Assembly (NCBI RefSeq): GCF_000003815.2
Contig: NC_049987.1
Coordinates: 7,510,114 to 7,574,113, forward strand
Direction of reading: 5' to 3'
Length of the DNA: 64,000 bases
From: Branchiostoma floridae
Taxonomy: Eukaryota; Chordata; Leptocardii; Amphioxiformes; Branchiostomatidae
Shown: piece by piece, positions 1 to 64,000 of the stretch
Numbering within the stretch: position 1 is the first letter of the stretch
Layout of the letters: the number at the start of each line of letters is the position of its first letter
Position numbers and translations under genes: made by a program
The notes under the pieces: model-generated
Told to the model about the DNA's origin: nothing
Databases searched by the model: none
Seen by the model: only the letters and a program-made list of their open reading frames with translations

Positions 1-2229
1 TTTTAAAACAACTGGAACAGACTTTTGTAACACAAGAAAGGAGCCAAATGTCGTTAAATGTCTCCCTTTCCTGGTCAAGGTAATCCAGCCTTAGCCCTAG
101 CAGGTTACTGTATAACCTGATTTACTTTTCAGGAAGGCAAGGCAATGTGGTCAACCGTTATCTTAAAACCTCCCTGTTTATTTCCTGTTACTTAAATCTG
201 ATAGATGAGGGGTTTTCTTTCTAGCTCAGCACAAACCTGACCTTGTAAGAACCGCATTTCCAACTTAGCCTTGGGCTTTCTGTAATAATTGACAGCGTGC
301 ACAAGTCTTTTCATATCATGCCTTTGACACAGAGCAAGAGAGAACAAAGGATGCCTTTTGCTGGCTGCTAAAACAAGTGGCACGTGTAAACATGGCAAAT
401 TGGAAAAAAGTGACTCCAGTTGTCAAATAAATCCATGATTGGAAAGACGCCAAGATTTTATCAGGTATAACTGGGAAAGCCCTTTTAAGGATACAAAGTA
501 CTTTCTGTTGAATACTAATGAACCTCCCATAAACCCTGGTGTTATTCAGGGAACATATATATACTGGCACACAGCAGCTAAAATCATTTGAAAGAGAAAG
601 TAAAAATAAGGCCTGGTTTAAAACTAAATTTCTTGCACTTTTCCATGAATTTTGAAAATACTTTAGGCAACAAAGTAGCTTCCTGCAACGTTGCACAATG
701 TAGCAAGTCCTGCTTCAACTGACCTGTTCCCAAAACAAGAATGGTTTGACTTGTATCCAAAATGGCAACTTGAACTAAGTTGAAGGGTGCAAACCCTGGA
801 AAAGACTTGCGTCAACATGGTGGTACTGTGGCCAAATTTGGGGCCTAGAACTGTTACACAATGAACATCGGTAATTATAAACCAACTGGCGGATACAGAA
901 GTATAACATTTTTACGTTTCCCTGTTGCAACAGATGCGAGACAAAGTATAGAGTAATGCTTTGAGAGTTGTTGGGATATGGCGGGTCACCTGTTTTGCAG
1001 GGTACCCAGGCTTCACCCTGTTTGCCCAAGCGACACACTACCTGCTGCACACACATCTGTGGGTAAGCCCTCAGTCAATACAGTTGGACAGAAAGGTAGA
1101 TGACCCTGACAGGGGATTTGTACATGGGGTGTTCCTTCTAAGAGAAGCTTCATGTCACCGTCAGTTTATCAAAATTGTTTGATCAACATGTTGCAATTGG
1201 GAACTGTCAATGTTTGGGCACTCGGTCAACTGACATTCAAAGGAAATTACGACACACAACTGAGTATGCAAAGGCTGCATGTTTTCAAGTTACATTGCAG
1301 ACTACACTATGAGCACCATTCCTGATCTTAATTAACAGCACTCTCACTCACAAATTAACAGAACTAAATCACATGTTTGTAAATCGAAATGTATAATATG
1401 TAAATTTACTGCTGAACGTCACATCTAATATCACAAGTCTTACTTCAAGTGTTTGCCATTTCATTCTTTGAAATTTCAATAAAAATTCCTCTGCAGTATG
1501 TTTTATCTTTTACTCTCAAAGCATTTCAAACAACAAAATTGGTTATCACACACTTACATAATAAGTCACTACATAAGCCATTTAGTGCATAGTCACAAGA
1601 AATGACAAAATCGGTCATTTCTTTTCCACGTATAATTATGACTTCTAGCGATTGAGCAGTCAACTACATAGCCTAGTTACCTGGCTTGGAAAGGTCTCCA
1701 AGTAACAACGATTGAGTCAACACTTAGTACTACTGGCACGTCATAAATATTTTTAACATAACAACCATCCTCATACTCATATAGACTGGTAAAACTATCC
1801 TGCGTATAACTAAAAGCAAACTTGTGTATAAAAGGCAAGCTTTCTTCCTCGGATCTGCAAATGTCTTCAGAAACGTCTTGGTTGGTGATGAGCCGTTTGA
1901 ACTCGCAGACTTCAGTCCTGACCCTGACACCATTGCACTATGCTGCTTTGGACATCTCAATGCACAGACAAGGCAGACAAATGCAATGGCTCAGGGGCAA
2001 AACCATCCACCACACACACACTCCTTGATACACTCCTGTGGTTCAATCTTGGGTCACTGCTGCAGCTCTACTAGCAACAAGGCCAAATCGTTGCTTAGCC
2101 TCCACTTGATCAAGTTATATACCGGCGATTCTTTTGTCACTGTGGGGGAAAGAAACGGTGTCCGTTTGTTCACTTTTGTTCCATGGGTAAAGCAGAGTGT
2201 CGTTATCAGCCGAAGAAAAGGGGCCTGAA
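1..2229. other. Left-edge region without a supported gene
   Basis: Apart from the dispersed repeat at 990-1290, no gene is supported. A plus-strand open stretch near 1824-2010 contains GDEPFELADFSPDPD followed by FGHL, faintly reminiscent of a GST-C/metaxin fold, but no usable splice donor follows it and overlapping frames are also open. Confidence 0.4.
990..1290 (+). repeat. Dispersed repeat, copy 1
   Basis: About 300 bases that match, in inverted orientation and at roughly 85% identity by eye, the sequence at 7424-7727. Shared stretches include the run through 'agaagcttcatgtcaccg'. No open frame runs through either copy, so it is a non-coding element of unknown class. Confidence 0.7.
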
Positions 2230-3520
2230 GTTGATCATAAGCTCAACTTATACACAGAGAAGCCGGGCTCGGGCGCGACCTCCGCCTCTGTTTATTTCTT
2301 TATTTGTCACGCCATTTGGGCGGGAAACGCACAAGATTCTGGGGCCCACGCTAAAGACGCGGGAAAACCGGGGGAATCTTTTGTTACAGCGGATCTATTT
2401 TGCTACAAATGTTGCCATCACTGGTAACGTTACGACCGGGTGGAGGCATAAAACGCGGTTTGGGGAATGTAAACAAAGGGAAATCGCGGGTTGTTGCTTC
2501 CGTTTTCTTGGAGAAAACGAGCGGGAATGAAGGCGTTGGCGTGGCGCGCCTGGTCCTCATTGGAAATTCGTTGTTTGGGAAAACAACACATCTCCGCGGC
2601 CGGATCGCGCGCCCGTCAAGGAGAAAAACGATCGAAAGCAGACCAAAATAACCTGGATAATAACAAAACACTGATAGCTAGCGTACGGTTGAGAGATGGT
2701 AGGAAAAATCAACAAAGCCTACGTAACCTGGGAGACCCCAAAACTATGCCATTGAGCGGGATCAGAGATTTGGGGAGCGGGTCTTGCCTGGGCGGGCTGA
2801 GAATGGACCGTTTTTGGCCAGGCTCTCTAGGGAGTAAAAAGGGCCCGCGCAGAAATCTGATAGGGCTCTACCGCGTCCCCCGTTATTCGGGTCTTTTGAA
2901 AGTGCTTCAGGTAGAACATGATTTGGAGTGCTATCGCGTGTCCCCTGACACAATACACATACTTGTAAGGTCTTGTAGATACACAATCTCGGTCAGCGAG
3001 TCGCTCAATGGGCGTTTTTTGGCGCGAGTGAGTAACATTTCTCGGGATTTGTCAGAGACAGTACCCACTTGGGCACGCTCTGCTGCTCCTCAATCGTCGA
3101 GGCCCGCGGGTTCGTCTGGTGTCAACAAAAACACCATGACAGTCACACATGCCCGACCACGGATGACTGAGCGAAACAATACACTCATTATGGCGAAAAA
3201 ATGTTACGCTATGAAGACGGGAAGTAGCGAAATACTACGTGAGTACTTACCGAATGACAACAAAAGATTTTGGGTTCACCTCGCCAGTCCGCCTTTTCGG
3301 GGGCCCACCGTGCGCGTGCGCACGACGGCCCTCAGGATACGTGGCGCGGAAATTCCTGCATTTCGATTGGCCAATATTGAATCAAAACCACCAATCAGTG
3401 TCCAGGAAGAAGATGCATTACTGCAAGAGTCACGTGGTGCAAAGAGTGCAGGGTTTGAAGGGCCAGGGAGGCAACACATGTTTGATTTGAAAACAATGCT
3501 TTGTTTTCACGGTATATAGA
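2230..3520. promoter_or_regulatory. CpG-rich block, possible promoter or CpG island
   Basis: This stretch is much richer in CpG than its surroundings (for example GCGCGCCCG and CCGCGGCCGG clusters near 2540-2610 and GTGCGCGTGCGCACG near 3310). A plus-strand frame stays open for 342 codons (2491-3519), but its composition is Arg/Ser-rich with no recognisable domain, and other frames are also open over much of it. A strong donor-like site (gtgagtac) lies at about 3240. It could be the first exon and promoter of a gene not otherwise visible. Confidence 0.3.
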
Positions 3521-5550
3521 TCCAGTGAATTATGCAAAGTGATACTTAAAGAACGCAAACAGTATCCAGAACGTGTCGGACACAAAAACAACCAGGGAAA
3601 GTTTAAACGAGCTGTGAGATTTGATGGGGAATTTTTACACACCCAGTAACACCCAAGATCAATATTTGAGCAATGTCACGGTTCTAAAAACGGTCAAGGT
3701 TGCACAGCTTCTGCTAAAGGAAGCGACCTTACATAGCCCCAATAACAGGTAATAAAGATGTGTGGCGTAGTGCGTACGCGTATGCTTCGGCATGACGACT
3801 CGGAGAAAGATTATCCGGTCAGAAAACTATTCAGCACTATCAACAATATCAATGTATTTTATCTAGAAGAGGTTTGGCTTCAGCTTCTTATAGACGCCTG
3901 TGTCGGGCTTTCTATTTCGTCAGGGTTCCCTTTTCTCTGCCCAGCAAACATAGCTCGACAACTTGAAACCAAAATAACCCAGCAGCGCAATCTCTGCTTG
4001 GAGAGTAGTTAATCAGGCGATGGGGGCAAACGTCACGTGGTCATATTTTCCGTAATCTTTTTGACTTCTCAACAAAGAAATCCGCCGTTTGATGCTTCAT
4101 GTTTGCGATATAGTCGGCGGTGCATCAAAGGCCAAGAAGCTAATTATTAGTTGATTATTTGTCCGCAATGCAAACTGGAGTTGCGATTTTAATCCGTTCA
4201 CTTTTAACATGACCGTCTGCATTCTATAGTATTGGGGTTTGGTTGACGCAAAGGCTTTCATTGCTATCTAGTCGTATGTCAACTTGTTTTAAGTGGGAAA
4301 CTATCATACTTTTATACATTGTGTTACGCACTATATATGCATATTATAAAATTTGATGTAACGTTACATTATATTAAAGTATTACCTGAAATCGAACTCA
4401 CGGACAATTCACCCAGTGTTTGCTACCTTGCCTCTGATGTTGACAAAATCAGACACATAGTGAAAATGACATGAAGCTTGCCGGGTATGGGATTTAAAGT
4501 CGATCAGTGGTATTTTACATTGAAACAGAAGACCTAGAAAAACAAACCAGCCAGAACTGCCCAAACTGTCACGCATCAACTCATGATGCAAGCGAATGAT
4601 TGATTGAGAACTTTGCCGGAGAGAAATGTAACGTTAGCACACTCTTCGGGTTACGTTTTAGGCCTGGGATTACATTTCAGCACCACGGATGGAGCCGCTA
4701 ACGAAACTATATCAAAAAGCAGTATAGTACATTACGCGCTGATTAGGTCCTGTCATTTACACGATGAGAAGTTAACTGGCCACTTAGAGGTAGATTGAAC
4801 AGTTCAGGCAGTAGTAGCAAGCAGTTTAGAGGGATAAGTCCAGATAAGTCTCCTTGGTTGTGAGCAGCATTTCAAGCCAAAGACAAGGATAGGGAAGGAA
4901 CTAGGTTCTATGTTTTCAATGCTATAAGTTTGACTCACTAAAGGCATTGATTATTGATTGATTTCATAATAACAGAATGACAAGGTTACACTTTTTGAGA
5001 AAGCCTACATGATTCAAAGGAACATGGCTGGAATATAGCACTCCACAAAGCTAAGGAGAGGCAGTGTCAACGGTAGCACCCCCCCCCCCCCCCCAAAGAC
5101 TGGGAGAAATAAGAAATGAGCTCATCTTTCTATTGACAAATATTTTATCATCTTATCATCTACCAATTCACTAGCAAACATCTGCATAAAAATAGATGGT
5201 GGCAAGAAGATAGAAAACTATATATTTAGAGAATAACATGCTTCTTTTAAAGTGCTAACTTAAAATTCAGTATTTTTTGCTATTGCCCACAATTGTATTC
5301 TATGTTTCATTTTATATTTATGCTAAAAAAGACTAAGAAAAACACAGTTTTCAGTTATCACACATATCTAATGTTCACGTGATAAAAGACCACTGAGGAC
5401 TGCTCTGAAAGCATATCAATAACATCTACCATCAAGACCAAACTCCTGTCATTCTTGAGCACACAGTAAGTGTGATGGTGTCTACAGGAGATATCAAACA
5501 GAATTTGGCACATAAAGAAATTACATCTTTGATACAAAGAGGCATTACAC
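3521..5550. other. Intergenic region
   Basis: AT-rich DNA with no supported gene. It contains a poly-C run at about 5079-5094. The right part leads into the SDR 3' UTR. Confidence 0.5.
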
Positions 5551-5551
5551 A

Positions 5552-5557
5552 TTTATT
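5552..5557 (-). terminator. Candidate poly(A) signal of the SDR gene
   Basis: AATAAA on the minus strand about 510 bases after the SDR stop codon, in AT-rich DNA. It would give a 3' UTR of about half a kilobase. No transcript evidence is available, so this is the most plausible signal rather than a proven one. Confidence 0.4.
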
Positions 5558-6064
5558 TTTATTATCATACATGTACACAATGTAATAGTAAATATTGGTA
5601 AGCTTCTTCTACTTGCACCAATGTTCTATCTTGTACTTCAAAGGCAGCAGAATGTTACAAATTACAAGCTCTTCTGATATTGTAACATGTATCCAAGAAG
5701 GTCTCTTTTGTAACCTTCTTGAGGTATCAAATGTAGTCCATAAAGGGGTATGGGAATAGATACAGTACATTTGGTAAATACAGCACATACATTAGGACTG
5801 TATCACTAAAATACAGATTAGGAGAAGAGTGAGGGATGGAAAAATATGTGATCCAACAGCGCAGTGGGGAGATGACACTACAAATGCTCTTTGTGCAGTT
5901 TTCTGCAGTTAACCAAAGAGCCAAACACTCTACAGGTAGCAGTCCCTGTTCCAATGCACCACTTGTGAGTGGTACTGCCTTCAAGTAGAGGTTATCCTCT
6001 CTTCTACCCTGGAAAGTTTCAAGTCTCTAACTCCTGTTGGCAAGAAGAAGTGCTCATAACAAGG

Positions 6065-9000
6065 CTAGCGTGGACACATGGCATGTCTGCCTCCGTCAAC
6101 AGGTAGTGTTGCCCCGGTGATGAACGATGCGCTCGGAGACGCTAGAAACGCGATTGTTCGTGCCACCTCCTCCGGTTGTCCGGGACGGCCAAGAGCATGT
6201 GTCATCTTCGTACGTTCAAGAAACTGTAGTAACAACAAAATGTCAAGATGTGAAGTGTTTTTACAAGAACTTATGTAATTCACTGGTAATTGGAAGATTG
6301 GACCTACACTTTTATTAATGATAGACCAAGAAGGATTATTGAGGTGTGTCTAAGTTATTACTCTAATATTCTGCCATTTGTGTGTCAATTCTCCTCAGCA
6401 AGATATCCTTTTCATGATTTCCCTGCACAAAAGGTGCTGTCTAATACACATGCAGAAATTACTTGTGTACACAATGTTGTTGACCATTATTGAATAATGA
6501 AGATATAATAAATTGCACACAAACCTTAGCATAGGCCTCTTCATCAAGACCAGCCCCTCTTTTCTGAAGTTCAGTTATAACTACCCCAGGGCTGCAAGAA
6601 AAAGAAGAAAAATGTAGCCGATAACATTTGTAGAGCTAGCAGAAATGATTTAGATGAACATTTTACAAGTATGATTGCAATACAAAAGTATAATTGCAAT
6701 TCAAAACTGTTGATAATTGTGTATATATGACATACATGTATTACTATTCTTCTATTCCAGGTTAAAGTTAATTTCAGGCTTTTTGGCAGATAATGTTGAA
6801 AATTGAAATAAATGTTTTGGCCTAAAAAGTGTCCTTCACTTTCCCCCAAAAACGTCCAGTTTGCCCCTGTAGCATGAAAGTTCATCTGAGTTGGTAAAAT
6901 ACATAGTAGAAATAAATAAAGAATCAAAACTAAACAAAATTGGACTGTACATGTATGAAACTTTTGGCTGAGTGATTTATTTAGAAATTCTGGTGAGTTC
7001 AATACTTCGTGTTGGAGAACATTTTGTTTCTTCACAATCCCCTGACCATTGTTTACAAAACAAGGCTTTGCTGGCAGGCATTGATTGCATTGTCTCAATT
7101 TGAGCAGCAAGCAAAACAGTAGTACTTACTTTACAGAATTGACTCTGACATTATCAGGAGCAAGTTCTGCAATGAGAAGAAGAAATATCAGACAAATCTG
7201 AAAATAAGACTTGCAGCAACAGCCGATTACCAAACAATCTGGAGAGAGATGTAAATGAATAAAGGGTTAATATGCCCCGGCCCGAGGTGTATATGGTGAG
7301 ATAATCCCTGGTCAGGTGCGATANNNNNNNNNNNNNNNNNNNNNNNNNNNNNNNNNNNNNNNNNNNNNNNNNNNNNNNNNNNNNNNNNNNNNNNNNNNNN
7401 NNNNNNNNNNNNNNNNNNNNNNNAACTTGAAAACATGCAGCCTATGCATATTCAGTTGTGTGTCATAATATCCTCTGAATGTCAGTAGACCGAGTGCACA
7501 AGCATGGACAGTTCCCAATTGCAACGTGTCGATCAGACAAGTTTGATAAACTGACGGTGACATGAAGCTTCTCTTAGAAGGAACACGCCATGTACAAATC
7601 TCCTTACAGGTACATCTACCTTTCTGTCCAACTGTACTGCCTGAGGACTTAGCCACAGATGTGTGTGCAGCAGCTAATGTGTCGCTAAGGCAAACAGGGT
7701 GAAGCCTGGGTAGCCTATAAAACAGATGACACGGCATATTTCAACACCTATCAAAGCCTGAGCCGGTGCCGATTCATTCTGACCAATCAGGGGAGCGATA
7801 CCCACCTGCCTGGCCTGAATCTACGTGTTACGGCGTCATAACCAACGTGGAACGTGGCCTTCTGATTGGTCCGCGGCGCCTGGCTATATGATAATAGATG
7901 ATAAAAGGGGAAAACTTCAGATAACTATACAGTCAAACCTATAGCGGGCACTCAAGGGACTGGAGAAATGTGGCCACTATAGAGAAAATGCTGATCAATT
8001 GACCACGAGCAATAAGATACACATGATTTCAGTACCCACTGATCGTTCTCACTATGTAACATTGTCTTGATCTCTAAAATTTCATCTCAAAATTCATCTG
8101 ACCCTGCCAAAGTCAAATCTACCGAAAATGATTGATATTGCCATGTGCAACGTTGGTAAATTTGCCAAAATGACCCTGTTGGGAACTATAAATCCTTGCA
8201 ACCTACAATTTCAAACTCGGTGCAGAGGGTGACATACGACCGCTGTATGGTCACAATAGGCAGTGTTTCTTGGTATGAACATTGCCCCTCATTTATGCCG
8301 GAAATATGCAATATGAAGGAAGTGTCTATACGTATAGGAAATACATGGGTAGGGTTTGCATGGGTTTAGCGAGTGTCATATTGTTGTACACACGTTGCCT
8401 ATTTCACCACAAGTGAAATTCTGCAAAAAGTCAGCTGGAAAATAACAGTCTCTTCTGGAGTTTAGGACTCCTTTCATCATGCTTAGATCAATGGGAAAAA
8501 TCCAAGTGACCATAATGGCCAGGTGGCCGCTATGCAAAGGTGGCCGCTAATACAGGTTTGACTGTACTTGGTAATAGATGAAACAAGAGGCTTAATTAAG
8601 TTAGTTACCCAAGGCAAGGCTCCTTGTGAACTGGTCCACCGCACTCTTGGTCATGTTGTAGGCAACTAGACCTGGAAACTACGCACAAGAAAAGGGACAG
8701 TTTAAACTGAGCAGATTACAGTTAAAGGCAATACTTGTTCACCTTTGTATTTGGGGTAATCTATATTCATTGATTTTTACGGATATTAAGTCTATGGTTT
8801 ACAAATACATGAACATGTGCTAGTACTCGCAAATCAGGTGTAAAAGAAATTCAAGTATGCCTCACAAATTTGACCAGGCATTTTTGACCAGGCAAATTTG
8901 ACTAGGCATTTTGCAAACACTCACTAACCCTGTCACACTGCAAAATTTGGTTTCCCTAATCATCTGCTTTTTTAGCCTTCCACTTACAAGAAGTGTTGAA

Positions 9001-11966
9001 TCATTCATGGCTTCAGAGCTCTTCACTGAATAGAAGTATCTGTCTGAAGGGCACTTTAGATATAGATTCATGCTTGAATACAGAGTCAAGTGGAACACTT
9101 ACAGCTCGTAGACCATTAACGCTGGAGACGTTCACGATGCAGCCTTGGCTCTTTACAATGTGAGGAACGGCGAGCTGTGTCAGAACGAACATAGACCTGC
9201 AAGTACAATCACATATGTAAGTAATGCCGATTCACCTTTATCCGCGGGGTAACCTATATCCATTGCTTTGATAAAAATATTCCCAATATTGCAATTATTT
9301 TCCAAAGATTGCACTTGATGTCCCTAAATACCGTTTTTCAAAACAATGGATTTAGGTCACCCTGCCAATAAAGATCAATACAGAAAGAATGCAACTTTGT
9401 TGCTGAGTGTATACATGTATTTCAAAAGGCATTACATTTGAAATATAAGATTGAACACAAAAGAGAAACTACATTTAATATTGTGGGGATGATATTGGTG
9501 ATCAAATACATGTAGCCTTTGGATATTTGACATTTTTTTGGAACAATCAGTAAAGTCTCACTTGCTTATGCCTCCATGTCTATCAGACATCTTCCTCAGA
9601 CCTTCTAACTGAAGAGCTACTTCATGTTGCTTAAGATCTGATAGGCATCAACACTTGAGCACTCAAGACTTTGCCAGTTGTGCAAAAGAAAACTCCATTA
9701 TCCTACATGTTCTACCAACCTGATGAAATTTTTTAGCATGCAGACTGTGCAGCAAAATACCCAGTAATCTCAAAGCCAAATGCTACCTGTAGTCTTCTTA
9801 GGGGAGGATTGGGACCAGTAGTACTAGTAGTCAAACATGTATGATGCCTCTCAACCAAGAAACAAATGATATGCTAGAAATCATCGAAGCCTACTTTTTT
9901 CCTGTATTTTTTCTAACCAATACTTCAATACAGCAAATTGTACTTTTCTGTTAACTTAAAAAGTTGGCATGATCCATCCTACCTGACATTGACTTTGAAA
10001 ATGTTATCAAATGCCTCCAGAGAAGTGTTGTGCATGGTTCCCATATTCAGGATTCCTGCATTGTTTACCTAAAAAAAACAAGAAATAGTTTAAATGAGTC
10101 ATTTCATGAATGATTATTTGGAAATAATGCAATAAAGACTAATACAAACAAATTGAAGGTTTTTCACAGTAGCATGCTAGAATGGGCAATGTTAGGCTTC
10201 AGAACATATAACATCATTTTGCAGCACCATGAATTTGGGATGACTACTGAGGCGAAAAAATAAAAAATGAAAACTGTGTCGAAGTGAATGATATGGGAAG
10301 GTAGATGGCTGTCAGCCCTGTGTGATCAAGGAGGTTAATATACATGTATAAGATCCTCCTTGGTGGGATACATTGTTCAATGTTTCCAGTCTTGGATCAC
10401 CATATGACAAGAGGCCAGTCTTTAATAGCCACACACTGCTAGCAAAGTCAGATGAATTCATTTGTCAGAATATCACAGCTAGTTTCTGACTCTGAGCAAT
10501 ATAGGCAATCACGTCGAGGGTACAGTACAGGGAAACACAACTGGAGCTAGACCTCACCAGGATATCCAGACGTCCGAACCGCTCCATGGTCTCAGCCACA
10601 AGGCGCTCGGCCACAGACTCATCACAGATGTCACCTGTCACCAGGTGAGGCTACAGGTGGGACAAACAATCATTCATTCACCTAGAGTCAGTTCATTCAC
10701 CTACTTCTATTACTGTCAGTCTATATACAGACTATGACTTTGACTGCACAAAGAACAACAACAGTTCTTTCACCTACACAAAGATATACCTGTCAGTATC
10801 AATTCCGAAGGGAGGTATAGATGTCCAAGTTTCCAGACCGAATAGCAGAGAAGCAACCGTATATAGTGTGTAATAAACGTTGGAGCAAACTACTATCTGG
10901 ATGGTACCCTGTCCCAGGCTAAGTCATCCCTGGATGTAAACAAAACAGCAATCACTTGATATCTACCTTCAATCAATGTGTCTTGTTTCATACGACACAA
11001 TTGAAAATGACAAATAAAACGAAGGTAAGTCTCTGATTTGATACCTTGCTCTCCGTCTCCTTTCCACAGTCCCCTGCCACTGTCTCCAGGTTCTGTGCAT
11101 TTCTCCCCGTCAGTGTGAGCTGGGCTCCAAGGTTGGCGAACAGACGGCTGGTGGCTGCTCCGATGCCAGAACTGGCTCCAGTGATGAGGGCCACCTTTCC
11201 GGCCAGGGACACCACCTAGCAGGTTGTAAAAACATTACAGGTGCATTAGAGGTTTTGATTGACCATACACTTACAAGTTGCCCCCCTCACATAAAAATAA
11301 CATCAGCACATACAATACAATAACATTAAAGTACAACAGCATACAAAATACAGACCATATATATAAGGAAGGCACAATTATTGACATGCAGTATTGTGGC
11401 ATTTGGTGGAATTATAAGAGTTGATGTTATTAACACACCAGAATATGTGTTAATTGCCTTGGCTTGAGTCCTTGACTGTATTTTACAATCTAAAAAATTT
11501 TACCACCAAGGCCAGAAGCATTGTGACAGTATCTAGTGAAGAAATAGACAACACATTCACAACAATGCATTAAAAAAAACCATGGCATATGATACCCTAC
11601 TAAAAATGATAATTTCCTCCTGAAAACAGCTAAACGTTATCTTATTAAATTCTGACTACATAAAGCAGGGAAGTTGTACAGCACACCTAGGGTCACCAAG
11701 TCAAGAGGTGTGCTGTCATGTCAGATCCATGAGAAGGGCTTAGGAGCACATAATTGCATAAAGATATTTGGTTTGCGACGGGGGGGGGGGCATTCTTGTT
11801 GGCCACATGCTTGGAACGCCCCTCACATACAATGTATTTTGTGTGCCCTCCGCGCCGGCCGTCGTTGTGTAAAAGTACAAGGCTTTATATCATTGATTCT
11901 ACTGCACAGTAAACAAGCAAGACATATCACGACAATGGTGTTGAAAGCTACCTGTTTGGACGCCAT
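6065..11966 (-). CDS. Short-chain dehydrogenase/reductase (classical SDR), 9 coding exons
   Basis: NAD(P)-dependent oxidoreductase of the classical SDR family, 263 aa, probably cytosolic; its substrate cannot be told. Coding exons in transcript order: 11952-11966, 11045-11215, 10558-10650, 9983-10068, 9103-9196, 8609-8678, 7130-7166, 6525-6591, 6065-6223. All junctions are GT-AG and join in phase. Visible motifs: cofactor motif TGASSGIG (residues 17-24), NNAG (95-98), catalytic Asn120, Ser147, Tyr160 and Lys164 (YNMTK), and the C-terminal GATLPVDGG typical of FabG-like enzymes. Length matches the family (about 250 aa). The start is the ATG of the 15-base first exon (MASKQ), which joins to [13 protein letters not shown]. 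Closest general match by motif is a 3-oxoacyl-ACP-reductase-like SDR. Introns hold several MITE fragments; the 100-N gap lies in intron 6, between exons 6 and 7. It is transcribed divergently from the ammonium transporter. Confidence 0.93.
7324..7423. other. Assembly gap (100 N)
   Basis: Exactly 100 N, the usual placeholder for a gap of unknown size. It lies in intron 6 of the SDR gene (between exons 6 and 7) and directly abuts one arm of a dispersed repeat (7424-7727), so the gap was probably caused by repeat collapse. Confidence 0.97.
7424..7727 (-). repeat. Dispersed repeat, copy 2 (inverted relative to copy 1)
   Basis: Reverse-complement copy of 990-1290. It begins directly at the N gap, so the full element may extend into the unsequenced part. 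It lies in an SDR intron. Confidence 0.7.
7928..8566. mobile_element. Terminal-inverted-repeat element (CAGTCAAACCT family)
   Basis: Bounded by 'tacagtcaaacct' on the left and 'aggtttgactgta' on the right. Both ends carry GTGGCCGCTAT-type subterminal motifs. About 640 bases, no coding capacity, inside an SDR intron. A second, truncated end of the same family lies near 50858-50890. Confidence 0.65.
9230..9376. mobile_element. MITE of the TTCACCTTTATCCG family
   Basis: The left end reads 'ttcacctttatccgcgggg'; the right end is its degraded complement near 9340-9376. It matches the full-length palindromic copy at 62449-62655. Further one-ended copies are at about 8739-8800, 20462-20535, 21090-21165 and 33468-33560. 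Confidence 0.6.
10815..10922. mobile_element. One end of the GGAGCAAACTACTATC element family
   Basis: Carries 'ggagcaaactactatct' and 'ggatggtacc', the same terminus as the 1.24-kb element at 51680-52922 in the TRPA gene. Only one end is present here, in SDR intron 2. Confidence 0.55.
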
Positions 11967-12002
11967 GTCGCCCTTCAAATGATTCCTGAGTGCACGAGCT
12001 CT

Positions 12003-12355
12003 GCTGAAAGCAGTCGAACCGCAGAGCTCTATGCGCATCCGTTCTGCGCAGCCTTCTCTACGACAGGTCATACGCCGGAACACCGTTTGTCCTGGCTTGA
12101 CCTCGCTGCATGGGTGTAAGCAAGTGCCCGTTGTGCAGCAAAAAGACCTCAGACCTACATAATGTTTTTCTTTTTTATATCTACAGGCTTTGCCCAGTAC
12201 AACCACGTAGATATTTCATGCATTGCAAAATGACAGCGAACACTGTAGCTTTCGAAACATTGGCAATTTTTGCCAGTTTATTTTTGGTTGTCTTTTTTGC
12301 AGTTCACCATGATCCCATTAGCTAACCCCACCACGTGATAGCCCAGTTCCTCACC
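12003..12355 (+). repeat. Left arm of large inverted repeat between SDR and AMT
   Basis: Pairs with 12876-13213. Shared anchors include 'gtcgaaccgcag' (12014), 'gctgcatgggtgt' (12105), 'gcaaaaagacctcag' (12138), 'tttgcccagtacaacca' (12188) and 'ttcctcacct' (12346). The identity is imperfect, with small indels. The outer edge of the arm lies about 40 bases from SDR coding exon 1, so the arm probably overlaps the SDR 5' UTR or promoter. Confidence 0.75.
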
Positions 12356-12875
12356 TGAATGGGTCCGACTGTCAGATGCAATATAATAAGTGACATGATG
12401 ATAGACAAGTACACATAGACACAGGGTATTAGTGCAAAGTCAGACTTTTAAAAAAAACATCAGATTTTGAGTCAATCTGTTTCGAACTTCTTGTCCGAAT
12501 CTGGGTTCGAACGATAGAATCCAGCCGGTACGTTCCATTTTCCGTGTCGTGGGGGTCAGGCGAGTTCAAGCCTAATGTTGCAGCGTTTGGAAAAGTTGAT
12601 AAAACTTACGGCTCAGGTCTTGCCGTTGCAAATAGACTTCTTAAAACCTACCGAAATGAAACTGACATTAACCAGAAGCCAGAATAAGTGGGATTCATGT
12701 GCAAGCATACTGATATCAATACATCATGTCTGAGACTTGTAAAGCATAGTGAAAGATCAGTGTGTGCGGTTTCACGTTCGAAAAAAGATGCCGGGAAAAT
12801 CGACATGTTGTCACATAATTTCGGGGCAAACCCGTTGCTCTTCAAATTTCCCCGGGAACTTAGGTATCAATGAAA

Positions 12876-13213
12876 AGGTGAGGAATTGGACTTTCGCGCT
12901 GTGGATTTATCTCATGGGATCAAGCTGAACTGTAAAAAAGACCGGCAAACATAAACTTACCAAAAATTGCTTATGTTTCAAAGCCAACAGCGTTCGCTGC
13001 CATTGGGTAATGCACGAAATATCTACATGGTTGTACTGGGCAAAACCTGTAGATATGAAAAGTATAAACATCATGTAGGTCTGAGGTCTTTTTGCTGTAC
13101 AACAGGCAGTTATAAACACCCATGCAGCGGGGTCAAATCGGGTCGCGACAAAAGCCGTATTTCAGAGAATAACGCGTTCTAGGGTGACCTGCGGTTCGAC
13201 TGTTCGACTGAAA
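12876..13213 (-). repeat. Right arm of large inverted repeat between SDR and AMT
   Basis: Inverted copy of 12003-12355, separated from it by a spacer of about 520 bases with no supported gene. This arm faces the AMT gene, whose ATG lies about 960 bases further on. Confidence 0.75.
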
Positions 13214-14171
13214 GTCTAGATGTTGCATACGCTTTACCTTTGACCTTAGTAGACTGATCCATTTTTGGTTTGGGTGAGTACCTGAGACAGCTTCCCATCC
13301 TTGTAATCATGAACTGAGGATAACTTGTCCCCTTCCTTCAGTCGAAACACTTACGTATCCATGGTAAACCTGTATGTTTGTCGCTGCTGACTTTGCTTGG
13401 GCTATTCTGTGGCAAACATTCCATGTGAGCGAAACCTCCTTTTATTCAAATCGCTAACGTTAGGTGGCGTTTTTGACAGCGATGAGTCAAAGTCTAAGAT
13501 AGCTAACGTTAACTTGGTTTAAACGACAATAGTTGAAGGACTATGTGCAATCGTACTGATCAACTTTTTTTGCAACTTTGATCAACTTGGGATGTTCGGT
13601 AGGTTCTCACGGATCTGTATCACTAGCTCCCTAGGTAAAAAAAAGGCGCGAAATCATTAAATGTGATATTGTGGAACGCTGCACAGAACAGATGCGCGTA
13701 CGGTTTGAAGTTGTTCCAGTCCCCTCAGATGACCCGCTCGTTCCATTATCCTCAGATGACCCCGTCGGTACCATGGATTCGAACAGAATAGAACCATATA
13801 TGGATATGTTTTGGGAAACTCTACCTTGGATGATAGGGGTGGCTCAAAACACTTGTTTTCTTAAGTTATCATTTGGTTAGAGTTCATCTCTCACTCCTCT
13901 TTTCTTTAAATTTAAATCCCTACTTACTATATATTTGGACGAATTCAATCAAGACTATTTCTCTTTGCTTCCATGTTGTATCGCCTTTATGATGAACATC
14001 ATGTCAATACCCCCAGAAAGCTTGTTGAATGGACAAGCGCCAAAATAAACGAACATTCAGTTGTTGTTTCAAACTGTGAAACATGGAGAACCCCCGATTG
14101 ATTTGCCTATATCTGTAGATATTACGTACTTTTGTTGATGTGACTGTAAGATATCAATAGATCCCGCGAAC
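13214..14171 (+). promoter_or_regulatory. AMT: Upstream region of the ammonium transporter
   Basis: No gene is seen. It should contain the AMT promoter and 5' UTR. No clear TATA box or conserved site could be fixed by eye. Short open stretches here have no recognisable similarity. Confidence 0.3.
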
Positions 14172-17100
14172 ATGACCACACCGGGCCCTACACCGGACCC
14201 TACGGCCGCCACTTTAGCCGCTCTGGAATCACGAGTGGCCGTCTTGGAGACTGTTATCCCAACTAGCTTGGACACACTGCTCCTGATTCTGTCAGGATGT
14301 CTGATCATGACCATGCAGGCCGGCTTTGCTATGCTGGAAATCGGATCAATTAAGGTCCGCAACGTCAACCACATCCTACTCAACAACGTTATGGATGTTT
14401 GTGAGTCTTTTTCTTCTATTTCATTCCACTACATATTCCATTGGCGCACAGATTAAGACCAATGTTTTTACCTTGTCTAGCGGTATTACTTATGCATGTA
14501 AAATGTATTAAGTCTTTGGTTGTTTGGGACGAATTGGCGCCGCGTTAGCACACTTAACCACCGAATCTTCCCCTTGGCCAGGTATTGGTTCTGCAGCATA
14601 CTTCTTCTGGGGTTACGCGGTGTCCTTCGGCCCCACCAGCAGCCAGTTCATTGGAGGTGACCACTACGCCCTGAGACATTTCGAGTCAGATGACGCCCTA
14701 ACGTGGGTCTTCTTCCAGTACTCGTTCGCTGCTACGGCAACCGCCATCGTGTCGGGGGCCATGGTCGGACGGACCCACCTTCTCGCTTACATGTGCTACT
14801 CCTTCATCATTACCGGCTTGATCTACCCTACCGTGGTGCACTGGGCCTGGTCAGGAGAAGGCTGGCTCAACTGCGAGACAGGATACGCCTATCAGGTGAT
14901 CAACAAGAGCCTTGCACGTTTTTGATGACCCGAAAGAGAAGCTTGTTGACTGATGGCACGGTCACATCGGTCGTGCTGTCGTTGTGTAATTTTGATGCGG
15001 TAGGATTTTCGAGCAGATTTCCAAGACAGCCTTTTGTGTTGTAAGACAGCTATACTTTGAAGGAAACACGCACATGGCTGTCTCAAAAAACACGTTAAGT
15101 TAGCAATCATACGACCACCGCACGACCTTTGTGCCCGTGTATTAAGATGATTTCCTTACCAACCGACGTCATATAGTATGTACGTGTCTACTTTGTTACA
15201 ATGCCTCACAACATTATATGCCTCACAACAAATATACTTACACATCCCAGGATTTTGCCGGGAGCGGAGTGGTACATCTGTGCGGAGGTAGTGCGGCCCT
15301 GATGGGAGCCATCGTGCTGGGGCGGAGGAAGATCGTGAAGGAAGACGAAGAGTCCATTCCGCCTTCTGCGCCCGCTCTGGTCACTCTTGGTAAAGATAAA
15401 CAGTGCTATTGGCTATCCGTTTCATATGCGATAATTTATGGCAGTTTATGCCATTCTGAGCACCTAGTTAGGTTAGTTACTGCAACGCAGATGGCATGAC
15501 AGCGGGTGGATGTCTATTTCAGCACTAAGGACATGTCGGATGACGGGATGTAATCTATGGCATCTATTTTTCTGTAGGGACGAGAGCATTTCTTTGATCT
15601 AAGTTGAAAAAGACAGGCATCATATGTGCGATCTCTTGCCACAGGGTTTTTCATCCTGCTAGTTGGGTTCTTCGCCTTCAACGGCAGCTCCCAAGGCGCC
15701 ATGTCGTCTGATGGTGACGCCGGAGCCGTGGCCCGTGCCGTCATGAACACCGGACTGTCCTGCAGCGCCGGCGGCATCGTCTCCATCCTGGTGGTGCGCT
15801 ACGTCATTAAGGAGGAGGATAGCTACGCTACACTGTGCCTCACCGTGAATGGATGCCTGGGAGGCACGGTAGGGACGAGAACACTTGGTTACGAGCTGAT
15901 CAATCTATCGGCATTCATATGGTCGTTAGGCCTAGGTCCCAATTCCCAACCCGGGACCCGACCGGGTAGCGTTAGGAAACAAAAAAATATTATAAGAATG
16001 GCACAAAACACACAGAACTTTCCAAAAATAGTCAGGAGCATAATTTGTGTATATTTCTTGGTAAAAGGTTTCATTTTTCGTTTCCGCAAACATCCCGTTT
16101 CGGAAATGGGACTCTTTGTGAATCTCGTCTCCGCGTAACGTTAACTTGTCACTATTTCCGTACTATGTCTTTGGAAAAACACAAATCATCATGCACACCC
16201 TCCCAGGTATCAATCTGTGCATCTGCCAACGTGTCCACCACATACGGCGCCCTTCTGATCGGCGCAACAGGCGCAGTGGCCTGCCTGGCGTGGTCGGATG
16301 GTCTGAAGAGGTGGACGCCAGTGCAGGACCCCGTGGACGCTACGGCTGGTATGGTCCGGTTTGAGTCAACATTGACTGCTTTATAGTTCCTTGTGAAATG
16401 ACATTTTAAAAACAATCCGACCAGGAATTCACGAAATCGTCTTTCGGAAGGGACGTAAAACGGGGGTCCCGTGTTCGAGGAGGTGCCTTGAGCGCGTAAA
16501 TTAGCATCATTACTTAAAAATTGGGTCCCTACTGGCTGCAAATGATACATCAGAATGACCAGATGCGTTATTATCATGCAAGAGTTCTAGACATTTGGTA
16601 CGGTTTGATGCTCTTTGCTTTCTCTCTCTTTCCTCCTGCTCTTCGCTTTAGTTCACGCCGCCTCTGGACTGTGGGGATTGATCTGCGTTTGTTTCATGGA
16701 CAAGGACAATGGCATCTTCTACACCAGTGACCAGCCCGCAGCCTGGTACCATCTGGGAGAGAACATGCTCGGTGCGCTCGCCATCGTAGCCTACACCGTG
16801 GCCACCACCGGGGTCCTTTTTAAAGGTATGCAAAGCGGCAACTTGTGAAATGTGGTGTTGGCTTAATCAAATATAAGGACTAAAAGTTGCGTGCAGGTAT
16901 TTGTTGATTATTACATGTAGCGAAAATCGATCAGACGACGAGTCTGCGAGCTCTAAATTACAAGGAGGTATGACGCTGACGGAAAGGGGGGAACTCTGCC
17001 ATTTCTTCGTCGGCAGCAGGGTCATGTCTCCTCGTAATTTAGAGCTCGCAGACTCGTCGTCCGATCGATTTTCGCTCCATGTGAGGGGGGGATTAGGGCG

Positions 17101-17734
17101 AGGTCACATAGGTCGTGCGATCGTCGTACGATTTTGACGCCATAGAATTTTCAAGCAGGCTGTGACAGAACCAACCACCGACATAGATCCAAAGTAGCCT
17201 TTTGTGTATCTAGACAGTTAAACTTTACAGGACACGTACATGGCTGTCCTTCGAAAATGTCCGAAGTTACCGATCGCACGACGATCGCAAGACCTATGTG
17301 ACCGCGCGCCCTGTTTTTTTTGTGAAATCTAAAATATATCAAACACTTCTCCTTCCTGATTCACTCTCATGTCAGGACTAGACCTGATAGGAATCCTCCG
17401 TTCTGAGGAGGAGATTGACGAGCATCGCCAGGCCGAGGTGGAGGTCAAGGAGGAGATGAAGAGGCGGGCCAGCATGATGCCGACGTCCCGCCGCCTGAGC
17501 TTCATGCCGTCACTGGGGTCCCGTTCCTCACACATCACCCCGTCTATCAATGTGGTGCCGGAAGAGTCGTTGAGTCCGAAGCAAGAGATCCCTGTTCCTG
17601 CGCCCCAGTCAGGTGGTCACGCTCCAAGTGACCAAGCACCAAGTAGTGACCAAGCACCGAGGCCTCAAACACGGCCGTCACAGGTCCCTACTTTGCCTAG
17701 GTTGCCGCCTATCAGCGACCGCGAGCAGGTGTGA
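14172..17734 (+). CDS. AMT: Ammonium transporter (Amt/MEP family), 7 coding exons
   Basis: Plasma-membrane ammonium transporter, 526 aa. Exons: 14172-14400, 14582-14895, 15251-15389, 15645-15868, 16207-16348, 16652-16825, 17376-17734; all GT-AG and in phase. Family landmarks: GFAMLEIG after TM1, FQYSFAATATAIVSGA (residues 121-136), DFAGSGVVH (182-190) and VHAASGLWG (350-358). Residues D182, H190 and H351 correspond to the pore Asp160/His168/His318 of bacterial AmtB, so the conduction pathway looks intact. The roughly 120-residue cytosolic tail is long and hydrophilic, with an acidic start, a basic Ser-rich stretch and PSDQAP-like repeats. It belongs to the AMT rather than the Rh branch, the type kept by many invertebrates but lost from vertebrates. 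The start is the first ATG before TM1 (MTTPGPTPDP). Introns carry at least four inverted-repeat elements. Confidence 0.95.
14960..15136. mobile_element. MITE in AMT intron 2
   Basis: Terminal inverted repeats 'ggtcacatcggtcgtgctgt' and its degraded complement ending 'gcacgacctttgtgccc'. The interior is shared with the element at 17102-17303 ('cagccttttgtgt' and 'acatggctgtc'). About 180 bases, no coding capacity. Confidence 0.75.
15928..16125. mobile_element. MITE in AMT intron 4 (GGTCCCAATTCCCAACC family)
   Basis: Left end 'aggcctaggtcccaattcc' followed by a GC-rich block; right end near 'cggaaatgggactc'. It resembles the better-preserved element at 41677-41875 in the order of its terminal and GC-rich parts. 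Confidence 0.5.
16420..16530. mobile_element. SINE body fragment in AMT intron 5
   Basis: Contains 'cggaagggacgtaaa' followed by 'gggggtcccg' and 'gaggaggtgcc', matching the body of the SINE-like element at 30338-30600 ('cggaagagacgtaaatgggggtc'). No tRNA-like head is present, so it is truncated. Confidence 0.5.
16919..17076. repeat. Long hairpin (foldback) in AMT intron 6
   Basis: The arm at 16919-16961 and the arm at 17036-17076 are reverse complements over about 40 bases with only one or two differences (both contain 'gcgagctctaaatta' or its complement). A weaker inner complement (aggaggtatgac / gtcatgtctcct) extends the stem. The loop is about 60 bases. Confidence 0.85.
17102..17303. mobile_element. 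MITE in AMT intron 6, same family as intron 2 copy
   Basis: Terminal inverted repeats 'ggtcacataggtcgtgcgat' and its complement ending at 17303. The interior is shared with 14960-15136. It lies immediately after the foldback at 16919-17076. Confidence 0.75.
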
Positions 17735-18133
17735 CATCTGTATTTCTCACATCTGTATTTAGGGAAGAGCTTTAGAATTCCGAAGTTATATCATATCTTT
17801 GAGGCTACAAACGTTACCGATCCTGTAAATACAAAACAAGATGTACAAGTGGGAAAAGCGCACTGATAGTTATATGTATTCATATCACCATTAAACATAA
17901 TCTTCATCCCCCCCCCCCACACACACACACAAGCTTCACCGATAAACGTTGAGATTTTCATCTTTTGAATTATACCTGTATATGTCCAGACTTTCTGCTG
18001 CTTAAGTTACGAAATGTTTATTTTTGTATTCTTACGGGTTGAGCTAGATTATTAATTCCCTATGTTTCTTTTTTTGGATGTATCTTTTGCCATTATACCT
18101 ACGTTATATATGCCAACAACCTTGCCTCAGTCA

Positions 18134-18139
18134 AATAAA
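18134..18139 (+). terminator. AMT: AMT poly(A) signal
   Basis: AATAAA about 400 bases after the AMT stop, followed 30-55 bases later by a GT-rich tract (tgtatgtgtcttctgttgtgt), the expected layout of a cleavage/polyadenylation site. A C-run followed by an (AC)n microsatellite lies in the 3' UTR at about 17909-17931. Confidence 0.7.
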
Positions 18140-18196
18140 GCCTGTTGCACACTTCCCATTGAATCTAATGACTGTATGTGTCTTCTGTTGTGTGCT

Positions 18197-18369
18197 AGTC
18201 TACCCTGGATATCAGAGTACAACTTAGCCGGCTAAGGGAGTTTACGCCTTCACGCAGAGGCGTATCTCCCCGGGTCGGCTAAAGTCGGTTTACGGGGCTA
18301 TGTTGCTAGCGGCCCGGGAAAGAACCGTAGCCGCGAGTGCTGTTCTCTGGATACCAGGGTAGTGCTAGT
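18197..18369. mobile_element. MITE with CTACCCTGGATATC ends
   Basis: The left end 'tagtctaccctggatatcag' and the right end 'ctggataccagggtagtgct' are inverted copies. The GC-rich interior has further partial self-complementarity. About 175 bases, directly after the AMT 3' end. Confidence 0.7.
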
Positions 18370-18460
18370 CCAGCCTTGGCAAGGGTACCATCCGGATAGT
18401 ATTTCGTACTTCCGACGGTTTTTTATACACAATATACAGTCGCTTCTCGCTCCGACTTTA
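18366..18460. mobile_element. Fragment of the GGTACCATCCGGATAGT element family
   Basis: Carries 'gggtaccatccggatagt' and 'tatacacaatatacagtcgc', matching in inverted form the right end of the 51680-52922 element. It abuts the preceding MITE. Confidence 0.5.
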
Positions 18461-18569
18461 ATTTACACTTTATACCTTGACTTGACCTATACAGCCGCTT
18501 TTCTGCTATTCCAGAATACTGTTGTATCTGCCCAGTACAGCGGTTACACGGCTGACCCAGTATGACTGT

Positions 18570-20590
18570 AATCTTCTATGGCAACTGTCACGCACGGATC
18601 AATAATTAATGATTTAAAACTAGATGTAGACCAAGTCCGGTGATGATACACTCAGGCTTTACGACAACACGACAACAACGCATGGCGTTTTTTGCAATCT
18701 TAAAGAGGCATTAAACCTTCCTGGTCTATCGCACGGTTGTTGACAATGTCCTGGTAGTCTCGCTGTCGTCGAGTAATCCAGTCAAATATTTTTCTAATTA
18801 CGGTCGTTAAATTGTTTACCATACACAACATCCACAGTGGTATACTTTAGTATATACTCCTTTCTGAAGGAGAAGCCTCTTTATATACGTCGATCCCACT
18901 GCAATTCAACATTTATAGCACTTGTTATGTCACAATCGTCTATCGTCGAAGCAGATAATTTGACATGATGAAAGTCACCTTTCCCCATGTGACAAAGATC
19001 GATGAGTATTGTTTCTGCTCAGTGACACAAAAGGAGTGCCGCCGGCATGCCATCTGTAGTACTGCTGGCTAGTTATTAGGTTGGACCATGGTTGGACGGG
19101 AAAAAATACACACAAACATTCTTCCGCTTGGATACAATGAACGACAGGACGACGACATGTTGTACAGAACGACGACAAATGTTCTATTTTGTGAAGTAAA
19201 GTGCATGACGTTAGCGTGTGTTTCCATTACATCAGATCGCCATATCTAAAGTTGAATGTCCATCCAACCACACCTCAATAGTCTTTCCTACTAGACGTTT
19301 GGTATGGTTCTGTCTTCAATTGGTCAACGACTGCGGACGAGGGCGGCTTCTGACCGACAGAAAGCTGACAACGGAAAGGTTGGTTACATGTACGTATATC
19401 ATGAATGCCCTGACCCTTAGTACCGTGTATTGTCCTAATGACACAATCCCCGGGGCATCGCCATCTTCCGACTGACTTAACCGGTTTTAGACGGCTTGTT
19501 AGGGCCTGTGGGTAGCAACTGTAGCAATTGGAGAGCGAATGGCCATTTTGAAAAAAGTTCTTCGTTGCGGCAATAGCGGCAGCTTAGGCCTAGCACATAA
19601 CAAATTATTTTTGGCTTGGCCTCGCGAACGAAGAGGGTTGTCTCGTGGTGTCCGACGCATTTTCGCCGATTGCAACGACCGCTTACTGACAGGAACACTT
19701 GGCTTCAGCCGTCGCAGAGAGTGGCGAGTCCGGAGTTGGCGCTTCAGGATTATACGTGAATGAAAGACGTCGATATCCTTTTCCCGGTTCGTTGACTGGG
19801 CACCGCGCACGTTGGACACCCTTCTGTGTTTCCTGTATCCAACCTGTCATCCTCCTGTCGGACGTAAGCAATGGCTGTCCACGGGCGTTTACCTGTTTAC
19901 AAACTGTTGTTGCCTCTTTAAAGGGACAAACTTTTCAAATACTTTTTAGTTGTATGGCAGAATATTGAGGTGTAGGTGGATGAAACCCTCAACTCGTGTC
20001 GAGCTGGTGACCTGTAGGTACGTACATGTATACTTACATTGTTGATAGACATAAATATTGACAGGCTTAATTTTCACTTATTATGTGTGTCAGCTGCCTG
20101 TCAATAGTAGTACAGTGTACATTAGGCGTGAAGAGCTATACCTAATACCTGCACTTCTTCGCCCCTCTCTAGTGGACAGAATCAAGTCCCGACTAGACGT
20201 AGAAACAGTAGATACATCTGGGGGAGTATTACAGGGTCGAACGCTCGTAGGTAGTTAGTAATGTCATAGTTATTATCAGACGAAAATGTCCGTTTTATTT
20301 GTTAACATCTAGGAAGAAGAAACAATAAGTTCTTTCTCTTGAATTCCACCCATATGAAGAAAAGCAGTTATAATCTTTAACAAAGTATGCTGTGCTTTGG
20401 TTAGCAGAGAAATAAGAACAAGTGACTGAAGCACTAATTTCAAAATAAAGCCCAGTCCTTCGACTTGGTATCCCTAAATATCCTGTGTTTAAAAACAACG
20501 GATATAGGTTACCCCACGGATAAAGGTGAACGAGTGTTAACGTTCAGGTGGGTTTCACACGTTCGTATTGAAGCCCCGATGTGAATCCGT
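18570..20590. other. Intergenic region, no gene seen
   Basis: No supported coding region. A one-ended copy of the TTCACCTTTATCCG MITE is at 20462-20535. Overlapping short frames on both strands at 19480-19880 show no recognisable protein. Confidence 0.5.
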
Positions 20591-20598
20591 ATGAAAGT

Positions 20599-20840
20599 CT
20601 TAGCCTCTACCAGGCTCAACAAATCGCTCGAAAAATGATGAATGAATGAAAGACCTTTATTGCACATCCATGCCTGCACGGGCTAGGAACAGGTCTAATA
20701 GAAAGTGGACAAATATGGCCAGATAACATGCCAGCGGAGTTAGCATAAACCAGACTACTCGGACTGCTATCTCCTCTGGCATGTCTTGTATCTGTATTTC
20801 TTCTATTTTCCAGCAACTTGTGGAGCCTGGTAGAGGCTAA
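20599..20840 (-). mobile_element. LINE 3' end flanked by short inverted repeat
   Basis: Minus-strand reading ends in 'gtgcaataaaggtctttcat' and a (TTCA)n-type tail, the same tail as the LINE copies at 29453, 32800, 33953 and 58040. The block is bounded by 'cttagcctctaccaggctc' and its complement 'gagcctggtagaggctaag'. Confidence 0.55.
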
Positions 20841-22290
20841 GAATTCCACACGAACCATATACGGACTTGAATATACATGCACGTGTGAGCCGAGATGTAC
20901 ACACGTGTTCTCTCTCTCGCGCGCACCCTACCACGTCACAAAGCTATGTAATCCTTGACAGTACATGTACTTTGGTTTGAATCTTTGATTCTGCGAGTGA
21001 CACAAATTGTGTGATATCGATAATGAAGGCACAATGTATAAAGACTCAGTCTTTATACATTATACTTCCAGTTTGAAAGCATCATCCGTCGACTTGACAT
21101 CCCTAAACACACTGTTTTTAAAAACAACGGATATAGGTTACTCCACGGCTAAAGGTGAACCGGCGTTATATGTGTGCCTATGTTTGGTACATGGGTATTT
21201 AGAAAGTTTCATTTGAAACAAAAAACATGAAGACAGAGCATATCCCAGTTAATCTAGCGTTCCAATCAATGTACACTCTCAACCTCAGTGATATTCCAGG
21301 GAATTTATGTAATTTTGAAGCAAAATAACTACGTGAGGCCTAGATGTATATCCCTTTAGCTATTATGCCAAATGAGTTTTGTGCCTTTTCCTCTCTTGGT
21401 CAGTTTGGGAAATATGGTTATTTTCATGCCAAACATATACTCAAGTTGCAAAATTGAGTATATTCGCGTATAACGTTCGTAAAGCTCATCTTACACGTTT
21501 TCAGCAAGCAAAAATGACTGATGATGTCAGTAATACATACATTTTATGTATATTCGAGCTATTGATAATGTAATTCTAGTACTGTGATTCCTTAAATTGT
21601 CTGCGGTGTAAGGTTTTACAAGTCTGCCTACACAACGCCACAGAGGTCAATCTGAGGCAAAAGACGACGCATAACTTTCAACTCGACCGTCGAAAACCTT
21701 TCGTCACTTTTTTCCACGGGCGTGCACCATTATTGACTGCTAGTACTCTAGAAAACTGGCATTTGAATTTAGCCGTTTTTAATTGGGGTGAGTTGTGACT
21801 TTGTATCCTAGGACCCAGAAATAACCGGTTTACTTACAGCGGTTTGAACTTCGCCTGTGGCAGTATGTTACAATACAAACCCACAGTGTCCCATGCAAAA
21901 AGACGGAACCTTAGACTTTACAGCAAGTATTACGACATTGAGCTACCCAGAGAGGCGCTTGTCAGGATTGACAGATGGTGATTCACTGAGGAATCTTATT
22001 CTGATGGGACGTCTCTTCTGAGGCACCCCCCTCCCCCCTCATTCACAATAGCAGGTTGGTAAGGTCACTCTTACGCTCCTGGCAAGTACCAAATGATTTT
22101 CCTGTCTGCTGATTTATGACTTGTCTGGTAAATGGCACGGCAAAGTAAAGAAACAGGGAAACGAAGGCCAGCAATTCGTAGTCTCCAGGCAGATAGTAAC
22201 TTGTCAGCTGGGTGACGAAAGAGAATAAGTTTTTTTTTTCTATTTTGCTCTTGGACAGACGAGGACAATGTGGCACTGCACTCAAGCTTT
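20841..22290. other. Intergenic region, no gene seen
   Basis: Contains a one-ended MITE copy at 21090-21165 and otherwise nothing recognisable. No coding region could be supported on either strand. Confidence 0.45.
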
Positions 22291-22299
22291 TGTAACTTA

Positions 22300-22475
22300 T
22301 ATTAACAGTGCCACATACACGGTACAGGAACCCATTTTTACACCTGGGTGTAGTGAGGAAGGTTGTGTAAAGTGCCTTTCCCAAGGGCACAACGTCGGGG
22401 TGGGGCACGGCGGGGATCAAACTCAGAACCTCTAGGTTCCGAGCCGAACGCTCTACCAGTTACGCCACGCCCGAC
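22300..22475 (-). mobile_element. tRNA-derived SINE
   Basis: On the minus strand, 22402-22472 can be folded as a degraded tRNA cloverleaf: acceptor GGGCGTG with CGTGCCC, box A like TGGCGTAACTGG, box B like GGTTCTGAGTTTGATCC, and a loop CTCGGAA that would carry anticodon CGG (Pro). The body follows with 'aaggcactttacac' and a conserved 'cctcactacaccc' block. Related bodies are at 51140-51375, 56150-56310 and 59020-59140. Treated as a SINE, not a functional tRNA, because the anticodon stem is poor and the body is repeated. Confidence 0.7.
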
Positions 22476-22499
22476 GCCACAAAGAAAATAAGTTGGCCA

Positions 22500-24219
22500 A
22501 ACAGGGACAAATAAGTTACCACGGGACCTCAGTCAGTCTTTTGTAGCCCTTCCAGCTGTCTACCCGCCGGCAGGTCAGTTCACTCACAGAACAATTAACT
22601 CCTACTAGGCTTTTATTCCTATCTTGGCCAAAGTCCCCTATTACTATTCGATCAGGCCGGAGTCTGGTAGAGAATAGTAGTTCCTGGCCACCTGAATCTG
22701 TATGTTCCAAAATGCTTTGCCTTTGTGCATGACAAGCTCTTATTGCCTTTGCCTACAGTGGTCTGACAGGTTTCTTTGTGGGGTCCATGTGTTTTGCGTT
22801 CTGAGTCTAGGCATAACGTACTAGTATCGGGCCCCCATTCCACTAGACGGCGATCACGCTGCGACCTGAATTGTATTGTAACAAATGTAACAAGTGTGAC
22901 TGAAAAGACAACAAACATACAATGCGTAAAACCATTCGTTTTGTATCTATTAAATTTGTCGAGCACTCTCTCAAATCGCTCAGTCGCAAGCGGGGCGAAG
23001 CCAAGGTTATCGCCCTAGTGGAATTGGGGTATACGACCACGTGTATAATGAACTTCAACAGACTGCAAATAAAGCTAAATTCGCTAGTTATTAGAAATAA
23101 GTGCTCTCACTCTAAAGACTAGACGTACGTTTGAAAAGACGGGTCCACCATAGCCGTGTGGAGATAGAACAGCTTATCATCCAACATGGCCGACTTTATT
23201 GTTCAAATGAGATTATAACGTCATGTGAAAAAGATAACATATACTACTTAGTAGTATGTCATCGCTGTTAGTCTACCTGGTCTTGAAATCAAGAAGTCTA
23301 TAGAATAGATTTTCTGGTTTCTTGTTAGTCTTTTCATATGGGATTGACCCTGAATGTAAGGATAGTAATGTTATAGTTACCTGCCGGTGGTCTGGGGGCT
23401 TTCTCAGAAATACAGAGGATACCTGGTCTATCATTTGCGTCTAGGCCCTATTGTCATCGTGTAAATACCCGTCACACAGTCGACGAGCTTTGGTCGCTTT
23501 TGTTGCTTGTCAGAGGTAAGCCAAATTTAAAAATTGTACAGTGTCTTTTTCACCTGAAAATCTACCTCATAACATTACACATGGCTAGGGGACATATATA
23601 CAAACAGCGCCCGAACTCTAAAAATTGCATAATGGCTCGACAGAACACCGGGCATACTGTATACAACCGGAAATGTCATTTAGAGGGCGCAAACTTGTCG
23701 GCCGATCGATTCTCCTGCCGTCTGATAAGGGTAGCAGTACTAGTATACATTTAACCATGATGCCGTATCTGTCAGCTTAGAGTGGCATTATTAGGAACGA
23801 AAAGCTGATACTGTCAACATGTATATTTTATTCGTGTATAAACGCCGTCTTTCTTGTGTATTGCTACGCCAAATGGGTCCCGACTATTTGGACTGGTCAG
23901 TTGGTGGCGCTTGAACCCAACTGTTACGGTATTGAAGCGTTGGCATGAAGAAAGTTCACAATCAGCCATAGATCTTTTCCTTGATTAGTAGTACACTATG
24001 TATAATGTGCGATCAGGATAATTGCTGAGTTCTTTTGTTCTCGCGCTCAAATTCGCGAAGACGAAGCTGTCTGTAAGAATTCTTGTCTTGCCACCTGTGT
24101 CTTCTGTTGTCACTAACGTAACGCAGCCCTTAACAACACAAATCATTACACAGCCCTTAAGGTGCACTTTTACCGCACTTGCGTCAAGCTTGCGTCACTG
24201 CATCACTGTTTTGCTATTT
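22500..24219. other. Intergenic region, no gene seen
   Basis: No supported gene, RNA or clear repeat boundary. Only short unrelated open stretches are present. Confidence 0.45.
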
Positions 24220-24366
24220 TCTCCATTTTTTACAAAATAGATATTGCGTGATACGTAAAAGTATGACTTAGAAGACGACAAAATACACAGAAAGTAAGAA
24301 AATTCGTTCTTTATGTCTGAAATTCGTTGAGTATTTTTCAAACCCCGCAGTAACGCAAGTGCAGTG
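24220..24366. repeat. Dispersed repeat related to the MCT tandem array
   Basis: Matches 29800-29950 over about 140 bases and shares 'ttcgttctttatgtctgaa' followed by 'attcgttgag' with every unit of the 27780-29184 tandem array. This suggests that part of the array unit derives from an older dispersed element. Confidence 0.6.
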
Positions 24367-25453
24367 AGAGGGCAACTTTAGCAACACAAATCATGTTAAA
24401 CTCATATAGCAAAAGTCATAAAAGTTTTACTAAAACCAGGGACTTGTCTCACAAAAGCCATAACAAGAAAATATTAAGTTTACAGTAAGATCAAGTTAGG
24501 GACGGACCAGAAACAACTATTGTAGGGTGGAAATGAGAACAAACAAGAATGCAAAAAAGGGGGGGGGGGGTATTGACAGAAATCTATTTGTAAAAGAAAG
24601 AAGGACTTGAACCTTTGGCAATAAAAACATTGACGTGATTATTAATTACGTATCCTATTTGCTCAACATATATTGAGACTCCCTCAGTTTTGTATATTCT
24701 TCCACCAGACAATTTGTGTATTACATCGGAATGCGCCTGTATTGGAATGCACCTCATTATTGTTTTGCTCTAGGAATTAGCTTTTTTGTATGTAAAGAAG
24801 CACAATGTCAACATCAACATCTACAAAACGTAGGCCGTGTTTAATTCTTATAGATACTCAGCCCATTTGTAACTTTAACTCTATAAGCAGTGGAACGTTT
24901 TACAATGTCCGAAGCACTTAGTACAAGTGTTTTTTTTTACTGCATTGTGCCCTGCTGATGAAGTATTATTAGAAAAGGTCTGACCTAGATTGTTAGAATG
25001 GAAAGTGTGTGATTCATCATATAACATATAAAAATGATTCTTACTTACCGTTACTTCCCTTGGATTATCGAGAAAGTGCTTGACTCACATTAGGTTCAGT
25101 GCTCTAACATTGATCTGGAGGACTTATATATGAATGAAAGTTTATCTACTAGTACTTGTCTTGGGACAAAATCGAACTGTCAATATGTGGCTTTTTTTAT
25201 CTTAAGACACTATGATCAAAAGAATGCAATGATTGCATGAGTAGAACGCTTACATGACTACAATAATAGTAAGTTAAAACAAATAATGCAGAGGTAGTAA
25301 ACAGTGAATATTATTAAATCAATGAGTCACTGATTTAAGTACACTGACAACACCGGAAAGAACTACTAACTTTAGAGATTCAAATATACTGCGACTTATC
25401 ACTACTCAAATTTTCTTCCCCACCGTCCAAATGGTGTTGCAACTTGTCCATAA

Positions 25454-25567
25454 AAGTGTCATTTTTAAATGACACTTTTTTTTTAGATCTGATTATGGTT
25501 GTAAAAAAATGGTTTAGATTGTTTAAAAACAATCTAAACCATTTTTTTTACAACCATAATCAGATCT
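25454..25567. repeat. Tandem pair of near-perfect hairpins
   Basis: 25485-25567 is a near-perfect palindrome: 'agatctgattatggttgta' at the left is mirrored by 'tacaaccataatcagatct' at the right, with arms of about 40 bases and almost no loop. Directly before it, 25454-25480 forms a smaller hairpin (aaagtgtcattt / aaatgacacttt). No gene is nearby. Confidence 0.9.
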
Positions 25568-26864
25568 AATGTTCCTCAGTACATTTTTGTGGCTTCCGGA
25601 TCGTTACAGAACATACCAGTGGTAACATTTGCTGTCATCAGACATTCAGATACAAAGGTATGGATGTGAAAAAGAGAGGATGTATGTTGAAATATTGATA
25701 ACTTACGTCACAGCTGACCCTTGTAGGGATCCAGTCCTAACCGGTTCTTTTGTATGGGTAGTTAAAGGCTCTTATTACAGCTGAGCGGAGCGAACCAACT
25801 GTAAGGGACGATTTAGAATTACCAAACGAGGCAATGGTTGCTTTTCTATTTGAAAGGCGCCTCAAAATTATATGCGTCAAACCAGAATCAGTTGCAAAGG
25901 TTCATTACGGAACGTCGCATTGTCCACATGGGGTGGAACAACATGCAAGAAAACTGTTGAAAAAAGAACATGTACCCCACAGTAAACGCCTTGGTACGTG
26001 CCTGACAATGAACTGTTAGTCATGTTGTTGTTTGGAGCATTCATACAACAGAGATGCCTATTTGAAGAAAGCTACAGGAGGCTTCAGAAGGACCTCACAT
26101 GTGCAGTTTCGGCCGTAAGCCAAGATGCGATGTCTCAATTTTTTTCGTCCGTCTGAGTTGATTTGAGGTAGGTATGTTGTTATTTACCTGCGTCAAATGC
26201 AAAACTTCCATTACGTATTTACAGCTTGAAACGTCTTAAACATTTCCAGTATAGAATCCGGTGTGGCAGGAACATAGGTGTGTGCCGAGTCACAAAAAGC
26301 ATTGCAATATCTCGTTGTCGTGTGCCAAAATCGCAGTCTGCCATCATAGTGATGACCTTTTGATCTTTAATTTTTCCCTATATCTGTTGTCGGTTTGATT
26401 CATTGTACACATGTATATTACATGTTTAAAAGAGAACGTTTCATTTATGAAATTTATAAATTAATCGTTTATACCCGGGTACAAACTTTAGAATAGTTAT
26501 CAAGTTACTGGATTTGCTTTGGTACAATTATGAAACAATGTGCAATCGGCTGGGGTACGATTACATCATGTCTGTTGGAGAAGCCGTAGGACAGGTTGTG
26601 AAGCTACCATTCGTACGCCTGAATAATTGCGATAATACCTGTGCTTGTATTTATAGCCCGACCAAAAATGTCCGTGTTGACCAGACAGGAAATATGAGAA
26701 ATAAGAATGTAAGTAACAAAACTACACCGTAAGCGGGAAAATCGTTGGTCGATCTTAGTCTGTACCTGACTGACTATGCTGGCTATTCTTATTGGCCTCC
26801 GTCCGTCTAAAGAGACGATGGGTTTTGGTCATGGTCGACATCTTTCTAGAGCAAATGTCTGTAA
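25568..26864. other. Intergenic region, no gene seen
   Basis: No supported coding region, RNA gene or repeat boundary was seen. Confidence 0.4.
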
Positions 26865-27476
26865 GTTGTTGGTGTGCTCACCATATGTCAATAGCCACCT
26901 TCCCGGGTCAGGGGTATATTATTGTTGACAGCATCTCATTTTCAAGAAGGTGACTTGAGAAACGTGACATGGCTATGTAGGTCTCACACAATGGTTGTAT
27001 TAGCTCCCTAGGTAGCAAAGGTCAAATTATTCTCCCTTACCGGCATAAATTTTTTGACAGGGGAGTTTTGCTACCAGAGGAGTTGGTCGGCCGCGCACGA
27101 ACCTAAGCCAATTTCCTGATTTTCCCCACGAAATCTACGATCCCTGTACCCCGTAGGAAGACCTGGTAGATGCTAGGTCGACCTGTGCGATATTGCATGC
27201 GTTTGTTCAAAACGTTTCCAATGAAAGAGGGAATGGGACAAAGGAAGGGACATTGTGTTACCTGTGTGATAACAATCCAATAGAAAGGTCTGTTGATTTG
27301 GACGGGCTAAAGATCTTTGCTACCTAGGGAGCTAATACATCCATTGTGTGAGACCTACATAGCCATGTCATGTTTCTCAAGTCACCTACTTTGAAAATGA
27401 GATGCTGTACAACAATAATATACCCTGACACGGGAAAGTGGCTATTGACATTATGTGAATAGCACAACAACAACAA
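26865..27476. mobile_element. Foldback element with ~160-bp terminal inverted repeats
   Basis: Arms 26865-27022 and 27314-27476 are inverted copies (both contain 'gacatggctatgtaggtctc' or its complement, and 'tagctccctaggtagcaaag'). The spacer is about 290 bases with no coding capacity. Confidence 0.8.
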
Positions 27477-27779
27477 TACAAAAGCACTGACAAGGAAGGG
27501 ACTCAGAGAGACCAGACCTTGATATTTTGGCCCCCTTACCCCTCCTTGTTCTAATAGCTTTTGCATAGACCACACGACTTTCTGTTTTAAACGCCTGTGT
27601 GGTATCCGACAGTGAAGCACTTTGGCTGAAGCAGCAAAGACGTTAAGCGAGAAAAATTTGATTTGTGTGACCCTTGATTTTAAAATTGGAATATGATGCG
27701 TGATATAAAAGGAAGATTACAAAAAGACGACAAAACATACAAAAAAAGCGTACAAAAACTAATTCTTTATCTACGAAGT

Positions 27780-29184
27780 TCGTTGAGCAACATCATCGGT
27801 CATATATGTGATCTCTCTGTGGCGGTAGTCTTCAGCGAAGGTATTTAGTATGTTTCTGGTCTTACAGTTGTGCTGACGACCGCCGACACCGTGACCCTGC
27901 CATGACGTGACACCCCAAGCTAAACCGTCTGCAAAACGCACAAGAACTCATTCTTCATCCATAAAATTTGTTGAGTAACGTGTCAAATATTTGATCTCTC
28001 TGTGGCAGTAGCCTTGAGCGAAAATGAAGTGGGTATTTAGTATGTTTCTGGTCTTACAGTTGTGCTGACAACCTGCTTCGGCCATGACGTAGCGCCCCCG
28101 GCTAGACCGCCTACAAAGCGCACAAAAACTCATTCTTTATCCATGAAATTCGTCAACTATTTGATCTCTCTATGGCAGTAGCCTTGAGCAAAAATGAAGG
28201 GGGTATTTAGAATGCTTCTGGTCTTACAGTTGTGCTAACGACCGCTGAGACCGTGTCCCCGCTACCATGACGTGACGTTCCCGGCTAGACCGTGTACAAC
28301 TTGAGCGCACACAAACTCATAATTAAAACATATGATAATGAAATTCGTTGAGCAACCTGTCATAAATTTGATCTCTCTGTGGCGGTAACCTTGAGCGAAA
28401 ATGAAGGGGTATTTAGAATGCTTCTGGTCTTACAGTTGTGCTAACGACCGCCGACGCCGACACCATGACGTGACACCCCCGGCTAGACTGTCTACAAAGC
28501 GCACAAGAACTCATTCTTTATCCATGAAATTTGTTGAGTGACCTGTAAAATATTTGGCGGTAGCCTTGAGCGAAGGTGAAGTTGGGTATTTAGTATGTTT
28601 CTGGTCTTACAGTTGTCCTGACGACCGCCGACACCATGCCCCTGCCATTGCGCGGCCCCCGGTTAGACCGTCTACAACTTGTGCGCACAAAAACTCATTC
28701 TTTATCTATAATTTTCGTTGAGTGACCTGTCATATATTTCATCACTCTATGGCAGTATCCTTGAGCGAAAACGAAGGAGGTATTTAGTTTATTTCTGGTC
28801 TTTAATACAGGTGTGCTAACGACCGCCGACACCGTACCCCGCCGCCATTACGTGACGCGGCCCCCGGTTAGACCGTCTACAAAGTGTGCAAGAACGTATT
28901 CTTTATCCATGAAATTCGTTCAGCGACCTGTCAAATATTTGGTCACAATGCCGCTGTGGCCTTGAGCAAAATGAAGGGGGTATCTAGTAATCTCCAAGCA
29001 GATCCTACAGTGCCATAAGATAGTATCAAAGTTGGCCAAGGAGTATAGCCGGCCAAAGGGAGTCAAACGGGCATCGGTCGCATAAACACTCCCAGGCCGA
29101 CTTCACTCCACTGCCAGCTTTTAATACCATCTTATGCTACCGTATGCTTGGAGATAAGTATTTAGAATGTTTCTGGTCTTACAG
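27780..29184 (+). repeat. Tandem array repeating the MCT 5' UTR splice acceptor
   Basis: Seven units of about 170-206 bases. Each contains a 'ttctggtcttacag'-type acceptor followed by 'ttgtgctgacgaccgccgac'. Acceptor AG positions: 27866-27867, 28058-28059, 28228-28229, 28434-28435, 28611-28612, 28809-28810 and the presumed functional one at 29183-29184. The last interval is longer (374 bases) because of an inserted MITE at 28991-29155. Five units also keep a tiny ATG-ACG-stop frame. Confidence 0.9.
28991..29155. mobile_element. MITE inserted in the MCT tandem array
   Basis: Ends 'tctccaagcagatcc' and 'gtatgcttggaga' are inverted, and the inner 'gccataagatagtat' / 'ataccatcttatgct' also pair. 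It is flanked by gtatctag and gtatttag, consistent with an 8-base target duplication. A similar terminus (tctccaagcaga) occurs near 34229 and 43871. Confidence 0.7.
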
Positions 29185-29258
29185 GTGTGTTAACGACCGG
29201 CGACACCGTGCCCCTGCCACCATGACGTAACACCCCCGGCTAGACCGTCCAGCCGACC
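29185..29258 (+). promoter_or_regulatory. MCT 5' UTR (acceptor exon leader) with minimal uORF
   Basis: The exon leader begins after the acceptor at 29183-29184. It contains an upstream ATG at 29222 in a perfect Kozak setting (gccaccATGa) that reads only Met-Thr-stop (29222-29230), ending 28 bases before the main ATG. Such a minimal uORF would be expected to reduce initiation at the main start. The upstream non-coding exon that donates to this acceptor was not identified. Confidence 0.6.
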
Positions 29259-32200
29259 ATGGTGGTGGTCGCCCCTGACGGCGGCTGGAGCTGGATGGTG
29301 CTGTTCGCCGGGCTGGGCGCCATGATCTGCACGGAGGGCATGGCCGATGCCGTCAGCGTGCTGGTGCCCGCCTGGCTGGACAAGTTTCAGAGCTCCCGGG
29401 GCAGCACGGCCTGGATAGGCTCACTGCTTTGTCTCAGGTTCATAGCAGGTATAAATGAATGAAGACCTTTATTGTACATACATACCCACTGGGTTCGGTA
29501 CAGGTCGCAACAAAAGATACAGTACATGGAATATATACAATGAAATATAGACAATGAATCTACAATCAATCCTATTCTACTTCGTGAATTCGACTTCTTC
29601 TCGTTTCTTTGTGATGTTGAAAATGTAGGACAGATATGGTTTATAAGTAAAGGTTTGTCTAAATTCATAAGGAATATAAATTTGTCTATTTCACCTAATT
29701 GTATGGTGGTATCTTTTATCTATGGTGGACTGCACTTGGGGCACCGGTGTGGCACTGCGGGGTTCGTTCGCTGCGGCACTGTTGTGTTGTTTTCGCCAAT
29801 TTTTCATAATTCACATATTGCGTAATACATGTACGTAAAAGTATGCCTTAAAATACAACTAAATACGCAAAACGTAAGAAAACTCGTTCTATATCTCTGA
29901 AATTCGTTGAGTAATCTTTCGAAGCCCGCAGTCATCCAAGTAGCGACAAACTGTGCTGTGTCATATCTCATACCAAGAATACGAAAATTACAAAACATTA
30001 TCTGGTATGAAAAAGAGAGATATGTCTAGGTGCCCTGCTTGCATTTAATTCATGGTCTTTGCAATACTCTATGGTCTAAAATGGTTTCTTTCATTATGCT
30101 GGACATAACGTTATATTCACCACACATGAATTGTTTTTTCACAGGTCCTTTCGGGGGTGTTCTGATTAAGAAGTTCGGATGTCGGAAGGTCGGCATGCTG
30201 GGCAGCCTGATGATGTCCGCGGGGATCGCCCTCAGTGCGTTTGGGACCAACGTGCCTTACATGTACTTCACATACGGGATTCTGGGAGGTAAGCTGAATC
30301 ATCTAGGAATGTCCCTGTATATGTAGTTCAACTGATAGCAGAATTGCACTTGAGCTCCTAGTAGGTATCCGGAGACCCTGGTTCAAAGCCTGGTATGGGC
30401 ATCTCGATTGGGACGCTGCACCTATCTTTTCGGAAGAGACGTAAATGGGGGTCAGTATTTGAGAAGATGCTAGTACGTTAAAGGGGAAGCAACTCATCCC
30501 TGTAAAAATATGCCTTGCTACTGCTGAAACAGCGAAATGAGTGTATTGCCTTGGAAAAAAATAAAGTGAAGTGAAGTAAAGTAAAGTGAAAGTGAAACTT
30601 GAACCAATGTACAACTAGACACTACAAGGTGAACACCAACAAGTTGAATGACCTGCTTATTGATTCAGTTAAAACTCAAGCAGAACTATACCATTACCAT
30701 TACATTCTAAACTAATACAGTCAATCACAACCATACTACACAATGCTTGCTAAAGAAATGCACCAACAGATTATCAGTAGAAATTGCGTCATGATACGTT
30801 CCAGTGTCTTCGATATATCTAACCACTTTTTCTCTCCCCCTCTTTCTCTATCAGGAACTGGCTGTGGCCTCCCTCTGCTAGCCGCAATCGTCAGCGTCGG
30901 TCAGTACTTTGACAAGAAACGTCACATTGCGTACGGCATCTCCGTCGCCGGTGTCGGGGTTGGCATCTCTCTCTTCTCCATGTTCCAACAGTTCCTCCTG
31001 GACGAGTTCGGCTGGTTCGGGACAGCTCTCATCATGGGCGCGGTCTTACTCAACAACTGCGTCTTCTGTGCAATCTTCCGCCCGCTCCCGGACATTCCCG
31101 AGGAAACCGAGAATAATGTGATAACCGAGAAAGCAGTAGAGGAGGCGATGAACTTGAAACAAGAAAAGGCAAGGTTGATCGATACACCAGATACTGGGGG
31201 CGACGGACTCCTACATGTGCCGATAACTGCTGAATATAGAGAGTTACGGTCCAGCAAAAGTAACTTGATGGCGTTCAAGGCGTTATCTAATGCCATGTAC
31301 CTGTCTCATGAAAGTCTAGTTAGCGGCAGGTCACGCCCGAACTCTGCGGCAACGTCCAGGTACCACTCCAGGGGCCCCTCTCGTGTGCAGTCCATGCACT
31401 CTCTCGCAAGTTGTCGACTCAACTCTCGCGTAGACATCAACGTGGTCCAAGAACCTCACGAAGACGCGCCGCGAGCAAAGAAGACATGGTTACAAAAGAT
31501 AAGACATTTAGGAACAACTATCCTTGAGACGCTGGAATGGGATCCTTCTCTCCTCACAAGTCCCATCGTTTTGGTTTTCCTCGTTGCAAACTTGTTGAAA
31601 AGTTTTGGAAACTTCGTGCCGTTGGTGGTATACGCGGACAAAGCCACGACAGAGGGTCTGACGTACGACCAAGCCACGTTGACCGTGTCCATGATGGGGT
31701 TTGCCGGCATTGTTGGGAGGTTATTTTTCCCGGCAGTGTGCAGCTTCTGTAAAGTCCGTTCCTTGTGGGTTTTCATGGTAGCCGTGGTGGTGACCGGGGT
31801 CCCGCTCCTGCTGCTGCTGGTCTGGAGAAGCTTCACGGCGTACTGCTTCTGCGGAGGTCTGTTCGGGGCCGGCCTCGGGGGAGCTGCCGCCGTCGTGCCG
31901 GCGCTGACCGTGGACCTGTTCGGTGTGGAGGAACTGCCCACCCTCTACGGGTTCGAGATGCTGATGGAGGGGGCAACAGGTCTCATCGCAGGGCCCATAG
32001 CAGGTAAATCAACCAATCAATCAATAGATCGATCGATTGAGTACGCCAGAATGTGCCAGCTGATAGTCTATCTGCAGACGCCCTTTTGTGCCAACTTGAG
32101 CTAGACACATTAGGCGCTAAATGCTGGGCTTCTGGAGTCCGCAAGACGCTAGAGGAATGTGGTTTTGGCTATGTCTGGCATTCTCCCATGTCATCTAAAT

Positions 32201-33362
32201 CCATCGCAAATAATTCCATCCATCGACCAACGCTTAAAAGATATGTACCTTCAATCTTTCATGACAGCAATGCGCAACAACAACAAATCACGAACATACA
32301 GATTACTTAAGGCTACTTACAACGACGAGAAATACTTAAAGATTGCAAACATTCGGCACAGAACAGCCATCACAAAGCTCCGCATTAGTTCACACAGACT
32401 CCACATTGAAAAAGGCCGACATAACCACATTCCTCCGGAAGAAAGAATCTGCCAATACTGTAACTTGAATAAGATAGAGGATGAGTGTCACTTTATTGTT
32501 GACTGTACTTTATACAACAACGAAAGAAACGTCCTTTTTGAAAATATACAACATATGTTTCCTAATTTCCGATTCTTGAATACCACGGAAAAATTCATAT
32601 TTCTCATGCAACTAGATAAACCATACATTATTGATTCCATCTGTCCTTATGTTTATAACTGTTTTAAGAAGCGAGAAGAAGTTGAACTTGTACATACTAG
32701 AATGTATTAGCATTATGTAGAGATGATAAGATACCCTTTTGTCAAAATTGAACCTTATCACTAGCGCTACGACCTGTACTTAGCTTGTTTGAGCACAAAT
32801 GTACAATAAAGGTCATTCATTCATTCATTCATTAATTGACTGATCTATCTGATACTGAAATATTAGATGATGAAACAGGTCTTCTTTCCATGAGTGGAAG
32901 CATTTATATCCTCATAATGCGTGAAATGATAGCCATTCTGCTGGCCAGTGGAGTCAGTAACAAACACTCCAGTGTGACTCTGACCAAACTCCGTGGTGTG
33001 CAGGTTTGGCAAGCAATTTAGAAGAATAAAATAATAACAAATGTTGTATACCCATCCTTACCCTATTCTTATAGACGCTTTTGTGGAGTTTGATCATGTT
33101 TGTTGTCACTGATAAATGAACAAACTATTCCCCTCTACCAGGTGCTCTATATGATGTGAGCGGTACATACGACTGGGGCTTCGGGCTGGCAGGCATAGCA
33201 CTCATCGTCGGCGGTCTGATGTTGTTCGCCATCCCGTGCCTGGAGAGGAAAACGGACGTACCTGTCATCGAACTTGAAGACATTGATGGCTACACACCCA
33301 AACTCGTCACCATACCTGAGGCTGAACCGGAAGTAGTCGAGGCCCAACTGACGTCAGTGTGA
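29259..33362 (+). CDS. Monocarboxylate transporter family protein (SLC16-type MFS), 4 coding exons
   Basis: Twelve-helix major-facilitator transporter of the SLC16 family, 567 aa, expected in the plasma membrane; substrate not predictable. Exons: 29259-29448, 30145-30288, 30855-32003, 33142-33362, all GT-AG with phase-1 junctions. Signature 1 is PDGGWSW (residues 6-12) at the start of TM1. Signature 2 is YFDKKRHIAYGISVAGVGVG (129-148) at TM5. A large Ser/Arg-rich cytosolic loop separates TM6 and TM7, as in the family. The C-terminal tail is acidic. The start ATG (gccgaccATGg) fits the family N terminus and lies 74 bases after an upstream acceptor. The last intron holds a LINE 3' fragment, and intron 1 begins with a LINE tail. 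It resembles the less-studied MCT9/12/14-type members as much as MCT1-4, so no number is given. Confidence 0.94.
29453..29690 (-). mobile_element. LINE 3' end beside the exon-1 donor of MCT
   Basis: On the minus strand it ends in 'acaataaaggtcttcattca', the tail shared by other LINE fragments here. It starts only about five bases after the splice donor at 29449. The remaining body has no intact frame. Confidence 0.6.
29800..29950. repeat. Second dispersed copy of the same repeat, in MCT intron 1
   Basis: About 150 bases matching 24220-24366, including 'aaattcgttgagtaatcttt'. Located in the intron after the first MCT coding exon. Confidence 0.6.
30338..30600 (+). mobile_element. SINE-like element in MCT intron 2
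   Basis: A box-B-like 'ggttcaaagcc' at about 30380 is preceded by a degraded box A, followed by a conserved body ('cggaagagacgtaaatgggg') and a tail of (aaagtga)-type repeats to 30600. The body recurs at 16420-16530. Confidence 0.6.
32085..32835 (+). mobile_element. 5'-truncated LINE with C-terminal ORF2 fragment
   Basis: An open frame to 32710 encodes the C-terminal part of a non-LTR retrotransposon ORF2, with ITKLRISSHRLHIEKGRH and a zinc-knuckle-like CQYCNLNKIEDECHFIVDC. An earlier part of the protein (CWASGVRKTLEECGF) is in another frame, so there is a frameshift near 32200. It ends in ACAATAAAGGTCATTC and a (ATTC)n tail at 32815-32835. It lies in the last MCT intron, same strand. Not active. 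Confidence 0.8.
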
Positions 33363-33737
33363 CCCCTGAAGATAAGACACGTTAAAAATAATTCTCACCT
33401 GTAAAGCCTTCAAGTATTGCCAGTCGTGGTAAAATCTATAGGAATAATGATGGCAATTCAATATTAGCTTACCTTTATCCGCGGAGTAATCTAATCATAC
33501 ATGATTCTTTGAAAACGGGGTATTTATGGGAATATTACGTCGACGGCCGGTAGTTGTAATATTTTCAAAACTATTGTGACACTGTCTTCTGTTGAGATGT
33601 TGTCCACAACCTCCCTACAAAAAGTGGAAGAAGAACAAGGAAAGACATATCGTGACTGGCGTTTGACTATAAAACATGACGTCGCGATATCTTTTTCGGC
33701 TTTAATATTATGTAATATTTTCGTTACTGCAAGGAGT

Positions 33738-33743
33738 AATAAA
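33738..33743 (+). terminator. Candidate MCT poly(A) signal
   Basis: AATAAA about 375 bases after the MCT stop. A MITE end (33468-33560) lies inside the putative 3' UTR. No clear GT-rich downstream element was seen, so the call is tentative. Confidence 0.4.
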
Positions 33744-33952
33744 CTATATAGTATAGCAAATTCCTCTGCCAGGTGAGGAATTCGGGTTTCCAAATATCAC
33801 AGTCCGTTACAACATTTAGATATCCGTGTTTGTGTCACAGTTTTATGAAGTCACTTTCGGATAATCTACCTCATCGTCGGTATAACAGGGTGATACTCTA
33901 ATTCCGGACAGACGGTCTAATTACGGAAACTGTTCTTAATTGTTTGAGAGGA

Positions 33953-34080
33953 ATGAATGAATGAATTTTATTGCTCAACAATCGCACAGGGTACAATTTA
34001 TGGCAACCAATAATAACTAATAGCTATACAGACAATAGTACTAAGAGGCTACATACAAAACAACAACAACAAAACATTAT
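33953..34080 (-). mobile_element. LINE 3' tail
   Basis: (GAATGAAT)n followed by 'tttattgctcaac' is the complement of the LINE tail seen at 32815-32835. No coding part is recognised. Confidence 0.5.
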
Positions 34081-34235
34081 CTATAACAGTACAGTTATGG
34101 GTGATTAATCTGGTCTCGCATTTGGAATACATTATAAAGAAACTGGCCTACGTAGACGGATATATGAGGTAAACATGAGAGCATGACCTGATAACCGAAG
34201 GTAAAGTGTCTCTTTGGACATGACTATTCTCCAAG

Positions 34236-34361
34236 CAGAGGTTGTGTCGCGGAGATATAGTAGTAGTCGGGAAATTTACCGGCGCGCTTCTATCAGGAGC
34301 GCCTCGGTAAATTTCCCGACTAGTACCTGACTACTGCAACATCTGTGCGACTCAACCTCTG
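34236..34361. repeat. Hairpin insertion inside the left terminal repeat
   Basis: A 126-base inverted repeat: 'cagaggttgtgtcgc' pairs with 'gcgactcaacctctg', and an inner perfect stem 'gtcgggaaatttaccg' pairs with its complement. It interrupts the left end of the 5.2-kb element between 'tattctccaag' and 'tagtcc', which are adjacent in the right end. Confidence 0.75.
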
Positions 34362-34499
34362 CTTTAGTCCAGCGGCATAGCTGAAAAATTGTGCAAATTT
34401 GTCTAAAAGCACCAAATTTGGCATACATGCAGTTGAATGTATTCTAAACAGAAATAGATATGGAGGCATCTCAAGTTCTGCCAAGAATTGATTTTATGG

Positions 34500-35450
34500 C
34501 ACTTTTTGGGCATTTTTAGACCAAAAATGTATATTTTGGGCTTTAGTGCCCTGGTATTACAACCTACTGATCTGAAATTCGGCACAGACGTGCATTGAAC
34601 ATATGCCCTCAGGATGTCATCAACACTTTTTGCATACGACACTTCAATAATGAGATATTTTGGGATATTTGGCTATTTTTGACTAAAAATGTATATTTTT
34701 GGCTCCTTTGTCCTTATATTAAAACCTATTGACCAAAAATTTGGTGTAGAGATGCATTGAACATATGCTCCCAGAATAGCATCAACACTTTTTTCATACA
34801 TCACTTCAAAAAAGTGCTATTTTGGGATTTTTGGCAATTTTTGACAAAAAATGCATATTTTGGGCTCCTATGCCCTTGTATTAGGACCAAATGACCTGAA
34901 ATTTGGTATGAAGGTAGTGTAGGCCAAGTGCGGACAGTATATCGGCTGTGTTGTGGCAAACATTGCTAAAATTGTTGAATTGGGGGATTTTTTGCTATTT
35001 TTAGACTAAAAATGTATATTATTGGCTCCTGTGCCTTTGTATGAAAACCAAATTCTGTGGCCAGGTTTTTAATCCAAATGACCTGAAATTTGGCATGGAC
35101 GTGCCTATAACATATGGTCACAGGAATGCATTCACGCTTTTTTGCATACTTTAAGTAAAAATGGTTGATATTGGGATTTTATGCCATTTTTAGACAAAAA
35201 TGTACATTTTTGGCTCCTGTTCCCTGGTAATTAGACCGAATGACTTGAAATTTGGTGTCGGAATGCCTTTTACATATATAAACAGGACTTAAATCATACC
35301 TTTTGCCTACACCACTTTATAATGGTTAATTTTGTGATTTTTTTGCCATTTTTAGACCAAAAATGTATATTTTGAGCTCCTGTGCCTTCGTATTTAAACC
35401 AAATGACCTGAAATTCAGTGTGGATGTAGCTATCACATTATGGATTAGAG
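34500..35450. repeat. Satellite array, six units of ~163 bp
   Basis: Recurring 'aaaaatgtatatttt' with 'tggctcctgtgcc' and 'gacctgaaatttgg' at about 34523, 34685, 34846, 35008, 35195 and 35359. Spacing is 161-187 bases. Units are diverged. Contained within the 5.2-kb element. Confidence 0.85.
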
Positions 35451-35639
35451 AGGAGAAACTTGAAAGAGTCCATTGAGTATGGGGGTATATTTGGAAGAGT
35501 CCATTGTTGCACGGAGGGTACAATTGGAAAAAAATTCAATGTCGGATTAATTGGGATGTTGGTATATAATTGTTCTTGGGCGGGTAAAATAATACGAGAA
35601 AACATACAACTCACACAAAACGAGGCTACAAATCAGACA

Positions 35640-36170
35640 GTGCAGGAGGTATGGACACTACTTGGAGACCGGACAAAACGGGGGTACAGACACTACAGGG
35701 GTTACGGACACTCCAGGCGGAATGGACACTACAGAATAGCATTACAGGGGGTACGGACACTACTGGGGTACAGATTAGACACTAAAGGGGATAAGGACAC
35801 TACAGGGGTACACATCAGACACTACAGGGGCTAAGGGCACTACTGGGGGAACGGACACTACAGAATTAATAGGCATTACAGGGGGTACGGACATTGCTGG
35901 GGTCAGGATTGGACACTAAGGGGGATAAGGGTACAGATCAGACACCGCAGGGGGTACGGGCACTACTGGGGGTACAGATCAGACACTACAGGGGGTAGGG
36001 ACACTATAGAATGAATGAGCATTACAGGGGGTACGGACACTACTGAGGGTACAGATCAGACACTACTGTGGGTATATGGACACTACAGTGAGAACTAACA
36101 TTACTGGGGGTATTGACACTACTGTGGGGGTGTTGGCACTTAACTAGGGGTACAGACACTTCTTGGCAGT
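35640..36170 (+). repeat. Minisatellite with ~18-20 bp unit
   Basis: Many imperfect copies of 'gggggtacggacactact' and variants with 'agatcagacactacag'. Contained within the 5.2-kb element, after the satellite array. Confidence 0.85.
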
Positions 36171-37326
36171 AATGGGTATGGTACATCGTACCGGGAAAAA
36201 CGGGAAAAACTGACCTAAAACAATCAGTTGACAGGAGTTTGGACCAATGAGAAAATTAACTATTGACAGGCATCAACAATAACGAGTGACCGTAGGTAAC
36301 ATACTCGTGACGTAATTATGGTTTATGTAGGTTGTTTTCTGTGTGTTTGAGTGTCAATTATGATTTGACCAGTTATTTCCTATAGATTGAGTTTGTTTTA
36401 ACGAACCTGGCCTGTTTATGTGTGTATGATGTTCAGCGTTAGGGTTATGTTGGCTTGGCTGTGTGTTTTCTGTGGTGACCAGCAGGGCCAGGTTGTTTGT
36501 CTGTGTCTTTCACACTCGCTAAATCCTAGCCGAATAGTGCAAGCTATAAATTTTGCACAACTTTAGTGATGACGTTATTTTGTAACATTTATTAGATAGG
36601 AGTACATTTTTACCTAGGCGTCTTTCCTGCTAATTCATGAAAATCAATTGTCTCTCTTCACCTTCTGTCCTTGCGGTTTCCCTGTTACCGTAAGCCAGAC
36701 GACAAGCGAACACTTCATTGATGCTACAATATGGTCGCAAATGTCCTTACCTGCCCGAGGGTTTGTGAAGTCAAATTGCTGGCAGAGACAAAATCAGCAC
36801 AGTAACTACTGTCCCAATTCAATTCAATAATTCAAATCATTTTTGGTAGTGAAAGATTCCCAAAGTTGATGGTCTAAAGCACAATTTGGAGAAGGGCACA
36901 GATAGCTGACCAACCCTGATGTCAATTGAAAATGTGGACAAAACAATTCACATCATACTTGCCATCGTCTCCCTTGTAATTAAGCATTGCAGCGACGTGT
37001 CAGTTCGAAAAAAGTCATCTGCTCTTTGTATTTTAATGAGAAGAATCTCATACCTCAGTCCATAACTACGAAAGCCAATTGCTTATCTAGCTGCTACAAA
37101 GAAGACTGTTTTGTAAGATGCTGGCTAGCTGCGAGTGCAAGGAGCCCCGGTAGAAATCAGATGCGCACAGGCTTAAATCCTGGCTTATACTACTTGTAGC
37201 AAATGGAGCTTTGAGCTGTAAATGGCTAAAGACAACTGTTCAAAAGTAAAACATAGTGGACGCCTTTGTTCCTCTGTGAGGATGCCCTTATCAAACATCT
37301 TTTGTACTTGAATAATTATGTGACTA

Positions 37327-37490
37327 TTTTTTCACAGCCCTTGCTTTGTTTCTACTGACGTATTTCATCTGTAAGCAGCAACACCCATAGCTGCCGTACA
37401 CTGTGCACCAGTCAGAGTTGCCCTGAGGATGGTGTTGACGGTCACCGAAACGTCGGTAAAAACAAAACAAGGGTTGTGAAAAAAAAACGT
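37327..37490 (+). ncRNA. Hammerhead-ribozyme-like motif within a short inverted repeat
   Basis: The core CTGAGGA (37423-37429) fits the CUGANGA consensus, and GAAA follows at 37447-37450. Stem II is GGTG/CACC (37431-37434 with 37443-37446), stem I is TTGCC/GGTAA (37418-37422 with 37455-37459), stem III is the self-complementary ACGT and the cleavage triplet is GTC (37452-37454). This arrangement is known from Penelope-like retroelements. A single T between CTGAGGA and stem II departs from consensus. The region is flanked by inverted arms (37327-37355 and about 37457-37490). Activity is unproven. Confidence 0.45.
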
Positions 37491-39565
37491 AATCTTCATC
37501 CAGTGACGTACGCGTACCAACATGATGGAACTATTCACGGATCTTTTTTACTTCAGAAAGACTATTGTCTATCTCAGCACATCACTCTCAGACAATGGCT
37601 TTTGTTAGCAGCAGTAAGTTTAAGTTCTGACTTATTATGCCCCCCCTAAAACACATTGAGAATACTGATACGGCGATCATTATTCTTCTCTCCAGCAACA
37701 TTAACAAATCTTAACACAATCCACCGGGTGCGTTACCTCCAATGTGCTGAGGAGCATGGGAGGCTATGCGCCTTAGAAATGTCTAAACTTTCAAGAGATT
37801 AAAACTTTTAGTGGTTCAAGTAATCCCCTAGCATATCCTCTTAAATTCAATGTTTCATCCTCACTTTTTGGCCCGGAAAAGTAGGGAACCCATTCCTATG
37901 TTCAAATACAATGTTTAACCTTACGTTCGTGTCTTCATCAGAGTATCTTCATCAAATCTATGAGGGTAGCCATCGCAATTTCAGTAATTTTCAGTTTTAA
38001 TCATATGGCTGTTCAAAGTTTTACATACCTAACTGTTATCACACATACAAAGAATGACCCAATTTGACAGACCCCAACCTTCCGACCTTAGCATAGTTTG
38101 CTTGGTTTTCCTGTGCAATTCCATTTAGGCACCCATCTATACAAAAGTCAACAAGATACGTTTCTATCAGGATGACATGAGCAAATTTATGTGTCAGAGA
38201 ACCTGATCAAGAAAAGTACAAAAAATTGCATTCATCCCAGAATAGCCTTGTTCTTGACCTTTGTTATGGTCTTGTCTCTAGATATAAATTTTCAATATCC
38301 ATGACGTAATCCTGCATCCATGTGTCCTGGGTATTAATCAGTGTCACTTATGTGGAGTCCTGGTAACCCCCATGGAGAGCCTTATAACTGTGTAGGACAT
38401 ATATACTAGATATATGCAGTGATTTAGTAAGGTATCTACTAAATAAGCAAAAATAAAAATAAAAATGTGCAAAATCAACGTAATTCCTTTTCAGGTATCC
38501 TCATATCCCCCATGTAGAGCCCAAATTAACATTTCCAATTAATTATAATATTTTTCACAGTTATGCGTGATTTACAACATGACAGGAGCAAAATTACGTG
38601 TCAGAGAACTTGACTCTCTGCTGGTCTTTGCTTGAAACATGACTGAGTACCCCCTCAGCAACGGCCTTAGCAACGGTTTTGCTAATGATTCTGATAGAAA
38701 CAACGTATAAAAAACATATTTCTGCATCTGCTAAACGTTAAACATTTTTAGACTATTCCTTATACTTTTACAGTTGTATTCAGAGCAAAATACTGCAGAA
38801 AAGTTAATTCTGTGTATCAGTTTTGTTGTGGAGTACGATCTGAAACCTCCCTAGCAACAGCCTTAGCAACGGCCCTAGCAACGATATTGTCACTACAAGC
38901 TGGCAGATGTGTCATCCTTCACACATTCATATCTCCAGATTTCATTGACGAATTTCGACCATTTAAAGTTTGATATGCAGCGTATGATACCCACAGTAAG
39001 ACTAAATCATCAGGCAAGGCCCTATAGGTAATGCGAATAAATGCATGATATTGAAAAGTAAAGTATATATTTTTGATGAAAAAATCTCCAAAAAAATCCG
39101 ATTAGAGGACTAATAATTTTCTATCAAAGCTGAATATTGAAAAAGGAAACATATTTCGGTGGTTTTAGTGACTAGTTCTACCAACCTATGAATTTTAAAG
39201 AACAAACGACGATGTTTAGTTTTTTGCCCCTCCCCTTGAAAAAATCTCCAAAATGGGTATTCCATTTCCGGTGGCTCTAAATTCAAAGTGCTGTAAAAGT
39301 GCTCCTGGGCTGAAATTGAGATGCCTCCATATCTAGATTTGCTTAGAAGATGTTTGACTATGTGTGTGCCAAATTTGGTGCTTTTAGACAAAAGTGCACA
39401 ATTAGCCTGATTTTTTCAGCTATGCCGCCGGACTACTTGGAGAATAGAACATGACCAGTTCTGAAAGAATTCCGGAAATATCTTCTTCTTCTTTGTTGAC
39501 AGTGACACAACTCGTTACACGGGTCAGCCTAGGCAGCTCGCGCTTGTAACGGCTGACCAGCAATA

Positions 39566-39862
39566 ATGCCCACGGAGATACAGAGAATTCATTACAATAA
39601 ATAATTTCTGGAAAGTTCCCAAAATTCTAGAAGAATTAGATTGGTTATGTCGCTCGAAACACCAAATCGATACATGGACATACAAATGTATTCGTTACCA
39701 TGTCTCACGTCATAACGTTACCCACAGGCATCGACACATCTGGCCAGGTATACTTCCAAAAGATTTGCTTAAATTAGACTGTCCAGAACATCAGAATTAC
39801 CTGATACATACAGCAAATAATGTCATTCAAAGTTATCTCACAACATACGCCGAAATGCCATA
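39566..39862 (+). pseudogene. Decayed open frame, copy 1 (unknown family)
   Basis: An uninterrupted frame of about 98 codons without an ATG start, running from after a TAA at about 39563 to a TAG at 39862. It contains TINNFWKVPKILEELDW, HIWPGILPKDLLKLDCPEH and TANNVIQSYLTTYAEMP. The frame continues past the stop with CEKRKHGHFWYHKC. The second copy at 40712-40907 keeps the frame open at that point. Not recognised. Confidence 0.4.
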
Positions 39863-40711
39863 GTGCGAAAAACGTAAACATGGTCATTTTTGGTACCACA
39901 AATGCATTCCAGTGTTATCTGCTCGGATATACCGGACCTTTCTACAAATCAACCAGTCCTTCATGTAACTCCCAAACTGATCAATATTTCCCAACCCGTT
40001 CTCAGTTGTGAGTACCATTTTCTGTATTTTCTAACGAACTTCCGTCATTGACTTTTTTTTTAAATCAAAAGTTACCATTCGTCCAAAAGAAACTGAAATA
40101 TCGAGTCAGGGAACATTTTCAAGAGCTCGTCTTGAGACGAATTAGAGCATGACAGGGTAATTACAGTAATTACTTGTTGTCTGTTCTTAAGGTTGTTGAT
40201 CCCTGTGTACGGTTCAAAAGGGCTCTCCTAAGTGCCCGAACAAAGTATCCTTTCTGTAATAAAACAGGCAATAGATGGGGATATGTAAAGTCTTATCAAT
40301 TTTTTCTGGCCTTTTCGTAGTCATTTTATTGTTGGCTGACTCATGTATAACTGTTAGAACTACGTGCTGAAATAAACGTAGAGCCAGAAAACGATTTGTC
40401 ACATAAAGATTTCCGACCAAAATTGTGTCTGTATTACAGTGTCGTAATACAGACCTAGACAATGCCAAGGCGATATACTGCACACTGCAGGCGATGTACT
40501 TTTCAAAGGAAAGTTGGATTTTAACTATCGTCGAAGTGAAAACTATGCAGGTGGTACAACGAGAACTGTTTACGTATTATCACTAGTGATTGATGGGGGA
40601 GGTAGAAAACAACAACAACATGTATCAGTCTCAATCATGGGCCGTACCACCTGGTGCATGCCTGGGCTATGCACAAAGCGCCACAGGGCCGATGGCAAAG
40701 AATGAGCGCTA

Positions 40712-40907
40712 CAGCAAATAATGTCATTCGAAGTTACCTCACAACATACGCCGAAATGCCATATTGCGAAAAACGTAAACATGGTCATTTTTTTTGGTGC
40801 CACAAATGCATTCCAATACTATCTGCCTGGATACATCGGACCTTTATACAAATTAACCAGTCGTTTCAGGTTGTAACTCCCCAACTGATCAATATTCTCC
40901 AACCCGT
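40712..40907 (+). pseudogene. Second partial copy of the decayed frame
   Basis: A direct repeat of 39811-40000 that encodes TANNVIRSYLTTYAEMPYC, then EKRKHGHFFWCHKC, and continues openly. Relative to copy 1, the TAG reads TAT (Tyr) and there is a three-base, frame-keeping length difference, which suggests that the family once was protein-coding. The Cys/His spacing could form a zinc site. Confidence 0.4.
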
Positions 40908-40946
40908 GGCAAAGAGTGAGCCACTGCATCAGCCGCAACGCACCAT

Positions 40947-41155
40947 TCTGGCGAAACAGGGTATTTGTACAACAAGAAAGTGCAGTTTTAACTTGTCCTA
41001 TTCATCAACAGATAGGCAGAGTTAGATTTTTGATGTATCTTAATATCAGCTAAATATACAATTCTGGTGAAACAGGGTACTTTTTGTATCAAGTGAGTGC
41101 AGTTTAAATGTATTTGTCCGGATTCACGAACAGAGAGGGAGTGTAAGATTGTTGA
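40947..41155. repeat. Two-copy tandem repeat (~115 bp)
   Basis: 'ctggcgaaacagggtattt' to about 41036 recurs as 'ctggtgaaacagggtactt' from 41062, each followed by 'gtgcagttt'. Non-coding. Confidence 0.55.
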
Positions 41156-41624
41156 TGTAACTCATTAAGCATTTTTATTGACAATCCTTGTACAACTGTG
41201 CGCATCAAGTTCTTGGTAGTTTCTAACGGACTCCAGATAGAGGTTGCTGGGAAAAAAGCCGGATAACATGAGATATAATGTCCAAGAATGTCTATCAGTG
41301 TAGAGGCGCCGGCACTTCATCTAAAAGGCAAACCAGCTTCTAACTCCGGTAGCCAGTTGGTTGACCCTTGCCACCGATAGATGTGCTTGAAGATTATCAT
41401 AGGCCAGAGGAGTTGGGCGGCCTGTGAGTACAGTATGCGGCATGCAGTAGGGCAATTCCTGCTATTTTTCCAGTGATCTGTGTGAGTCTTGTAGGTTCTT
41501 GGCACACAATGCCTCTTTCTCTCAGGTCGTGTCACCAGTCATCTGTCATTTCTGACATGTATTCAGGTACATTCAGGTAAATTATGTATTTCAGCACCAC
41601 CTACTCTGTACAATCAGGCGGTAG

Positions 41625-42365
41625 CTAATCAACCATACTGGAGGCGCCTGCAGCCCTGCATAGTTTGTGCCTTACTAAGGCTTAAGTCACATTCCCAAAC
41701 CGGGGCCCGGCCGGCATGTTTAAAGAAACGAAAAATTGAAATGTATACCTAGAAATATATCATGCCAATGAATCTTATTTTGGCACTTTGTGTATTTTGA
41801 AATGTTTCATATAATTCTTTTTGCTCCCGAAAGCTGCCCGACGGGGCCCCGATTTGGAAATGTGACCTACGCCTTTGTGTTGATGAAAAATAACGTTTAT
41901 GACACAATGTTCCCTCATACCGTTGTCAATTTCAGTGTAGAATTGCTATATTTCGGTTCAAGATAATCTGTGGCTAATCTTCCATATTGGAAGCGCCCGC
42001 AACCCTGTATAGTTTGTGTCGTATTAAGTGTTGGTGAAAACTAAATTTTATTGTTCTCAACTTCAATGTAGCATTGCTTTATTTTAATTCTTGACAATCA
42101 AGTTGCTAACTTTCCATGTTGGAGGCGCCCAACTGCATACATGTAGTTCGTGCGTTTTTAATAAGTCTCGGTGATGAATGACGATCGTGACACAAATTTT
42201 CTCTCTTGTTGTTGTGAATGTCGAGTGGACTGTTTCCTATCCCCGTGAAACGGGAGTTTTGTTTCGGTGAAGGACAATCAGTGGCAAATCTTTCATATTG
42301 GAGGCGCCAATAATCTTGCAGAGTTTTTGCATTACTAGGTATTGGTGGAAATAACGATTGTACAC
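41625..42365. repeat. Diverged tandem repeat with GGAGGCGCC motif
   Basis: Four diverged copies of 'ctttccatattggaggcgcc' followed by a 'catagtttgtgc'-like segment, near 41630, 41970, 42103 and 42287. The first unit is split by a MITE. Confidence 0.6.
41677..41875. mobile_element. MITE with AAGGCTTAAGTCACATTCCC ends
   Basis: Left 'aaggcttaagtcacattccc' with 'aaaccggggcccggc'; right 'cggggccccgatttggaaat' with 'gtgacctacgcctt'. These are inverted copies. About 200 bases. Related to the copy in AMT intron 4. Confidence 0.75.
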
Positions 42366-42379
42366 TAAAGATATTCGTG

Positions 42380-45300
42380 GTAACATGAGGTGGAGGATAT
42401 GAAATAAAATGATGCGGAACTTGTATTTGTCATTTGTTCCTGCGTGTGTAGCCTCTTTTCTTGAAAAGACAAGTGACTCAAACTACATCTGATATGTAAA
42501 AATAACTTAGTCTTGACTGAGTTTTATGACTATCATGGCGAAATTGTTGTTCAAGGAAGTCAACTATTTTGCAGAGTCCAATTTCTGAATACGAGAGCGC
42601 AATATACTAAAGGCAGAAACGTGAATGCAACTTCCGACAATCAGTAGTGTATGATTTCCTTTATAACGAATATGTGACTGGACAACAGTTGAAAGCCCTT
42701 ACATAGTCAATGACACACAACTATCATTGCAAAGACACAAAAGTCTTTTATTAGATTCTAACAATCACATCAAATAATTTACGGCCTTGGTCATACAGAC
42801 AAAAACACTTAGACATAGGACCTCTATGTAGACTACATTCTATAGTCTATTGACAACTATAACATTGCTTCTTTTAAATATAAATTTGTTATTATTTCAA
42901 AATGTAACAAAATATTTCAAGAGATTTAATATGAAATGTTCAAACCTACATTCCTTTTAAGATGTTGTAATATTGCATTCAAGTGTTTTTGGAGTAAGGT
43001 AGACAAATTCATATCTCAAAATTGATGGTTGGGGGGGGGGGGGGGGACATTTGCCCAAACTAACAAAACATTCATGGCAGATAAAGGTACTAAATATCAA
43101 GTTGAACATATTCTTGAGATCTTATAATATATTTCTTTTATAAGTTGCACATATACAAAATTCAAGGCTCTACCATATGCGAAATATAACAAAATTCATA
43201 AGTCAAAATTCATGACGAAATATTCTACAACTTTCCCTAAATATATCATGTAATCCCAACCAAAGATTTTGGAGAGTTTTTTGTTAACCTATGTTGCTTC
43301 ACCACTATATTTTTTTTATATTAAACATCTGGTGGTGGTGCTAACTAGAGCAGATACTGTAACATTTGAGATTTGCTCTATGAAGATTTGCTCTTTGATT
43401 CTGAAATTTAAAAAAAATGTAATGTTTGTATTCTCTCTGCTGTTGTAGACCATAGTGTGACCTTTTCTGTTCAATTTTGGTAAAAAATACTCCTTCAGAG
43501 TATAAATGTCTACTGTAGGTTTATATAAAGTTACCATTAAAAACTCACACAATAGAGCTGTGACATTGCGTAGTGTGAATTGTTCAAAGGTCAAAGAGAG
43601 GTCTATTGACCTCCCCTGGCCAGTAATACATACCTGAGTTAAAATTCTGTAAAAAACATACGTTGGAGTTGGTTGACACACAGAGCAATCTGGTGAACAT
43701 GGTGAGTCATAAAAATGTATTAATGATCTTTGTGTCAAATGGTTACAACTAATTTTCAAAATCTTCCAAAATAATGGAAAACTATTTCTTTCATACAAAA
43801 AGACCACATTTGGTGGCAGAATAAGAAATTGCCACCCAGAGAGTGTGGTACTTTTGTGTAGCTTGAAGATACTCTCCAAGCAGAAGTTGGTGGGGGAAAA
43901 TTGTGGCCTTCTCATCATGTGCCTGAATATGATAAGAATATGTTCTGGCCTGTTAGAGCAAAACACACTCTTGTCCAAGAGATGAAACATTTAACCTGGC
44001 ATAAACCACTACATGTGTACACACTCTAAATGACTTATTCTGTAGCACATCACTTGAACATCAAGTTTCCTTACTTATTCCTCTGAGAGAGCGCAAGATT
44101 CCTTATCCTTATATAGTTGTCTACAGTTCCTTAGTTTCACATAAATTTATCTGTAGTGACTATAAAAGCAGGCTTGTCAATGTGACACATAATCTTGCAA
44201 GCTTAAAACTTAAAACTAAATTTTATCTATATGTCAAACACACACACAAATATTTCTATTACCAGCATTTACCTTAGTTTGATTATACCAAACAATTACT
44301 GTTTACAGAAAATCTAACATCTTTTCTTTGGCATCCATTTTCTTACGTGTTTTCAAATCTTTAAAACAATTTGTCATAATGTACAAATATTTGAGGTGGG
44401 TTCAAAACAGCCATAATCACAATACACTCTTTACAAATAAAATCCTCAAAATAGCTTCAAAACTTTAAGAAAAAAAATCTGATAATAAACCATGAAGTAA
44501 TCTCCCCAAATCTTCTGCTTTTCCAATTGTACTATCTTATTCTATCACTTTTCTAAAATGGTAGTGTATATAAATTGGCCTGGGGCGGGCGGGGGTTGGT
44601 TGGTTGTCTGTGGGTGAGTGGGGTTGGGATTGGTTTAAGACAGGAATTTACATCAACAAATGAATGTAAATATAGTACGTTTATTACTCACACCACTACA
44701 GGATTAAATTGCTTTGTACATGCAGTGAATGTCGTATAAAATACAGAGTCATGCTGAACTTTGGGATCATAAGTGGACCAAACTCCTGCGTATTCGTACA
44801 GATTAGGTACATCTAACCCCATGCTTTCCCACAATTACATAGTATATGATAGGTGGTGATGTTAGCTAACATGCCGGGGAATTTCCAAGGCATCACTTTT
44901 CTTTTGTCCTTGCCATGCCGGGGCGTGACTTCATCATACGTTGTGCACCGTCCTTTTCAATCTGTGAGGTGTGGGTAAAGCAAAACAAGACAAAACGCTT
45001 CAATACATGCAAACAAACAAGGGGATGTCAAACAAAAGGAATGTCATGCAAACAAAGGGAAAATTAATTTATTTAAACACAACATCGGACAATTTTGGCA
45101 TTCATCTATGAGATGACAATAAAGAAAATAGTTCTGATAAAGATGTGGAAAAAGAAGGAGGGAGTGCAAGAGGGATGACTGAGAGCTGTAGTGTGAGTAT
45201 AACAAGCTGAATGATTATTTTAGTCAGGGAGAATAAACAGACATTGAATAGGACACAACTGGCATGTTTTTGCCACAGTTGTCCAACTTCAAAATTTGAA

Positions 45301-45970
45301 GGAAGAATTATTGTAAAAAACAACATCCTGTTTGGTGACGACCAAGAGAAACACTTTTAAAATCACTATTTCATACCCTTTTCCACATTCCTTAACACTC
45401 CCATGCATAAGATCACCAAAGTATAAAACTACTTCACGTTTCCAGACCTGAAGGCATGGTACACATTTGCCATAGGGTTGATACTCTCATGTCTTCTCCA
45501 CCTCACTTCATGTTCAATCTGTCCGAGGTGTAAAAATCATTCAATATTTCGATGTAAAACCACAATTAGTGACATCTTGAACCTTGACCACCTTAGAGAT
45601 ACTCATACTTGGAGCTTGTTTTATCGCAAAACTGGTTTAATCCCATTCTTAAGGTGCCAATCAATAGTATGACTTGTAGGTCGTGTGCACTTGGAAGACA
45701 ACAACTACAACTAAGTTGCACGTACAGTTTGATTTTCAAGATCAATACAAATTCATCATGTTTATCACCAAATTTCATTGTTCACCTCAAAATAGAATGT
45801 TCTTTTATGAAAGCCCTAATAGGATGTAGTTGTTGTCTTCAATGTTAAAAATACACTACACTACCAGCAGACTAGCCCCCTGCTGTAGTGCTTGCACCTA
45901 TGTGTGGCCCCAGGGCTATGAAACGGAGATGGGTGCTGGGCCCACATCTCACTGATGTATGGGCAACTTT
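42380..45970. other. AT-rich region downstream of TRPA
   Basis: Probably partly TRPA 3' UTR. Minus-strand AATAAA candidates lie near 42737-42742 and 44680. It contains a poly-G run (43031-43047) and a 224-codon minus-strand open frame (43316-43990) with no recognisable similarity. A MITE-like terminus is at about 43871. Confidence 0.4.
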
Positions 45971-46063
45971 AGCTTCAATGTTGAACATCACAACACCTGA
46001 ACCCCGGTAACACCGAACCAGTCAATCTCTTTATTTCACCTTGTCTTCCTCGTACACTTTGAT
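45971..46063 (-). repeat. Tandem duplicate of the TRPA coding end
   Basis: Matches 46146-46236 with a 173-base offset and preserves EEDKVK plus the stop codon of TRPA. A more diverged partial unit appears at about 45772-45845. Confidence 0.7.
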
Positions 46064-46203
46064 AAGCATATTCAGCACCATATTTCAGTGCTCATCTCAA
46101 AATAGAATATTCTTTTTCGAAAGCTCTAAGGATGTAGTTGTTGTCTTCAATGTTTTACATCAGAACACCTGAACCCCTGGTAACACCGAACCAGTCCATC
46201 TCT

Positions 46204-47338
46204 TTATTTCACCTTGTCTTCCTCGTCCACTTTGAGCCCTGAATGGTCGACCAGTGCGTTGAGCAGCTCCTCCAGCCGGTCGTTCTGGTACTTCATGTTC
46301 TTGACTCGGTACCGAAGCTCGTTCACCACACCCATCAGTTCCTCCTGCTGCTCCTGGAGCTTCTCTATCTCAGTCTGACAACAGAAACAACAGCACAAGA
46401 GATTCATATGTCTGTTCGATTTTGGAGCTTTTCTATCTCAGTCTGACAACAGAAATGACAACAGAAATGATTCATATGTCCTTACGCTGTTGGAGTTTTC
46501 TATTTCAGTCTGACGACAGAAAAAGCAACACAAACAATCTATGTGTCCTTTTACACTTACTCAGAGTTTTTCTATCTCAGTCTGACAACAGAAACGGCAA
46601 CAGAAATGATTCATATGTCTACTTGCTCTTGGAGTTTTTCTATTTCAGTCTGACAACAGAAATGACAACAGAAACAGTTCATATATATATATATATATAT
46701 GTCCTTAAATCACTGTCCTTTTACTCTTGGAGTATTTCTATCTGGGTCTGACAACAGAAACGGCAACAGAAACAATTAATATGGTCTCAATAAAAGTACT
46801 CAAAGAAAAGGTGAACATTATTTTATCTTTTCAGAGCCATGCTCTTCTCAGTTTGACAACAGAAATGGCAACACAAACGATGGATATGTCCTTATGCTCT
46901 TGGAGTTTTTTTATCTCAGTCTGACAACAGAAACAATTAAATGGCAGAGACAGTTATCACAATGTGACACTATCATCTAAATTGTAGCCTGAAATCCATC
47001 CTGTTATAACTCTGTTCCTAGCTAAGGATACGCATACCACACATGCATACCAAACATACCCACAGAAATGATGAACTGTATTGTATCATGTCAGTGCTGA
47101 GTGCCTGTAAATGTCACGATAAATAACATACGATCATGTCACGATAAATAACATACAATACCTTCTCTGGGTTGAGTGCCTTTGCGATGGCTTGTGCAGA
47201 TGTTGCACTGTCGGAGAACAGCCAGGCCTTCAGGGCAGTGGTGTGGATGCCGTTGGGCCTCATCGTCTCCGACTTTCTCACAAACCTCTTACGGATGAAC
47301 TCCGGAAGGTTCTGTTCCACATCCAAGGTCAAGTCCAC
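46204..47338 (-). other. TRPA1: TRPA exons 22-23: C-terminal coiled coil
   Basis: Residues 1022-1136. The last exon is a heptad-rich helix (IEKLQEQQEELMGVVNELRY and following), matching the tetramer-forming coiled coil of TRPA1, and ends in EEDKVK. The stop codon overlaps an AATAAA (46203-46208). Confidence 0.85.
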
Positions 47339-50300
47339 CTGGGTAAGGGGTTAGAGAGTTATATTTCATTCTATTTCTTACTTGACCTTTAAAGTTCAAG
47401 GTCACACAGTGCTGGGATGTCCAAGGAAAGTGAACTGTGCTTCACTTTTTCTTTCTCCATTCAAACTTTCTATACAACTAATGGTTGGAATTTTGGTCTA
47501 TGGGCGAGATTTACAAATGTTCACAACTTACACTGAATCAGTTCTGTACCTAAGGCAAAAAGGATTAAAAATGTAATATAGTTTTATTTTTTTCATGTCA
47601 AAAATCACTCCCCCCCCATTAAAAGTACTTCTTTTGACTTGGGTCCAAAGCGTTTCTATTGCTCAACATTGCACTGATAATGTCAGTTTCCACAAAAAGC
47701 AGCCATAGAAATCACGGGTGGGTGAATCAAAGTACTCCGCAGACCTGCATGGCCAGTCTCTCCAACACAGCCTCCTCCTGCACACCTTTGATGTCATCTA
47801 CAGCCAGACCAACCTGTGCACAGAAAGGTTCAAGATTTCAGTCCCCAATTAAATCTTTATTTCATGATCACTTTACAACTTTTCTTTTTAATTTACCTTT
47901 GCAAATAGGGAAAATGAGGAACTCATATCTCTTGTAAAAGGAAAAATATGTTACAAACATAAGATTTACTACTAGTAGAAGACTAAGCGCAAACTTTCAT
48001 TGTACAGAAATTGTCTTTCAACAATATTCTGACATGAATAATTTTCAGATGAAGAGCCCATGACATCAGCTCAAAATACCAGACAGGCAGAGGTTAGGCT
48101 CTGGCTTCTTTTGGACATCTTGTTAGGTGTTTTTTTTCAGTCTTTCTACTTTGTCATTTTTCGTACATATATGCTGTCTAAAATAAGTCTAAAATAAACA
48201 GAAAAGACAAACTTACAAATTCCAATAGCTGGCAAAACACCTAAAAGATGTCCAAAACAAGTCAGAGTCTAAAACCTCTGCTAGGACTGCAGAATAGGAT
48301 GTTTTTGACAGGAAGCTCTTTATCAAAAAAGAAGGGGAGTTCTTATAAACAGACTTACCAAGAGGTTCATGATGATGATGGAACCAACGATCAAGAACAC
48401 CACAAAGATGATGTAGGTGACTGGTCCGTAGAACAGTTGATCTGAATACTCGGCTAAATCTCCTTTGTCTTCAAACGTGTGGAACATGGAGTCAAACTCA
48501 AACTCTCCGATCATCATCACTGCAGTCTTCACCAAGGAGACGTCCACAGTTCTGAATGAGAACTGCAGAGATGTGTGGAGAAGAAAAGGGTTGGAATATT
48601 GGATCAGAGAATGAGATTTTCTGTTTTAGATACATGTTTGCTGTATTATAAGACCCTAAAAACAAACATGTACAATGGTTCTGAAAAAAAAAATTCAAGA
48701 TAGAAATGATTTGCAAATCATACTTCATTTCCATTTGTATGTAACCATTGAGTTCTCAAATTCTTTCCAATCCTCTTTAAGTGGTGACTTTTAGTGAAAA
48801 AAAAGTGAGAATCATTTATCTTCACCTGATTGGAGACCAGTGCGTAGAAGCACAGCGCAAAAGCCACAACAAACAGGAAGAAAACCACAGCGAACTTGAG
48901 GAAGGTTGTCAGGATGTCGGTGAACATCACCACGTAGATGCCGAACCGCGGGAACTTGCGGATGAAGAGGATGAGGTCCATCCATGCCAGGAAGATGGCG
49001 ACAGCTCCGACCTCCCACTGCCAGTTCTGAGGAATTGGAGAGTTGCATCAATCAACTGTGCACCTTCAACCATATGTACACAGCACAAAGACCAGATTAA
49101 TTGAGTATCATTCCTCCAGTACAGTCAAGGATGTTAAGCCCCCTTCACACGAGAGTACGAATGAGCCGGAAATGGCCCGGAATGCCGTCAGAATCAATTT
49201 CTTTTTTATTCGTGGCAATTCCTTGCAATTCGTAGTGTGTTCTAACTGCATTCCAGCTAGTTGTGCCCGTTCTTTTGTTTAGCCTGAAAGTTTTTGACAT
49301 GTTAAAAACTGTCGAGGTGCATTCGAAGTGAAGAAATATCGAATGGCATTCATAGTGGATTCTAAGTGTATTCTAACTGCAGTCTGACCGCATTCCACCA
49401 CATTCCAACATTATTCGAATCATTCTTATCTCATTCGTTTGAGAACCGAAACAGCAAGCCACCTCGAATCCTCCCGAATGTGGCTGAATGAATATTTGGA
49501 ATGCAGTAAGAATACACTACGAATTTAAAAGATAGAAAAGAATTTTTTAATTTGACGGCATTCTGGCTCATTCCTTCTCGTGTGAAGAGGATTTAAGGCC
49601 CATTTGGAATTCCCACATGAATGGCCCCGAATGTGGCACAAATTTTGCAAATACTTCATTTCGGCTGGTTCTGCTTGATTCCTGCTGATTCGGTTTCAGT
49701 GTGAAGGCCCTATTACATATGCACCACCTGACTTTCTGGTGGTCCATAGATAATTTTGCCCACTATCACAGTCATTGAAAATCCTGTTTATGGCAACCAC
49801 CTGTCCATATTTGTGGACCATATTTGTTCCCCAAGTGTTCTTGGGCAGTGCTTATTGACTGTACAAAGGAGAAGTTGACGTTTGTTATACAAAGGATGGT
49901 GAAAATAACCAATTATCCAAGTTCAGCACATAAAGTAGGACATATCTTCAGTTAACATATTACATGTATTTCTGGTGTTTTCTTACCTCTTTCATGGGCT
50001 GAGTTGAGCTGATCCAGTCTTCTGCCTTCAGGTCGATGACGAACAGAACAGACAGCGTGTACAGCGTCCACTCCAGCAGGTTTTCTACTGTCAGGTAGTC
50101 TGACCGCTGAACGAACATCTGCACCACCTTTTGTAAACAGCAATCATAGGGCTGGTCAACATCCTTCCAATCCAAAGGTTACGAATACTGATCATTTTTT
50201 AGTTTTATGCAAAAGGAAAGGGTTTAGTCTGAAATTACAACTAAAACCTGATACACATTTGCAGAATTGATATGAAGCAAATACATGCACAAGTAGATAG

Positions 50301-53300
50301 TTTAACTGATGTGTAGATAGGTTGACTGAGTCATGGAAGCACAAAATGCGCTGGACACATTCATCTTAAAATTTGTGATGGAAATCCTGTGATAATTACT
50401 AAGACTAAAGGTAGAGTAAAAACAATTATGAACATGACCTATCATTAGCATGGATACACCAGAAAGCTACCTCTTTAATGATATGGAAGGCTGCCAAGCC
50501 CAATATAATGAACTTTCCGACGACAGTGAAGACCAAGATGACAGAGGTGTTGTTTGTTGACCATCTTTCCCAAGATGCCTGGGTTTCATTGTCAGCGGAA
50601 TCAACATACGGCGGTCGAACGGTGACCAGGTAGCCGGTGAGGAAGGTGAGGAAGAGGAGATAGAGGGCGAGGGAGAAGTAGTAGATGTATCGCCCATATT
50701 TGGTCCATTTGTGTCGCAGGAGGCTGGTGGACAGGGGGTGGGCCAGAAGGTGCTCTCGCTTGGAGATAACCTGGAACAAGTACATGTTTGTACAAGAAAA
50801 GCAATCAATACAAATAACAATCAGATGAATAAGAATTAGGTGTTAAATCATGCACAGTCAAACCTGTATACAATGTAGGTGACCACCTCTACATACATTG
50901 TAAGCTAAGGCCACGCCAATCGATTTCCTTGGTTTTCGGATTTTATAAATAAATGTAGCAAGCGGACATCATAAAAGCAAAGGGCAAGAAAACTGTGACT
51001 GTATTCACTCCATAAAACTGAGTGCACTAAGGCACAAAACTGGTCCTCTGGCATTGTTTTCATTATGTTTTTTCCAGTTAAGCATTTTTTTTCAAAATAT
51101 GAGAACCAACAAATTAAATTGGTATGGCCTAATCAAGGTAAAGGTAGTTCTATGGCCATCTGGGCAGTGGTTTGTTTTACACTGTGTCTAGAGCACAGTA
51201 TTGGGAGGTGGAGACCATCCCTCTCCATTCACTGCCGTCTACCTCTTCAACCAAAATCATTTTAAGCCCTTGGTGGAGTGAGGAAAGCAACTTTTCCTAG
51301 AGCACAGCATCAGCTGCATGTCAGGGGATTTGAACCCAGGACCTCTGGTTATGGGCTATAACCGTTATGCCAATGCAATGCCTGTACTATGTCTTACCAT
51401 TATCTGTAGAGGGTGGTTCTTCTTCAGCACATTGGAGTCAGTTGAGTATGCCTGCACCCCCTCCTTCACATAGTTCTCCTTGTCGTAGACCTCGTTGCTC
51501 TCACCACTCATGATTGACATCTTCTCGCTGTCGATGTCCTGAAGCCATGGTGCGTACATGTCATCCAGAAACTCGTAGTTGAAGGTGATCTGAAATAAAG
51601 TGTTGGTGAAAGAAATATTGGTGTGAAGACTTCATAACTAAGTCTCTATCTTACAATTTGAATGCAAAAGCAAGATCCGCTAGTCTGGGTACCATCCGGG
51701 AAGTAGTTCGCTCCTATTTTCGCTTTTGCTACCTGTCTGGCGGACTGTATATTAAAATCTTTTGGTCGTGACGTCAGTTAAAGAGCAAACTAAGAAATTA
51801 CTCTTGTGCGATGACAACAGGACCTCCTGCAAGCGGACGGACGGCATTTTGGGTGCTGGAACACCTGTTCAAATGGGCGCTTGAACCTGTTCCCGATGTT
51901 AACATGCATTGGCATAATACCGGTCATAAGCCTTATACCGGTCGATTAAAAAGAGTGGAACTTAAAGAGATCTACACATGCAACAATAGTTATTTCTGAG
52001 GTATGCACACTTCAGACATCTAGGTGTCCAATACATAATTTATAAAGCATCGATAACAATGCATTCGAAGACAACAAGGCCAAAAGTTTTCAGGTCATTT
52101 TCGGGGCAGGCGAGCTCGTCGTGGGACAAACACACTGTCACCTTCATCGCCAGATTTGTAGATAATAATCACATGTGCTCACGACACAAGACGAGCATGA
52201 TTCAACAGCAATCTTGAATTTCTTTTGGTGACCTACAACTCGTGTAAAAGTGTGAGGAACCGTTGCATTATCGCCCGGATCTACGGCTGAATGGGTCAAA
52301 TTGAACGTACGCCGCCATTTTCCCGCCATTTTTAATGCTACGGACAGGCGGGACAGCAGTAAAGTTTTACGTCATAGCGGTTGTGACGGACCAAAATTAA
52401 ATGAAAATTCTTGTCAGTATACGCCCATTTTCTCATGACTTTTTGTATGCTCATGCAGATTTTTGTTTTGTGCAACTACTAACAGGAAAGAAAGGAACAA
52501 CAGAGGATGTATAAAGGTACATAGCGGCAGTTAATTGTGCCGTGTTTCGTTCGACCGGTATATTGCACCCCCTTCCAACCACGCGCCCGTTCTCCGTGCA
52601 ATTCCGCGGTGTGTTCCAATTACGATATTATGTTTTTAGCAGGACCAGAGAGACAAAATAATTTACACAGAAGAAGTGGCAAAGGTAAGCTGTAACAGCA
52701 ACATGTAACTGGAGAAAATGATGCGTTGATCATTTGCCAAATTAGCATTGCTTGAGAAATTGCAGTAAACCGACCGGTATTATGCCAATGGATGTTAGCC
52801 ATGTCAAGACAGAATGGCAGAGAAGCGACTGCCCATAGTGTATAACAAAATTTGGAGCATGAAGCCGCTGTAGTGTATGATAAATGTCGGAGCAAACTAC
52901 TATCCAGATGGTACCAAGGCTACATTAGAGGAGCTATATTAGAGGAGCTAAACCAAGGGTAACATCTTGTACCTCATACTTCTTGTGTTCAGGATTCAGA
53001 CCATTGGATGTGGTACACTTGTTGAAGACGAGCTCAGCAACCGCTACACAGAGGGAAAGTCCAACATTTCAATTAATTAGCTGGAATAACTCACACATGT
53101 AGTTTTGTACAAATTTTGTACCTTACAATAATACCAGAGTCCTAGTAGAACAGACCTTATGACTGCAGTTACGGCTGTTATGACTTTAGAAGACAGAGAA
53201 TAACTCACATGGCATCTTCCGGATGAGTTTCCTCATGGGAGTGGTCGCCATCCCTGTTGCCAGATCAGTTGTTTTGTTTCGCATTGCCATCTCCCAGTTT

Positions 53301-56300
53301 TCATCATTGACAATCACTGCTGCCGTGTCCCTACAAACCATCATAAGTTGTTGCAACATCAGCTCTCATATTTGCACTGGGTTCCATAATACCACCAAAA
53401 AACCTTGCAATTTCTAAAGATTGTCTTGAATGCCTCAATACCTAAAGTGTATATATTAAGGACAACTGATGCTGCATTTGTACAGCTCTTTAATTCATTC
53501 CAAATTCTTCTCTCATGTGGCAATATTGAGGCATCTGGTGGAATTTTGTGAGTTGATGTTATCTGGTAGCTTAGTCTGTTTTCTTGTTTGTTACTGTAAC
53601 TCAAAGATGACTGAAAACTTTCATATAATCAATATCAAATGCTTTCTACACTTCTTTGTTTGGCCATTTTGGATACCGGTGAGCTGATTTATGTACATAC
53701 TTGTGGCCATTGTCTATGGCCAGGTCCAGACAGTTCAGACCAGCGTCGTTCTTGAGGGCGATGTTCGCGTTCCACTTCAGCAGGAGTTCCACCATCTCCA
53801 CGTGGCCGCGGGAGGACGCCAGGTGCAGCGGAGTAGTCTGTGTAGGATCACAAACACGTTAGACTGGATCATGGCTTAGAAATAACCATCAGTTAAACAT
53901 CAAGACTGCAGTTAGTCACCTTTCACAAAAAATCAACTGGTCAAGATCCTTCTTGAGGAATTAAGAAATTAGGAAGGCAGTGTGCTTAGGCCTTAGAAAA
54001 AAATGATGTGCTTCCGGTTTCCCAACCAAGCCTAACAAAAAAACTGCCGACCCTAGCTTTAGCCTTGTTTGGGTGGACTGTTTGCAAGGGAATTAACATT
54101 TTTATTTGACATCTAAGTGATGAGAATGCCTACCTACTTTCCCTATTTTTTCAGGACTGTGATTGGAAACACAACATTAGTTTTCATAGGCCTTGGCAAG
54201 ATTACAAGTTGTTCTACGAGATTACAAAATGTTAGTCAACTAGTCTACATGCCTTGGCCTTATCAGTAGGGTCCACAGGGGAGTCGTCATCTAGAAGGGC
54301 CATGGCAGTTTTGGTCCATCCCTCTGCTGCTGCACAGTCAAGCGGGGTCCAGCCATTGGTGTTTCTGTTAGGAGAGGGCACTGTTATATGTGAAGCCCAC
54401 TACAGCGTGTATTCCTCATGTTATATGTTACAGTCAACAGAGGGTTACATTATTTGTAAAACAGAGACAAGTATCATGTTGTTGGTGTTCCTGTTAGGAC
54501 AGGGCTCTGTTATACATGAAGGACACTACATCATGTACAAATATGACCCTTGTCATAGTCAACAGAAGGTGACATCATTTGTAGAACAGAGACAAATGTC
54601 ATTGGAGTTTCTATTAGGAGAGGGCACTACTGTGCATAATGCCCACTGCAACATTGTGTTGAAGCACAGACACAGTCAGCAACAAGACATAGAAACATGA
54701 ACAACTTGACACACCTACATAATTTTATCTACAGCAGGTTTCATTGTATGTCAGACAGAGACAAATCTTATGCCAGCTGACATTAACAGCTGTAAAATTC
54801 ACTATATACTGGGTCTTGAAGGGTCTTTAAGTTGACAAATGACTCCTTGGTAACTCCGGGATTAATGTCAGCACGAGTGGTTGTAATCCCTGGGCATAAT
54901 ATCCCTGGCCACGGTTTGCACAGAATTGAGGGGCTTTGCCCAGTATTGAATAGATGTAGATGTGTGAAAACTTGACTATATATACACACCTGGCCTCGAT
55001 GTTGGCACCTGCCTCCAGCAGCACCTGCACCACCTTGGTATGACCTGCGATGGAAGCCAGGTGCAGCGGTGTGCAGGAGTTCTCGTCCTCCCCGTTGATA
55101 ATGGTCTTGTCTCTCTTGACCAGTTCTCGAACCACCCTGACAGGGAGAAGTGGGGATACTTAGTATCTTGAGTTTTTTCTTAAATCTGTAGCTAAATAAA
55201 CTCAGAATAAAGGCATTGAACATGGTCTACAATGCATATAGCCTGAATATCATCCTGGTTAGTTTACTGGGGCTCCCATACTCCCCATACTTACTTTGTC
55301 CTGCCACTCTTAGCTGCAAGGTGAAGTGCCATCTGCTCTTCTTCATTCTTGGTATCAATGTATGCACCCTTGTCCAGCAAGGCCTGTAGAATGAACGTCA
55401 GAAAGAATCTCTATTAGATTTAAAAATTAAAAAAAATAGACTTAATTTTGGAGTAGTGTCGTAATTTGCTAAGTTGTAACTTAAGTTTATGTGTCGACAG
55501 AGCAGTATTCTGTATTGTACAAGTGTACTGTAGTATTCATTGTTGTTTAGTTACTTTGCACAGAGTCTTATATTATTAGTCTGTATAGACTGACTGACAG
55601 TAGTGGTGGGGTAAAGGAGGTGTTTACTGTGTTTAAAGTTCATGGTGGGCACACAGACTGTATCACTGAACAAATTACATGCCATAACATACCGGGTTTG
55701 TACTGAAGAGTACAAGCTGTTTATCTGTACAAATCTAATCACACCGGAATGGACCTCTACTCTTGTCAATAAGTGTGGTGGGTTCTTTAACATGCTCGAG
55801 GCATGTCTCTTCTCAAACATAGGACCTCCATTTAACATCCCCTCCAAGGGATGTTCCTAACCAAAGCTATGTTGGTCCTGATATCAGTACCTTCACACAT
55901 CCAAGGTACCCCTTCTCAGCTGAGATGTGCAGGGGGGTGTTGTCGTAGCGGTCGGACTCTTCCAACAGGGACTCTGCCAGGGGGTGGTCCAGTAATACCT
56001 GCAACAACAATAAAATGTTAAGTACTCAAAACATATATACATTCCTCTAAAGAGATCTACATGTTCACAAATCATCAGTGATGAGAGCTGGAATTTTCAT
56101 GAAAATGTTTCATATGATCATTGGGTTGTTTTGCACTGTATCTAGAACACGGTATTGCAAGGTAGAGGCCATCCCATTCCTTCAACCACCTTTTAACTTC
56201 CCAACCGAGGTCAGGTACCCATTTTTACACCAGGGTGGAGTGAGGAAAGTAGTTTTAAGTCTCTTTCTCAAGGTCACAACTTCTGGCCAGGAGTTGAACG

Positions 56301-59300
56301 TGTGTCTGATAGCAGAGCCATTTGGATATTTGAAGGCACAATCTGGTTTGTAACAACCTCTCACAAAAAGTGAATTTTCATCTAAGAGAAAAATTGTGTT
56401 TTTTCTACCTGTAGAGCATCTAGCCTGTCCTCCTGTGCTGCCCAGTATATGGCAGTCTTGTCATACTTGTCCACAGCGGCGATGTTCGCCTTGTTGTCCA
56501 ACAGCATCTGGATTGTCTCCACGTGGCCCTCAGAGGCTGCCAGCAGTAGTGGGGTGAAGTTATCCTTCTCCCTCCTGTCTACCTGGGCACCCCTTTGGCA
56601 GAAAGTATTAATATTAGTATAATTATGAATTTAAGCTTTGTGCTTCTCACAAGCTTTAGACTGTTGTTTCATGACTTTTTCTTTCTTGGTTCTTGCTATT
56701 GACTTTCTACAGTAAATCAGCACAATGCAAGAACTTGTCTATTGTACATTTATTTTGTGGATATGCAGCTTCCTGACCGACCGGAAACAAAGAGTCCTTT
56801 ACAAAGGAGTTCACTCGGATTGGTCAGTTACTACCTGCGGCCTTCCGCAGGGTACGGTCCTTGGTCCACTGATATTTCTTGCCCTTATTAACAACGCCAG
56901 TGTAGACGCCTTAGCAAGAAGGTGGAAATTTGTCGACGACCTTAATCTAGCAGAAAGCCGGAAAATCAGCGTAACCTCCAACCTCCAAACCGACCTCGAC
57001 AATCTCGGCACCTGGACAGAAAGTCATAAAATGAAGCTAAACCCAAAGAAGTGCAAAGCAATGCACGTTTACTTCTCTAAAGTCCCCCCGACGCTACCAC
57101 CTTTATCTATCGCTGGTGAACCACTGAACATAGCCAAAGTCGTTAAACTACTTGGCTTATTTGTACAAGCGGACCTTGGCTGGCAAACTCACGTTGACCA
57201 CGTACTGAAGTCAGGTAATAGGAAACTATTCCTGCTCCGACAGCTACGGCGTCTCAACCTTTCTCAAGAAGACCTTCTCACCTGTTATAAGACCTTGGTC
57301 CGACCGGCTTGCGAGTATGCCGTCGCTGCCTGGCACCCGGGACTCACAAGAAAACAGCACGAGAGAATCGAGACCATACAGAAAAGGGCTTGCCGGACAA
57401 TACTAGGCCCCGCATACACATCCTACTCAGAGGCATGCAGCGTTCTTAACCTACCTACACTAGAAAGCCGACGCCGTCAGCTGTGCTACAAGTTTGCCAA
57501 ACGCCTGCTACATTCAGAGACTTTTCGAGACTGGCTACCTCCATACCGCGGTGAGATCAGCGCCAGAACTACACGGTCATCACAACTACTGGACACTATC
57601 AAAACCCGTACAGAGAGATACAGAAGAAGCCCCATCCCTTACATGACGAACCTTTTAAATGAACTGGACTCTTGCGATATGACTTCTGACTTCCCACTGT
57701 TTTAAAGTTGTAAGGTTGTGCATCTTGCGACCTTGCATTAGTGTTAAGTGATGTTTGCATAGAAATCACAAGTGTTGAATCAGATTTACAGTGTTTTGGA
57801 TTTCTCTTCTCGTGCAATATTGACGTGCAATACTCAAAAGTGCAATATGATAATTATCACTTACTTTGTTAGTTTATAAATTCTATTGTAAACAACATTG
57901 CGACGATTTCTCACTTTTAAACTTTGTATACCGTGTAATATTTAGTGTGTGTGATAATTGTAAATACTCACCGCAATTCAGTCACTACAATGACTGCAAG
58001 TGTGATATGTTGTTTGTAATCGCTATGTCTCTATGTCAAATAAACCATTCATTACTTATGCTAAATGTTTTTTAGCAAAAATGATGAAATGTAATCTTTC
58101 TGAAGATTTTGTGTGCTTTGTATCTCTTCCCTAACATAGTTTTGCTTTCGATGTAATCACAACATTGAAATATCTACAGTCTCTATATTTGGCAACAAAT
58201 TAAGCCATTTTCTTTATCTTTACTTATTGATGTTTTCATTCACAACTTCTGACAGAATAAATAACTCACTTCTCCAGCAGGTACTTGACCACATGTGCAT
58301 GGTTAAAGCTGGCAGCCTTGTGTATAGGTGCCTCCTGGTTGACGTTCAGGGCATTGGAGCGAGCGTTGTGCGCCAGCAGAAGTTTGACAATGTCCAGGTT
58401 TCCCGACACACAGGCCAGATGGAGCGGTGTGGCGAAGTTTGTCCGAGGTCTGTTCACATCAGCACCTATAAAGAAAATAGAATATGAATCATCATAATAT
58501 TACTACCATAATGGTATTCAAGCAAGCACCATAGTATTATTAGTGAGTGTGACATGTGCTCAGTCTCCTGAAAAACCTTTTACAATACGGTGACTTCATT
58601 TCCTGGTTCAGCAAAAATATAGTGATGATGGCTGTTTCTTCGTATCCGAAGATCAATGGTAGGCAGACAAGGTTGGTTAGACGACCAGTCTGCCTGGCCT
58701 GAACGTGACTTTGTTTTTAAGGTGAAGGAGCGGTGTGCACTCCCTTCTCCACCTTCTCCACCCTCTCGTCTACTGGCGCACTAAGTCCTACAGGGACAGA
58801 ACTGTTTGCCACGTAAGACGGCCCCAGCAGATGCAGGTTTATTATTTGGAGTTTCCGTCTCCTAGGAGGACTTCCGACCAAGGATGTAAGGGGTTCCTCC
58901 TACCCCTGATCGCGCAACTCGTGTATCATGGCAGGTGCGTCATGCCCGAACATGCCCCTAAGGCTTGTCTCGACCACAAAGCCCCAACAAGGCCACTAGC
59001 CGCAGCTAGATACTCATTTACACCTGAGTTAAGTGAGGAAAGTCGTGTAAAGTGCCTTTCCCAAGGGCACAAGATCGGTGACACAGCAGTCGGATTCGAA
59101 CCCGCCACCTCTCGGGGTCTCGAGCCGAATATAGTATAGTAATGGAAACACCATTTATAAGCTCCTGTGAAGCTGTTACCACAAAAACTGCAGACATAAA
59201 AGTGCCATAAAAAATGTCAGTATTACAGTATCCTACATGTATCAAAAGCAAACCTTTCTACTAGTGTGCATATCAGTGTTCAGATCTTGTACCATCAATC

Positions 59301-62300
59301 TTGACATACAAAAACAGATTACAAATTTGTGCCCAATGTACTGAAATGAGTCTTACGTCTGCGGAAACAAGTACAAAGGACCATGTAACTTAAAGAATCC
59401 TGACGGAGAGGAGCAAGGGGCCAGTCCCTGGCCTAAGCACTTAGGCAAGCAGGTAGGCAGGCAGGTACATGCACAGTCCAGCTCTAGAAGCCATTGGTAA
59501 AGTTATACAAACCCCAATGAACACATACAGGAATAATGTGCTTACCTTTCTCCAGGCAGAGCTGTACCAGCTCCAGCTCCCCATTGTCCACTGCCATGTG
59601 CAGGCAGGTGTTCTCATCATTGTCCTGGTCAGTCACCATCTGGGGTGAAGAAAATTTTGGATAAGTCTTCATTTGGCAAAGCAGAAAGCTTTAGTCTTCA
59701 CTTTTATGCTGTAAATAATGCATCTTCATTACTATAATAGCTTTACTTTACAGTGTTCCCAGAAATTTTGTAGAGGGAATATGAATATTATTATTTGGGG
59801 TTAAGAAACAAAATCTGTATCCTGGGAAACTTATGAAAACTATAACGAAACTAACTGGCTATAACGAAACTTACTGGCCATTCTATTACGCATTGTAAAA
59901 CAGGTGGTTTGGTTGCACATTTATGGGTAAAATAAAGCTTTGTTCTAGATGAATTTTTCTGAAATTTATTATCTTTAAACTCTGCATGGTTTTATACTAT
60001 TTTTCAAAAGTTTTCCTGACAGCACACCTGGGATATGGTGACCCAGCCGTCCAGTTTCTCTGCAGCATCAAACAGCATCTGGGCGAGCTTCAGGTTCCCA
60101 GACTGGCAGGCGAAGTGGAGAGGTGTCAGCAGTTCCTCCTCACACGCACGCAGGTTCGCTCCGGCTGCGATCAACATCGCGCCGATCTCGTTAGACTCGT
60201 GGATGGCGCAGAGATGGAGGGCTGTCATCTCCTGTTTGTCTTTGGCCTAAAGGAAAAATAGATTGAAATTATGCTAACGAGCACACAAGGATGGATAAGA
60301 GAGGGGAAAAAAGAAACATAAATTGAGACAGATTGAGTAAATGGGAAGCATAATGGGAAGAAATTCCTGATTTTAGCTGTGTAAATCTTATTGAAGAAAA
60401 GTGACTAAAACTCTTCTGGGTGTTACTGCTAGGTGATGGGCTGTATATACCATTAATATTGTTATTGCACATGTAACATCAACCCTCATAATTCCACCAG
60501 GTGCCATAATACTGCCATATCAAGAAAACATTACTATAGAGGCCATCTCAAGATTGTTCAACACCTGAATATCTGAAGACAATATACCTCAGGATTACTG
60601 ATGCTGTATTGGTACATCATGTGTGAATACTATGGTACCCAGCACAAATATGAGAGTTGATGTTATATGTAAACCAAGTACTGTAAATGCATTTAAGTTT
60701 GCGGGAATTTCATTTCACGTTAGCAGGGAAGTGGAATGTTTGCAGTGGTTTTAAGTTTGTGGTAGTGCTATACACTGTTGTCACATACTGTAACAGTGTT
60801 CATGGTGGTTTTAAGTTCTCTGTAAGACTGCCTCGTGAATACTGCCAGCATAAAACCACCACGAACAATTCTGCATTTACAGTAAGTTGTGATTCTCACC
60901 TCGACATTTATTCCCTCACAGCGCAGCAAGTCTTGTGCCGCTGTTGCGTTGTCCCTGATGCAGGCGAAGTGCAGCGCTGTCTGACCGTAGTAGTCCTTCT
61001 CGTTCACATGGACGCCCTGCGACACCAGGTACTGGATCACGCTGTCCTGCTGGCTCAACACTGCCTCGTTGATCTGTACGGTCAGAAGAGAAAAGATAAC
61101 ATCAAAACCAGTTTCTTTCACCCATTTTCTTGACATTTGTTTTTAAGTGAGCTTGCTATTTTAGATGGTGGCCTGAACTGACAGCCCCATGTATGTTGGA
61201 GCCTCAGTTATTACCCTCAGGTGTGAAACCTCTCTTGTAAAAGAAAAGCATTTATCGAGAAGAATAGGGGGCGTAAGAGGTAGCAAAGCCACCTTGCAGT
61301 GCACTAGCTTCCACCTTGAGGACAACCTACCTTAGCTTGTGCATACAATTATTGTTGGCATTAATTTCATGACAGTAAATTAGTATTCCATTATTTTGTA
61401 CCTTATGAAGCACCTTTCACGAAATAAAACATGACGTAGTCGAAGCACACACCTGCTCCTCTGACTGCTCCCTCTTCAGCCTCCTGAAGCGAGCAGCAAA
61501 GTGGATTGCCCTGGTGTCATCTTCTCCTTTACGATTCACATCTGAGGAGCAGGAAGATGAGAAAACCATTTTAGTCAAATGAGGAAACACATTGATCGAT
61601 CTTGTCCTCTATTTTCACCTAATTCGTTGAAAGTTTAGGTTAAAAATGTGTCTGAAAAGCAAAGAAATAAATTGGTGTGGTCTTGTCAGGTAACAATTCC
61701 TCAGAATCAGGGTAATGACTTAGAATCTAAGTCCCATGTAACATGTATAATACCTGCTTCAGACATATCTGCGCTGCTGTACATGTTACAGAAAAAGTAG
61801 TGAATTTATGAAGTATGGATCCAGTTGGTAGTTATTAAGAAACCATAAATGTATGGTCAGATGAGTTAGATATCATAGGTTCATCTGACCATACATTCTC
61901 CTATCAAGATCTGATCATGAATCATGAGGTCTCCACTTTTTGTGTGTATGCATGGCCTCTAACCACGATGTCAGTCAATCATAGAATCGGCTTTTAGTTT
62001 ACCTGAAGAAAACTTGTAGGTGATTCCCTGATTGGCTGGCAGCTGGTTAGATGTCAGCCAATCAGGGAAGTGAATATCTCAGGCCTCGAGCAATGCTCTA
62101 GGTAGAACAGTATGCCAAAACCTAAAAGAAATTTGTACAAACTGACCTGCTCCATTCTCCACCAACAGCTTGACCATTTGGTAGTCGTTGTTCCTGGCGG
62201 CGTAGTGTAGCGGACACAGCTTCTCCTCGTCTAGTTCGTTAATTTTCTTCCGCTTCAAATTGCCGGAAAAGCGGCTCAGCACTTTCTTCACAACCTCTTC

Positions 62301-63462
62301 ATCCCCATCTCTGGCAGCCTACATCAAAAACAGAAATCATTGCTAAACTTTTGGAATGACATTTGTTCTTACAGACGCATTGACTTGAATCAGATGATTT
62401 TCAAGTGCAGGGCTTAAAACAGTTTTTCCTTTCTACGTAATGCTAGTTCACCTTATCAGTGGAGTAATGTATATCCGTTGCTTTTAAAAATGGGGTATTT
62501 AGGCACATCAAGTCGATGGGTGGTAGTTTTAAGCTGCAATATCCTGAAAATATTGCAATTTGAAACTAACGTCTGTTAGGATATCCCCAAATACCCTGTT
62601 TTTAATTTAAAAGCAAAGGATAACGGTTACCCAACGGATAAAGGTGAACTACATCATAGTACATGTAGCCTTATACCTGCACTGGAGCAGGTAACATGTA
62701 TAATACCTGCTTCAGACACATCTGCGCTGCTGTTAGTGTTACAGAAAAGGTAGTGAATTTATGAAGTATGGATCCAGTTGGCAGTTGTTAAGAAACCATT
62801 AAAAAAAATCTTGGTTTGTCCAAGGACGTTATATAGCATCCTTGATTTGTCATTTCACCCCCAGTGGTAAAATTCAGCGCAGCAAATAGAAACCTACAAA
62901 CATACCCGGTGCATTGCTGGTGCAGGTTAGGTATTGGTACACATACGTTAATAACAGACTCTCGTACTACACCCATATTAGTTGTACATACAGAACTGTG
63001 GCATTTTGAGCGCTAGAATGTCAGCTTTAACACTTGCCAGGAGGCAGCTTAGCGTCATGGAAATATCTTATACCCCTAAGAAATGTCAAGACTTAGTTGA
63101 AGCCTGAAAACTAAATCTTTAATGGAACATATGACTACTTGTTTAAACTACTACACATAGTCCAAGAACCATAGTGGAAATCTTAAGAATCTATGAGAAA
63201 GGTCAACACTTAGCTGACATCTAGAAAGCAAAAAATTTGCAGTCAGTTCAAAGCCTTTCCTTATTTCATTTCAGACTGCACAAAGAAGACAAGAAAGCTC
63301 ACAAGCCTTGAACTTTGCTCACAACACCTGCTAACACACTGACTGTTTTAAAGGCTCCAGTCACTCCATGGTAGATTCCAGAAGTTCTTCAGGAGTTTTA
63401 AGCGATTGTTTTTACCTTACCTGAAGCACCAAGTGGTGAATATCTACCTTCCCAGAATGCAT
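46204..63462 (-). CDS. TRPA1: TRPA1-like ankyrin-repeat cation channel, 23 coding exons
   Basis: Non-selective cation channel of the TRPA subfamily, 1136 aa (human TRPA1 is about 1120). Exons in transcript order: 63421-63462, 62147-62318, 61453-61541, 60900-61073, 60028-60246, 59546-59639, 58270-58465, 56409-56592, 55891-55998, 55295-55383, 54990-55136, 54253-54364, 53701-53837, 53209-53330, 52973-53043, 51398-51589, 50471-50770, 49987-50127, 48826-49026, 48359-48562, 47745-47813, 47162-47338, 46204-46374. All join in phase; all introns are GT-AG except one GC-AG. The start is ATG at 63462 (MHSGKVDIHH), preceded by an in-frame TGA seven codons upstream. Layout: about 15 ankyrin repeats (15-620), linker, S1-S6 with pore (743-998), TRP-like helix, C-terminal coiled coil. 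Which TRPA clade it belongs to needs a tree. Confidence 0.94.
46368..46930 (-). repeat. Tandem array repeating the last TRPA splice acceptor and exon start
   Basis: One real and seven decoy copies of acceptor plus the first codons of the last exon (minus-strand 'ctgttgtcagactgagatag'). Plus-strand cores are at 46371, 46439, 46506, 46578, 46646, 46744, 46848 and 46917; spacing is about 65-110 bases. A (TA)n tract at 46681-46700 lies within the array. Confidence 0.88.
47745..50770 (-). other. TRPA1: TRPA exons 17-21: transmembrane channel domain
   Basis: S1 at about 743-765, S2 791-812, S3 834-850, S4 869-888, S5 904-927, pore MMIGE (946-950) and S6 976-1000, then GLAVDDIKGVQEEAVLERLA, the TRP-box-like helix. 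E950 takes the place of the selectivity-filter Asp915 of human TRPA1 and remains acidic. HKWTKYG before S1 matches the TRPA pattern KWxxYG. Confidence 0.85.
49137..49592. mobile_element. MITE with CTTCACACGAGAGTACGAAT ends
   Basis: Left 'cttcacacgagagtacgaat' and right 'attccttctcgtgtgaag' are inverted copies. The interior is rich in 'cattcgaa'-like words. About 450 bases, in the TRPA intron between exons 18 and 19. Confidence 0.75.
51140..51375 (-). mobile_element. SINE in TRPA intron
   Basis: The body 'tggagtgaggaaagcaactt' and a box-B-like 'ggatttgaacccaggacc' match the SINE at 22300-22475. It lies directly before exon 16. Confidence 0.55.
51398..53330 (-). other. TRPA1: TRPA exons 14-16: linker and pre-S1 region
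   Basis: Residues 588-716. C638 (VFNKC) aligns by context with human C621, the main electrophile-sensing cysteine. The positions of human C641 and C665 seem to be non-Cys here (HKKYEITFNYEFLDD). Whether the channel senses electrophiles is therefore open. Confidence 0.7.
51680..52922. mobile_element. 1.24-kb terminal-inverted-repeat element in TRPA intron
   Basis: Outer ends 'gggtaccatccgggaagtag' and 'actatccagatggtacc' are inverted. A second inverted pair lies inside (51899-51930 and 52770-52801, containing 'cattggcataataccggtc'). No transposase. Solo or partial copies are at 10815-10922 and 18366-18460. Confidence 0.7.
53358..53562. mobile_element. MITE with CAACATCAGCTCTCATATT-type ends
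   Basis: The ends are inverted around 'agctctcatatttgcac' and 'ggtggaattttgtgagttga'. A related copy lies at 60481-60650 and a solo end at about 11390-11417. Confidence 0.5.
54251..54252 (-). other. TRPA1: GC splice donor after TRPA exon 12
   Basis: The exon ends ...GCCAAG and the intron begins gcatgt. Phase and protein continuity (DPTDKAK then TTPLHLA) require this GC-AG intron; no GT lies at a compatible position nearby. Confidence 0.7.
54365..54680 (-). repeat. Tandem array repeating the acceptor of TRPA exon 12
   Basis: The real acceptor (cctaacag, AG at 54365-54366) is followed upstream in the intron by two diverged copies at 54491 (cctaacag) and 54611 (cctaatag), each with the matching exon start and adjoining intron. 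The unit is about 120-126 bases. Confidence 0.75.
56150..56310 (-). mobile_element. SINE body in TRPA intron
   Basis: Carries 'cagggtggagtgaggaaagt' and the following body of the SINE family described at 22300-22475. Diverged. Confidence 0.5.
56725..58055 (+). mobile_element. 5'-truncated LINE encoding reverse transcriptase C-terminal half
   Basis: An intact 326-codon frame (56725-57705) contains reverse-transcriptase motifs GLPQGTVLGPLIFLALIN and KFVDDLNL (the FVDD catalytic box), followed by the thumb-like VVKLLGLFVQADLGWQTHVD and AAWHPGLTRKQHERIETIQK typical of CR1/L2-like non-LTR elements. The N-terminal part, including the endonuclease, is missing. The 3' UTR ends in TCAAATAAACCATTCATT (58038-58055). 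It is antisense to TRPA, in the intron between exons 7 and 8. Confidence 0.88.
59020..59140 (-). mobile_element. SINE in TRPA intron
   Basis: The minus strand carries a box-B-like 'gcgggttcgaatccgac' and 'aaggcactttacacgact', matching the 22300-22475 SINE family. The tRNA-like head is only partial. Confidence 0.6.
60665..60888. mobile_element. MITE with TACTGTAAATGC ends
   Basis: Left 'gtactgtaaatgcatttaag' and right 'ctgcatttacagta' are inverted. The interior contains inverted 'gtggttttaag' / 'aaaaccaccac'. Located just downstream, in transcript order, of TRPA exon 4. Confidence 0.65.
61735..61850. repeat. Direct repeat in TRPA introns, copy 1
   Basis: About 115 bases matching 62687-62798 closely (both contain 'gtataatacctgcttcagac' and 'gaagtatggatccagttgg'). 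A palindrome (tgtatggtcagatga / tcatctgaccataca) follows at about 61849-61899. Confidence 0.75.
62020..62070. repeat. CCAAT-containing hairpin
   Basis: 'ttccctgattggctgg' and 'cagccaatcagggaa' are inverted around a short loop. Intronic in TRPA, just after exon 2. Confidence 0.75.
62449..62655. mobile_element. Full-length palindromic MITE, TTCACCTTATC family
   Basis: The left 'gttcaccttatcagtggagt' and right 'acccaacggataaaggtgaa' are inverted through most of the 207-base length. It is the best-preserved copy of a family with at least five other partial copies in this window. Confidence 0.75.
62687..62798. repeat. Direct repeat in TRPA introns, copy 2
   Basis: Second copy of 61735-61850, in intron 1, about 950 bases away. 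Confidence 0.75.
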
Positions 63463-63685
63463 CAATACACATCCAACAGTTCACACTCCAGATGGCTTAC
63501 TGTGGCCCACAATCATATGGATTTCTTATGTTACCTTTCAAAATACAGCATCTAGTACAATATTATCAGTATATTTTTGAATTCTTGAATTGTCAACAGA
63601 CTCAATTAGTCCACGAGAACGTCTTGATCTTTGGTACTTTCCTACAACTTTATAAATTGTGTGATAAACATTGATGCAATATTCA

Positions 63686-63997
63686 GGTCAAAAATTGTTC
63701 CCAAACTTCACCAAATAGCAGTGTTTTTCTCAAAACAGCATTAATTGATGATGCTATACTACTTGCGCATCGGATAAACACAAAAGCACTAAAAAGCACC
63801 CATGGAAAAGTAAAGAAAATGATATTTGTCGACAATAATTACAAAAACAATATATCAAATATAATTTTCTTTGCTTTCCCATGGGTGCTTTTTGGTGCAT
63901 TTGTGTTTTTCTGATGCGCAAGTGGTATGATATCATCAATCAATAGTATTATCAGAGAAACACTGCTGTTTGGTGAAGTTTGGGCACAATTTTTAAC
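63686..63997. repeat. Foldback element at the right edge
   Basis: Arms of about 140 bases (63687-63826 and 63855-63996) are inverted copies with a short centre; both contain the complement pair of 'cccaaacttcacc' and 'aaagcacccatgg'. It lies upstream of the TRPA start codon. Confidence 0.8.
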
Positions 63998-64000
63998 ATG

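Follow-up and report, generated by a model that had tools for sequence, protein, structure and literature searches.

Tandem repeats whose unit spans an intron/exon junction are in print for amphioxus, where they have been named 'mirages' (PMC3087553, PMC3902484). According to the portions of PMC3087553 available to us, mirages occur at acceptors and at donors, differ in copy number between haplotypes and leave splicing regular, as judged by RT-PCR. The mirage of BflGb6 comprises the 3′ end of an intron and the 5′ part of the following exon in units of 150–160 bp, which are 81–100% identical and present in 6 or 3 copies depending on the haplotype; in BflGb9, the 3′ boundary of an exon, that is, the donor side, is duplicated (PMC3087553). 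Mirages with units of 10–72 bp, for which somatic instability was reported, are known from amphioxus Adh3 (Canestro 2002, as cited in the available text of PMC3087553). The accessible part of PMC3902484 adds PGBD5 to such repeats and cites TnC; the lancelet PGBD5 repeats lie at 5′ and 3′ splice sites and differ in copy number between assemblies, and the gene model is for the most part predicted. Intron gain by internal tandem duplication has been described as well (Rogers; Gao and Lynch 2009, both as cited in the available part of PMC3087553). Scaffolds carrying amphioxus huntingtin contain tandem repeats, the excerpt at hand stating no placement relative to junctions (PMC2206037), and PMC4039745, as far as its accessible text goes, concerns splicing in worms. 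A genome-wide count of junction repeats was named in none of the matches listed (the best 20 of 2,968, and 20 of 52), as far as their excerpts go.

The phenomenon is thus already known in amphioxus, and the three arrays described here, from one 64-kb window (the whole stretch of 64,000 nucleotides analyzed), are additional cases of it. The first-pass annotation of this DNA had pointed to a report of junction-spanning repeats in amphioxus Adh introns, and in substance it was right.

Gene models and the three arrays

Exon models for four genes were built by combining a small gene finder with visual inspection. On the plus strand, the gene at 29185–33362 (567 aa), which we take to be an MCT-like transporter, matches Pfam MFS_1, and an ammonium transporter (14172–17733; 526 aa) matches Ammonium_transp. 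The TRPA gene on the minus strand was modelled with 22 exons (62318 to 46204; 1122 aa; the model lacks the gene start) and matches ankyrin repeats plus an ion channel. When a single TRPA exon was compared with the PDB, it matched TRPA1 only; the best match of the whole protein was Ankyrin-1, via the repeats, followed by TRPA1 chains. These three models are open across all modelled junctions. The fourth gene (minus strand, 11215 to 6063), presumably a short-chain dehydrogenase, has no open frame across its model, from which at least one exon is missing. The resulting set of 75 junctions consists of 39 acceptors and 36 donors, those of the dehydrogenase (7 acceptors, 6 donors) being less secure.

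Other features of the window were noted beside these genes. Amphioxus possesses miR-2013, and a mir-2013 microRNA precursor was found at 1920–1999 on the minus strand (Rfam RF03853; 75.5 bits), which indirectly makes it likely that the window is amphioxus DNA; a published table, in the part available, lists miR-2013 for sea urchin. A long open frame in a TRPA intron (56716–57702, plus strand) resembles, on visual inspection, part of a reverse transcriptase, and a 115-nt pair, 92% identical and 953 bp apart, flanks the first modelled TRPA exon (61735–62802). Large diverged tandem arrays with TRF periods of 162 and 18–134 bp lie downstream of the MCT gene at 34478–36128.

Table 1. Arrays, adjoining exons and nearby duplications, in window coordinates
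Feature	Position	Strand	Description
Array 1 (MCT leader)	27745–29249	+	From self-comparison; units ∼170–206 bp; six decoy acceptors (acceptor-like sites with exon-like starts at 27868, 28060, 28230, 28436, 28613, 28811)
Stretch with inverted ends, last unit of array 1	28985–29160		16-nt arms, 88%
MCT exon	29185–29448	+	Presumed leader acceptor 29185; ATG 29259; first 65 nt copied in array 1
TRPA stop codon duplication	45973–46235	−	From self-comparison
TRPA last exon	46204–46374	−	Acceptor 46374; 56 codons and a stop; first 32 nt repeated in array 2
Array 2	46343–46936	−	Units 67–72 bp, two longer (98, 105); seven decoy acceptors (46442, 46509, 46581, 46649, 46747, 46852, 46920)
TRPA exon 11 of 22 modelled	54253–54364	−	Acceptor 54364; first 11 nt repeated in array 3
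Array 3	54354–54654	−	Units 120–126 bp; decoy acceptors 54490, 54610

The first-pass annotation had listed three arrays with 6, 7 and 2 decoy acceptors, and all of them were recovered (Table 1). Each crosses an acceptor and enters the exon, in self-comparison by 65 nt (array 1, within the 5′ UTR), 32 nt (array 2) and only 11 nt (array 3). Units, lengths and genes differ, which supports the annotation's view that the arrays arose separately. TRF lists arrays 1 and 2, but not array 3, and the units are 73–93% identical over the compared stretches. The arrays have three characteristics of mirages: the unit includes the junction (marginally in array 3, and at a presumed boundary in array 1), the extra copies are intronic while the coding exon is intact (open frames of 1122 aa in TRPA and 567 aa in MCT), and the splice signals are retained, the AG being kept in 14 of the 15 decoys. 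The intronic position of the copies is a matter of definition, because whatever precedes the used acceptor is called intron.

In array 1, successive sites up to the presumed real one at 29185 are spaced by 192, 170, 206, 177, 198 and 374 bp. The last spacing is accounted for by the stretch with inverted ends in the final unit, whose arms (28985–29000 and 29145–29160) lie in this gap and which, from its sequence, is probably an inserted element. It ends ∼25 nt 5′ of the presumed acceptor and may have supplied or displaced a branch point. Position 29185 is a strong AG in the 5′ UTR and was taken as the likely leader acceptor; its score exceeds that of 99.8% of the AGs in the window.

The two TRPA acceptors are secured by the open spliced reading frame. 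The exon adjoining array 3, exon 12 in the first-pass annotation, is the 11th of those modelled here; its donor at 54253 (minus strand) appears to be GC, which keeps the frame open. As a junction-spanning repeat, array 3 is marginal, since it was missed when 12 nt of exon were required and found at 8 nt. At the 3′ end of the gene, the TRPA stop codon is itself duplicated: the segment 46145–46235, containing the last 32 nt of the CDS and 3′ flank, has a 93% copy at a shift of 172, and a further 90-nt pair (86%, shift 310) lies within 45757–46154. The last exon is therefore flanked by duplications on both sides (downstream, 45757–46235).

Duplication relative to splice junctions

The three arrays are probably mirages of the amphioxus type, that is, minisatellite-like tandem duplications which by chance began across an intron/exon junction. 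Local tandem duplications would arise repeatedly in the genome via slippage, unequal exchange or repair. A copy that breaks a coding exon would be lost by selection, and one that leaves a single complete exon with its own acceptor would survive, because the spliceosome would pair the acceptor and the donor that bound the whole exon and treat any extra upstream acceptor as intron. Correct splicing would perhaps be aided by the scarcity of donors in the decoy units. From two copies on, an array would expand and contract like any minisatellite while its units drift, and the decoys would require no function. By the same logic, donor-side duplications should be tolerated, and in the available parts of PMC3087553 and PMC3902484 such cases are indeed published.

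A point was counted as lying in a local duplication when it reached a score of at least 20 with at least 8 nt on either side. This was the case for 3 of the 39 acceptors and for none of the 36 donors; among randomly placed points, 19 of 400 in introns and none of 250 in exons qualified. The difference between intronic and exonic points is consistent with the filter proposed above, and the duplicated edge at the TRPA stop codon, which is no splice site, is consistent with duplication away from junctions. In the junction set, the local alignment scores of the arrays (48.2, 41.9 and 32.9) were followed by 17.6 for a TRPA donor (47162) and then by 11.6. The former is a near miss that counts only at a cut-off of 16, where the numbers were 4 of 75 junctions, 26 of 400 intronic and 4 of 250 exonic points; by eye, a direct repeat of ∼25 bp lies just inside this donor, that of TRPA intron 21 (47110–47162).

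A rival explanation is a mutational mechanism that favors duplication at junctions or acceptors, driven, for instance, by steps in base composition or by breakage linked to transcription. The first-pass annotation had suggested a mechanism favoring duplication across intron/exon junctions and had named as its refutation that such arrays be no more frequent at acceptors than at shuffled intronic positions. Within the window, no excess was demonstrated: acceptors did not differ discernibly from intronic points (3/39 versus 19/400, p = 0.43), nor did all junctions together (3/75, p = 1.0). On recount, arrays 2 and 3 contained 9 of the 19 intronic points and dispersed pairs a further 8; the other two (7349 and 7365) fell in an N run (7324–7423) in which N had been scored as a match to N. 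Without these two artefacts, the comparison stood at 3/39 versus 17/398 (p = 0.41). In a whole-window control at the same score, for which 600 points were drawn and one near N was dropped, 2 of 39 acceptors, none of 36 donors and 61 of 599 points were positive, array 3 being missed there with an exon overlap below 12 nt.

Near-tandem copies taken alone were present at 3/39 acceptors versus 9/400 intronic points (p = 0.08). None of the 400 points lay in a near-tandem duplication other than arrays 2 and 3, the leader intron with array 1 not being among the introns sampled. Omission of the incomplete dehydrogenase model, which left 32 acceptors and 30 donors (3/32 and 0/30 positive), gave p = 0.05, omission of the presumed MCT leader gave 2/38 and p = 0.25, and all 75 junctions together gave p = 0.41. 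A placement model, in which units (120 and 68 bp within TRPA, 190 bp across the four genes) were positioned at random wherever the mRNA survives, gave 0.019 for all three arrays falling on a junction of either kind and 0.0023 for all three falling on acceptors; both values are post hoc and rest on n = 3, the arrays themselves having chosen the test. Self-comparison (at least 40 nt aligned) yielded eight duplication groups touching a gene span. Four are near-tandem, and each of these crosses the edge of an exon (an acceptor in three, the end of the CDS in one); every intronic array of the self-comparison sits on an acceptor. The remaining four, dispersed pairs with shifts of at least 953, cross no exon edge. 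The near-tandem p value, the placement on any junction and the exon-edge groups speak against a chance start. This objection is weakened by small TRF repeats of at most 44 bp, which at six places are confined to annotated introns of the same genes and cross no exon edge. Three further near-tandem arrays (34478–35438, 35615–36128 and 40942–41196) touch no modelled gene, although genes may have been missed there.

A bias specific to acceptors was unsupported, as no difference between acceptors and donors was shown (3/39 versus 0/36, p = 0.24) and published mirages include donors (PMC3087553, PMC3902484, in the parts available). PMC3087553, again in its available part, already suggested a general phenomenon among cephalochordates, which is in favor of a mechanism. 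Taken together, a junction preference of duplication in the window is hinted at by a post hoc test on three arrays and amounts to no proof. We consider a junction- or acceptor-directed mechanism unlikely, and a genuine bias with acceptors foremost, which would make acceptor arrays with strong decoys a genome-wide feature, somewhat more doubtful. From the rule that the first-pass annotation had drawn from the three introns, the description stands (in all three, the repeats copy the acceptor and the exon start), and the mechanism of bias was not demonstrated.

Decoy acceptors

The decoys score 1.2–3.8, which falls in the range of the other real acceptors (median 2.75), with the reservation that the scores depend on generic splice-site matrices. 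The one broken decoy lies in array 2 (46852), where AA replaces AG. In both TRPA arrays, the score of the real site is matched or exceeded by that of a decoy (3.81 for the decoy versus 2.95 in array 2, 2.44 versus 2.41 in array 3). In array 1, the presumed real site (4.6) outscores all six decoys (2.4–2.8).

Such sites could serve as alternative acceptors or as competing sites that tune splicing, giving variant TRPA C-termini through array 2 and variant 5′ UTRs through array 1. For two of the three arrays, in a leader and before a last exon, use would be least costly, and truncations in the last exon (array 2) should escape nonsense-mediated decay; array 3, in contrast, adjoins an internal exon. 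Splicing to any of the nine TRPA decoys (46852 lacking its AG) would lead to an in-frame stop after 6–29 residues, and therefore an intact protein needs the last acceptor. When the units of array 2 are compared, the polypyrimidine tract together with the AG belongs to the best-conserved stretches (rank 2 of 90 windows; the set ends with the real acceptor, and units were cut between exon-like starts), which favors function and speaks against the chance origin preferred here, though a 12-bp subrepeat may be its source. In array 1, with five of six units usable and likewise cut at their exon-like starts, the acceptor segment shows no special conservation, 41 of 188 windows being at least as conserved. 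Selection on decoy acceptors was thus rejected as a general rule. Regular splicing was found by RT-PCR at other published mirages (available part of PMC3087553), and we regard functional decoys as improbable.

A role of the decoys as new exons was rejected as well, if weakly: a donor-like site scoring above 2 is present in 1 of 15 decoy units, and this cut-off is passed by only 22 of the 36 modelled donors.

That the arrays are false copies, created when haplotypes of this highly polymorphic genome were collapsed or misjoined in assembly, is scarcely credible, because duplicated reads would not yield units that are 73–93% identical or, in array 1, a single unit containing a stretch with inverted ends, even though one published mirage was aberrantly assembled in a draft (PMC3087553, Additional file 4 legend) and the copy number of another differs between two assemblies (PMC3902484, both in the parts available). 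The copy number of the arrays could be wrong in the assembly.

Comparison with described mirages

That a single window of 64 kb contains three mirages, two of which share a gene, is notable and suggests that such arrays may be common. As natural series of near-identical acceptors, they lend themselves to the question of how one site is selected in splicing, and they could be the starting material in the published proposal that new introns come from such arrays. If a junction bias proved true, arrays of strong decoys would form a large natural test set for the choice of the spliceosome among near-identical 3′ splice sites.

The likeness to intron gain by internal tandem duplication (as cited in PMC3087553, available in part) is that splice signals are carried into the interior of a gene; the difference is that arrays 1–3 show no new intron and, with a single exception, no donor-like site above score 2 in their decoy units. 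In Adh3, units are 10–72 bp long, and somatic instability belongs to the report on that gene (as far as PMC3087553 relates it). With the mirages of BflGb6 and BflGb9, as set out in the available text, the arrays share tandem units that span the junction, copies on the intron side and the retention of many splice signals. They differ in being located in other genes, in being more diverged than BflGb6, with units of ∼170–206, 67–105 and 120–126 bp, and in the kind of evidence, which was RT-PCR for the globin genes and is sequence for the arrays described here.
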